64,000 bases of DNA, from the NCBI GenBank assembly GCA_025403435.1, contig CM046330.1, forward strand, positions 12,732,239 through 12,796,238, written 5' to 3'. A program made the position numbers and the translations under genes. Position 1 is the stretch's first letter, and each line of letters begins with the position of its first letter. The stretch comes from Artocarpus heterophyllus (taxonomy: Eukaryota > Streptophyta > Magnoliopsida > Rosales > Moraceae). Shown here piece by piece: positions 1 to 64,000 of this stretch. The notes beneath the pieces are model-generated. The model was given only the letters and a program-made list of their open reading frames with translations. It searched no databases and was not told the origin of the DNA.

Positions 1-1
1 T

Positions 2-269
2 GGAGAGTGGGATGTAAACAACCCTGCCTCAGCTGAAGGCTTCACAGTGATATTCAACAAGGCCAGAGATGAGAAGAAGACCAATACCATGGCCCCGGCG
101 AAGATTGCTACTCCGCGAAAAACCGACATTCCTGATCAGAAGAAAGTTGAGACTTCCAAGGTACATGACTTTGCTGTCTCTCTTTATACAAAATTACACC
201 TTAATTGTTGTTAACTTGGTTCTCCAAAAACTTTCAATGCAGAAGAAATGGTTTTGCTGCGGTCCTTAA
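2..269 (+). CDS. RIN4/NOI-domain protein, C-terminal exons (partial)
   Basis: Two coding segments, 2-160 and 243-269, are joined by an 82-bp GT-AG intron (161-242) in phase 0. The first opens inside a NOI (nitrate-induced) motif, with GEWDVNNPASAEGF followed by TVIFNKARDEKK, which is the conserved core of RIN4 and NOI proteins. The short last exon encodes KKWFCCGP and then TAA. In this family the C-terminal Cys pair is the acylation site that anchors the protein to the inner plasma membrane, and the NOI core contains the region cut by the bacterial protease AvrRpt2. I infer a small membrane-tethered immune or exocytosis adaptor. The 5' part lies outside the window, so I cannot tell a full RIN4 (two NOI motifs) from a short single-NOI protein. 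The short C-terminus suits either. Confidence 0.85.
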
Positions 270-1370
270 AAATTTATACACTACTTTTTGGGGCCCCGAG
301 TGTAATCTGGTGTGCCTGAACATCTTTGGAGCAATAAGTGTTTTTTATAAGTTCTATTTTATTTAAAAAAAGAAAAGAAAAGAAAAGAAAAAACCTTTAA
401 TCGGTTTACTTCTGTTTGATCCTGGGCTTCTTTTGCCTAATGCATTTATTGTACTTGTTTGTGTTGTACTTGAAATGTAAGAGAGGAATGTGATGATGGA
501 GACATAAAAAAGCACGAGTAGCATTCGGGCTTCAAGTATTTGTCGTTCTCAGCTCTATAAATGGTGGTTCCATACAGCAATATAGTTGTTATTTATTTGT
601 TGCTGATGCTGTTCACATAATTTTTGTCACGAGAATTTTTTCGGACCATCATTGATCTGGTACTTCTTTTTTCAAACATAAATAACAATTAATCGGTTAT
701 TTGACATCTCGGTCGGTTTAATCAATAAACAGTGTAAAGTTTTTAACAACTACAGTAAAAAAAACAAAAAATTGCCACAAAATACAATATAAAGCTCTTA
801 TATGTTACACTTTTCAAATTAACATTTTTAGTTCTAACCGCTCTCCCAAACATTTTATAAAAACAACAAATAGTCCCGTGCGATCTCTTTTTACACTCTG
901 CGTGACTCTGCTCGTTCTATGTAAAAATGCAAAAGATTGTTTTGCTAATTTCACTCTATTTTACGACTCATCCTTTTCATCCAGACTGCCAATCACATAC
1001 CTATGTTTGTCCAGCATTGCCAGTAGTCTTCTAATGAGAAATGGTCCTCAAATATGCCTTTCAACAGACTCAAAATTAAAGCCACAAATACTTGAGAAAA
1101 GCACTTGACAAGGTACGAGGATATACCAATTCCACTTGTATTGGTAACTTGGTAAGGTAACATGAATGAAGAGAATTTACAAAATCCTGTTTTAGAATAA
1201 CTTCCGTAACTTATAACACTAGATAAACTTAAAAAGTGCCATTCTCTGAAAAGCTTGTGGCAGTTGGACCAGAACAGTTTATTACAGAAAAAAAAAAAAA
1301 GGTTTAAAAAAAGGGAAATTACAATCCCTGGTAACGCTGGAAGCTAGCTTTCTTTTCGGGTATAAACTCG
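270..1370. other. Convergent intergenic region between NOI and CCCH genes
   Basis: The 3' flanks of two convergent genes meet here. The left part should hold the NOI 3' UTR and polyadenylation signals, and the right part (about 1190-1370) the 3' UTR of the CCCH gene on the other strand. A mariner-like MITE copy lies at 692-855. The short open frames here have no recognisable domain. Confidence 0.6.
692..855. repeat. TA-flanked MITE, family 1 (degenerate copy)
   Basis: A 164-bp segment is flanked by TA on both sides (690-691, 856-857). Inside are the family's hallmarks: a 'cagtgtaaagttttt' stretch, 'ctacagtaaaa', and a right end 'ctcccaaacatttt'. Its length agrees with better copies at 4963, 7623, 58169 and 58368. 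The left inverted repeat is eroded. Confidence 0.5.
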
Positions 1371-4300
1371 TTACACCGACTGCTGAATTGTTGCTTCACT
1401 TCTGCTTCCGCTCCTAGCTATTTCAGCTCCTTCCATGGTTGCTGAGTTACTATATGGAGGTTGGTTATCCACTCCAGATACAGCTGAATTTGGCTGTACC
1501 GAGTGATCATACTTACAACCTGGTCCGAATTTACATATACCGTAGCGACTGTAATATGCGCACGGGTTCTGATCCTGGATTTTGAATGAAATATTGGGGT
1601 CAACCAGGATACTCATCGTTGGTTTAAACTTCTTTTTTTGTCAGTAATAGGTGATAATCATCCACCATGTATAGAAATCTTAGTCATGCTCTGAAATGTG
1701 TACTTACTGGTCTCAAAGGCAAGCCCTTGTCGCTAAGAGCACATGGGGGTGACATTGTAGTCCTTTTCTTTGGATGGTGATATTTGCAGTTTGATTTGAA
1801 TTTACAATCCCCAGTTTTTAAAAAGTAACTGCACTCAGGTTGGCCAGGTCGTTCCGGATATTCATCAGCTTGTTTCTGCAGTGGATGGTGTGGATAGATA
1901 TTGGTTTCAGTCGCTGGGTTGTTCATGGCGTATGCAGGAGGTGGAGGCAAGGTCCTATCTGGTAGATATACTGGAGCCTAAACAAGAAAATACCAAACGA
2001 AATAAGCATGCTGTTTTCGGACATATAGCTAGAATAGTTACACAAAGTGTAGCTTGAAAATGATTATTTGGCCCCATCACATCAATCATGTGAACGGAAA
2101 TAAAAGAAGAAATATAACGGCTGTAAATGAGAATGCAGTTGATAGACTTGAAAGCTTCATTAAAATATTTCCTTTCAGGGTTATGTTAAGCAAATAGCAT
2201 ATGGTACTGCACAACAAATAAAAAGGCATAATTTGATCACTGATTATGAATTGCCTAAGATATTGTCTCAATCCTGAAATGTCCTTAAATTGCCAACGCA
2301 AAATTCCCAGTTCAGTTTGTTATACGATGCATCAACAAGGGCATAAATAAATGCATTCAGCTGAAATGCCAAGAATATGTGATGAATAAAGTTCAGGAGA
2401 TTGATGATTTGAAGACTAGACACATATCAAAGCTGAATATCATGACTCGTTTGAAATGTTATGGATTTCTAGATTCTTCCTTCATCGCCATGATTATTGA
2501 ATTCTATAAATTGAAAATTAATAGCTGAAAATTACAATCTACAAGGATTCTTAGCAAAAAATTCTTCCGTTTTGTTGTTTTCAGAGGCCACCAAAAACAA
2601 GAAATGGGTGAGCAGCAAAAGGAAAAAAGAAAATGAAATACCACGTACTTAGTTTTATATGCCAAAAGGAAAAACAGATCAATACAATAGATACAAAAAT
2701 ACTAAGATTAACAAAATCAAAGAGCTTCCTTGCTTTAAATCCTGCCAAAAAAACTCAGTTGCATGATAAAAGTTATGTTAGTTTCTCAAAACCTACCATT
2801 CATTAAATAATAACAATCATAATAGATCATGAATACACCTGGCAGCATAGCAGAATAGCCATTAAAGTACCTGATATCCATTCCATTCCGCATTTTGGGA
2901 AGGAACCCCTTGAGTTGGTGGAATCATCATTGGCACAAAGGGAGCTGGAGCAGCCTCATTCAATAGTGGTCTTGGTACAGACCAAGATGCTATAGTTGAC
3001 TGTGATCTGCCTTGAAATGGAACAGGTCCACCATTACCATATCCCGCAGAAGTCTCCCCACTTGTATCTGTAGGATCAGGGTGATTGAACCTGCAGTTTG
3101 TTCCATACTTACAGGAACCAGTTCGCATGTAATAGGGACATTCTTTCTCCCCCTGTGATAACATACCATAAAAGGTAACCAAATACAAATATCACAAACT
3201 TTTGGCCTTGAGTTATTAATAAAAGACATATCTATCACTCCACAGACATGGACATAGAGAGATTAAGAAAAAGTCTCAGACATCAGACCGAGATGTTGTA
3301 CCAGTCGTATTGGCAGACCTACAAAGTTGAACTCCGTAACTGGCACCACAGAAGTCTTTCCTCTACTGTGGTTATATTTACAAGCTTTTCCAAATTTACA
3401 TCCCCCTGACCTCAAATAAAACTGCATGAAGCTCAAGATTATAACATAACAAGAACTGCTGTCAGCCCACAAAACACATTCCATGAATTCTAAAACATAC
3501 ATTGAAGAGTAACATGCTAACAGTCTTCTCATAAACGCAAATAAAGGGATCAAACTGAAAAAATTCACTGAAGAGCAGAGACATCTGATCAAAAGTATAA
3601 CTTGCAATTTGCAAACATTTTTCTTGTAATAATAATAATAATAATAATAATAAAACCTTGCATTCTGACTGGCCGGTCTTCTCTGTTGACTCTTCCCATT
3701 CCGTTGCCTTCTCCTTAGAAACCTTCATGAACAAATAACAAATCATTTTCATATCATCAGAAAAGGCAAAACTATATATCATCCAGACTATTTAAGAAAC
3801 AATTATTTTGAAGAGAAATTTCCTCCAAATTTCCTCAATACAGATATTATGTCAATGGTCATTAAAAATTAAAAAAAAAAAAAAATTCTCCAACAACATC
3901 ATAAGACAATCTCAATACAAACAAAGACTCAAATAATCTTCCTTTCGGAAATAATCTTCCTTTCGGAGCAGAGAAACTGACAACAATGATACGCATCCAC
4001 ATTGGAGACGAGAAATACCTGGTTGTTTTTCCTTCGAACCGGATGATTGAACTTGCAATTGGATCCAAACTTGCAATTTCCAGTCTTGAGGTAAAAGGAA
4101 CAATCTTCAGCTTCTGGCCTAACAGGATACTGGTACTTTCTACCACCACCACCAGCAACACTGTTCTTCTCCGCTTCACCACCGCCGCCGCCATTGTTCG
4201 CTCCATTTTCATTCTCGGTCTCAGTCTCTTTCTTGTTTTCGCTCTCTTCTTCTTCTTTCTCTCCATTCTCGCCTTCCTCTCGGTTCTCGATTTCTCCTCC

Positions 4301-4594
4301 TCTCAAATCCTTGTCATCCCATCCTTCCTCGTCCTTATCTTCCGAATCCGATCTCGGAGCCTCTTCGCCCTCCTTCAAATCCAAACTCCGGAGCTGATCG
4401 TGGAGTCCTCCGCCGTCCTCCGCCGCCAAGGGTTCGAGATCGGGAGTTCCGGGAGCGGGATCGGGATCGGGATCGGGATCGGGATCGGCATTTGGAGAAG
4501 ACGGGGAATGGCGAAGCCCTAGGTCGGCGACGCCTTGGACTTGGTGCTGTTCAGAGGGGTTTACGGTGACGGAGAATTCTTCAGAGGGCTCCAT
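1371..4594 (-). CDS. CCCH zinc-finger protein with five fingers
   Basis: Six exons on the minus strand are 4594-4019, 3722-3657, 3421-3302, 3152-2871, 1977-1708 and 1574-1371. All introns are GT-AG and phase 0, giving 505 aa and stop TAA. There are five C-x8-C-x5-C-x3-H fingers at residues 165-184, 213-232, 259-278, 397-416 and 443-462. The second is split by an intron after its first Cys. The spacing (three close fingers, a Pro-rich linker, two more) is that of the plant ZFN-like CCCH group, whose members bind RNA or DNA and are mostly nuclear. The N-terminal 160 residues are acidic and low-complexity, with an Asp-Pro repeat and Glu/Asn/Gly-rich tracts. I chose the Met at 4594 because the open frame above it is Phe/Ser-rich leader with no family resemblance. 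Target and exact orthologue are unknown. Confidence 0.9.
3627..3652. repeat. (AAT)n microsatellite in CCCH intron 2
   Basis: About nine AAT units lie just downstream (in gene sense) of the exon 2 donor at 3656. They are intronic and probably length-polymorphic. Confidence 0.9.
4457..4488. repeat. In-frame hexanucleotide repeat coding Asp-Pro
   Basis: About five tandem GGGATC units on the + strand read GATCCC on the coding strand and encode a (Asp-Pro)n run near residue 40 of the CCCH protein. The six-base unit keeps the frame when copy number changes. Confidence 0.85.
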
Positions 4595-4610
4595 TCTCCC
4601 TCCAAATTTC

Positions 4611-4620
4611 AAAACCCTAA
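4611..4620 (-). promoter_or_regulatory. telo-box-like motif upstream of CCCH start
   Basis: The plus strand reads AAAACCCTAA about 17 bases upstream of the CCCH ATG (TTAGGGTTTT in gene sense). Such telo-boxes are common in 5' leaders of plant housekeeping genes. A purine-rich GA leader surrounds it on the + strand to about 4680. Function is inferred from position only. Confidence 0.4.
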
Positions 4621-4962
4621 CTTGGCAAGGAGAAAAGAAAAGTGGAGAGAGAAAGTGAGGAGAGAGAGAAAGACAGAGGAAGGAGGTTTTTTTTGGTGCC
4701 AAAATGAGAGTAAAAAAAATCCAAAAAAACAGATTAGGGGAAAAAAAGGTTGAAAACTGAAAACCATGTGAGATTGGTGTCCAAATTAGTTTCATTTTTA
4801 TTCCTTAATGTAGGGCATTTTTTTTTTAATTTTGATCTTTGATTTCTAAAACATCCCAAATTGAGTCTTCAAATTTATTAATTTGTTTTAAATTATTAGT
4901 CTTATTTTTGGATCAATTTTTATGTTCATCTGGTTGCTAAAATCTTCGTTTAAAAAGACCTA

Positions 4963-5130
4963 TGAGGTGTTTGGCTAGTGGTGAAAATCATTGGTGGGAA
5001 CGGTTTTTACTGTAGCATGTGAAAGTTTTATAGTGTAACAATTTTTTTTTCTTTTTACTATATTATGTGAGAGCTTTATATTATTCATAACTGAGTTTGT
5101 GGTGTAAACTACCCTTAGCCAAACACCTCA
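4963..5130. repeat. TA-flanked MITE, family 1 (best-preserved copy)
   Basis: This 168-bp element has perfect 14-bp terminal inverted repeats (TGAGGTGTTTGGCT ... AGCCAAACACCTCA) and TA on each side (4961-4962, 5131-5132). The interior holds 'actgtagcatgtgaaag' and its partner 'tatgtgagagcttta', which pair with each other. TA duplication, short length and hairpin potential suggest a Tc1/mariner-type non-autonomous element. The superfamily is inferred. Confidence 0.75.
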
Positions 5131-5320
5131 TAATTTCTCTCTTAGTATTCATGTCTTATAGACCTAATGATAGAACTTTAAAAAATTAACCCTACAAAAC
5201 TATGCATAGTCCTCGTGTATTTTTTTCTTTTGTCCAGATTTTAACAAATAAATATAAACGAATTAATTTAGGATAATTTAATATATTGAACACTCGTTTG
5301 AGGACGTGTTAAAACTTAAT

Positions 5321-5843
5321 AGGGTTAATTGTATAACTATATCTTCTAAATTTTATTAGTTCTCAATTTGTCCTTCTGTTTTTAAAAACTACAAAAGTAT
5401 CCTTTAAATTTAAATAACTTGTTTCAATTTTATCCCTTATAAACTTTTTTGACTTAAAAAAATAAAGATAAGATAAAAATATTACTGACTAAACCTAATT
5501 TGTTTATAACATATATGTTTCTTCTTGAAAAAATTTAAAATATATATTTTAAAATTTCAAGAGTCATGAAACTTAAGATCTTTTTTTTTTTTTGAAATTT
5601 GATGATTTGTTGTAGGATTTTTTTATTTAATATATAAAATAATTATCATAACTATTTAAGGGCAATTATGTTATTTTGCCCAATTTTTCTTATTTATAGG
5701 GATGAAATTGAAATAAGTTTTTAAAATTTTAAAGATACTTTTGTAGTTTCTAAAAATAGAGAAACTTTTTAATAATTTGTAGTTTTAAAGATACAAATTT
5801 AAAAATAGTAAAAAACTTCGAGGTACTACTATATAATTAACTC
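5321..5843. repeat. Mutator-like MITE with long inverted arms
   Basis: The two ends are long imperfect inverted repeats of more than 100 bp. The left starts 'gggttaattgtata' and the right, read in reverse, 'gagttaattatata'. Both go on through a shared 'aaactacaaaagtat' stretch. A 9-bp direct repeat flanks it, aaacttaat (5312-5320) and aaagttaat (5844-5852), with 8 of 9 matching. Long TIRs with a 9-bp duplication are typical of Mutator-like elements. There is no coding capacity. Confidence 0.6.
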
Positions 5844-5852
5844 AAAGTTAAT

Positions 5853-7620
5853 GACTAAAATAGGATTTAACCAATAATAAAAGGATTAAAAATTGATATA
5901 TGTCTTTGATTTATTTTTTCTTGTAAAATCTTTTTTTTAATAAAATCTTACGAAATGAGATAAAAAAAAAATCAAACCCTAGACTTCAATATTAAATACA
6001 GGAAAGTAAATTTAAAATGATGCTAGGTCTTAACACCACAAAACCTCACAAATTGTTCAAATGAGCAATGAAATTTGACATTGTGAAGTTGGTTATATAA
6101 TTTGTTCAATTTGGGGGCAAGGGGGATGGATGGATGAATACACATGTGTTTTTGCTGGTGAACGAATTCAAAGCATCTTCTTTTATAGATATATATGAGA
6201 ATGTCAATATGTTCTTGTTCCTTTCGGAAGTTAAAAGCTTTGCTCTCACGGAACATCCTTGTCAAAAAGGTCAGGCAGTGTGTATGCCAATTGAAGCACA
6301 ATTAGGATACCAGAGATTATTTGAGTGTCCTTTTCAACCACTTATTATTAAAATAAGTTAAACAATAGAAATAAATCATTTACAAATTGTTCCCATCATG
6401 GTCACGTTTTATTCTTGGAAGAGTTAGGTAGATGCTGCTTTAGAGATACGTATAAAAATGTATTTCTCTCCATAAATACCATTAAATTCATGTTATTTTT
6501 GCACTTATGTTTTCCGCATCACTAATGCTCGGAGTCACTTGATGTTGGCTGCATGGAGTCCCTCATCAAATGAACACTGTCAGGCGTTAGTAATCGGAAT
6601 CGACAAGTCGCCATCGCTTGTCGTCGGCGCTCGTCAAACAGTGATTACTTTTCAAGCTTCTAAGTAAACGATTCTTTATCACATATCATTGTCAAATTCA
6701 AGAAAAAATAGTAGAGTCACTTAATACGTAACTAATTTAGCCTGTTCGAGAACATAGTTCGATAAATCACAACTAACGTAAATCACATTTTGTGGTTCGA
6801 ATTATATTCTCAAACGGGCTACTAGTGATTCGGTAGACGACCCTAGTGGTGACAAACCTAATAAATAATTTGTCTGTCACGCATTCACCGCAATTCCACG
6901 ATATGCGCGTTGCTGTGGTTGTCGTTTATTGCACATCACTGCCATGGTGGCTAGTTGGAAGGGAGGGAGATAAGAGAGAGACATTTGAATCATTTTACTC
7001 CTACACTTAAAAAATAAATTAAAGGGACATAATTTAATTTCTAAGGAAAGAAAACTTGAGGGCTCAAGACTAAAGAGAGTTTATAAGGGGTCAATACCTT
7101 AAAATTTTTCTTAGGCTAATCCCATTTTTAGTCCCTAAATTATTAGGTAAATCTCATTTTATTCATTGACTTTTAAAATGTCATGGAATGAGTCCACGTC
7201 TACAAAATGTCGGTACCATACAGCTGCTTCAAAGCCAATGTGATGCTCGTTGGTTAGATGCCAGGATATTGACGAATGTACCACATATGACCAAAAAAAG
7301 AGTACCAATAATCGCATCTAGGCCACTTAGTTATTCCAAATTAACCTTCATGTCTATTTGACTGCTAAGCTTTTAACATAATAGACATGACTTCCTTCTT
7401 AACGATCGTGCGCTGGGCTTCGATCGTGCGTTGGGCTTCCAACATGTATAATTACAAAACCAATTCCTACCAAGTCACACATGGTCCTTGGTATCTTTTT
7501 CATTAAGATTTTAACAATTCCATGAACAGAAGAACTAATTTAAGACAGCATAATGGATTGGCAACTCATTATATGATGATTTAAAAGGACTGAACAAAAT
7601 TTGGTATATGATTCAGAGAT
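5853..7620. other. AT-rich intergenic spacer, nothing recognised
   Basis: Frames of up to 92 codons around 6023-6361 overlap on both strands and show no domain. A less AT-rich patch at 6530-6650 and another at 6890-6980 look like eroded transposon sequence but have no identifiable ends. Confidence 0.5.
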
Positions 7621-7622
7621 TA

Positions 7623-7784
7623 AGTGTATTTAGAAGGGTGGTGGGAACCATTGGTTAGAACCACTTTTACTGTAGCATGTGAGAGCTTTACACTGTAGTT
7701 TTTTTATTATTATTACTGTGGCATGTGAAAGCTTTACACTGCTTACAACTGAGTTTGTGGTGGAAACCGTTACTAAACAACCTG
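7623..7784. repeat. TA-flanked MITE, family 1
   Basis: This 162-bp copy is flanked by TA (7621-7622 and 7785-7786). It has the family interior 'actgtagcatgtgagag' and the reverse-paired 'gcatgtgaaagctttac', with diverged ends 'agtgtatttaga' and 'taaacaacctg'. Confidence 0.65.
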
Positions 7785-9168
7785 TAAAATTATGATGCTA
7801 ACACGTCTCTTCAATATTTGGTGGACCTTAAAGCCAAATTTTTGTGGTTCGAGACAAAGAAATGGCCATACGGATATAGTGATGTCCTTGAAACTTTACG
7901 TCTTTTAGCTTGTTTATTAGGCCTGATACTATTTCAATCGTAGAATTTTTACAGTGTAATATAAGTGGTGTACCATTTTTACTTGGGCTTAAATTCTTCA
8001 CACAAGTTGTATGATCAAATGCAATTCTTTAAAAAGTGAAATTCCTTCACTTCACTATTTTGCGTAACTTAGGCTCAATTTTTTTTTTTTATTAAGGTTT
8101 GTACAATAAAATGCCAACTCGTATTCTTCTAAATTTTTACCTATGTAAAAGGTACGGCATCTACTAATTTAAGTACAGTACTAATGGTGGTTGTTCTGTT
8201 TAGCTCCTCATTTTTTTCCCCTTAAAAAAAAAGTTATATTCCAGAGGGGAAAAAGGGGGTAAAACTGTGTTGGTGGTTTTAAGCATGCCTTGCAAGAACA
8301 GTGTCAAAAGCCATGCAACGAGACATCACATGGTCATGACTCATGTGATTCATGAGCGTCGGCTTTTAAGTGAGAGAACATTTTGCCAATTCTTTGGGCA
8401 TCACATTGCAGTGCTCAATCAAACCTTCGTCAAGAAAAAGTTTGCAATCAGAGTCGGAGATTAGCGAAATGTTATAATATATAACTCGATTAGTGAGCCC
8501 TATTTTTTCTGCAAATAAAATAAAATAAAATAATAAAAGATAAAATGTAAGATTGTACCCTCTCAAAATCTAAGGGGTCTAAGAATTGACACGTGAAGCC
8601 GTAGTTGATTAAAATCTTGTCTTGATGACCTTCACTAGTGATAGCATAGCTCTTCCTAGCGTTTTGCATCTCCAACAAATGACCTTACAGTTCCTGTTTT
8701 TAGTCAAGATATTATCGTATAGGCCATTTCGCAACATGGTTCTAACCAAGAGTTTAAAGCAAAGCTGATTTTTGAAATTCAAGTTTTATGAAAGAGAATT
8801 GCAACAAAGTTCGTTTGAAGTTTGACCATAACTTACTACCAAACAGCCTAGAAATCTAATAAACGAGGAATGATTCCAGTTTGAAAAGACAAGTTTATGT
8901 TGCTAGGGGCTTACTTCCAATGACTACAAAAAGATTAGCATCTGATATCTCCATTAGTGGAAGAATGTCTTCAAGATCCAAGCAATTGCTCTTCTTGCAG
9001 TAAATGAATGGGTCCAATGAAGACCCTGGCCAAATCAGAATTAACTGTTAATCTAAAAAGGAAATACATGGAAATCCTAACTTTTAACCCTAGCCCTAAC
9101 CTTGTCAATGCAACAACAGATTTCATTAGCCAAAGTTACATTACGCCTGCTCTTCCGTTGTTAAGTAA
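7785..9168. other. Spacer downstream of the REF6-type gene
   Basis: AT-rich DNA. The last few hundred bases before 9169 are expected to be the 3' UTR of the minus-strand demethylase gene. Frames at 8267-8678 overlap on opposite strands and have no recognisable product. Confidence 0.5.
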
Positions 9169-15331
<6,163 letters not shown>

Positions 15332-15660
15332 TAATGGATAACTCGGAGGAATTCTCTCTGAGATTTGGGTTTTCTCATTCAAAACCCCATTGCCAAACAG
15401 AGAGATAGAAGACAGAGAGAGAGAAAATAATAAATAAACAAAAGATGGAACCTGTTCAGATTCTATTATGCCTCATTTCATCTGATTTTCGCCTCTTTTT
15501 CTTTTCTTTTCTCTCTGTTTTTTGGGTTTCTCAATTTCCCCTGTTTTTTATTACCAGATACAGAGGAAGGGAAAGAAGAAAATAAAAAACTGGGCCAAAT
15601 GTTGAGTAAGTGAGAGAGTGAGAGTAAAGAGCAGAGTGTGGGTAGACATGTGAGTGGATT
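15332..15660 (-). promoter_or_regulatory. REF6 5' leader and proximal promoter region
   Basis: Directly upstream of the chosen ATG there is a GA-rich tract on the + strand (about 15397-15426), read as CT-rich in gene sense, and further pyrimidine-rich sequence to about 15550. CT-rich leaders are usual in plant genes. No clear TATA box could be assigned. Confidence 0.4.
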
Positions 15661-15981
15661 TTTTGCCTTTTTGCTTTTATTTTTTATTTTTTATTTTTTC
15701 TAGTTTTGTGCTAACCTCATGAAAATAACATTATTTTATGAGTTATTTACCGTTATACCGTTTCTTATTTGGAATTTCATTTGTACACTATAAAATATGG
15801 AAAATATCTTCTTGGTAAGATATAATCGTTAATGGTCAAGCTAATTGTGGCAAAATTTAACGAATGAGACTGTTTAGGGACATAATTGAAAGCAAAAGTT
15901 AAAATAAAAGATATTATAAGAGAAAAAACTCTAGGCTAATTGGTTAGAATTGTAAAATTGTGGCTTTCATAGTGTTTTGAG

Positions 15982-16345
15982 GGCCGTTTGGTGCAGCTTT
16001 TGTATGTGTTTTTAGTCAGTAAAGGAAGAGAAGTAAAAGCTATAACTTTTCAATAAATGTTTGAAACTATATTTTTAAAAGAGTTTTAATGAGTGAAAAT
16101 GGTTTCAATTATTTTCAAAGGTTACAAAAATGTTATATTTTACTTTATAATGTACTATTAATATTCCGATATAGGTTTCAAGTTTATTTTAGAAGTATTT
16201 TTTTGAGAATGTATAATTTATGACTTTTACAGAAAGCACTTCTAAAAAGTAAAAACTTTTTTGACAGTTTATTCAAACACTTTTAAAAACAACATTTAAA
16301 ATCAAGAAGCCAAAAATAGCTTTTAAAAAGCTCTCTTAAACGGCC
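15982..16345. repeat. Candidate hAT-like MITE
   Basis: The ends are inverted: 'ggccgtttggtgcagc' on the left and, in reverse complement, 'ggccgtttaagagagc' on the right. The interior is AT-rich with self-complementary 'aaagcactttt'-type stretches. GGCCGTTTG ends are common in plant hAT/PIF MITEs. I found no convincing target duplication, so the limits are approximate. Confidence 0.45.
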
Positions 16346-16402
16346 ACTTAAATACCTTATTTGTTTGTTTAGAAGTTAAAATTGTGTTGTTTTACTTAAA
16401 AA

Positions 16403-16431
16403 AGAGAGTGAGAGAGAGAGAGAGAGAGAGA
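16403..16431. repeat. (GA)n microsatellite
   Basis: About 13-14 GA units with one interruption near 16409. Confidence 0.9.
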
Positions 16432-18180
16432 CCGTTGTTGTCATTCCGCCTTTCAATCTTTCCATCATTTTGTATTTAAAAGATTGGCTCAAATTTTCAG
16501 TCATGTTGCTACACGATTAACGTTGCACAACATGTTGATCGGTAGCATTCATGAGAGGAAAAAACGGACTTACCTTGTACCAATTTATTGATGACAAAAA
16601 TGTGTTTTATTAATTTAATACGTTTTATATTCTATTTTAAAAGTCTTACTTTTAATTATTTTTTAATTTTCTTTTATGAGTCTTTCTGTTTATGAGTTGT
16701 GAACGACAATGAATTCGATGAACCAATGGGTGGAGCTTCGCCGTCATTTTCTTCTACTTTTTGGTGTATTGTTTGCTCCAGGAGAAAGAAAAATGAAAAT
16801 AAAATCGCAAATTTTGTCAAAATGCTTCTGAGTGTTGATTTTTGAGCCAGAAGCAAATGTTTATTTATTTATTAATTTTTTGCATCCGAAGGTTTTTTGT
16901 TCTTTTCAATTTAAAAAAAAAAAAAAAGAATGGAAAGTTAAAGAAATTGGATTTTCAGTTCGATTTGACTTTGACTCCGTTAGTCAAATGGGTAAAAAGA
17001 GCGGCTGAGATGTCAATGGGAATTGGTAATTGCTGTGTACTTGGCTAAAGGGATCAATAAAAGGATTTTTATTTTTTTTCATTTGGAAAAAAAAAAAATA
17101 GATTAAAGATGTTAAAAGGTCCAAATAAAATAGATTAAAGATGCTAAAAGGTGTTATGCACTGATGTACGTCTTGCGTCAAACGCTCAATATATTGTCAA
17201 TGCATTACACAGTATTTTAAAAAATTAGGTTGGGCGGCTTTTTTATTACCCATAATAAAAATTATCCTAGTTTTTAAAAAATTAGGGATATGGCCTATAA
17301 TTAATGTCTTATTTTTTGTTCTTCCCATTTTGCTCAGATTTGCTCTTCTTCATTTGTTGATGGCTTCCTCTAGTAGGTGGATGACAAGCGAGGGCTGACG
17401 ATGTGTGACGGGCAACGGGCTGGCTATAGGACAACTTGTAATGGGACGAACTCAAATGCGATGGATGGCAATAGGTGAACTTGAATGCGACTAGCCTAGG
17501 CTCACGGAGCAACTTCGCTGTGGAGGCAGAGTTGCCGGTGTGTGGTATGGACTATCACAACATGAAGGGGAGATCACGAAGGGCATCGACGATGGCTTGT
17601 CAACAAGGGTATCCATTGTAGCGGCTAGTTGAAGTGAGAGAGGAGGGAGAGAGAGAACAAGATACATGAGTTTTTTTTTGTTAGGGTTATTATTGATATA
17701 ATTGATGTACTAAAGTCTATTATTGATATACTAGGCTTTTTTAACACTTATATACTCCAGTTTATTATTAATGTATTTAGGTTTATCACTAATGCATTGA
17801 TATACTATAGCTGATTAATGATTTGTGAAGGTTATTTTTCACATTTTGACTTTATAATTAATAAACAGAGATCATTTCCCTAATCTAGAAAAAAGCATGT
17901 TATTTATTTTAAAAAGGTTTTTTAAAAGACCATTTCCTTTTATATTCTTTTTTATTATCAGACTATAGTAGCATACCTTCCATTTGACACACCATTTCAA
18001 ACTCTTCAATTCAAATTGTTTACAATATAAAGTTTTAAGTAATTATATTGTAAAGCAAAAAGCAACTAGTGTATAAAAGTTTATATACCACAATATTTGA
18101 ACTGATTTTTTCAATTTAAACTAGTTTGCTAAACGCTCTAATAATATTATTGTTTATAAAAAAATATTTTTAATTTTGTG
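16432..18180. other. AT-rich intergenic DNA without recognised gene
   Basis: A less AT-rich island at 17330-17660 has short frames on both strands and direct repeats of 'gggcaacgggctggc'-like sequence. It may be eroded coding or transposon sequence, but no domain or element end is visible. Confidence 0.5.
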
Positions 18181-18419
18181 AGTTGTTCATAATCCTACAG
18201 GAAGCCCCCTCTCGAGGGTTGCAGGGGGCGGAGGACCCTAGATTAAAATTTTATGAAGAATGGTAAAAGAACAGATAGCGCCACAGCCGTGAAAGAGCCA
18301 GCATTGTGACGCTACAACAAACAAGTTTCTCGTTAATTTTGCATTGGTAGATTAAAAATTTCTAAAGTGTTTGTGTTCAACACCGCGGCGCTAGAAAGTT
18401 GAGGCTGTAGCTGTGTCCC

Positions 18420-18665
18420 AAATTATTTTTTTGAGAATGTGACCCATTCTTTTGTGTACTCCTATATATAGGAGATGGTAGGGCTTATTTGTATGACTCA
18501 AAAAATTTGAGAGAGGTTAGAGAAAAACTTAGAGAGAGTATATGTGTAATTTTCTCTTGTAAACTTATTAATTATTATAATAAATTATTCTACAGCGGCT
18601 GAAAAGTGGTTGTAACTTTTACGTTAAAGGTGAACCACTATAAATTCTGTATACGTTTTTATTTA
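18420..18665 (+). mobile_element. Probable Ty1/copia LTR relic (R-U5 side)
   Basis: A 'cctatatatagg' TATA-like site is followed by the run 'gagagaggttagagaaaaa', then 'ttctcttgtaaac' and, at the end, 'ggtgaaccactataaattctg'. This order (TATA box, GA-rich leader, 'gtgaaccac...aattct') is familiar from R-U5 regions of plant copia LTRs. No tRNA primer site or second LTR follows, so it would be a solo or truncated LTR. This is pattern memory, not a search result. Confidence 0.4.
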
Positions 18666-20343
18666 TTTTTTGTTTTGCATATGAATTAGAGAGTCTAATT
18701 TGCAACACAAACAAGACACATACTCAAAAATAGTCATAATTGACCACCAACTACAAGGGAATTTACAAGGGAATTTGACTATGAATATTGACTAGATCGC
18801 TCAATAAAGACATATAAAGCACATGGGCGAACACAAGTGCCGAGACTCAACAGGAAACACTAGCTAGGTATGTAAAAATCAAGCATGACCAAAGCTCATT
18901 ACAAAGAACCACTACAGTCAATGGAAAAAACCAATCGACCGAGACAAAACACCAAATAATAAGGATACAAGCAACACAAAATAGAAATAAATCTAATAAT
19001 ATACCAACACACACACACTGCTATTTACAAACTCAAGCGGGTGGGACATACAAACAAAAATTGGTAGGTACCACCTCTGTTTAACAAAGCAACTCCTACT
19101 CCCCTGAAGAAGCATTATTGTTATTGAATTAATAAGCTTAAGGACTTCGACAACACGGACAAGACAACCGGCAATAAGCCGACCAACACGATCGTAGAGA
19201 ACAACTCAACAAGGACCCATGTAACTCCACCACCAGAAAGAACCAGCGTGACATTGACAAAGACCCACAAGGCTTTTCCACTAGGAAGCATATCAATATT
19301 CAAATACGCAAGTTATCATATTGCCTTTAAAAGTCGCAAGGGTATTGTAATAGTACAATTTAACATTCAAAATTTGCAAACTCCATTGTAAAATTTGCAA
19401 GTTAACATATTCCTGACATTAGTGGACTCAAATCTTCCGTTTATTTTCTGATGTCTCAAATAGTATCTAACTAATTATATTATGACACATTATTTGATGA
19501 AAAGCATGCAAAAACCAAATAGACACTATTTCAAACTTTTTAAATGATATATTATAAGAGAATTAGTTAAATAATATTTGAGATATAAAAAATTAGACAC
19601 AGATTTTGAATCCGACATTGGTGTGAGAAATTACGTTGACTTTGAGATATAGAGGATGACTTTCCTTATCCCAATTTTATGGGGAAAGTTTGTCTTCTAG
19701 GAGAAAAGGCTGCATTACTGGAGTAACTAGTCCAACTCTAGAAAGTAATTCATTGTCGCAACTTCTGCGTTAGTTTTAATGCGCTGATATATGTGTTGCA
19801 ATTGCATCACCGTTCATGCTTCTTATAGTTGCTTGGTAAGTAGGAATATGGAAGAAAATAGATTGAGTCTATCTTTTATAAACCAAATTTATAGGAATCA
19901 TTTGTCCAAATAAAGTCGGCAGTTTTCAAGGGGGAAGCGAAGTTTGAAGAAAAACCATAAATAAAATCAAAATGGATACATTGAAGTAATATTCTCATTT
20001 GAGGCTCTCATATATTTTTTTTTTCTTTTCATCTGGCACAACAACTCGCTTCTTTTTAAAGTGGTGTCAATAAAAATAAGGAAAAATCTAAAGCATTATT
20101 GAGAAAGTCATGTTTAATCAGCTAAAAAGAAAAAAGAAGAAGAAAGTTGCACTTTATAGAAATAGAATGGATACCAATTAGTTTGACCCTTTTAGTTTAG
20201 GAAAACAAAAAACAAAAAACAAAAAACAAAAATGGTTTTGACATACTGTAGTATTGACATTTTCAAAAAGCAAATTTGGTTGGACACAGATCATAGGAAA
20301 ACAAAGCTATATAAATAAATCCTCAGAATGGATCATATTATCC
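18666..20343. other. Intergenic DNA without recognised gene
   Basis: No domain or splice-supported frame is visible. A 60-codon frame on the minus strand at 19121-19303 is hydrophobic but isolated. A short direct repeat of 'aaatttgcaa' lies near 19370-19405. Confidence 0.5.
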
Positions 20344-21278
20344 GTGTTTGGTAGGAGGGAGAAATGGAAGGAGGGGGAGGGATGGAGGAATAGAGCAAGG
20401 GGAAGAGCCTCAATCCGTTGGTTGGGGGGAAAAAACGAGGGAGAGAAGAGATGAAGGGAGAGGCTCTTCATCAACAGCCACGATTTTGGATCTTTTTATC
20501 AGTGAAAAATCCGACATATCAAATCAAATTTTAATTAAAAATACCTTGAACCCTCAAAAATAACTTATTAACAAATAGTAAAATGAATGATTTAGTAATT
20601 AGACGTATAATTATCATCCATCCTTTTAACTAGGGTCCGTTTGGTAAATGGATTTGAATTATTGATTTGATTTGAGTTAGTGTGATTTGAATTAGGATTT
20701 GAGGCAGTGATTTGAATCGTTATCCAAATTGACGTTTGGATGTGCATTTAAGTTTTAATCTGAGTATAGAATAAAATTAAAATTTGTGTTTGGAGAAGTA
20801 GTGAAAGTAGTTTTTGATTTATCAACAAATCTAATAAAATCTTAATGATAATGATCCTAAAAAATATACAATATGAATTTTCATTTATTCCTCTCTTCAC
20901 TATAACACAATAAAAAAGGAATTATTTCAATTGGATAACAAATAAAAAAGTTATGATTTTTTTCTCAAATATAAGAGAGAATTTTAGTTTTTACTGTAGT
21001 AGAGATATCCGAGTATCAAAAGTTTAGGGGAGTCAGAACTTTGAAAACTTGGATTCTTGATACTAAAAAGATTCAGATTTTGGATGAAACAAACACGTAT
21101 CTAAAAGATTCTTAATACTCGAATCCAAATTTGAGTCCAAAGAATCCAAAAAGTTCTTGAAACAAACGGCCATTTTCTTTCATATCAAACAATATGAAAG
21201 ATTAATATAGTTATCTCTATACTTTGCATTTTTATCCTTCCTACCCTTCTACTCCCGTGTCTCTTACCAAATAAAGCC
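20344..21278. repeat. Candidate TIR element, with a second one nested inside
   Basis: The outer ends are 'gtgtttggtaggaggga' (20344) and, in reverse, 'ctttatttggtaagaga' (right end about 21277). An inner pair, 'ggtccgtttggtaaa' (20634) and reverse 'ggccgtttgtttcaa' (right end 21171), lies within. The interior has dense 'gatttgaat' and 'gaatccaaa' repeats that can pair. Target duplications are not clear for either. Confidence 0.4.
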
Positions 21279-22159
21279 TTAAAGAAATAAGAAAATTCAA
21301 GATGTATCTGTTAAAAAGGATCCATATGGACCATAACACTCATTCAGCTAGAAGATGATTAAAATTAAAAAAAATAATAAAAAAAAGGAACTGTTGAAGA
21401 AAATTTGTGAGTTATCACTAATAACTACAAAAGTTCGACGTGAGAAATGAGATTGAACATTTTATTTCTTTTTTTTATTTATCGAAAAACATTTTAGTTC
21501 GACGTACTGTAGTTTTACTCGTGGTTATGCAAAAACATGATACACCAAAAGTAGATTTTGTAATCATAAGATTCCGTTACGGCCACTCTACCAATCATAC
21601 AAATATTTTCTCTCTTTGCCCCATCCCATGTTGCCCATGCATTTGGTCCCCCCTCCCCACCCAACCTAAAAAAAAAAGAAAAAGAAAAAGAAAAAAAAAA
21701 GATACACATATATCCTTAACTACAACTACTATTATTACTAGTACTGTTAATAATAATAATAATAATAAACATTATGCAACAGTTTTCCATTGGGCTGTGG
21801 TTATTGGAAAAGATCCAAGAGATAAAAGAACCAATCTTCCATCGCCTTGATAACTAAAAGGTTATTTAACATTGTTGGCCCCTAAACTTATTGTATAGTT
21901 GCAACTTAGCCTTTGAATTTTTAATTTTAGCAAGTCGTTCTATAAACTTATAAATTTGTAACAAATCACTTTAATTGATCACAATTTTAAGTGTTTGATT
22001 AAAATTGATATGTGATTTTTACTTAGGTCGTTAATTAAAAGTATAAAAATGTTTTTTTTTAAATGTAATCTAAATTTATATCCAAACCAAAGTTAAGTCA
22101 AAATTTTGTAGTTTGATAAAACTGAATTAAGCATATTAACTACAATAAATTAAGAAATG

Positions 22160-23013
22160 CTATGATAAAAAGGGTCTTATCAATAAGACTTTTTTTTGTT
22201 CATTAGATTTAGATCCAATGGTAAAAAACAAATGAGTTCATTATAAGTTTATTAAGTTCAAGCACACCAAATTTTTCTTTTTTAACAAAAGCTAAAAACG
22301 AGGGAAAAAATCCCAATTTTTTTTATGGTGTTATGTTTGCTCCGCCCATGTTATGCCTCCTTCATCAGCCACCCTAGGTCTTGTGTCACTGCGCCTGTCA
22401 CTCCGTCGTTGGAGGTTGCTCTGTCGCATGGGTCACCGAAGGACAATCACTTTGCTACTGCTCACCTCAGTTTCTTTTTTTTTTCTGTCTAATTTTTTAA
22501 AAAAATTTAAATGGAGGTCCTGATGTTGATAGTCCACAGTGCTAACGAATTGTTTGCGACCTAGCATGAGTGGAAGAGCTTCACCGACGCGCTGCCAACA
22601 AGGAGAAAAAAAAAAGATCGCTACCAGATCTTGTCGAGACGGAAGAAAAGCTCCATCGCGACACGACCAAATAGATTTCATCCCCAGCTACAATTTCTCC
22701 CCAATTGCAACCCTTGGTCTTAAATCAAGCAGCCGCCACCCCTCCACTGGATTGGAACGGCATTGATGCCCCGTCGTTGATGAAGAAGCCTCCTTCATGG
22801 GTTTTTCATCACTTTGTTTTTTTTTAGTTGATTTATTAGTTTTTTTTTAATTTTAATCTTAATTTTGATTTTGATTTTGATTTTGATTTTGATTTTGATT
22901 TTGATTGTGTAAGGAGAAACCTATTCTTATTAGATTGAATTGAATGTTTTAAACCGTTATATTAAATCCAATGGCTTAAAAAATAGGTCTTATTGATAAG
23001 ATTCTTATCATAG
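22160..23013. mobile_element. Inner TIR element with GC-richer core
   Basis: The ends are CTATGATAA ... TTATCATAG, followed inward on both sides by 'tcttatcaataagac' and then 'atccaatgg'/'ccattggat'. This is an inverted repeat of about 60 bp with small gaps. The core (22340-22790) is clearly less AT-rich than its surroundings and holds frames of 75-82 codons on both strands with no recognised domain. A host-gene fragment captured between TIRs (Pack-type) is possible but unproven. It lies entirely inside the 21859-23240 element. Confidence 0.55.
22862..22905. repeat. (TTTTGA)n microsatellite
   Basis: About seven tandem TTTTGA units lie inside the inner TIR element. Confidence 0.9.
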
Positions 23014-23947
23014 TATTTTCAAAATTTGGGTCTAAAAATATAAAAATGACTCTTCATGTCAATAATCAACTATTTATGTGTAAATTACATACCAATTTTA
23101 GTCAAAAAACTAAAACACTATCAATGGAGGGTGATTTGCTATAGATTTATAAATTTGGAGCGCATATTGCCAAAATTAAAAGTTTAGGCGCCAAATTGTA
23201 AATATACAAAATGTTTAGGGAGTAACAGTACCAAATACCTGAACTATAAATTAATAAACTTAAGAAACATGTGAGGTAAAATGAAAAAAAAAAAAATCAA
23301 GTGCTAACTATGTGGAGGATCCATCTACATCCACACTCAATTGTTAATTTTGTTACGGTGGAGAATGATAGTAGAGGATAATGTGTCTGTGAGATCATAT
23401 GATATAATATATATTTATGGACTATGAGTCTATTTAGAAACATAGTTCAAACAAAAATTTGAGCCTAAAATAATATAACATTTCAAATCTTACGAGAGAA
23501 ACCGCTATAGTAAAGTTAGATTGAGTCAAATCTTTTTTTTATTAAACTATGTTTTCAAATGAACTCAATAATGCTCGCATTAGGGCATAGGGCATATAAT
23601 CTTCCACAGAAGGATCCCAGTCTTAGGTGGTTATACTTCTAGGGATGTGATCTATGTAATTTTTCAATTGATAAGATTTAGTACATGTATTCCTACTTTG
23701 GGTGGTAGCTTAAGGCTTTAGGGCCTCAACATTTAACAAGGGAGCTTGACCCTAAGACCTTGCTCGACCTCTCTATGATGGTGGAATGGGGTCGAGCCTT
23801 TGAGACCCTCAAGACTTAACTTCCTCGGTCATTAACAACATGACACATGGCAAGTGATTATTGGCTTAGAGAGCTGGCCCAATATAGAGTTGCTCATATT
23901 GAAGGGAAAAAATGTTTTAGATTGTAGTAACCCTTTTGAAGGGGAGT

Positions 23948-24934
23948 TAGAGATGCAAGAATGGGCCAACCCTGCTTGGCCTAGCCCATTCTCGTTAGGC
24001 CCATGTGGGCCGTTAGCCAAGGCTGGCCTAGCCCACGAATTTTATAGGCTGGGCTAGGCTGGCCCAAATAAGAATTACCTCTGCCTAACCCATATCATAG
24101 GCTCATTTTATATTGGCCAGGTTGGGCCGTGATATGGGCCTTGAATGAGCTGGTCAATTTAAGCCAATCTACGAATTAGGATAGATAGGCTTATCGTGGC
24201 TGATATGTGTTTAGATAGGCTAGTGCATCTAAGTATACAATTTTCATTGTTTTTATTTTTATTTTTTATTTTTTGTTTTTGAATTTTTAAATAAGTTAAC
24301 AAATATAAACGTTTGAATAGTTAATGGTAATGTGAAAAGTGATGTTTTATTGGCGATTTCTTCATTAAAAACCTTTACAAAGAAAACCCAATAGGATAAA
24401 ATTTTGATAAGGAAAAAAGAGTACAATCAAGATAATTATACATAAGATGCTTATAAAGTTACTAAAAAACATAAAAATAAGCTTGCCAATGATGTGATAT
24501 GTGAGGCCTTCTACTGGCTAAGGTCATCCTCAGCCATGTTCACCCATGAATGAACATGAAAAATACATATTTAAATAAACATATATATATATATATAAAT
24601 GAAATTAGGCTAAATTAGGCTACAATGGGCCTTTGGTGGGTTAGCCCATTGTAGGCCTGTTTAGGCCTTTCACAAGCCAGGATGGGCTGACCCATTATGG
24701 GTCTTACACGGCCCCTTGGCCGGCCTAAGCCTGGCCTAGCCTAGCCTATGATGTTTTATAGGTTGTGTCGAGTAGGCCCACCAGCCGATAAATGCAGCTC
24801 AACCCAGCCCAATCCACCAATATTTATGGACTGGGCTGTGCCTTGAACAGTGATGGGCCATGCTGGCCCGGCCCGTCACTACATCGTGATGGACCTAGGC
24901 CGGCTATGGGCCTCGGTCTATTATTGCATCTCTA
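23948..24934. mobile_element. Non-autonomous hAT element with GGCC-rich subterminal repeats
   Basis: The termini TAGAGATGCAAGAAT and ATTATTGCATCTCTA are inverted repeats. The 8-bp flanks aggggagt (23940-23947) and agaggagt (24935-24942) match at 7 of 8 positions, the duplication length of hAT elements. The first 250 bp and last 320 bp are crowded with variants of 'ggctaggctggccc' and 'gggctgggc' in both orientations, as in hAT subterminal transposase-binding arrays. The middle is AT-rich with a (AT)n run near 24580. No transposase is encoded. Confidence 0.75.
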
Positions 24935-24953
24935 AGAGGAGTACATGGGGTAA

Positions 24954-25017
24954 AGCTCTCATATGCTACAGTTCTCAAAACCAAACTGAGGTTTAAACTA
25001 TTTTCCCAAACACCATA
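24954..25017. repeat. Fragment of MITE family 1
   Basis: It contains 'taaagctctcatatgctacag' in part and the right-end signature 'ttcccaaacacc'. The left end is missing. Confidence 0.4.
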
Positions 25018-25481
25018 TAAGCCTAAAATATCATAAGTTTTAATTAAGGACGTAAAAGTAAATAACAAATTTTAGCGAAATAAAAAATAAGTAAACAACA
25101 GTAAATATAAGATTAAACAAAATTATTATAAATTAATTTCATAAAATTTACAAAAAATAAATACAGACGATATAAAAAATCTACATATATGGTTTTTTTT
25201 TAAGAGTTTTATCTAATTTTTTATTTTGATTTTATATAGTTTTAGAAAATTAATCTAGGATTCATCAATAAAAATGTAAGTCTAGAATTTTATGTTACAA
25301 AACACACATTCAAGAGACCAAAATAAAATTTTGAAAATCTAGAAGGTAGTGTTTCGATATTTTTCAAATAATAAGATACTAATGTGAATTTTTTTAAAAA
25401 AACAAAGTACCATAATGATAATAACCCAAATTCAAAATTAGGTCATTAATAATAATTTCTAAAAAATTTATTTGATCCATA

Positions 25482-25740
25482 GGGTGTTTGCAAATGTGTT
25501 TGATCTCAAAATTACAACATGCGAGTGTTTTACATAATAACATGTATGAACTTTACACTATAAACGGTTCAAACTAATAAGTTTGAAGTCTTCTCCCAAA
25601 CACAAGGCAAATGTTGGTCTTATTATATCTTTAATTGAGTGTTTAGCTTTCTCAGTTTCAACCAAAACTTTTAATTGCTACAATGTAAAGCTTTCACATA
25701 CTATAGTAATTTCAACCAAAATTGGGTCAGACTAATGGTT
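25482..25740. repeat. Two fragments of MITE family 1
   Basis: The first begins TA-GGGTGTTTGCAAATG at 25480 and ends near 25604 with 'ctcccaaacac'. A second partial copy (about 25636-25740) carries 'gctacaatgtaaagctttc' and 'acatactatagtaa'. Both are truncated or deleted internally. Confidence 0.4.
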
Positions 25741-25744
25741 TTAA

Positions 25745-26295
25745 CTAGGGATAATAACAAGGCAGATTTGGAGTGGGGTACTGTTTTCGCTAACCCGTCC
25801 TGCAAAGAAAAACAAGCTCCATCCCCTCTCCATCAACCCACATAAATTGGCAAGAGATGGGGCGAGTTTTCTCGTCATAGGTCTGGGATACTCATGCTAC
25901 CTCATTTACTCAATTAATTAATTTCATTATAAAATAAATAAATAATTAACACACCTATATAAAACTACAAGATAAAAATAAAAGAAAGTTATATTTTAAA
26001 ATTTTTATAGATATTATGTAATATAACATTATATACAAAATTACATAAATAAATTAAAACATATTTTATATAATATATTTAATTTAAAAATAAAATATAA
26101 ATTAAACAGAGCAGGTAAACAGGGAATAAGATCGAAGACCTTTATACCCGTTCCCACCTCATAACTTGTGATGGGTTACAGCTTTAAGTTGTTTACAATG
26201 TTAACCCATTTATAATTGGGTTTTTCTCGTTTCATTTAAAACAAATCCCCGTGGGTGAATGGGTATCGGCAATTAATACCAACTTTGCCATCCCC
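25745..26295. repeat. Degenerate hAT-like element (candidate)
   Basis: The left end 'tagggataataacaaggc' and the right end in reverse ('ggggatggcaaagttgg') resemble hAT termini. Inside each end are 'gagtggggtac'/'gggtaacc' and 'cccgtgggtgaatgggta' motifs like those of plant hAT families with GGG/CCC subterminal repeats. No target duplication was found. Confidence 0.35.
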
Positions 26296-26299
26296 CCTT

Positions 26300-28970
26300 A
26301 CCCCTTTTTTTTTTTTTTTAAAGGAGCTTAAATCGCCTTTCAAGACGACCTAGTAACCAAAGGCACATTTAATGGTTCCAATAAATGTCAGAGAAAAGGA
26401 AAGCAAAACAGGGCTTGCAATTTACAGCTTTGAAACAAGAGGATTTAAATCCGAGTAATTCTATTTAATTTTATAAGGTTAAAATTATATTATTAACAAA
26501 GTAATATAACTCAATCTAAAAAATACATTATATATTAGATTAAGACTTACGATTAACTTACGGTTTTATAAAATATGAGGTTACGGTTTTATAAAATATG
26601 AGGTTATAACTCGACAGATGATAAGGATAACAATGATTTTTTTAAAATGCTTGTGGGGATCGGCAGATTGGACTAAATACATATTGAAAACTTCTCGGTT
26701 CTCACTACTAATTGGCAGCGATTAAAAACATGAGCTTCTTTTTAACTTTTAATTTTTAATTTTCCAAAGCTCTGAGTATCTTACATTTATATCAGGTGGC
26801 ATCAAGTTACTCAGGTCCAGAAAAGGACACTTCGTTTAATAGTTCCAAATTCAGATCACAGACCCCGATGATATTAGTAGGATGCAGTGCAAATGTTACA
26901 AGTACACTCAAGTGCGGAGTTTCATAAAGATGGCCATGAAAATAGCTTTCGGCCGGACCATTGTCATTTTTCAATTCCCATCACCTTTTATTTTTTGGAT
27001 TCTTCCTGCCACGGTTCCATTTTTGGAAAAAAATGAAATTTCTTTAATTAGATTACAATATAGGTTTTTTAAGATGTTTAAAACATCAATTTTAACCTAT
27101 CCCAGTTACAATCATAAACTGTGTAAAGCTATCAATGGCTATAGTAAAAAGCAAGAAATTGATACAATAAAACTCTTGTATACTCCAGTTTTTAAATTTA
27201 AAAAATATGTTCTAAGTGATTCTCCAAACGGATGGTTTATTACTTTGGTACTATCTATTCTAAGGAAACATCGTATTTGTATCTTGTTGTTTGAAAAATA
27301 TTAAAATGACATGTTACAATATTTGAAAACGTCATTTTGGTATCCTGAGTTTGCATTTTGTGATATAAAATTTCTAACGTATCCTTTTATTAACAAATAC
27401 GAAATTATTTTGTCAAAAATATATAACAAAATAATGCAAACAATGCTAAAAAATGAATTAGTCCACATATGCTATTCTTTGATGAGTTTTGTTTAATCTT
27501 TTGTTTTGATTTTCTATCATAGTTTTACAAAATTAATTTAGAAATCATTAATAAAAGTTAAAACAGGAATTTCATGTCCAAAAAAATAAACTTAGGGTAC
27601 CAAAATGATATGTTTGAATACTATAAGGTACCATTTTGCAATTTTCTAAACACATAATATTAATATGATATTTCTCTAAAACACATGGTACTAAAATGAT
27701 AATATCTTTATGAAAAATACCTACCATATTAATAGGGTATTGTTTTGAACTTTTAGATCTTAAACATCTTTATCAAATTCAATCAATTTAACATACATTT
27801 TTCATACTGATGTGATTTTAACCATATTCATTCGAGTTTATTGGTACGACCGATTGTATATCACGGCTAATATTGGTGTCTAAATTTCGTTAACTTGAAA
27901 TATTTTCCTCTTTTTTAAAAAAAGGAAAGAAATGCATGTTACTAGGATGACCCTATAGTATTCTATTCTTTTATTTATTTATTTATTTACGACAATTGAA
28001 ATGAAGAGCATAAAAATTCAATACCGATAGGTTATTGTTCTGAACCGTACCTTATTTTGTTAATTTTACATGCTTTTTTTATTTTAAAGTAATTTAAACG
28101 ATACCCAAGTTGAAAAACATACACTATAAATAAAGATAGGATATGCTGCCATAAAAAAAACCTCTATTTATTGATTACAAAAGAGAAGTGCCTAGAACAT
28201 TCTCTTTGTCACTCTCCCATCACTGTGGCTGTCATAATGATTATGAGAGGCGCACATATTAACGATATGAAAGGGAAATTGCAACACCAACATCCTTGGC
28301 ACAACTCTAATTACCATTATCCACTTTATTGTTTGCTCCACCTTTGTTCCATCATGGGATCCACACAAATTAACAATAAGAAAGAGACGATAGCAACTCA
28401 TATGTTCTCCAACACAACTCATAATTGTGATACAAATGTTCTTAACACAACTCTAATCTCGTATCCTCTTTGCTGCTAGACCATTTTTGGCTGCTCAATT
28501 CTTAAGATCCACGCAAATCAACGATTACAATAATTACAACCAGTGATGGAGCTAGTTTTCAACCTCATTAGATGCATGATAATACTAATTATTTTTCGAA
28601 CATAAATAATCAGAAAAATATACAAAAAAAAAATTAAAGTATACTATTTTTCAAGAACTACCAAATATATATAGAGATTTTACCACATGAAAAAAACACT
28701 ACCAATAGGGTTTTGTCTTGAAACATTGAATTTGTATAAAAAAAAAAATCTTGTTTTGCAAACTTTTTACTTTAATCTAATTTTGATCAGATTGATAAGG
28801 ATACTCTATTATAGAAGGTTTTTTTTTTTTTTTCAACTTTAAACGTTACATTTTGAGGTTATAAAAATTAATACCTTATATTTTGCAATTCATCATATTT
28901 ATACTTTCAGATTTCCAATTTAATTATGCTGAATTCTTATATTTCGTCGATCATTAGTCAATTATGCTCT
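26300..28970. other. Very AT-rich spacer, no gene recognised
   Basis: The longest frame (26882-27304, 140 codons) is Phe/Ile/Lys-rich as expected from AT-rich DNA and has no domain. A short tandem duplication 'ggttttataaaatatgag' occurs at about 26561-26602. Confidence 0.55.
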
Positions 28971-29891
28971 TAATAAACTAAAGGGTAAATAGCTCTGTTG
29001 GTTCTAACCTTTTTAAAAAGTTACAATTTAGTCCTTAACTTTTTTTTTTTAATTATTTAGGCCTAACCTTTCATATTTGGTACTAAAGGACCGAATTTAC
29101 TAACGAATTTCAATTTAGATGTCCTCTTAGGAGCACATTTGGTCTATTTTTGATGAAAAGACGAATATGCCCTCATCCTCTCTCATAGTTTTATTTGGAA
29201 AAAACCAAAAAATCAATGGAAAAGAAACGATAGAAACATTGTAAAACTCTCTCTCATGCTCGTCCTCTCCAAATGAAAAAAATCTGGGTCATACGGGATT
29301 GTGAAGGCTGATTAAATACTCATTTATGTGATTTTCTATTGCAATGATGGCGATTTGGCGGCCTAATATTAGGCCCCAACTTTAAAAAAGGTGATAAATT
29401 AGTCTCCAATGTTACAAAAAAGGTGACAATTAGTCCCTCGAACTAGATCTATTTTTTTATGCAAATAGCAAAACCCATTAAAATTTTCTTTAGATATTAT
29501 CCAGATTTCTATTAAATGCAACAAAACACACCAAAACAATAAGGATTACAATAATAATAGTGCAAAAACTTAATCTATGAGCTATAAATTGAGGAAGATG
29601 ATGATCTTGATCTTTCATTTGGACGTCCAGTTCATTAATCGTTTGCAACAAACCCAAAATAATCAACCTTGATCTTAGACACATTTGCGGATCATACAAT
29701 CTAAAAAACACACATTCACTCGTCTTTACATAAGAAGAAAACAATGATTAAAACAAAGTTTCAAATTTTTGAATAATTTCTTTTAAAAAAATTAATTAAA
29801 ACAGAGTAAAACATCCACTTACATCAGCATTCTCACAAACATAAAACCTCCAACCTGGGTTCGCATCAGTCCATGAAGTAACCATCTTGCT

Positions 29892-32242
29892 TGTAACGCC
29901 CCTATATGGGGTTAACAGTTTTTAATGAGATAAAATAAAAATAAATAATAAAAGTAAAACCTTAAAAATAAAATTTGCCCGGGACTTAAATGAAAACTCT
30001 CAACTCAAAAATAAAAATATAAACGACAATAAACCACAGTTTAATGTAGCACCTTAAATTTAATAAAATAAACTGTTGTCATCATCATTTTAACCCTCAA
30101 CACATTGTAATACAGTCACAGAAAGTAACAATTGATGCTTACATTATCATGAAGAACATTCTCAACAATTGAAGCAGTCCCAATGTAATATAGCTACATC
30201 ACTTCCTCAACTATATTTCTCGTAGCCACCTCACACTTAGTGAGTCCTGAAAAGATATAAACATAAGGGAATGAGCAACACTATGCTCAGTAGAGAAAGC
30301 CATTACTCACCTCTATCATTACCACATTAAAATCTGCATGGTTAGTAAGTTACATCATATTCCAGATTATGAGGTTTATTATGATCACATCTTATGGATA
30401 CCGTAGTTAATCATTACCAAGTGTCATAATTACACATTTATACAAATATTACCAATCATCATTGTTCCTAGGTATCCATGTTAAATTGAGTATCACTCAA
30501 CTCATCGAAACCCAAATGGGCGCACTTGATCACCCTATAAACATTCCAAGGGTGTTCCGGTGAGGGGACATCAAGCCCCGAGTCCTCACCAAATCGATTC
30601 CTGTACAGTGTGTTCTGGGACTTTCAACCCAAGGAAGCGTCATCGCCTTCCCCCTACTTTTACCTTTTAGGGTATTCATGCCCAAGGACGTAACCGTCGC
30701 CCTCTTCATGTCTCACAATTTCTCTATATTAAATCATTATTAATAGAGTTAATTTTCCTAACCATGCTTCTCAATTTATAACATGTGTCAATTCATTATG
30801 TTCCTCGCCGTACAATACAAGACGAGTCCATGTCATAGTTTCATATGTGATACATCATATAATATCAGTTCAACATAGATATATATATATTGCGGCAAAA
30901 CAATCAATTTTAATTCTATAAAAACCTCACAAAAGATGAGTAATAGAATCCCTACCTTTCAAGCTTATCAACAATCTTTTAATCCTGGAATCAGTTAACG
31001 TTAGCTCCATACTCCCTTGATCCTAAGGCGTGCATAAGGACAATTAAAACTAAAGCACAACATACAACTACATTCATAAATAAATCATGTGTAAACCTAT
31101 CTTACTAGTATGCCATTAAAGCTTTTATATAAATCTCTTTTGAATACCACAGTAAACAATTTTTGTCTTAACACAATATAAAATGTGAACAAGTAATCTA
31201 TATGTTTTAGTCCCTAATAAGATTCATCAATCACTTAGGATAATATTGGAAAGGTTGCAAGACATTAAAGAATTAGGTGGTGAGCAAAGATGGGTTCTTG
31301 GTTCAGGTTAGCAGCTGGTATACCATAACAAACTGGCAGATTTACTAGTTTCCAATACAAAAATTGAATAATTCTTAGAAAATAAAATACAACTCCGATT
31401 TAGGTTTATGATAGCTCGTTAGAAAGCCTAGGATGCTACTTTTCAAATATGCAAACCAATTCATAAAATTCATTTTAATTTAATCTTAGAATTTCAAGAA
31501 ATAACCACTGCCCATAGAGGTATTACAAAGTTTAACAATATAAATTTTCTGTCTAGGGCATATACACTTAGACTTCATACATATGCTCCAAAATAGCAAC
31601 AAACATATACTTAGGTTTAAGAACGCAAATTTGAATAATCCTTTAGTATAAAAGAAAATTTATAAATGAAAGACTAAATTTGTTCATAAGATTCTAACCT
31701 CGGATTATGGTTAGTTGGAAGCTTGAAATGGCTTCAAAACAGGTTCCTTTACTTCGGTATGACTGAAATTCTTGCTCAAATGGAGGTGATGGTGGCTGAT
31801 TTTTATGGCTGCCTTGAAGAAGTTCTCTAAGTATTTTGCTTCAGCAAAGAAATGAGAAGAAGAGTGTGGGAACCGTGGAAGAGAAAGGAAGAAAAGATGA
31901 AGTCTTTGAAGAGAAGTGATAGAAACAATTATAGAGGAGACATGTTGAAGCATGTCACGGAGGAAATAAAGAAAATGAGGGTCAAGAGTAGTTGGAAAAG
32001 ATATCCTTATGTCTCATCTAAAGACTTTAACACACATAATGCCAATATGACATTTTTGAGATTTATTAGAAGTTCTAAGGCTTTTTAGTAATCATACTAA
32101 ATAAATATAGGAGAATTTTAGAAAATTTAAAAATAGATAAAAATAAATATTATAAAATAAATTTAAATGAAGCAATTTTTTTTATACATTAAAAATTAAT
32201 TTAATTACCTCAATACCCGTTAGGAGAATAACGGGTGTCACA
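29892..32242 (-). repeat. Element A 3' LTR
   Basis: The LTR is 2351 bp, bounded by TG...CA in sense. It contains a long non-domain frame (31711-31953 on the minus strand) found in all copies of this LTR. It keeps the segment between the two 'attcataaa' sites (31072 and 31459) that element B has lost. Confidence 0.88.
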
Positions 32243-32256
32243 GCTCTACCCCCCTT
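32243..32256 (-). other. Element A polypurine tract
   Basis: In sense this reads AAGGGGGGTAGAGC directly before the 3' LTR. It should prime plus-strand DNA synthesis. The sequence is the same as in element B. Confidence 0.75.
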
Positions 32257-33198
32257 AAAGAAATTTCGTCCTCGAAATTTCAATTCTAGCAATACTAGTA
32301 AAAATTATGATTCCACTATGATTCCAATTCTGAGTCTAAACCGTTAATGTTGTTTGTCCTCCAAATTTAAGTTATCGTATCTCCACTTATTTACTTGCAT
32401 AATAAATCTTACTCCTAAATCCCTCAATGAGAGTATTTCTGACAAGTTTCAACTTATAACACCGTATAATAGTCTAAGAATCTGATCAGGCATACATATT
32501 GACCATATCATGATTCCAGTCCTTCATTGTCCATGGACTGTGATTTACAATCACATTTAAGGAGATTGCCAGAGAAATTTTATATACTTCATCTTTAGGT
32601 TCCTTTTCCTTTTTGAGTAAGGAAAAGTCAAATATATTTGATTTCATACCTCAACTAATAAACTAAAACATAATCATAAAACATATATCACAAACACTTT
32701 TATTCAAAACTATACATTAAACTTACTCATAGAGATATTAAACGGAATCTCAGAGTTGCAAACATACCCGACATATTTTTCATTAAACAGCTATCCTCAT
32801 GACACAAACATTCAATCCCAAATAATATACTCATATTTCATATGGAATATCCCCATAACTGACTCTGGTACTTCCACATAATATTAACAGAATATTACAC
32901 ATTACAAACATAATACGGATACGTTTCGAGAGTACAAGGCACTCCGTATACCAGCTATCCATATCATGCATGCTTAGAGGATACAAAAACATCGATAAAC
33001 AAAAGATCGGACCTTAAGAAGGATGCGTTTCGAGAGCATCAAGTACTCCGTATCCAGCCATCCCGGCATTAGGCTCAATGAATCTAAAAGATTGAACAAC
33101 GACGTACCACAAGAAACACAGAATACAAGGCAAACGGTTATTCGTAACACACGAAATACGGACACACATGCCTACATGCCAAAGATAAAACAAAAAGA

Positions 33199-33888
33199 TT
33201 ACAGATGGAGATTCAAATCAATTGGCCGCTCCCGGCTTTCCCTTTCCCATTCAAGCTTGGATGTTGCAGTGTCGGATTCTGGATGTATGATTTGCATTTT
33301 ATCTATCAATTCCTCAGCTGTTGAAGCAGTGACAAAGATTTGTCTCTCCGATTCTGTAGTGATGTTTTCTTCCACAGCGTAATCTAGAAATTTCAAAAGA
33401 CCGTCATAAAAACCCTTTACGTTCAGCAGTCCCAAAGGTTTGGAATAAAAGCCCAACAATTGCCCACAAGCAACTATAAATATTTCCTCAAGAGTACCTA
33501 GACCACCAGGTAATGCTATAAAAGCATCAGAATTATAGATTATGTCTTTAAAATTTTTAGGGATACTCCTGACTCCTTCTCCCTTACCTATGGCTTCCTT
33601 ACAAAGGTTTCCTTCAACTGGAATATGAGGCCAAATTCTTACATCAGTAGCGTCGCTAGACCTAGCTGCTAGTGCCATATTTACCATCATTTTTATACTA
33701 CCACCCCCATAGATTATGTTAATCTTCTTGCGTGCTAGGACTTGCCCTAAGTGATTTGCAGCTTCTAAATAAGCTTTATCTTTTCCAAGGCTGGAACCAC
33801 AAAAGACACAGACATTCTTTATTTTCTTCGTGGACTGGGAGGTAGACATATTTGGTTTATAGAAGTGGTTGCTTAATGTCTGCTCCAC
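33199..33888 (-). CDS. LOG-like protein in retrotransposon A
   Basis: A 229-aa frame with no introns. It has the Rossmann-like LOG/lysine-decarboxylase-like fold signatures: VCVFCGSSLGKDKAY (26-40), IIYGGGSIKMM (58-68), SDAFIALPGGLGTLEE (120-135, holding the PGGxGTxxE motif) and KPLGLLNVKGFYDGLL (150-165). True LOG enzymes cut ribose-5-phosphate from cytokinin nucleotides in the cytosol. Here the helix before SDAF reads IPKNFKDI where LOGs have an Arg-Lys-Ala-Glu helix, so the catalytic Arg appears replaced, and GLMG after GGGS is replaced by KMMV. Plant LOG genes normally have several introns, so this looks like a captured, diverged cDNA. Translation may start at Met1 or Met14. Enzyme activity is doubtful. 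Confidence 0.75.
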   Translation of the reverse strand: MEQTLSNHFYKPNMSTSQSTKKIKNVCVFCGSSLGKDKAYLEAANHLGQVLARKKINIIYGGGSIKMMVNMALAARSSDATDVRIWPHIPVEGNLCKEAIGKGEGVRSIPKNFKDIIYNSDAFIALPGGLGTLEEIFIVACGQLLGFYSKPLGLLNVKGFYDGLLKFLDYAVEENITTESERQIFVTASTAEELIDKMQIIHPESDTATSKLEWERESRERPIDLNLHL

Positions 33889-34493
33889 TTAGACTTCGGG
33901 TTCTACATGAGATTTTAAAGATGAGAAATATACAAAAAGGGCTAAAGAGATAGACGAGTAGGTAATGAAAAGGTAATCCAAAGATTTAAACAAAATCTTG
34001 TGCGGATAAGAAAGTAAGATAAGGTGATTGATAGTTTACAGAAAATCTGATTCACTTTTTGAAAAAGATTAGACTCTAATTGTATAACTTTTGACAATTG
34101 AGAACAATTCGACAGAAGACCCTCATGACACAACTGTAGACTTTTTGACAAATATACACCAAGTCTAGAAATTTAATATAAACGACAAATACTGTAGAAC
34201 TTTTGAAATTTGAGACACAAATCTTGAAATATCTGGATAAGCTTTTTCAAAATTCAAACATATTACTGTACCGTATGTAACGTGTCTGATAAGATAATAT
34301 ATTTTATTATATATATATTTAAGAAAATCATAAATTAAATAAGATATTAACACTTACTGTATCAATCTAATAATCACAATTATTTCAAACACAAAAGCAA
34401 ATATTCTGAGTAAAAGAAAAACACAAACTGTTGAACATCAGCTAAAACTGCTTCAAATAAGTAAAGACTAAATAACCTTTATAGAGCGATGAC

Positions 34494-35015
34494 TTATTCC
34501 CCATCCAGTTTTCTTATGGCTTGGCAAACAGGATCTAGAAATACCATATTCCTGAGGCGTTGTCTTTCTGTATAAAATTTAGGCCAGAGTTTAAAAATAG
34601 CTCCTTGAACATATCCACTAGGGTGACCGTGGAGAGGAGGATGGATGCTATCCAAGTTCTCCTTTGAAAGTCCATCCCTACAAAACCTTATTTTATCCTC
34701 TCTATTCGTAGACATATAACCAGGTGAAGTACATTTACCGTTACAATTTTGTCTTCCACATTTGTTACAAGTGACCACGATGGCACGAGCTCTTCTTTTC
34801 ATTGCACTACGACTGGTACCTGTTCCTGGTAAACCGACATCTTGACTAAAGTCACTCGGACGGATTTTCCCCTCTATTAACATTCTCACATCACAAGGGA
34901 TACCAAAACGCATAAGAATCCACAACCGAGTAATTCTAGCCTTGTATTTCTTTCTGAGAATCTTTTGGGAGAGTGATGGGAAATACTTTCTCAGGTGTTG
35001 GTACTTTGGGTCCAT
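34494..35015 (-). CDS. Basic Cys-rich 173-aa protein of retrotransposon A
   Basis: An intact frame of unknown function, upstream of the LOG-like frame in element sense. Residues 1-60 are Lys/Arg/Leu-rich. A basic run SAMKRRARAIVV (about 70-81) leads into C-x2-C-x4-C-x3-C (TCNKCGRQNCNGKCTSPGY, about 82-100) and then IRFCRDGL. An Arg-rich segment followed directly by a compact four-Cys knuckle is reminiscent of nucleic-acid-binding proteins, including the small Cys-rich proteins of some plant RNA viruses (Carla_C4 type). That resemblance is weak and made by eye. It is not a retroviral CCHC knuckle. Copy B differs at only two residues. Confidence 0.6.
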   Translation of the reverse strand: MDPKYQHLRKYFPSLSQKILRKKYKARITRLWILMRFGIPCDVRMLIEGKIRPSDFSQDVGLPGTGTSRSAMKRRARAIVVTCNKCGRQNCNGKCTSPGYMSTNREDKIRFCRDGLSKENLDSIHPPLHGHPSGYVQGAIFKLWPKFYTERQRLRNMVFLDPVCQAIRKLDGE

Positions 35016-36483
35016 GATGAGATGAAAGAAGAGTAAATAGAAAGGAAAAATTAAGATAGTAAATTGCAGAATCCTAGAATTCCTTCTTCTTTTAGAGGAA
35101 AAGAAGAATTTCTAATGAAAAAGAAGAGGATTTGCGATTTAGAGAGAAAATAACAAATTAAGAGAGAAAAAGTGAACTCGGAGAAATAAGCTCCTATGCA
35201 CAGTAAACGTATATGTAAACAATGATTAAACCACTGTATATGACACGTATAGAGACCACGTGGGAGAGACAGTGTGAATCAAACTGATTTAAGATTTGAA
35301 CTAGGCCCAAATGTTCTAAGTTGAAAATGGTCAGGTTGTTTCGGGCCTTAACACATTTAGAACAAGTTAAATAACAAACATAAAATTGAAAACCAATTCG
35401 TATGAATCTTAAACCCAATTCAAAGCCCACTATAGATAAAGTTAACTATAAACAACAAATCTAATTTAACGACAACAAGGATCTTCCTGAATGATATTTA
35501 AAATCATTTCATAACAACATAATCTTCCAGCAACTAGAATAATTTTGTTTTAATCAAAACCTTATTGAACAATACATACACCCATATGTTATTCATAATA
35601 CTTAACATCTATCAATGGATTCATCATCATTGCTACCAAGGGTTTAGAATGTGACTAACCTTGAAATCAATACGATTTACGTCTTTCAACGTAGACCATA
35701 TCAACGAACAAAGACACTTGATGTTACTACTTAAGAACATCTACAATCCCCACAATTCTACTCATACAATATATAATTTCCTCATATAACAAAACCGTAG
35801 GTAACCAAAAGATTCACTGATACACTTAAATACAATGTACGTAACGAAATATTCTAATTTTGAGATTCATGCATTCTAGACTTTACACAGTCTCAATAGA
35901 CCAAAAGTCTAACATTTATCTCTCTCAAGATTCAATACCATGATTCCCAACTTATATCATATTCCTCAAATATATAGAACTTTTAAGAAAAGACATTGAC
36001 ACTTATGTGCTCCATCGAATCCACACATAATCATTACTTAGGTTTGAATCAATTACGAAAAATTTGGCATATCTATGTCCAAACTTTAAAATCAATAAAT
36101 CAAGCCTTATATTTCTCATTGTTTTTCACGAGACAAAAGGCTTTTAAATCCTCTTATCTATACGAATTTCTCATCGTTTATACGAATTAGATATGCTTAT
36201 AGATCCAAATATTATACGAATCTCTCATAAGCAATCTACTTATAAACTCATTCCATATAATTATCATTCCCTTATAACTATTAATACTTTCCTTCTATAT
36301 AATTATTGTACTCATATAACTATTAATATTTTCATTCTATGGCCTTTCCATGTTACATCCTTCTAGACTGTATAAATCAATGTGAAGGTTCATTTTGATG
36401 ATGACAATAAAATTCAGCTTCAAAACCATCTCAAAAATATATTTTTTAAAGTGGTGCTACACTCCCTAGGTTAACCGAACCTA

Positions 36484-36498
36484 GGCTCTGATATCCAA
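36484..36498 (-). other. Element A primer-binding site (mutated)
   Basis: In sense this reads TTGGATATCAGAGCC just after the 5' LTR. Element B and element C have TTGGTATCAGAGCC, complementary to the 3' end of initiator tRNA-Met. Copy A carries one extra base inside the site. Confidence 0.7.
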
Positions 36499-36504
36499 AA
36501 ATTC

Positions 36505-38854
36505 TGTAACGCCCCTATATGGGGGTTAACAGTTTTTAATAAGATAAAATAAAAATAAATAATAAAAGTAAAACCTTAAAAATAAAATTTGTCCGGGACT
36601 TAAATGAAAACTCTCAACTCAAAAATAAAAATATAAACGATAATTAAACCACAGTTTAATGTAGCACCTTAAATTTAATAATATAAACTGTTGTCATCAT
36701 CATTTTAACCCTCATCACATTGTAATACAGTCACAGAAAGTAACAATTGATGCTTACATTATCATGAAGAACATTCTCAACAATTGAAGCAGTCCCAATG
36801 TAATATAGCTACATCACTTCCTCAACTATATTTCTCGTAGCCACCTCACACTTAGTGAGTCCTGAAAAGATATAAACATAAGGGAATGAGCAACACTATG
36901 CTCAGTAGAGAAAGCCATTACTCACCTCTATCATTACCACATTAAAATCTGCATGGTTAGTAAGTTACATCATATTCCAGATTATGAGGTTTATTATGAT
37001 CACATCTTATGGATACCGTAGTTAATCATTACCAAGTGTCATAATTACACATTTATACAAATATTACCAATCATCATTGTTCCTAGGTATCCATGTTAAA
37101 TTGAGTATCACTCAACTCATCGAAACCCAAATGGGCGCACTTGATCACCCTATAAACATTCCAAGGGTGTTCCGGTGAGGGGACATCAAGCCCCGAGTCC
37201 TCACCAAATCGATTCCTGTACAGTGTGTTCTGGGACTTTCAACCCAAGGAAGCGTCATCGCCTTCCCCCTACTTTACCTTTTAGGGTATTCATGCCCAAG
37301 GACGTAACCGTCGCCCTTTTCATGTCTCACAATTTCTCTATATTAAATCATTATTAATAGAGTTAATTTTCCTAACCATGCTTCTCAATTTATAACATGT
37401 GTCAATTCATTATGTTCCTCGCCGTACAATACAAGACGAGTCCATGTCATAGTTTCATATGTGATACACATATAATATCAGTTCAACATAGATATATATA
37501 TATTGCGGCAAAACAATCAATTTTAATTCTATAAAAACCTCACAAAAGATGAGTAATAGAATCCCTACCTTTCAAGCTTATCAACAATCTTTTAATCCTG
37601 GAATCAGTTAACGTTAGCTCCATACTCCCTTGATCCTAAGGCGTGCATAAGGACAATTAAAACTAAAGCACAACATACAACTACATTCATAAATAAATCA
37701 TGTGTAAACCTATCTTACTAGTATGCCATTAAAGCTTTTATATAAATCTCTTTCGAATACCACAGTAAACAATTTTTGTCTTAACACAATATAAAATGTG
37801 AACAAGTAATCTATATGTTTTAGTCCCTAATAAGATTCATCAATCACTTAGGATAATATTGGAAAGGTTGCAAGACATTAAAGAATTAGGTGGTGAGCAA
37901 AGATGGGTTCTTGGTTCAGGTTAGCAGCTGGTATACCATAACAAACTGGCAGATTTACTAGTTTCCAATACAAAAATTGAATAATTCTTAGAAAATAAAA
38001 TACAACTCCGATTTAGGTTTATGATAGCTCGTTAGAAAGCCTAGGATGCTACTTTTCAAATATGCAAACCAATTCATAAAATTCATTTTAATTTAATCTT
38101 AGAATTTCAAGAAATAACCACTGCCCATAGAGGTATTACAAAGTTTAACAATATAAATTTTCTGTCTAGGGCATATACACTTAGACTTCATACATATGCT
38201 CCAAAATAGCAACAAACATATACTTAGGTTTAAGAACGCAAATTTGAATAATCCTTTAGTATAAAAGAAAATTTATAAATGAAAGACTAAATTTGTTCAT
38301 AAGATTCTAACCTCGGATTATGGTTAGTTGGAAGCTTGAAATGGCTTCAAAACAGGTTCCTTTACTTCGGTATGACTGAAATTCTTGCTCAAATGGAGGT
38401 GATGGTGGCTGATTTTTATGGCTGCCTTGAAGAAGTTCTCTAAGTATTTTGCTTCAGCAAAGAAATGAGAAGAAGAGTGTGGGAACCGTGGAAGAGAAAG
38501 GAAGAAAAGATGAAGTCTTTGAAGAGAAGTGATAGAAACAATTATAGAGGAGACATGTTAAGCATGTCACGGAGGAAATAAAGAAAATGAGGGTCAAGAG
38601 TAGTTGGAAAAGATATCCTTATGTCTCATCTAAAGACTTTAACACACATAATGCCAATATGACATTTTTGAGATTTATTAGAAGTTCTAAGGCTTTTTAG
38701 TAATCATACTAAATAAATATAGGAGAATTTTAGAAAATTTAAAAATAGATAAAAATAAATATTATAAAATAAATTTAAATGAAGCAATTTTTTTTATACA
38801 TTAAAAATTAATTTAATTACCTCAATACCCGTTAGGAGAATAACGGGTGTCACA
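36505..38854 (-). repeat. Element A 5' LTR
   Basis: This 2350-bp LTR is nearly identical to the one at 29892-32242. Differences are scattered single substitutions and one- or two-base indels. It retains the segment between 'attcataaa' sites at 37685 and 38072. Confidence 0.88.
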
Positions 38855-39345
38855 CTGCTCGGCCTCAAACATGGATAAAAGCACATTGGCGGTTGGGTCG
38901 CCATTGTCACCGACCTAAATAGAAGGAGGTTAAATTTGTAGCCCCAATTTTGTGTCAAATTACCCAAACCAAAACCCTAACTCATGTACTCCAAATTTCA
39001 TCCTCAAACATCGATTTACTAAATTGCCCTTAAAAAACCAAGTGTGCTCATTACGTGATGTCTAAATTAACGCCGTCAGTGAACTTGGTCCTTTAGCACC
39101 AAATTCGAAAGGTTAGGCTTGGACAAATAAAAAAAAGGTTGGGGACCAAATTGTATTTTTAAAAAGGTTAGGACCAGCCAAACTATTTACCCTAAACTGA
39201 AAGAATAAGAAAAAATTGTAAAATTTGAGGATATTTGGATCTTTTTCATAGTCAAAATCAACTTTCAACTTTAAAATGTAAAAGTGTCAATGTTAGACAT
39301 GTATGCCCTAAGGAGTAAAAAATGTAATATGTTTTTGAAGACATT

Positions 39346-41312
39346 TGTAACACCCGTATTTTTAACGGGCATAATTTTGTAAAATTTAATGAATAAAATG
39401 TGACTATTTAAAATTACTAAGTTGTTTATGATCATTTAAAAAAAATACCATTTTAGTATTTTCTTACCAAGTCTTCCTAAGAAACATTCAAAACTTACCA
39501 ACACTTACTTCTACCAATCTTGTCTCCCTAAATTATTGCTCAATTATATAGACTTCTTCTCATTTTGCTAAAGGTATCCGAAGGGGACATTGAATTATTT
39601 TCCGTCAATTCATAGAAGACATGGAGATATTTCTCAACCACCTAATTAATTATTTCCTTATCTTCTTCTATAATTCACTCCAATTATCCCCTCAATTATG
39701 TTGGCATTATTTGCTAAAAGTCTTCATGGGAGACAAGATGATATTTTCCTTTAAGACTCTTTTGTTTCTTCTTACAACTTTTTCCCCGTAAACATCTCAT
39801 TCCTCTTAAGCATTTTGATATCTTTTTATTTAACTATCACCACCTTCTTCTCTAGTTCTCATTCTCTCCCTTCTCACTTCAAATTTCTAACTAAAGACAT
39901 AGAGCACAAAGCTCTCTTTGTGGCCAAGACAATTATAATTCCCAACGATGATCGAGGCGGTTTTAAAGTTAATTCAAGCTTGATTGATAACCCAAACTTT
40001 GGTGCTTTTCAAAGAAGTTTTGAGGTAGGTTTTCTTTAATCTAAACTTAGTTTTTAGTATGCATTTTCTCCATGTTTAATGCATAAAAATACTTTAATGG
40101 CACTAGTAGACGGGTTTACACATAACTCACTTATGAATGTGATTATACGTTGTGCTTTAGTTTTAATTGTCCTTATGCATGCCTTAGGGTCAAGGATGTG
40201 TGGAGCTAACGTTAATTGATTCCAGGATTAAAAGATTGTTGATAAGCTTGAAAGGTAGGGATTCTATTACTCATTTTTGTGAGGTTTTTATAGAATTAAA
40301 ATTGATTGTTTTGCCGCAATATATATATATCTATGTTGAACTGATATTATATGAGTATCACATATGAAACTATGACATGGACTCGTCTTGTATTGTACGG
40401 CGAGGAACATAATGAATTGACATATGTTATAAATTGAGAAGCATGGTTAGGAAAACTGACTCTATTAATAATGATTTAATATAGAGAAATGGTGAGACAT
40501 GAAGAGGGCGGCGGTTACGTCCTTGGGCATGAATACCCAAAAAGGTAAAATAGGGGGAAGGTGATGACGCTTCCTTGGGTTGAAAGTCCCAGAACACACT
40601 GTACAGGAATTGATTTGGTGAGGACTCGGGGCTTGATGTCCCCTCACCGGAACACCCTTGGAATGTTTATGGGGTGATCAAGTGCGCCCATTTGGGTTTC
40701 GATGAGTTGAGTGATACTCAATTTAACATGGATACCTAGGAACAATGATGATTGGTAATATTTGTATAAATGTGTAATTATGACACTTGGTAATGATTAA
40801 CTACGGTATCCATAAGATGTGATCATAATAAACCTCATAATCTGGAATATGATGTAACCTACTAACCATGCAGTTTTTAATGTGGTAATGGATAAACCAT
40901 AAGGTGAGTCATGATTTCCCTACTGGGCATGTCGATGCTCATCCCTATCATATCTTCATATCTCAGGTGGAACTCAGTGCAACATATTTGAAGAGGAATA
41001 AGCGAAAACAATCCTGCTGTTTTCGTGTTAGAAGACCCTGTTTAATTACAACTTATCTACAACATGTAAGAGTTGTATTATTTTTTTTTATGGCTGTGTT
41101 AAGTTATTTGGGAATTGTACTATGGTGATGATGACTGTAATTATATATATTTGGTGCTACACTAAAAACTGTGGTTTGTATTTAAAACGTTTATTTTTAT
41201 TTTTCTTGTTGTTTAAAGACCCATGGGCATTGTTTAATTGATTTAAATAATATAAAATTTAAAATTATTTTTATTTATTTAAAACTGTTAACCCCCACAT
41301 AGGGGTGTTACA
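39346..41312 (+). repeat. Element C 5' LTR
   Basis: This 1967-bp LTR has TG...CA ends. From about 40130 to its end it is clearly related to the LTRs of elements A and B (for example 'agctaacgttaattgattcc', and 'ttgccgcaatatatatat'), while the first part (U3 side) is different. Confidence 0.92.
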
Positions 41313-41319
41313 GAATTTT

Positions 41320-41337
41320 TGGTATCAGAGCCTAGGT
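41320..41337 (+). other. Element C primer-binding site
   Basis: TGGTATCAGAGCCTAGGT lies seven bases after the 5' LTR and is complementary to the 3' end of plant initiator tRNA-Met. Confidence 0.85.
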
Positions 41338-41463
41338 TCGATTAACCTAGGGGGTATAGCACCACCTTAAAAATTAATCTTTGGGAATGGTTTTAAAGTT
41401 AGGTGTTAATGTCATCATCATTTGGTACTGATCCTAGTTAAATTTTCGCAGCCAGTAGAAACT

Positions 41464-44400
41464 ATGCCACCAAGACGTCAAATGCAATCGTCTGAGCTGT
41501 CACAACCGGTTGAACATGCTCAAGAAGTTGAGCAACCGGAACCGATGGAACAAGCTCAAGAAGATGAGCAACTACGACATGCAACACAATCCCCGCCAGC
41601 TGCACCAGAAGTAAATAATTTAGGACAAATTCTTCAAGCATTACAAAATGTGCAAAGACCTGTGGAGGTTCGTGATCCCGAACAACGACATCTAACTCTG
41701 TTGAAGGAGTTTATGAAGCAGAAACCACCCACATTTAGTGGAGAACCTAACCCGGTCATAGCAGAACAATGGCTAAAGGCAGTCAAAAAGAAGTTGGACA
41801 CCTTGAGGATTCCACGGGAGTATTGGGTTAGCTTTTCAACATATATATTTGAGGGTAAAGCCGAAGAATGGTGGGATCTTCAGAAAGACGACTATGACGT
41901 GCCGAATCTTACATGGGAGCAGTTCGAAACCATTTTTCGCAACACCTATATTCCTCAGAGCCATAGGCAAGCAATGATGCGAGAATTTGAAAACCTGGTG
42001 CAGGGAGATACAACAGTTGCTGAATACCATGCTCGATTTATAGAATTGTCTCGCTACAATCCCGGGGCTGTATCGGATCCAATGGCGAGATGCGAAAAAT
42101 TTAGAAATAACCTGAGGCCGAAAATCAGACAAATGATAGCTGCTGTTCCATCAACAGATTTTCTTGATCTTGTAGCTGCGGCACAGCGGGCAGAGACAGA
42201 ACTAAATAACTCCTATGGAGAGTATAAGGGTTCTGGTGGGCGTCAAAGGAAAATAAGTAAGAAAGAGAAGTCACAAGGGCAAGTCATTCAGCATAGTGGA
42301 GTGACTATTGGTGGTGGATCTTCTGGCAGTGGTCGTTTCCAACCGTATGCTTGTCATAACTGTGGACAAGTGGGACATCTGAGGAGAAATTGCCCTAACC
42401 GCCCTACACAATCATCCTTTGCACCAAGGCCACAAGGAAGTCATTTTGGCTCCACTGTTTGGGGAGGGAGTCAAAATCGTGGAGCGCCTCAGCAAAACAC
42501 TCCAGCTTCCCAAGTCTCAGTAACTCAACCTCGAGGGTTCCAGCCTCAGTACAACTATCAACAGCGGCCACAGGGTTCCAATTTTTATGCTAATCAGAAC
42601 TTCCAACCGACTCCACAAGGCTCAGTGAATCAAAGGCCATATTTTTCTGGGAGAAATAATAATAAGGCTAGTAGTAGCCAAGGAAACCGAGGAAAAAGTG
42701 ATAAAGGAAAAGCACCAGCACAAGCTTATGCAATTACGGCTACAACTGGACAAGGAAAACAGGCTGATCACTCAGTTGTAGACGGTATGATTCACGTGTC
42801 TCATTCTTGGGCTCATGTATTATTTGACACTGGTGCCACTCATTCATTTATATCTATGTTATTTGCTTCCGTACTACAATTAGAAACTGAGACATGTAGT
42901 TCATCATTAACCCTTAGTACACCAATGGGCGGGATAGCTGAAGTATCCATAATTTGTAAATCAGTGTGTATTGTTATAGGAGAACATAAACTATCGGCTG
43001 ACCTATATGTAATAACTATGACAGAGTTTGATGTAATCTTAGGAATGGATTGGCTAACTAAATACCAGGCAATAGTAGATTGTCATAGGAAACGTGTCTC
43101 TTTATTCACCAAGAATGGACAAGTCATCGAATTTCAGGCAAAAACAGGAACAGTGACGCCAGCCCCGGTGCTAAAGGCTTGTATTGGAGGACGAAGGAAT
43201 TTCACCAATCTTGGGACGATCTTTGCTTCAGATGGAGAACTAAAGAAGAGTGACCTATCCTCTCACACTCCTGTGGTGGACGAATTTTCAGATGTTTTTC
43301 CAGATGAATTGCCCGGACTTCCGCCTGATAGAGAAATTGAGTTTGTCATCGACTTAACTCAAGGAGCAGCGCCTGTTTCTATTGCCCCGTATCGAATGGC
43401 ACCTGCTGAGAAAGTGGAATTGAGGAAGCAGTTGGACGAATTACTGGAAAAAGGATTTATTCGACCAAGTACATCACCTTGGGGAGCTCCAGTACTTTTT
43501 GTGAAGAAACATGACGGATCGTTGAGGCTCTGTGTCGATTATCGCCAGCTTAATCGATTGACTATCAAGAACAAGTACCCTCTACCCCGAATTGATGAGT
43601 TGTTCGATCAGTTAGGAGGATCTTGCTATTTCTCAAAGATTGACTTACGATCCGGATATCACCAACTGAAGATAAGAGAAGAGGACATTCCAAAGACAGC
43701 TTTTCGGACTCGCTACGGTCATTTTGAGTTTCTTGTCATGCCTTTCGGGTTGACTAATGCACCAGCGGCTTTCATGGACTTGATGAACCGTGTCTTTCGA
43801 CCGTACTTAGATCAATTTATCATTGTTTTCATAGATGATATCTTGATCTATTCTAAAAACGAAGAAGAACATGCTGAGCATTTGAGGATCGCTCTACAAA
43901 CGTTGAGAGAACATGGTCTTTATGCAAAAAGAGAAAAATGTGATTTCTGGATGACGAAGGTCAAGTTCCTTGGACACGTTGTCTCTGAAGAAGGCATCTC
44001 AGTGGACCCCTCCAAAATTGAAGCAGTGCTAAATTGGGAACGACCAAAGAACGTGTCAGAGATTCGAAGTTTCCTCGGACTAGCTGGATACTATCGACGC
44101 TTCGTAGAGAATTTTTCAAAGATTGCTTCTCCATTAACAAAACTCACAAGGAAGAATGTCAAGTTCGTGTGGGATGATAAATGTGAAGAAGCATTTGAGG
44201 AACTGAAACGAAGACTCACTAGTGCACCTGTGCTGATCATACCTAACAACGAGGAGCCTTACACAGTATACACTGATGCCTCAGGAAACGGTTTGGGTTG
44301 TGTGTTAATGCAGCATGGACGAGTAGTTGCCTACGCCTCACGCCAGTTGAAACCCCATGAGAGGAACTACCCCACACATGATCTTGAGTTAGCTGCTGTG

Positions 44401-46161
44401 GTTTTCGCACTCAAAATTTGGAGATGTTATCTATATGGCGCAAAGTTCGAGCTATATTCAGATCATCAAAGTCTGAAATATTTGTTTACTCAAAAGGATC
44501 TCAATCTAAGGCAACGAAGATGGACTGAGTACATGGTGGACTATGACTTTAGTATCCAATATCATCCTGGAAAAGCGAATGCCGTGGCAGATGCTCTAAG
44601 TCGTAAGAACAATGGACGTATAGCCAGTTTAGCATTGGAAGATTGGAGACGAGTCACCATCGCCGACTTCAACTTGCAATATTATGAAGATAACGAGAGA
44701 GCTTTCTTATTCAATGTGATAGCAACTCCTACGTTAATTCAGAAAGTAAAACAAGGACAATGGCACGATGAAGGATTACGTAGGGTTTGGAAACAAATAC
44801 AAAATGGAGAACAACTGGATGGATGGCAGATTGAGCCAGAAGGATTTTTACTTTACAAAGGAAGATTAGTTGTTCCAGAGGATCCATATCTCAGGCATGC
44901 GGTGCTAGATGAGGCTCACCGTTCAAAGTTTGCTATTCATCCTGGAAGCACAAAAATGTATATGGATCTAAAACGACAATACTGGTGGCGAGGAATGAAA
45001 CGAGATGTAGCAACCTTTGTCTCTAAGTGCATGACGTGCCAACAGGTTAAAGCGGAACATCAAAAGCCTGGAGGCGAGTTGAGGAGCTTACCTATTCCAG
45101 AATGGAAGTGGGATCATGTGACAATGGACTTTGTTACTGGATTTCCTAAGACTCAAATAGGGCATGACGCCGTTTGGGTAATTGTAGATCGTTTAACTAA
45201 GACAGCCCACTTCATCCCAATCAGAACTAATTATAGTGTCTCAAAATTATGTCAATTGTACGTGGAAAAGGTAGTGACATTGCATGGAGTGCCAATGTCA
45301 ATAGTTTCCGATAGAGATACACGTTTCACGTCGAAATTTTGGAGAGGATTGCAGAGGGCCTTGGGAACTCAATTGAATTTTAGTACAGCTTTTCATCCTC
45401 AAACAGATGGACAATCTGAACGTGTCATTCAGATTCTCGAGGATATGCTTCGGGCTTGTGTGCTGGACTTTGGAACAAATTGGGCTGCACAGCTGCCATA
45501 TGTTGAATTCGCATATAACAACAGTTACCAAGCAAGTATTAGAATGGCTCCATATGAGGCCTTATATGGTAGACCTTGTAGATCTCCATTGTGTTGGGCT
45601 GAAAAGGAAGAGCGTCTTGAACTTGGGCCTCAGTTTATCAGAGAAACAACGGACAAGATCCAGATTATTCACGAACGTCTTCAGACAGCTCAAAGTCGAC
45701 AAAAGAGTTATGCAGATAAGAGGAGGCGACCTTTAGAGTTCATGATCGGAGACTTTGTGTTCTTAAAAGTGAAACCAAAACGAGGTGTATCTCGATTTGG
45801 TGTTAAAGGAAAGTTAGCACCAAGGTATACAGGACCGTTTGAGATTGTGGAACGCATTGGAACGTTGGCATACCGTTTAGACCTACCACCACAATTGTCT
45901 CATGTACATAATGTGTTTCATGTATCGATGTTGAGAAAGTATGAACCCGACCCTTCACATGTGATCATGTGGACAGATGTGCCAATTCAAGGAGATACGA
46001 ATTATGAAGAAATTCCAGTTCAAATACTGGATCATGAAATAAAATTATTACGTCGTCGTGGAATTCCTCTGGTGAAAGTGATGTGGCAACACCATGATGT
46101 GGAGGAAGCCACATGGGAACTTGAATCTGAAATGAGAGAAAAGTACCCACATTTGTTTTAA
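41464..46161 (+). CDS. Gag-pol polyprotein of gypsy chromovirus C
   Basis: A single frame of 1565 aa from [10 protein letters not shown]; an upstream in-frame ATG at 41422 is also possible. In order: Gag region; CCHC nucleocapsid knuckle (297-310, [14 protein letters not shown]); aspartic protease with FDTGAT (Asp455); reverse transcriptase with FIDDIL (Asp791, Asp792); RNase H starting YTDASG (Asp938); integrase zinc motif (Cys pair near 1189) and catalytic D1222, D1283, E1319 with the typical 35-residue last spacing. A C-terminal domain with [10 protein letters not shown] leads into a chromodomain-like segment (about 1513-1563). No stop or frameshift was found, so this copy may be capable of its own movement. 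The chromodomain of such elements is thought to steer integration to heterochromatin. Confidence 0.95.
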
Positions 46162-46203
46162 CATTGTAATCAGTGTACGAAATTGCGAGGACGAAATTTT
46201 TAT

Positions 46204-46216
46204 AGGAGGGGAGAGC
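46204..46216 (+). other. Element C polypurine tract
   Basis: AGGAGGGGAGAGC lies directly before the 3' LTR. It is preceded by 'cgaggacgaaattt', which elements A and B also have at this place. Confidence 0.8.
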
Positions 46217-48181
46217 TGTAACACCCGTATTTTTAACGGGCATAATTTTGTAAAATTTAATGAATAAAATGTGACTATTTAAAATTACTAAGTTGTTTAT
46301 GATCATTTAAAAAAAATACCATTTTAGTATTTTCTTACCAAGTCTTCCTAAGAAACATTCAAAACTTACCAACACTTACTTCTACCAATCTTGTCTCCCT
46401 AAATTATTGCTCAATTATATAGACTTCTTCTCATTTTGCTAAAGGTATCCGAAGGGGACATTGAATTATTTTCCGTCAATTCATAGAAGACATGGAGATA
46501 TTTCTCAACCACCTAATTAATTATTTCCTTATCTTCTTCTATAATTCACTCCAATTATCCCCTCAATTATGTTGGCATTATTTGCTAAAAGTCTTCATGG
46601 GAGACAAGATGATATTTTCCTTTAAGACTCTTTTGTTTCTTCTTACAACTTTTCTCCGTAAACATCTCATTCCTCTTAAGCATTTTGATATCTTTTTATT
46701 TAACTATCACCACCTTCTTCTCTAGTTCTCATTCTCTCCCTTCTCACTTCAAATTTCTAACTAAAGACATAGAGCACAAAGCTCTCTTTGTGGCCAAGAC
46801 AATTATAATTCCCAACGATGATCGAGGCGGTTTTAAAGTTAATTCAAGCTTGATTGATAACCCAAACTTTGGTGCTTTTCAAAGAAGTTTTGAGGTAGGT
46901 TTTCTTTAATCTAAACTTAGTTTTTAGTATGCATTTTCTCCATGTTTAATGCATAAAAATACTTTAATGGCACTAGTAGACGGGTTTACACATAACTCAC
47001 TTATGAATGTGATTATACGTTGTGCTTTAGTTTTAATTGTCCTTATGCATGCCTTAGGGTCAAGGATGTGTGGAGCTAACGTTAATTGATTCCAGGATTA
47101 AAAGATTGTTGATAAGCTTGAAAGGTAGGGATTCTATTACTCATTTTTGTGAGGTTTTTATAGAATTAAAATTGATTGTTTTGCCGCAATATATATATAT
47201 CTATGTTGAACTGATATTATATGAGTATCACATATGAAACTATGACATGGACTCGTCTTGTATTGTACGGCGAGGAACATAATGAATTGACATATGTTAT
47301 AAATTGAGAAGCATGGTTAGGAAAACTGACTCTATTAATAATGATTTAATATAGAGAAATGGTGAGACATGAAGAGGGCGGCGGTTACGTCCTTGGGCAT
47401 GAATACCCAAAAAGGTAAAATAGGGGGAAGGTGATGACGCTTCCTTGGGTTGAAAGTCCCAGAACACACTGTACAGGAATTGATTTGGTGAGGACTCGGG
47501 GCTTAATGTCCCCTCACCGGAACACCCTTGGAATGTTTATGGGGTGATCAAGTGCGCCCATTTGGGTTTCGATGAGTTGAGTGATACTCAATTTAACATG
47601 GATACCTAGGAACAATGATGATTGGTAATATTTGTATAAATGTGTAATTATGACACTTGGTAATGATTAACTACGGTATCCATAAGATGTGATCATAATA
47701 AACCTCATAATCTGGAATATGATGTAACCTACTAACCATGCAGTTTTTAATGTGGTAATGGATAAACCATAAGGTGAGTCATGATTTCCCTACTGGGCAT
47801 GTCGATGCTCATCCCTATCATATCTTCATATCTCAGGTGGAACTCAGTGCAACATATTTGAAGAGGAATAAGCGAAAACAATCCTGCTGTTTTCGTGTTA
47901 GAAGACCCTGTTTAATTACAACTTATCTACAACATGTAAGAGTTGTATTATTTTTTTTATGGCTGTGTTAAGTTATTTGGGAATTGTACTATGGTGATGA
48001 TGACTGTAATTATATATATTTGGTGCTACACTAAAAACTATGGTTTGTATTTAAAACGTTTATTTTTATTTTTCTTGTTGTTTAAAGACCCATGGGCATT
48101 GTTTAATTGATTTAAATAATATAAAATTTAAAATTATTTTTATTTATTTAAAACTGTTAACCCCCACATAGGGGTGTTACA
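46217..48181 (+). repeat. Element C 3' LTR
   Basis: This 1965-bp LTR is nearly identical to the 5' LTR. Visible differences are a change in the 'ttttcccc' run, one G/A at 'gggcttRatgtcc', one T fewer in the T-run near 47950, and one G/A near 48050. Confidence 0.92.
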
Positions 48182-48326
48182 TTTTTTGTTAATATTTCAT
48201 AGAAGAGGATGAATAAATGTCAAGTTTTAAAGTCTGTGGGACACAATTTTACAAAGGCTTTATAGTTGAGAGGGAATTTTTGTAGTTAATACAAGTTAAA
48301 ATTATACTACGTGCTATGATTATAGG
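48182..48326. other. Short spacer between element C and a hAT element
   Basis: AT-rich DNA with no recognised feature. Confidence 0.5.
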
Positions 48327-48839
48327 CAGTGACAAAGCTAAAAAATTTATTTGAGGCGGGGGCTTCAGTTAAATTGAAATTTTAAACTAAATTAATATTG
48401 TAATAAATACTTAAAGTCCTATAACTTTTTTTGCTTAATATTTTTTTAATTGGTCAATGGATATATATTTTTCTTTAAATATAAAAACTTACGTAGTATT
48501 GTATGATCATTTTTTATTTAGATTTTTTTGTTATTATGTATATAAGAAAAAATATAAAAGTAAATACTAAAAGTGTAAATAAAAATTTTAAAACTATTTG
48601 CTTAGAATTTAAAATTATGAATAAGTAGGTGGTGATATTACATAAAATTGGGAAAAATTATAAAATTAAAAAAATTAATAATAAGATCATTGTTTGCAAT
48701 TAAAACAATTTTAGGGAGGTAAATGAGAAAGAATTAAAATAAATAGTATAAATTTTATAGAAATAAAAAGTATATATAATTAAGGGGTTGGGTCTGAGGG
48801 GCTTGAGCCTGCACTAGGTCCAAGCTCCCTTCGTCACTA
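48327..48839. mobile_element. Non-autonomous hAT element with perfect 8-bp duplication
   Basis: Termini CAGTGACAAAGCT and, in reverse from the right, TAGTGACGAAGGG are inverted. The flanks are identical 8-mers, attatagg (48319-48326 and 48840-48847). The element is 513 bp and AT-rich, with a GC-richer right end. It has no coding capacity. Ends of the CAGTGRCGRAG type recur in plant hAT MITEs. Confidence 0.75.
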
Positions 48840-48911
48840 ATTATAGGAAAAAAATTGAAATATAGCAGTTTTTATAGAATACTTTAAGACTTGTTTATAG
48901 AATTACATAAT

Positions 48912-50884
48912 TGTGACACCCGTTATTCTCCTAACGGGTATTGAGGTAATTAAATTAATTTTTAATGTATAAAAAAAATTGCTTCATTTAAATTTATTTT
49001 ATAATATTTATTTTTATCTATTTTTAAATTTTCTAAAATTCTCCTATATTTATTTAGTATGATTACTAAAAAGCCTTAGAACTTCTAATAAATCTCAAAA
49101 ATGTCATATTGGCATTATATGTGTTAAAGTCTTTAGATGAGACATAAGGATATCTTTTCCAACTACTCTTGACCCTCATTTTCTTTATTTCCTCCGTGAC
49201 ATGCTTCAACATGTATCCTCTATAATTGTTTCTATCACTTCTCTTCAAAGACTTCATCTTTTCTTCCTTTCTCTTCCACGGTTCCCACACTCTTCTTCTC
49301 ATTTCTTTGCTGAAGCAAAATACTTAGAGAACTTCTTCAAGGCAGCCATAAAAATCAGCCACCATCACCTCCATTTGAGCAAGAATTTCAGTCATACCGA
49401 AGTAAAGGAACCTATTTTGAAGCCATTTCAAGCTTCCAACTAACCATAATCCGAGGTTAGAATCTTATGAACAAATTTAGTCTTTCATTTATAAATTTTC
49501 TTTTATACTAAAGGATTATTCAAATTTGCGTTCTTAAACCTAAGTATATGTTTGTTGCTATTTTGGAGCATATGTATGAAGTCTAAGTGTATATGCCCTA
49601 GACAGAAAATTTATATTGTTAAACTTTGTAATACCTCTATGGGCAGTGGTTATTTCTTGAAATTCTAAGATTAAATTAAAATGAATTTTATGAATGTAGT
49701 TGTATATTGTGCTTTAGTTTTAATTGTCCTTATGCACGCCTTAGGATCAAGGGAGTATGGAGCTAACGTTAATTGATTCCAGGATTAAGAGACTGTTGAT
49801 AAGCTTAAAAGGTAGGGATTCTATTACTCATCTTTTGTGAGGTTTTTATAGAATTAAAATTGATTGTTTTGCTGCAATATATATATATCTATGTTGAACT
49901 GATATTATATGTGTATCACATATGAAACTATGATATGGACTCGTCTTGTATTGTACGGCGAGGAACATAATGAATTGACACATGTTATAAATTGAGAAGC
50001 ATGGTTAGGAAAACTAACTCTATTGATAATGATTCAATATAGAGAAATTGTGAGACATGAAGAGGGCGACGGTTACGTCCTTGGGCATGAATACCCTAAA
50101 AGGTAAAATAGGGGGAAGGCGATGACGCTTCCTTGGGTTGAAAGTCCCAGAACACACTGTACAGGAATCGATTTGGTGAGGACTCGGGGCTTGATGTCCC
50201 CTCACCGGAACACCCTTGGAATGTTTATAGGGTGATCAAGTGCGCCCATTTGGGTTTCGATGAGTTGAGTGATACTCAATTTAACATGGATACCTAGGAA
50301 CAATGATGATTGGTAATATTTGTATAAATGTGCAATTATGACACTTGGTAATGATTAACTACGGTATCCATAAGATGTGATCATAATAAACCTCATAATC
50401 TGAAATATGATGTGACTTACTAACCATGCAGATTTTAATGTGGTAATGATAAAAACCTAAAGGTGGGTAATGGCTTTCTCTACTGAGCATAGTGTCGCTC
50501 ATTCCCTTATGTTTATATCTTTTCAGGACTCACTAAGTGTGAGGTGGCTACGAGAAATATAGTTGAGGAAGCGATGTAACTATATTACATTGGGACTGCT
50601 CAATTGTAAAGAATGTTCTTCATGATAATGTAAGCATCAATTGTTACTTTCTGTGACTGTAATTATAATGTGTTGAGGGTTAAAATGATGATGACAACAG
50701 TTTATATTATTAAATTTAAGGTGCTACATTAAAACTGTGGTTTATTTATCGTTTATATTTTTATTTTTGAGTTGAGAGTTTTCATTTAAGTCCCGGGTAA
50801 ATTTTATTTTTAAGGTTTTACTTTTATTATTTATTTTTATTTTATCTCATTAAAAACTGTTAACCCCCATATAGGGGCGTTACA
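48912..50884 (+). repeat. Element B 5' LTR
   Basis: This 1973-bp LTR runs TGTGACACCCG ... GGGGCGTTACA. The joint of the deletion relative to A lies at 'tttatgaatgtagttg' (about 49688-49703). Confidence 0.9.
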
Positions 50885-50891
50885 GAATTTT

Positions 50892-50909
50892 TGGTATCAG
50901 AGCCTAGGT
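50892..50909 (+). other. Element B primer-binding site
   Basis: TGGTATCAGAGCCTAGGT lies seven bases after the LTR, identical to that of element C and complementary to initiator tRNA-Met. Confidence 0.85.
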
Positions 50910-52371
50910 TCGGTTAACCTAGGGAGTGTAGCACCACTTTAAAAAAATATATTTTTGAGATGGTTTTGAAGCTGAATTTTCATTGTCATCATCAAAATGA
51001 ACCTTCACATTGATTTATACAGTCTAGAAGGATGTAACATGGAAATGCCATAGAATGAAAATATCAATAGTTATATGAGTACAATAATTATATAGAAGGA
51101 AAGTATTAATAGTTATGAGGGAATGATAATTATATGGAATGAGTTTATAAGTAGATTGCTTATGAGAGATTCGTATAATATTTGGATCTATAAGCATATC
51201 TAATTCGTATAAACGATGAGAAATTCGTATAGATACGAGGATTTAAGAGCCTTTTGTCTCGTGAAAAACAATAAGAAATATAAGGCTTGATTTATTGATT
51301 TTAAAGTTTGACATAGATATGCCAAATTTTTCGTAATTGATTCAAACCTAAGTAATGATTATGTGTGGATTCGATGGAGCACATAAGTGTCAATGTCTTT
51401 TCTTAAAAGTTCTATATATTTGAGGAATATGATATAAGTTGGGAATCATGGTATTGAATCTTGAGAGAGATAAATGTTAGACTTTTGGTCTGTTGAGACT
51501 GTGTAAAGTCTAGAATGCATGAATCTCAAAATTGGAATATTTTGTTACGTACATTGTATTTAAGTGTATCAGTGAATCTTTTGGTTACCTAAGGTTTTGT
51601 TATATGAGGAAATTATATATTGTATAAGTAGAATTGTGGAGATTGTAGATGTTCCTAAGTAGTAACATCTAGTGTCTTTGTTCGTTGATATGGTCTACGT
51701 TGAAAGACGTAAATCGTATTGATTTCAAGGTTAGTCGCATTCTAAACCCTTGGTAGTAATGATAATGAATCCATTGATAGATGTTGAGTATTATCAATAA
51801 CATATGGGTGTATGTATTGTTCAATAAGGTTTTGATTAAAACAAAATTATTTGAGTTGCTGGAAGATTGTGTTGTTATGAAATGATTTTAAATATCATTC
51901 AGGAAGATCCTTGTTGTCGTTAAATTAGATTTGTTGTTTATAGTTAACTTTATCTATAGTGGGCTTTGAATTGGGTTTAAGATTCATATGAATTGGTTTT
52001 CAATTTTATGTTTGTTATTTAACTCGTTCTAAATGTGTTAAAGCCGAAACAACCTGACCATTTTCAACTAAGAACATTTGGGCCTAGTTCAAATCTTAAA
52101 TCAGTTTGATTCACACTGTCTCTCCCACGTGGTCTCTATACGTGTCATATACAGTGGTTTAATCATTGTTTATATATACGTTTACTGTGCATAGGAGCTT
52201 ATTTCTCCGAGTTCACTTTTTCTCTCTTAATTTGTTATTTTCTCTCTAAATCGCAAATCCTCTTCTTTTTCATTAAAAATTCTTCTTTTCTCTAAAAGAA
52301 GAAGGAATTCTAGGATTCTGCAATTTACTATCTTAATTTTTCCTTTCTATTTACTCTTCTTTCATCTCATC

Positions 52372-52893
52372 ATGGACCCAAAGTACCAACACCTGAGAAA
52401 GTATTTCCCATCACTCTCCCAAAAGATTCTTAGAAAGAAATACAAGGCTAGAATTACTCGGTTGTGGATTCTTATGCGTTTTGGCATCCCTTGTGATGTG
52501 AGAATGTTAATAGAGGGGAAAATCCGTCCGAGTGACTTTAGTCAAGATGTCGGTTTACCAGGAACAGGTACCAGTCGTAGTGCAATGAAAAGAAGAGCCC
52601 GTGCCATCGTAGTCGCTTGTAACAAATGTGGAAGACAAAATTGTAACGGTAAATGTACTTCACCTGGTTATATGTCTACGAATAGAGAGGATAAAATAAG
52701 GTTTTGTAGGAATGGACTTTCAAAGGAGAACTTGGATAGTATCCATCCTCCTCTCCACGGTCACCCTAGTGGATATGTTCAAGGAGCTATTTTTAAACTC
52801 TGGCCTAAATTTTATACAGAAAGACAACGCCTCAGGAATATGGTATTTCTAGATCCTGTTTGCCAAGCCATAAGAAAACTGGATGGGGAATAA
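52372..52893 (+). CDS. Basic Cys-rich 173-aa protein of retrotransposon B
   Basis: Collinear copy of the frame at 34494-35015. It differs at two residues: Thr to Ala just before the first Cys of the C-x2-C-x4-C-x3-C cluster, and Asp to Asn in IRFCRNGL. All Cys residues are kept. The upstream 1.49 kb of interior has no long frame, so this would be the first protein of a transcript starting in the 5' LTR. Function unknown; a nucleic-acid-binding role is suggested by the basic run and Cys cluster only. Confidence 0.6.
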   Translation: MDPKYQHLRKYFPSLSQKILRKKYKARITRLWILMRFGIPCDVRMLIEGKIRPSDFSQDVGLPGTGTSRSAMKRRARAIVVACNKCGRQNCNGKCTSPGYMSTNREDKIRFCRNGLSKENLDSIHPPLHGHPSGYVQGAIFKLWPKFYTERQRLRNMVFLDPVCQAIRKLDGE

Positions 52894-53497
52894 GTCATCG
52901 CTCTATAAAGGTTATTTAGTCTTTGCTTATTTGAAGCAGTTTTAGCTGATGTTCAACAGTTTGTGTTTTTCTTTTACTCAGAATATTTGCTTTTGTGTTT
53001 GAAATAATTGTGATTATTAGATTGATACAGTAAGTGTTAATATCTTATTTAATTTATGATTTTCTTAAATATATATATAATAAAATATATTATCTTATCA
53101 GACACGTCACATACGGTACAGTAATATGTTTGAATTTTGAAAAGCTTATCCAGATATTTCAAGATTTGTGTCTCAAATTTCAAAAGTTCTACAGTATTTG
53201 TCGTTTATATTAAATTTCTAGACTTGGTGTATATTTGTCAAAAAGTCTACAGTTGTGTCATGAGGGTCTTCTGTCAAATTGTTCTCAATTGTCAAAAGTT
53301 ATACAATTAGAGTCTAATCTTTTTCAAAAAGTGAATCAGATTTTCTGTAAACTATCAATCACCTTATCTTACTTTCTTATCCGCACAAGATTTTGTTTAA
53401 ATCTTTGGATTACCTTTTCATTACCTACTCGTCTATCTCTTTAGCCATTTTTGTATATTTCTCATCTTTAAAATCTCATATAGAACCCGAAGTCTAA

Positions 53498-54187
53498 GTG
53501 GAGCAGACATTAAGCAACCACTTCTATAAACCAAATATGTCTACCTCCCAGTCCACGAAGAAAATAAAGAATGTCTGTGTCTTTTGTGGTTCCAGCCTTG
53601 GAAAAGATAAAGCTTATTTAGAAGCTGCAAATCACTTAGGGCAAGTCCTAGCACGCAAGAAGATTAACATAATCTATGGGGGTGACAGTATAAAAATGAT
53701 GGTAAATATGACACTAGCAGCTAGGTCTAGCGACGCTACTGATGTAAGAATTTGGCCTCATATTCCAGTTGAAGGAAACATTTGTAAGGAAGCCATAGGT
53801 AAGGGAGAAGGAGTCAGGAGTATCCCTAAAAATTTTAAAGACATAATCTATAATTCTGATGCTTTTATAGCATTACCTGGTGGTCTAAGTACTCTTGAGG
53901 AAATATTTATAGTTGCTTGTGGGCAATTGTTGGGCTTTTATTCCAAACCTTTGGGACTGCTGAACGTAAAGGGTTTTTATGACGGTCTTTTGAAATTTCT
54001 AGATTACGCTGTGGAAGAAAACATCACTACAGAATCGGAGAGACAAATCTTTGTCACTGCTTCAACAGCTGAGGAATTGATAGATAAAATGCAAATCATA
54101 CATCCAGAATCCGACACTGCAACATCCAAGCTTGAATGGGAAAGGGAAAGCCGGGAGCGGCCAATTGATTTGAATCTCCATCTGTAA
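53498..54187 (+). CDS. LOG-like protein in retrotransposon B (motifs damaged)
   Basis: A 229-aa intronless frame, collinear with the copy in A and differing at four residues: Gly63 to Asp (GGG to GGD after IIY), Ala72 to Thr, Leu95 to Ile, Gly131 to Ser (PGGLGT to PGGLST). Gly63 and Gly131 belong to the two nucleotide-binding signatures of the LOG family, so this copy is very unlikely to be an active phosphoribohydrolase. The frame is still open. It follows the Cys-rich frame by about 600 bp, which may include an intron or simply a second cistron. Confidence 0.7.
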   Translation: MEQTLSNHFYKPNMSTSQSTKKIKNVCVFCGSSLGKDKAYLEAANHLGQVLARKKINIIYGGDSIKMMVNMTLAARSSDATDVRIWPHIPVEGNICKEAIGKGEGVRSIPKNFKDIIYNSDAFIALPGGLSTLEEIFIVACGQLLGFYSKPLGLLNVKGFYDGLLKFLDYAVEENITTESERQIFVTASTAEELIDKMQIIHPESDTATSKLEWERESRERPIDLNLHL

Positions 54188-55128
54188 TCTTTTTGTTTTA
54201 TCTTTGGCATGTAGGCATGTGTGTCCATATTTCGTGTGTTACGAATAACCGTTTGCCTTGTATTATGTGTTTCTTGTGGTACGTCGTTGTTAAATCTTTT
54301 AGATTCATTGAGCCTAATGCCGGGATGGCTGGATACGGAGTACTTGATGCTCTCGAAACGCATCCTTCTTAAGGTCCGATCTTTTGTTTATCGATGTTTT
54401 TGTATCCTCTAAGCATGCATGATATGGATAGCTGGTATACGGAGTGCCTTGTACTCTCGAAACGTATCCGTATCATGTTTGTAATGTGTAATATTCTGTT
54501 AATATTATGTGGAAGTACCAGAGTCAGTTATGGGGATATTCCATATGAAATATGAGTATATTATTTGGATTGAATGTTTGTGTCATGAGGATAGCTGTTT
54601 AATGAAAAATATGCCGGGTATGTTTGCAACTCTGAGATTCCGTTTAATATCTCTATGAGTAAGTTTAATGTATAGTTTTGAATAAAAGCGTTTGTGATAT
54701 ATGTTTTATGATTATGTTTTAGTTTATTAGTTGAGGTATGAAATCAAATATATTTGACTTTTCCTTACTCAAAAAGGAAAAGGAACCTAAAGATGAAGTA
54801 TATAAAATTTCTCTGGCAATCTCCTTAAATGTGATTGTAAATCACAGTCCATGGACAATGAAGGACCGGAATCATGATATGGTCAATATGTATGCCTGAT
54901 TAGATTCTTAGACTATTATACGGTGTTATAAGTTGAAACTTGTCAGAAATACTCTTATTGAGGGATTTAGGAGTAAGATTTATTATGCAAGTAAATAAGT
55001 GGAAATACGATAACTTAAATTTGGAGGACAAACAACATTAACGGTTTAGACTCAGAATTGGAATCATAGTGGAATCATAATTTTTACTAGTATTGCTAGA
55101 ATTGAAATTTCGAGGACGAAATTTCTTT

Positions 55129-55142
55129 AAGGGGGGTAGAGC
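55129..55142 (+). other. Element B polypurine tract
   Basis: AAGGGGGGTAGAGC lies directly before the 3' LTR, preceded by 'cgaggacgaaatttc'. Confidence 0.8.
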
Positions 55143-57114
55143 TGTGACACCCGTTATTCTCCTAACGGGTATTGAGGTAATTAAATTAATTTTTAATGTA
55201 TAAAAAAAATTGCTTCATTTAAATTTATTTTATAATATTTATTTTTATCTATTTTTAAATTTTCTAAAATTCTCCTATATTTATTTAGTATGATTACTAA
55301 AAAGCCTTAGAACTTCTAATAAATCTCAAAAATGTCATATTGGCATTATATGTGTTAAAGTCTTTAGATGAGACATAAGGATATCTTTTCCAACTACTCT
55401 TGACCCTCATTTTCTTTATTTCCTCCGTGACATGCTTCAACATGTATCCTCTATAATTGTTTCTATCACTTCTCTTCAAAGACTTCATCTTTTCTTCCTT
55501 TCTCTTCCACGGTTCCCACACTCTTCTTCTCATTTCTTTGCTGAAGCAAAATACTTAGAGAACTTCTTCAAGGCAGCCATAAAAATCAGCCACCATCACC
55601 TCCATTTGAGCAAGAATTTCAGTCATACCGAAGTAAAGGAACCTGTTTTGAAGCCATTTCAAGCTTCCAACTAACCATAATCCGAGGTTAGAATCTTATG
55701 AACAAATTTAGTCTTTCATTTATAAATTTTCTTTTATACTAAAGGATTATTCAAATTTGCGTTCTTAAACCTAAGTATATGTTTGTTGCTATTTTGGAGC
55801 ATATGTATGAAGTCTAAGTGTATATGCCCTAGACAGAAAATTTATATTGTTAAACTTTGTAATACCTCTATGGGCAGTGGTTATTTCTTGAAATTCTAAG
55901 ATTAAATTAAAATGAATTTTATGAATGTAGTTGTATATTGTGCTTTAGTTTTAATTGTCCTTATGCACGCCTTAGGATCAAGGGAGTATGGAGCTAACGT
56001 TAATTGATTCCAGGATTAAGAGACTGTTGATAAGCTTAAAAGGTAGGGATTCTATTACTCATCTTTTGTGAGGTTTTTATAGAATTAAAATTGATTGTTT
56101 TGCTGCAATATATATATATCTATGTTGAACTGATATTATATGTGTATCACATATGAAACTATGATATGGACTCGTCTTGTATTGTACGGCGAGGAACATA
56201 ATGAATTGACACATGTTATAAATTGAGAAGCATGGTTAGGAAAACTAACTCTATTGATAATGATTCAATATAGAGAAATTGTGAGACATGAAGAGGGCGA
56301 CGGTTACGTCCTTGGGCATGAATACCCTAAAAGGTAAAATAGGGGGAAGGCGATGACGCTTCCTTGGGTTGAAAGTCCCAGAACACACTGTACAGGAATC
56401 GATTTGGTGAGGACTCGGGGCTTGATGTCCCCTCACCGGAACACCCTTGGAATGTTTATAGGGTGATCAAGTGCGCCCATTTGGGTTTCGATGAGTTGAG
56501 TGATACTCAATTTAACATGGATACCTAGGAACAATGATGATTGGTAATATTTGTATAAATGTGTAATTATGACACTTGGTAATGATTAACTACGGTATCC
56601 ATAAGATGTGATCATAATAAACCTCATAATCTGAAATATGATGTGACTTACTAACCATGCAGATTTTAATGTGGTAATGATAAAAACCTAAAGGTGGGTA
56701 ATGGCTTTCTCTACTGAGCATAGTGTCGCTCATTCCCTTATGTTTATATCTTTTCAGGACTCACTAAGTGTGAGGTGGCTACGAGAAATATAGTTGAGGA
56801 AGCGATGTAACTATATTACATTGGGACTGCTCAATTGTAAAGAATGTTCTTCATGATAATGTAAGCATCAATTGTTACTTTCTGTGACTGTAATTATAAT
56901 GTGTTGAGGGTTAAAATGATGATGACAACAGTTTATATTATTAAATTTAAGGTGCTACATTAAAACTGTGGTTTATTTATCGTTTATATTTTTATTTTTG
57001 AGTTGAGAGTTTTCATTAAGTCCCGGGTAAATTTTATTTTTAAGGTTTTACTTTTATTATTTATTTTTATTTTATCTCATTAAAAACTGTTAACCCCCAT
57101 ATAGGGGCGTTACA
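55143..57114 (+). repeat. Element B 3' LTR
   Basis: This 1972-bp LTR is almost identical to the 5' LTR. Differences noticed are one A/G at 'cctRttttgaagcc', one C/T at 'gtgYaattatg' and one A fewer in 'tcatttaag'. Confidence 0.9.
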
Positions 57115-57357
57115 ATAATAATTTTTACGTTTTTAACTGCACTTTGCTTAATAATTATTGTTGTAGTTTCAAATTTTCCTATTTGAAATTTTTTTTTGGA
57201 TTATATTTTAACATGACTAGAAAGAGAAAAATAGAAAAATAAAATCATGTGATTGTAAAGTGATAAGCAATTAGTTTGGGGGGCAGAAATGAAAGAAAGA
57301 GAGAAAGTATAAAAATAAATAGGTTAAAGCTTTTGTAAAGTTAGTAAATAACATTTA

Positions 57358-57477
57358 GGGTGTGTTTGGTACGAGTATTTGAGTAAAGTATTTGAATGAA
57401 GATTTAAGTTTTTATGAGAGAAAATACTATAGCAAAATAATTTAAACCGTAATTTAAAAACCAAAACAAACACACCC
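57358..57477. repeat. Tourist-like (PIF/Harbinger) MITE
   Basis: A 120-bp element with inverted ends GGGTGTGTTTG ... CAAACACACCC and a TTA duplication on both sides (57355-57357, 57478-57480). TIR sequence, size and TTA target are those of Tourist-type MITEs. Confidence 0.8.
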
Positions 57478-57480
57478 TTA

Positions 57481-58166
57481 TTCGTCAATTTTGAATATAC
57501 AATAAAAAATATACCTACAATACCCTAAATAAACAAAAACTGATTATCTCCCTCCTCTCCCATCCTAATCCAATCTTACCGTACGTGCTCCTCTCCCCCC
57601 CTCTCTCTCCTTCTCTCTTACATTTGAACTTTGAAACCAGCAACACCTTCTCTCTCTCTCCTCCGCTGATAACGGTGAAGAGGAGACAAACCGTCGCCAA
57701 GACTAGATTCCGACGCTATCATGAAGGCTCACCATCGTTGCTAGATCAGCACTGTTCGGGCTTCATCGCGAGTCACCAATGATCCCTGCTAGATATGGGC
57801 TTTCGCGAAGCCGTGGATAAGGATCACAGAAAACGACGTCATCTGTCACTCATAGTAGAAACGACACCGTCGCCAAGGGCTTCATCGCGTCTCGCCGTCA
57901 CCGTCAATCGCCGACCTCAACTCTTCGAACGGCGTCATGGCGTGCAACCTCAATGGGAGAGGACCCGCGGTGGCTTCTTGACAGGAGAGGAGAGAAATAG
58001 CAGGAAGTGAGAGAGAATGAAAGTTTTAGGTTTTCTTTTTTTCTTTTTTGAAATTCGGAGAGTCTGAGTAGGAAAAAAGTGAAAGGGAGCTTTAGACAAT
58101 CACAAAAGTCACATCTTGTAACCTTAAAGGAAAGAACTACTTAGAAAAAGTGTCGTCCTGTATCGT
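57481..58166. other. GC-richer spacer, no gene confirmed
   Basis: A CT-rich stretch (57545-57665) is followed by a less AT-rich segment to about 58010 with frames of 61-71 codons on both strands. Words such as 'accgtcgccaag' and 'cttcatcgcg' recur within it. It could be a gene fragment or transposon core; no domain is visible. Confidence 0.45.
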
Positions 58167-58168
58167 TA

Positions 58169-58328
58169 AGGTGTTTGACAAATATGATTAAAACTAATTT
58201 TTTAGTTATTAAATAGTATAAAACTCTTACATGCTACAGTAAAAAAAAAATTACTACAGAATAAAGTTTTCACATGCTATCGTATTTTGAACTAAAAGGT
58301 TGGGCCTAACTATGCTTGCTAAACACTC
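58169..58328. repeat. TA-flanked MITE, family 1
   Basis: 160 bp, flanked by TA (58167-58168, 58329-58330). The ends are AGGTGTTTGACAA and TTGCTAAACACTC, and the interior holds 'acatgctacagtaaaaa' and 'cacatgctatcgta'. Confidence 0.7.
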
Positions 58329-58367
58329 TAATTTATTTAGTGTGCTTCCTCAATTGTCCCTTCTCTA

Positions 58368-58531
58368 AAGGGTGTTTGGCGTAGGGTGGTATACACCACT
58401 AACTTAGTTATGAACAGTGTAAAACTCTCACATGCTACAGTAAAAAAGAAAAATTGCTACAGTGTAAAGCTCTCATATACTATAGTAAAAACTGTTCTAA
58501 CCAATGGTTTCCACCACCATGCCAAACATCC
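58368..58531. repeat. TA-flanked MITE, family 1
   Basis: 164 bp, flanked by TA (58366-58367, 58532-58533). The ends are AAGGGTGTTTGGC and GCCAAACATCC, and the interior holds 'cacatgctacagtaaaa' and 'gctacagtgtaaagctc'. Confidence 0.75.
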
Positions 58532-58533
58532 TA

Positions 58534-59690
58534 TAAGACAAATTAAGATAGCTTCTGTCATTTTCTGTAAATTCAAAATTTACATGGTAAATTCAAAATT
58601 TACATGGTAAATTCCACGCTTATCTCAAATTTACCAGTTAATTAAAAACAGATAACAAGTAAAAACACATACAATACTTATGTTATTGTATGATCAAAGC
58701 ACCACTTATAAAAAAAAAAAAGGATTAAAGAGAAATATAAAATTTATTTTTATTTGTACCATTTACCATGAAAATAGTAAATTTATCCAAAAAAACATAT
58801 ATTTAGTAAATGATAAACACATACAATCGCACAAAGCATGAATCTGGACTTCACAAAGCCAGCCTCCTTAGCTTCAGCCACAAAGAGCACCGAGCTCGAG
58901 TACAGCCACTCATCAAGCTCTTCGTTCATGTCGCGACGATCACTAGCAACAACAGTGTCTCAAACGGGAAGCAAGGCTCAATCGGTCTAGATCTTGCTTG
59001 TGTTGAGGAAGGAGATTCGAGGTAGCAAGTGGTCGGGGAGAAAGAGAAAAAGAAAGAAATGCCAAAGTTGACGTTGGTGAGCGACGAGGAGATCTCCGAG
59101 GAAGACATGATTGGTGAGCGTGCTGGTTTCTCCAGGAAGAGCCATGGATAAGACGAATAGAGGAAGAGAGAGAACAAGAGAGGTGATGAGTGAGAAGAGA
59201 CAGAAATTGAAAATCTCATACTAATTTGGAGTATTTTGATCTATACAATTATCTTTTTTTTTAATCATTGTGGCAGGAATTGTAAGAGTGTTTTTTAATT
59301 GTGACATAATTCAATCCACATAAAAAATTTGTGATATCTCTCCTAATTATCTTAAAATGAAAGAGAAAAAAATTAAAAACTAAATATTTAAAACGACATA
59401 CGACCTATTAATTTTTAATCAAAATGTACTATTTACCCTAATGAATTTATCAATTGGCCTATTTACTTCAATTTGCCGCAAAGGACAGCTCCTTTATAAA
59501 CTGGGTTCAAATGAGCAAATCATGATTCAGACAAATTTTTGCCATCTTTTTTCTCTCTCGTAAAATTCACCACAATTGGTTTAAGTTACAAAACAGCGGT
59601 TTTGTACGGATAAGGGCAAAACCGTCACTTCACACAGCAACCTGTCATCTGTCAGAATCCTATTCCCACTCCGTGTTCCCCACGTCAACT
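58534..59690. other. Spacer upstream of eIF1A
   Basis: It contains a perfect tandem repeat of 'aaattcaaaatttacatggt' (about 58569-58609). A less AT-rich patch at 58800-59215 has opposing frames of 71 and 97 codons with no domain. The last few hundred bases should include the eIF1A promoter. Confidence 0.5.
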
Positions 59691-59696
59691 TTGCCC

Positions 59697-59703
59697 TATA
59701 AAA
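59697..59703 (+). promoter_or_regulatory. TATA box of eIF1A
   Basis: TATAAAA sits 174 bases before the ATG codon of eIF1A, predicting a start of transcription near 59730 and a leader of about 145 bases with no upstream ATG. A 'ccacgtcaa' ACGT-core motif lies just upstream at about 59680. Confidence 0.6.
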
Positions 59704-59784
59704 GGAGAGAGAGGAATCAATTTGGAATATACGAGAAAGACTTTCAGAAGGAAGAGGGGGGAGAGAGAAAGAGATCAATAGAGT

Positions 59785-59841
59785 TAGGGTTTCAGAAGCC
59801 AGAGTCATTTACCCAAATTCGAAGCAACAATCTTAGGGTTT
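59785..59841 (+). promoter_or_regulatory. Paired telo-box motifs in eIF1A leader
   Basis: TTAGGGTTT occurs at 59785-59793 and again at 59833-59841. Telo-boxes near the transcription start are typical of plant translation-machinery genes, where they support expression in dividing cells. Confidence 0.55.
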
Positions 59842-59876
59842 CTTTTTTCTGCTTTTGAATCTGCGAAGCCGACGAG

Positions 59877-60311
59877 ATGCCGAAGAACAAAGGTAAGGGA
59901 GGGAAGAATCGGAAGAGGGGGAAGAACGAGGCCGACGACGACAAGCGCGAGCTTCTCTTCAAGGAGGACGGCCAGGAGTACGCCCAGGTCCAGCGCATGC
60001 TCGGCAATGGCCGATGCGAGGCCATGTGCATCGACGGGACCAAGCGCCTCTGCCACATCCGGGGGAAGATGCACAAGAAGGTCTGGATCGCCGCCGGCGA
60101 CATCATCCTCGTCGGACTCAGGGACTACCAGGACGACAAGGCTGACGTCATCCTCAAGTACATGCCCGACGAGGCCAGGCTCCTCAAGGCCTACGGCGAG
60201 CTTCCGGACACCACCAGACTCAACGAGGGCATCGGCGGCCTCGACGACGACGACGATGGCGGCGGCGACGAGTACATCGAGTTCGAGGACGAGGATATTG
60301 ATAAGATATAA
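59877..60311 (+). CDS. Translation initiation factor eIF1A
   Basis: An uninterrupted frame of 144 aa. A basic N-terminal tail ([18 protein letters not shown]) is followed by an OB-fold (S1-like) domain at about residues 22-95, with [34 protein letters not shown] and [18 protein letters not shown] very acidic C-terminal tail ends EDEDIDKI. eIF1A binds the 40S A site, promotes scanning and start-codon choice with eIF1, and contacts eIF5B through its C-terminus. Length and both tails match eukaryotic eIF1A. The coding region is strikingly GC-rich, especially at third positions, against AT-rich flanks. It has no intron. Confidence 0.96.
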
Positions 60312-61650
60312 GCGTTTTCTGTCTCTTTTTTCGTTCAATTATTGATAATGGGCATCTAGGGCTTGGATTTCTGGAATAGAAGGGGGTGTTTGAATTTATA
60401 GTAGAGGATGTGTTATGGATCAATGAGTTTTTAATGCAGTAATTGTCGTCCTTTAAATTGTTCTCTCTTTTTTTTTTTTTCTTTTTTATGATATCTTCTT
60501 ATTTCTGTATTTGAGATTTTTGAATTTGATTAATCGTGTTCAATTTCTTATGTATAATATACATGGTGCTCTTGTTCATTGCTTTTGAATCTTGTGATTG
60601 TGATGGTCCGTTAATGGTTAGGGATGAAGCATATGAAGTTTGAAATTAGGGTTGGCATGGATAAGAACAGAGTTGAGCTGTTATATTGATGTTTTTGGAG
60701 ATGTTGTTGCTTTAATTCACATTAGCTGTTCTGGTATACGGTGTTTTGTTTATATGTGTGTGTTGGAGGTTGGTTTTTTTAGTTCTTGCTATTACTCTTT
60801 GCTTTCTCTATCTTGTAAGTCTCTCTTTGAGAGTTCGAGAGAGTGGTTGGAAACGTTTTTTATTGTTTAAACCGTTTTTTTGGTTTAAGTTACGGTTTCT
60901 TTGTGGACTTAGAGCTTGTTTGGTAGAAGAAAAAAGTGAAAGGAGTGATGGGTGAGGGGATTAGTGGAAAGATTTTGGCACTAATAATTATTTGGTAGGG
61001 AGAGAATTGTGGGTGGATTTTGCGAGGAATTTCAAATCCTTCAAAATACCCAATATGAGTGATTGGAGGAGAGGATCCATGCCAAACACAATAAGAGTCT
61101 TTACTCTTTTCCTTCCTATCTATTTTCTTCACTTAAATTATGTCTTCGAGGGGATTAATGAAAGGTTTTTACTTTAGTATCGATGGTTTGGTAGAAGAGA
61201 AATGTGGAATGTATGAATTGACTCAGGGATTTCAAATTCATCAGAAATAACTCTAATTTTAAAACAAGGAGTGATTAGAAGGAATCGATACCATACACGA
61301 GGTCCTCTTCTTCCTGTCTATTTTCCTCACAGAGATTACACGGTTTTGTCCTCCAAATATTCTTTCCCTCTTACCAAAACATAGCTAAGCTTTATTAATA
61401 TGATGATTTAGACATGAAAGCTTTAAATTGTAATGGATTTAAATCCCAGAATGAGTTGTTTTGAGGATCAAGTTAGCAGCTTACTGAAGAGTTAATTTGT
61501 AATTTTTGGTAGTCCAGTTTTATGGTTTTTGTATGCTTTGCTTTATGCTTGCAACCTGAAGCTTACCCCTTTAATTTCCAAGTGGGCTAGCAGTAAAGTT
61601 GCGATATGATGCCATGCAACGGCTCTGTTTTTATAAGTCTAAGCTGGCAT
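60312..61650. other. eIF1A 3' flank and spacer with a candidate TIR element
   Basis: The 3' UTR of eIF1A is expected in the first few hundred bases. A candidate TIR element spans about 60913-61386, with left end 'agcttgtttggtagaag' and right end in reverse 'agctatgttttggtaag'. Its ends resemble those of the outer element at 20344. No clear target duplication. Confidence 0.45.
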
Positions 61651-61654
61651 CTCT

Positions 61655-61780
61655 GTGGGTTCCAATGTTTAAATAGCATACAGCTACAATAAAAAGTAAA
61701 AAGTTGCTATGGTGTAAAGTTTTCACATGTTATATTTTTCAAACCAATATTTTCAGTTCTAACTGTTCTCTCAAACACCC
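61655..61780. repeat. Truncated MITE, family 1
   Basis: The right part is intact: 'gttgctatggtgtaaag', 'cacatgttatattt' and the end 'tctcaaacaccc' followed by TA. The left inverted repeat is missing or strongly diverged. Confidence 0.5.
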
Positions 61781-62039
61781 TATTATACGTTGAGTCTTTT
61801 CACTTCTTAATTAACAACGAAAAACAACAATCTTGCAAGCATAATCAACTTAGAGACATGGGCATGAAAATTGTCAAATCTTATTGAAAGGATGAAGGGA
61901 GGAAATATAAGGGTTACAAGGATTGATACAAAAACTATTCCACATCACAGAATACAAATGCCTCTTATATGGAAATACACATCAAAATAAAAGGATAAGA
62001 TATCGATATGCTTTGAATCTTGCCAGTGCACAAATGCAT

Positions 62040-63863
62040 CTACTCAGTCCCAGCAATCTTCTTCTTCAAGGCTTCAATATCTGTAGCTAGTTCTTTTCTG
62101 CTTGACTGAGGACAACAACAATGAAGGCATCATTTCTAATCAGTATCAAGTTCAAATGCCGATGACAAAAAAAACAAAAAAACAAAACAAGAAAACTGTT
62201 TTCTGTAATCAGGACTGTCAAAAAATTTTGCTACATGGAATGTTGCAAGAAAATTTTAACAGGAATGAGGCTATACTGACGCTTTGTTTTATTTTATGCC
62301 AAGCTTATTATTGTTTAAAAAGAAAAATAGAAGCCTAAAAAAAGCACTCAAAGACAGAAGAGTCTTGGATTTACCTTGAAGAGCAGGTAACGGTAGACAA
62401 ACCATCCTGTGTATCCTAGCCCTACCAACTCGAGGATCTTGGGAAGCTGGTGATAGGGGATAAAAAAAAAAGTCAGTGGACTAATTGATTTGCAAACTGA
62501 AAAATTGAAAATGAATTCATTTATGTGGCTTTTCAAAGACGGAAACAATGCAAGTAATCTTTCTAAGAGTGACTCGTCTCAAATTCCACCTAAAAAATGG
62601 ACTCACCAGAGGCACCGTGTTGATGGCACTAACGAGGATGGAGGATAGCCAGACGGCAACTATTGCCCCGCCTCCGTACAGAAGTACTGTGGACTTGTGT
62701 TCAACAGCATCCCACTGATAAAACAAAAAACCATGAACGAAATTGTTTCAAACGAAATTCTCTATCAACTGGTTCAACAATGTGTATAAGCAAAGGAAAT
62801 CAATAAGCAATAAGCTTATTCCTTACAGTGATAAGATTAGATTAAGTTTGCTACTAACCTTCTCCTTCAGGTCTGTGAACAGCTCATTAGCATCAACACT
62901 GGATGTCTCGTCCGGCGAGGCTTTAATCTTAAACTGCATTGGCCTCCGGGACTCTAGATTATAGAAAAACATGCAGTTTAAGCATACAATCTTAATTAAA
63001 GTAAATTAAAAAAGCAAAAATGAACGATATGAATTTGACTCCGATTGATTAAAACAAATAAAAAATAATAATAATAATGATATGATAAACAAATACAAAG
63101 ACAAAAAATGCTTCAAGTCGTTGCGGGAGGATCAGACTTATATGTGATATATAGAAATAAAATATGCAACATGACATTTATTCTACATAATAATACATTT
63201 ATTTATTTATGGTAAAAACTAGAAATTTATTTATTGTAAACCAATGTTGCACCTTCCCGATGTTACATGTTGTAACAAATCCAAATTAAGACATAGAATC
63301 TGTAGAAACAACATAAAATAAATAATAATAGATCATGTGGGGCTTTCGAAACAAATCCAACAAAGCGCCCACCAAAAATTGTACCAAATATTTTCTAGAG
63401 TGTACACCATTAAATTAAAAAAAATGCATGTGTTTGCAGCGTCCACAGAACTCTTGGCATTAACATTCACCAAAAAAAAAAAAAAAACTCTTTTGTTTAC
63501 ATATTAGCCATACATAAACTAAACACAACTGTCAACAATACCATTTACTTCACACCCTCTGATACACTTCTTAGAGCCAGATAATTTCAATTTCCAAACA
63601 ATCCGAAATCAACCAAGAATAAGAAAAGAAAAAAGAAAAGAAAATCAATTTTAACTCCTTCTTGACCAAAAAGTGTTTGAGGAAATGCCAGAGAGAAGAT
63701 TACCAGAAAACGATGGTTTGAGGCGAAGAGCGGAAGAGGAGAGGCGAGGAGGGAGGGGAGGCAAGGCGGAGCAGCGGTAGGAGGGTTGGCCGGAGAGGCG
63801 AGGGACCATGACGGTGGAGGCTGCCGCCGCCGCAGCAGCCGCCGCGTACGCCGTTGATGCCAT
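62040..63863 (-). CDS. CURT1A: CURVATURE THYLAKOID 1A-type protein, chloroplast
   Basis: Five exons are 63863-63704, 62953-62859, 62714-62607, 62446-62375 and 62105-62040, all GT-AG, giving 166 aa and stop TAG. The N-terminus is an Ala/Ser-rich transit peptide with a run of nine Ala (8-ish to 15), then VMVPRLSG. The mature part has SSVDANELFTDLKEKWDAVEH (about 71-91, amphipathic helix), a first membrane segment with LLYGGGAIVAVWLSSILVSA (96-115), a second with ELVGLGYTGWFVYRYLLF (127-144), and a C-terminal helix SSRKELATDIEALKKKIAG. CURT1 proteins oligomerise at grana margins and bend thylakoid membranes. Length and segment order agree with Arabidopsis CURT1A (164 aa). The 3' UTR should lie in about 61790-62039. 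Assignment to the A paralogue is by overall resemblance. Confidence 0.92.
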
Positions 63864-64000
63864 TTTTCTTAGGAACGCGTACGAGCCTCTATGATTAACG
63901 ACAACGCAAGAAGACGATTTGCTATTTGCTTAGCTAAGCTAATGAATGGGTCTTGGAGTCTTGACTTTGCTTTGCTTCTCCAGAAGAAGAAGATATTTTC
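63864..64000 (-). promoter_or_regulatory. 5' leader and start of the CURT1A promoter
   Basis: Sequence upstream of the CURT1A ATG, cut by the window edge. No TATA box can be assigned with confidence in 137 bases. Confidence 0.35.

Follow-up and report, generated by a model that had tools for sequence, protein, structure and literature searches.

A two-gene cassette with signatures of purifying selection in a young non-autonomous LTR retrotransposon family of Artocarpus heterophyllus

Background

LARDs and other non-autonomous LTR derivatives, such as Dasheng, retain LTRs, a primer binding site and a polypurine tract but lack gag-pol, occur in many copies and are presumed to be mobilised in trans. 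Athila-like Ty3/gypsy elements with an extra ORF encoding LOG (YgdH) were reportedly described by Steinbauerova et al. in 2011. A LOG-domain ORF is present in Athila-like Ty3/gypsy elements of Citrus and Populus (PMC9289625), a source whose accessible part describes neither a CRP-like partner gene nor a cassette, and no test of selection or change of carrier; the accessible text of PMC7264820 and PMC6317226 contains no mention of YgdH or LONELY GUY. LOG in Athila-like elements is already published, and in the literature searched, mostly as listings, we found no CRP-like gene in a transposon, no such partner gene and no cassette. According to the available portions of the respective sources, maize Bs1 contains partial host segments within an LTR element (PMC13317346), LTR elements of bdelloid rotifers share accessory ORFs, some of them virus-derived, across retroelement classes (PMC5408684), and the CRP of a mandarivirus is a silencing suppressor (PMC12172455).

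Here we analyse the window, a stretch of 64,000 nucleotides of contig CM046330.1 of Artocarpus heterophyllus, in which two young copies, A and B, of a large non-autonomous LTR family (family I) flank a gag-pol element. Relatives beyond this genome were drawn from papers, Pfam, solved structures and a bacterial scan.

Structure and copy number of the family

Element A (29892..38854, minus strand) and element B (48912..57114, plus strand) are complete LTR retrotransposons by their paired LTRs, target duplications, primer site and polypurine tract, and are non-autonomous: gag-pol is absent from their interiors (4262 nt in A, 4258 nt in B), in which the only frames of at least 120 aa are those of a 173-aa Cys-rich protein (CYS) and of a LOG-like protein with a 229-aa frame (LOG), both open in both elements. 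This arrangement had been proposed in a sequence-only reading of the window and is borne out. The same reading called A and B near-identical, but their LTRs belong to a 2.35-kb variant in A (5' LTR 36505..38854, 2350 nt; 3' LTR 29892..32242, 2351 nt; minus strand) and a 1.97-kb variant in B (5' LTR 48912..50884, 1973 nt; 3' LTR 55143..57114, 1972 nt; plus strand), and one base differs at the primer site. The two LTRs of A are separated by 7 substitutions in 2348 positions and those of B by 2 in 1972. B is flanked on both sides by the target duplication ATAAT, and A by a 5-bp duplication with one mismatch. The 5' LTR of B is followed by the primer site TGGTATCAGAGC (50892..50903, plus strand), which we take to be of the tRNA-Met type and which is also found in the chromovirus-like element of the window, and a polypurine tract lies just before the 3' LTR.

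A genome search with the interior, as the sequence-only reading had suggested, yielded copies far in excess of two: at least 36 long matches to the B interior at 97–100% identity, B included (36 of 3986 candidates scored; 985-Mb genome). The LOG-like frame is by no means confined to A and B, the protein of A being 100% identical at all 150 scored genomic matches. Across the 19 copies measured, LTR divergence ranges from 0 to 0.3%; 12 have LTR pairs with zero substitutions and 18 have perfect 5-bp target duplications (L011, L014 and L016 were left out of the dating because one or both ends were missing from the search). Among 37 copies, comprising A and the best DNA matches to B, a choice that under-samples broken copies, the LOG frame is open in 35 and the CYS frame likewise in 35; the alignment of L032 ends 2 nt before the CYS stop codon, and this copy was scored as not open and omitted from the CYS substitution counts. 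Two selected frames in this state do not conform to the long non-coding interior of a LARD.

Between A and B lies a Ty3/gypsy gag-pol element with a chromodomain-like end (39346..48181, plus strand), a candidate helper recognised, like its 1579-aa gag-pol frame (41422-46161, plus strand), by Pfam domains; the chromodomain itself scores under the Pfam cut-off. The LTRs of this element are 99.7% identical to each other, and it matches B at 83% in each of two stretches, one of 1327 nt comprising part of the LTR, the primer site and the leader, the other of 69 nt at the polypurine end. With these shared cis sequences in place, mobilisation of family I by the chromovirus-like element of the window is predicted.

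The CYS–LOG cassette in other mobile elements

Both genes, in the same order, are present in all six divergent loci fetched (picked by hand from the genome search matches), at 50–75% identity. In family III, a listed CYS match lies upstream of LOG in 51 of the top 60 LOG matches, at a median distance of 1183 nt, and what is presumably a gag-protease frame lies upstream in 88 of 107 matches, the LOG list for this count consisting of the rows of one search and six from another, copied by hand. The Pfam match of the family III protease is weak (E 0.03) and no reverse transcriptase was found in the family III stretch; the carrier is probably of the Athila type. Family II has an abrupt edge, within a 7-nt span of which 31 of 45 matches stop, and at the insertion edge a 3' hairpin with a CTAG end, the combination by which Helitron ends are recognised; its carrier is apparently Helitron-like. 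As judged from these comparisons, CYS–LOG is an old intronless cassette that also travels in one further kind of mobile element and apparently in a second. The Cys-rich gene, which the earlier reading treated as a side note, is present and open as described but is in fact half of this cassette. That reading also suggested capture of a spliced LOG transcript, which is not supported as an event in the A/B family: LOG arrived together with the Cys-rich gene in an older cassette that also occurs in other transposon types. The intronless state fits capture at the RNA level, but at a time before A and B.

The element LOGs form one clade in the tree, with 51–62% identity between families, and within it the LOG of A and B is fast-evolving: since its split from family II it has a branch length of 0.39, compared with 0.15 for L046. 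Element LOG is 49% identical to Arabidopsis At2g37210. A bacterial donor is unsupported, the best 80 of 531 confirmed bacterial matches being 42–48% identical and so no closer than the Arabidopsis protein. A host CYS–LOG pair maintained by host selection and captured repeatedly by different transposons is an unlikely source, though one that retains some weight: element copies took up the genome searches and would hide any host copy, and gene capture is frequent in plant transposons, according to the accessible part of PMC13317346. Against such a donor, probable host LOG exons, matched exon by exon, are 59–95% identical to Arabidopsis LOG while the element LOGs make up a single clade, and selection is also visible inside the recent family I burst (see below).

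The LOG-like and Cys-rich proteins

The LOG gene lies at 33199..33849 in A (minus strand; frame open to 33888) and at 53537..54187 in B (plus strand), counted from the first ATG. The call as LOG-like stands, with matches of the A protein to PF03641 (E = 1e-21) and, over the whole length, TIGR00730 (E = 7e-38), but the 229-aa frame originally reported begins with GTG and has no ATG before codon 14, which makes a protein of 216 aa likely. Production of active cytokinin in the host cell by the LOG proteins of every family, that of A and B too, would agree with the whole-length profile match and with the PGGxGTxxE motif, which 35 of the 37 family I copies retain as PGGLGTLEE, but we consider it improbable. 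The MHxRK motif contains the catalytic arginine of LOG, which is replaced by Asn in A, B and all 37 family I copies. The GGGSxGLMG motif reads GGGSIKMMV in A and begins GGGSIKMM in 35 of 37 copies; in B, two glycines of the nucleotide motifs are altered. The NCBI equivalog model, with a cut-off of 300, gives a score of 85. Because the catalytic arginine is lost, classical cytokinin activation by the LOG of A and B is doubtful, and since part of GGGSxGLMG is also replaced family-wide, ligand binding or a changed substrate appears more likely for this fold than classical LOG catalysis. Elsewhere the MHxRK position is Arg in L044, L045, L046 and L047 and His in L048, and GGGSxGLMG is intact in L044, L045 and L046 and changed in L047 and L048; the better-preserved family II and III copies (L046, L044, L045) could release active cytokinin. 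The AlphaFold model of LOG (pLDDT 34), like that of CYS (pLDDT 40), was too poor for use in a fold search.

CYS, at 34494..35015 in A (minus strand) and 52372..52893 in B (plus strand), encodes a putative CRP-like zinc-finger protein whose zinc-finger motif is unchanged in 36 of 36 copies. The A protein matches Viral_NABP (0.0096) and Carla_C4 (0.1) under the Pfam cut-offs. Against the Carla_C4 (PF01623) cut-off of 20.9, L046 of family II scores 23.6, L045 18.3 and A 13.0; the Viral_NABP cut-off is reached by none of these three, and none of ten shuffled controls matches either profile. The CYS protein thus resembles the flexivirus cysteine-rich-protein family, with one of the three families, not that of A and B, above a Pfam cut-off. 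When viral contigs were scanned with the CYS alignment, 16 stretches fitted a pattern but none was confirmed, so that no relative emerged. A sugar dehydrogenase match (NCBIfam, 6e-4) reached 19 bits where the cut-off is 430 and was taken as chance.

Selection on the two frames

The mean pairwise NG86 dN/dS within family I is 0.20 for LOG and 0.13 for CYS, well under 1, in copies whose frames are mostly open, the opposite of what a family of broken, neutrally drifting frames would show. Variants present in at least two family I copies comprise 19 silent and 8 replacement changes (P = 8e-6; LOG alone, P = 0.017), whereas single-copy variants, with stops excluded, are closer to neutral (22 silent and 30 replacement changes; P = 0.02); the signal among distinct LOG mutations is modest (19 silent and 23 replacement changes plus 2 stops; P = 0.016). 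Between families, dN/dS is 0.20–0.28 for LOG and 0.07–0.16 for CYS, one CYS comparison being saturated (dS 4.86), and pN/pS is 0.26–0.49 in frame compared with 0.70–1.77 for out-of-frame controls of the same pairs. No indel was found in 1173 ORF columns and three in 1561 columns of the spacer and 3' region (L016 omitted from the alignment); with so few elsewhere, their absence from the ORFs was dropped as strong evidence. These substitution patterns show purifying selection on the cassette within and between families. The proposal that a diverged LOG homologue is kept through transposition gains support from the high copy number, the open frames and the low dN/dS. The same reading had cautioned that frames might stay open through youth alone, and the copies are indeed young; that the frames are inert passengers is nevertheless very unlikely, for although the slight LTR divergence and the near-neutral single-copy variants would suit it, replacements are depleted among shared variants and the between-family ratios stay low at dS of at least 0.9.

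Non-coding parts

Tandem stem-loops lie 3' of LOG in A (32911..33063, minus strand, bounds read by eye) and in B (54323..54477, comprising 54323-54365 and 54418-54477, plus strand), a covarying pair that occurs downstream of LOG in all three families. In the spacer that separates CYS from LOG, a conserved block (53178..53305 in B, plus strand) is 75–79% identical in L046, L047 and L049 and 71% in L048, and has no match in L044 or L045. Rfam gave four weak matches on the B interior, none reaching its family's cut-off. Retention of the cassette for RNA signals such as stem-loops or packaging, with the proteins irrelevant, would draw on these two features but is the least probable reading, as constraint tracks the reading frame and the remaining non-coding sequence is mostly unalignable between family I and II or III.

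Interpretation

We favour, at a probability of roughly 0.6, the reading that A and B belong to a young non-autonomous family with a selected two-gene cassette, presumably copied and integrated by the neighbouring chromovirus-like Gag-Pol, in which the cassette is probably retained as an aid to spread. Transcription of family I would begin in the LTR or at an internal promoter, and the RNA would be packaged and reverse transcribed in trans. The CYS protein, by analogy with related viral CRPs, might bind nucleic acid and dampen RNA silencing or alter host transcription, and the LOG protein may act on a cytokinin nucleotide or related ligand. Because the same pair rides in other kinds of mobile element, its proteins likely help elements to spread.

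More tentatively, and with the odds against it, the cassette may be a counter-host module traded across plant transposon classes, combining a virus-type silencing suppressor with cytokinin steering by a LOG fold and so opening a window of unsilenced, dividing cells. It would then belong to an accessory pool linking RNA viruses and transposons, with the family I LOG acting as a non-catalytic sensor or decoy.

Comparison with known systems

Non-autonomous LTR elements are usually seen as empty parasites, yet this high-copy one keeps two selected genes, one of them virus-like, which points to host-directed accessory genes being carried by plant transposons and swapped across element classes. Two concrete candidate proteins result, and the family is so young that its transposition may be continuing. 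A and B share with LARDs and Dasheng the LTRs, primer site, polypurine tract, lack of gag-pol, high copy number and presumed mobilisation in trans, but hold two long protein genes under selection. Like maize Bs1 and further LTR elements that transduce genes, they have host-type gene sequence in an LTR element, but here full-length genes persist over divergent families. As in the bdelloid rotifer elements, the same accessory ORFs occur across unrelated element lineages; those are other genes, in elements that keep gag and pol, whereas here two genes travel jointly. With flexivirus CRPs (Carla_C4, Viral_NABP) CYS shares a zinc-finger motif in a basic protein and, through its family II homologue, a Pfam match; unlike them it occurs in transposons, and its function is putative. 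Family III resembles the Athila-like elements with a LOG-domain ORF inside a plant Ty3/gypsy element, whereas A and B are non-autonomous and have the LTRs of a chromovirus-like element.

A shared cassette in a young LTR family

Elements A (29892-38854, minus strand) and B (48912-57114, plus strand) belong to a non-autonomous LTR family, family I, and carry a cassette of two genes: a cysteine-rich, zinc-finger gene (CYS) resembling those of flexivirus cysteine-rich proteins (CRPs), followed by a LOG-like (LONELY GUY) gene (LOG). As the sequence-only reading had described them, the two elements lie in opposite orientation, and their 4.26-kb interiors contain only two frames of at least 120 amino acids, both in the sense direction. 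The target duplication of B (ATAAT) is perfect and that of A (5 bp) has one mismatch; the primer site of A (36484-36497) differs by one base from that of B. The LOG frame starts with GTG and, because the first ATG is codon 14, the protein likely has 216 amino acids. The 2.35-kb LTR variant, found also in L012, L017 and L028, is about 365 nt longer than the 1.97-kb variant of B (the extra segment is 31081-31445 in A) and has both LTR ends in common with it; the difference may reflect insertion, loss or recombination between LTR types. Elsewhere in the window (9169-15382 and 3929-4795, minus strand) are exons of two host genes, which by recognition we take to be a REF6-like JmjC/C2H2 zinc-finger demethylase and a CCCH zinc-finger gene.

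The family extends far beyond these two copies. In the assembly (985 Mb, 334 contigs), the interior of B gave 36 long matches, itself included, at 97-100% identity (36 scored of 3986 candidates), and all 150 scored matches to the LOG protein of A (6183 candidates) were 100% identical over 229 amino acids, so A's version is the usual family I protein; both counts are lower bounds, at least 36 interiors and at least 150 LOG loci. We compared 37 copies, namely A, B and the 35 remaining long matches, and LOG and CYS are each open in 35 of them. Broken copies are under-sampled in this set because it consists of the best DNA matches to B, and of the two copies that lack an open CYS, one (L032) has a match that stops 2 nt before the stop codon. 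Both LTRs were delimited in 19 of 22 element-sized stretches. Twelve of the 19 show no LTR-LTR substitution (three of them with small gaps), the highest divergence is 0.3%, in A, and target duplications are identical in 18; at what we take to be plant substitution rates, the dated copies are at most about 0.2 million years old.

Selection on both genes

The sequence-only reading had cautioned that two copies might be open simply through youth; in family I, open copies compared pair by pair proved to have a low mean NG86 dN/dS for both LOG (0.20) and CYS (0.13). Of the distinct LOG variants, 19 are silent, 23 are replacements and 2 are stops, a replacement/silent ratio of 1.21 against a neutral expectation of 2.49 (P = 0.016); for CYS there are 22 silent changes, 15 replacements and 1 stop, a ratio of 0.68 against 2.54, and none of 2000 simulations gave one as low. 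Stop codons are not depleted among distinct variants (LOG, P = 0.89; CYS, P = 0.51). Among variants present in at least two copies, both genes together have 19 silent and 8 replacement changes (P = 8e-6; LOG alone 7 and 4, P = 0.017; CYS alone 12 and 4, P = 1.4e-4), versus 22 and 30 among variants of single copies (P = 0.02, stops excluded), as would be expected with constraint on the source copies and drift in the inserted ones. An alignment of 21 interiors contains no gap in 1173 ORF columns, 3 in 1561 columns of spacer and 3' region, and 24 in the 5' region; as spacer and 3' region are gap-poor too, this hints only faintly at constraint.

The cassette is old, and it is shared, under selection, by two further families. 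A 56-aa piece of Arabidopsis LOG, of solved structure, used as query (150 scored of 728 genomic candidates), matched probable host LOG exons exon by exon at 68-95% identity in the clearest cases and, distinct from these, many single-frame loci at 37-47%. Six of the latter, picked by hand (L044-L049), all encode CYS and then LOG, with 54-75% (CYS) and 50-63% (LOG) amino acid identity to A over the longest segments. They form two DNA groups, L046-L049 (family II) and L044 and L045 (family III); CYS is truncated in L044, and frames are damaged in L047, L048 and L049. Between families, dN/dS is 0.20-0.28 for LOG (dS 0.88-1.55) and 0.07-0.16 for CYS (dS 1.11-1.61, the 0.07 coming from one saturated dS of 4.86), and pN/pS is 0.26-0.49 in frame versus 0.70-1.77 for the same comparisons out of frame. 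In family III a listed CYS lies upstream, on the same strand and within 6 kb, in 51 of the top 60 LOG matches (median start-to-start distance 1183 nt), a lower bound since L044, one of the other nine, does carry CYS. A spacer block between the genes (53178-53305) is conserved in the loci of family II, at 71-79% DNA identity, and the spacer around it does not align with them.

Three carriers

Between A and B lies an open gag-pol Ty3/gypsy element (39346-48181; LTRs 99.7% identical) that shares with family I part of the LTR, primer site and leader (83% over 1327 nt) and the polypurine end (83% over 69 nt). Its 1579-aa frame contains Gag, protease, RT, RNase H and integrase, with a chromodomain match below the Pfam cut-off, and it has no extra ORF past pol, as only about 55 nt separate the pol stop from the 3' LTR. 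By sequence likeness, we infer it to be a candidate helper of family I.

The family III carrier is probably Athila-type, judged by its protease sequence; the Pfam protease match in its gag-protease frame is weak (0.03). CYS or LOG lies within 6 kb downstream at 88 of 107 gag-protease matches (among the matches listed, CYS at 68, LOG at 71, both at 51, neither at 19). The protease-plus-acidic-tail frames of L044 end about 640 nt before CYS, and a search of the 6.6-kb stretch with the gag-pol protein of the window found no RT. The acidic tail, seen upstream of CYS in L044 and L045 where RT would follow the protease, has no Pfam match.

Family II has an edge that, read on the opposite strand, shows a GC-rich hairpin and then CTAG and T, as in the Helitron 3' rule. 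With this edge as query, the genome gave 45 matches, 31 of which stop between query positions 257 and 263, the rule's terminus being 258. Read by eye, an edge match lies within 3 kb of each of the six family II LOG copies of at least 88% identity; the other edge matches have no LOG nearby among the matches listed. The family is small (five LOG copies of at least 90%, the next at 65-78%, many with stops), and it may be that the cassette was just acquired by a Helitron. At C17:24136700-24143700 (L050-L046-L051), a family II cassette is flanked by two direct repeats, 81% identical, of a Helitron-like terminal region.

Tandem stem-loops

Downstream of LOG, all three families have two tandem stem-loops (54323-54477 in B), with homologues at L044-L047 and L049 and none detected in L048. 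In an alignment to which a locus may contribute both its first and its second loop, with the structure drawn from one of the loops, nine distinct stem-loops have 96.3% standard pair cells versus at most 57.4% when slid, 5 of 12 pairs are changed on both sides, and covariation is 0.412 versus at most 0.160. For four of the five measures, only 0 to 3 of 500 shuffles scored as high as the alignment; for the fifth, the number of pair types, 219 of 500 did. Rfam gave no match at cut-off on B's interior. We would guess at a role in packaging or stability, perhaps as a target of CYS.

The encoded proteins

With Pfam, CYS of L046 passes the curated cut-off for Carla_C4 (PF01623; 5.1e-5) and falls short of that for Viral_NABP (PF05515; 3.9e-4); the corresponding values for L045 (0.0023 and 5.5e-4) and A (0.1 and 0.0096) are all below cut-off, and none of 10 shuffled controls matched either family. 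In family I, 36 of 36 copies have the Cys motif (CX2CX4CX3C, following a basic stretch) unchanged; L045 and L046 retain it as well, and L044 lacks one Cys. The likeness to viral CRPs may reflect either common descent or convergence, and any transfer between virus and transposon could have gone either way. PMC12172455 describes nuclear-localisation and zinc-finger motifs in mandarivirus and allexivirus CRPs, and local silencing suppression by one mandarivirus CRP; the cassette CYS might act similarly.

In a tree with two Arabidopsis and two bacterial LOGs, the element LOGs come out as one clade (support 100), in which families I and II group apart from III (support 98). Among solved structures, At2g37210 of Arabidopsis comes closest (190 bits with L046 LOG; Pseudomonas LOG, 163), and the best 80 bacterial matches are 42-48% identical. 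The motif GGGSxGLMG and the MHxRK arginine, presumably catalytic, are both kept in L044, L045 and L046; L047 retains the arginine only and L048 neither. In family I, 35 of 37 copies read GGGSIKMM instead; the stretch around the arginine site is SIPKNFKDI in 33, and all 37 have Asn in place of the arginine. The branch of family I is long (0.39 from the split with family II, versus 0.15 for L046). These family-wide residues and the long branch mark the motif change as a family I trait, with continued weaker constraint, rather than decay in a single copy; two further glycines are changed in B only. The LOG protein would act on a ligand, for instance a cytokinin nucleotide.

Relation to known elements

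That a retrotransposon family carries a LOG-like gene is borne out, on stronger data than first claimed, and the data establish that the cassette is present, under selection and shared; the accompanying account of its capture from a spliced transcript has lost ground. Steinbauerova 2011 reportedly named two Athila-like elements similar to LOGL4. PMC9289625, which cites that work, records a YgdH (LOG) domain for the Gypsy consensus sequences of two Citrus species and, when that study's count filter is not applied, also for poplar. In searches of the literature on LOG and CRP genes in retrotransposons we found no published CRP-like partner, cassette or chromovirus-type family. Accessory ORFs are a known feature of plant LTR retrotransposons, and the cassette of A and B is a variant of that kind.
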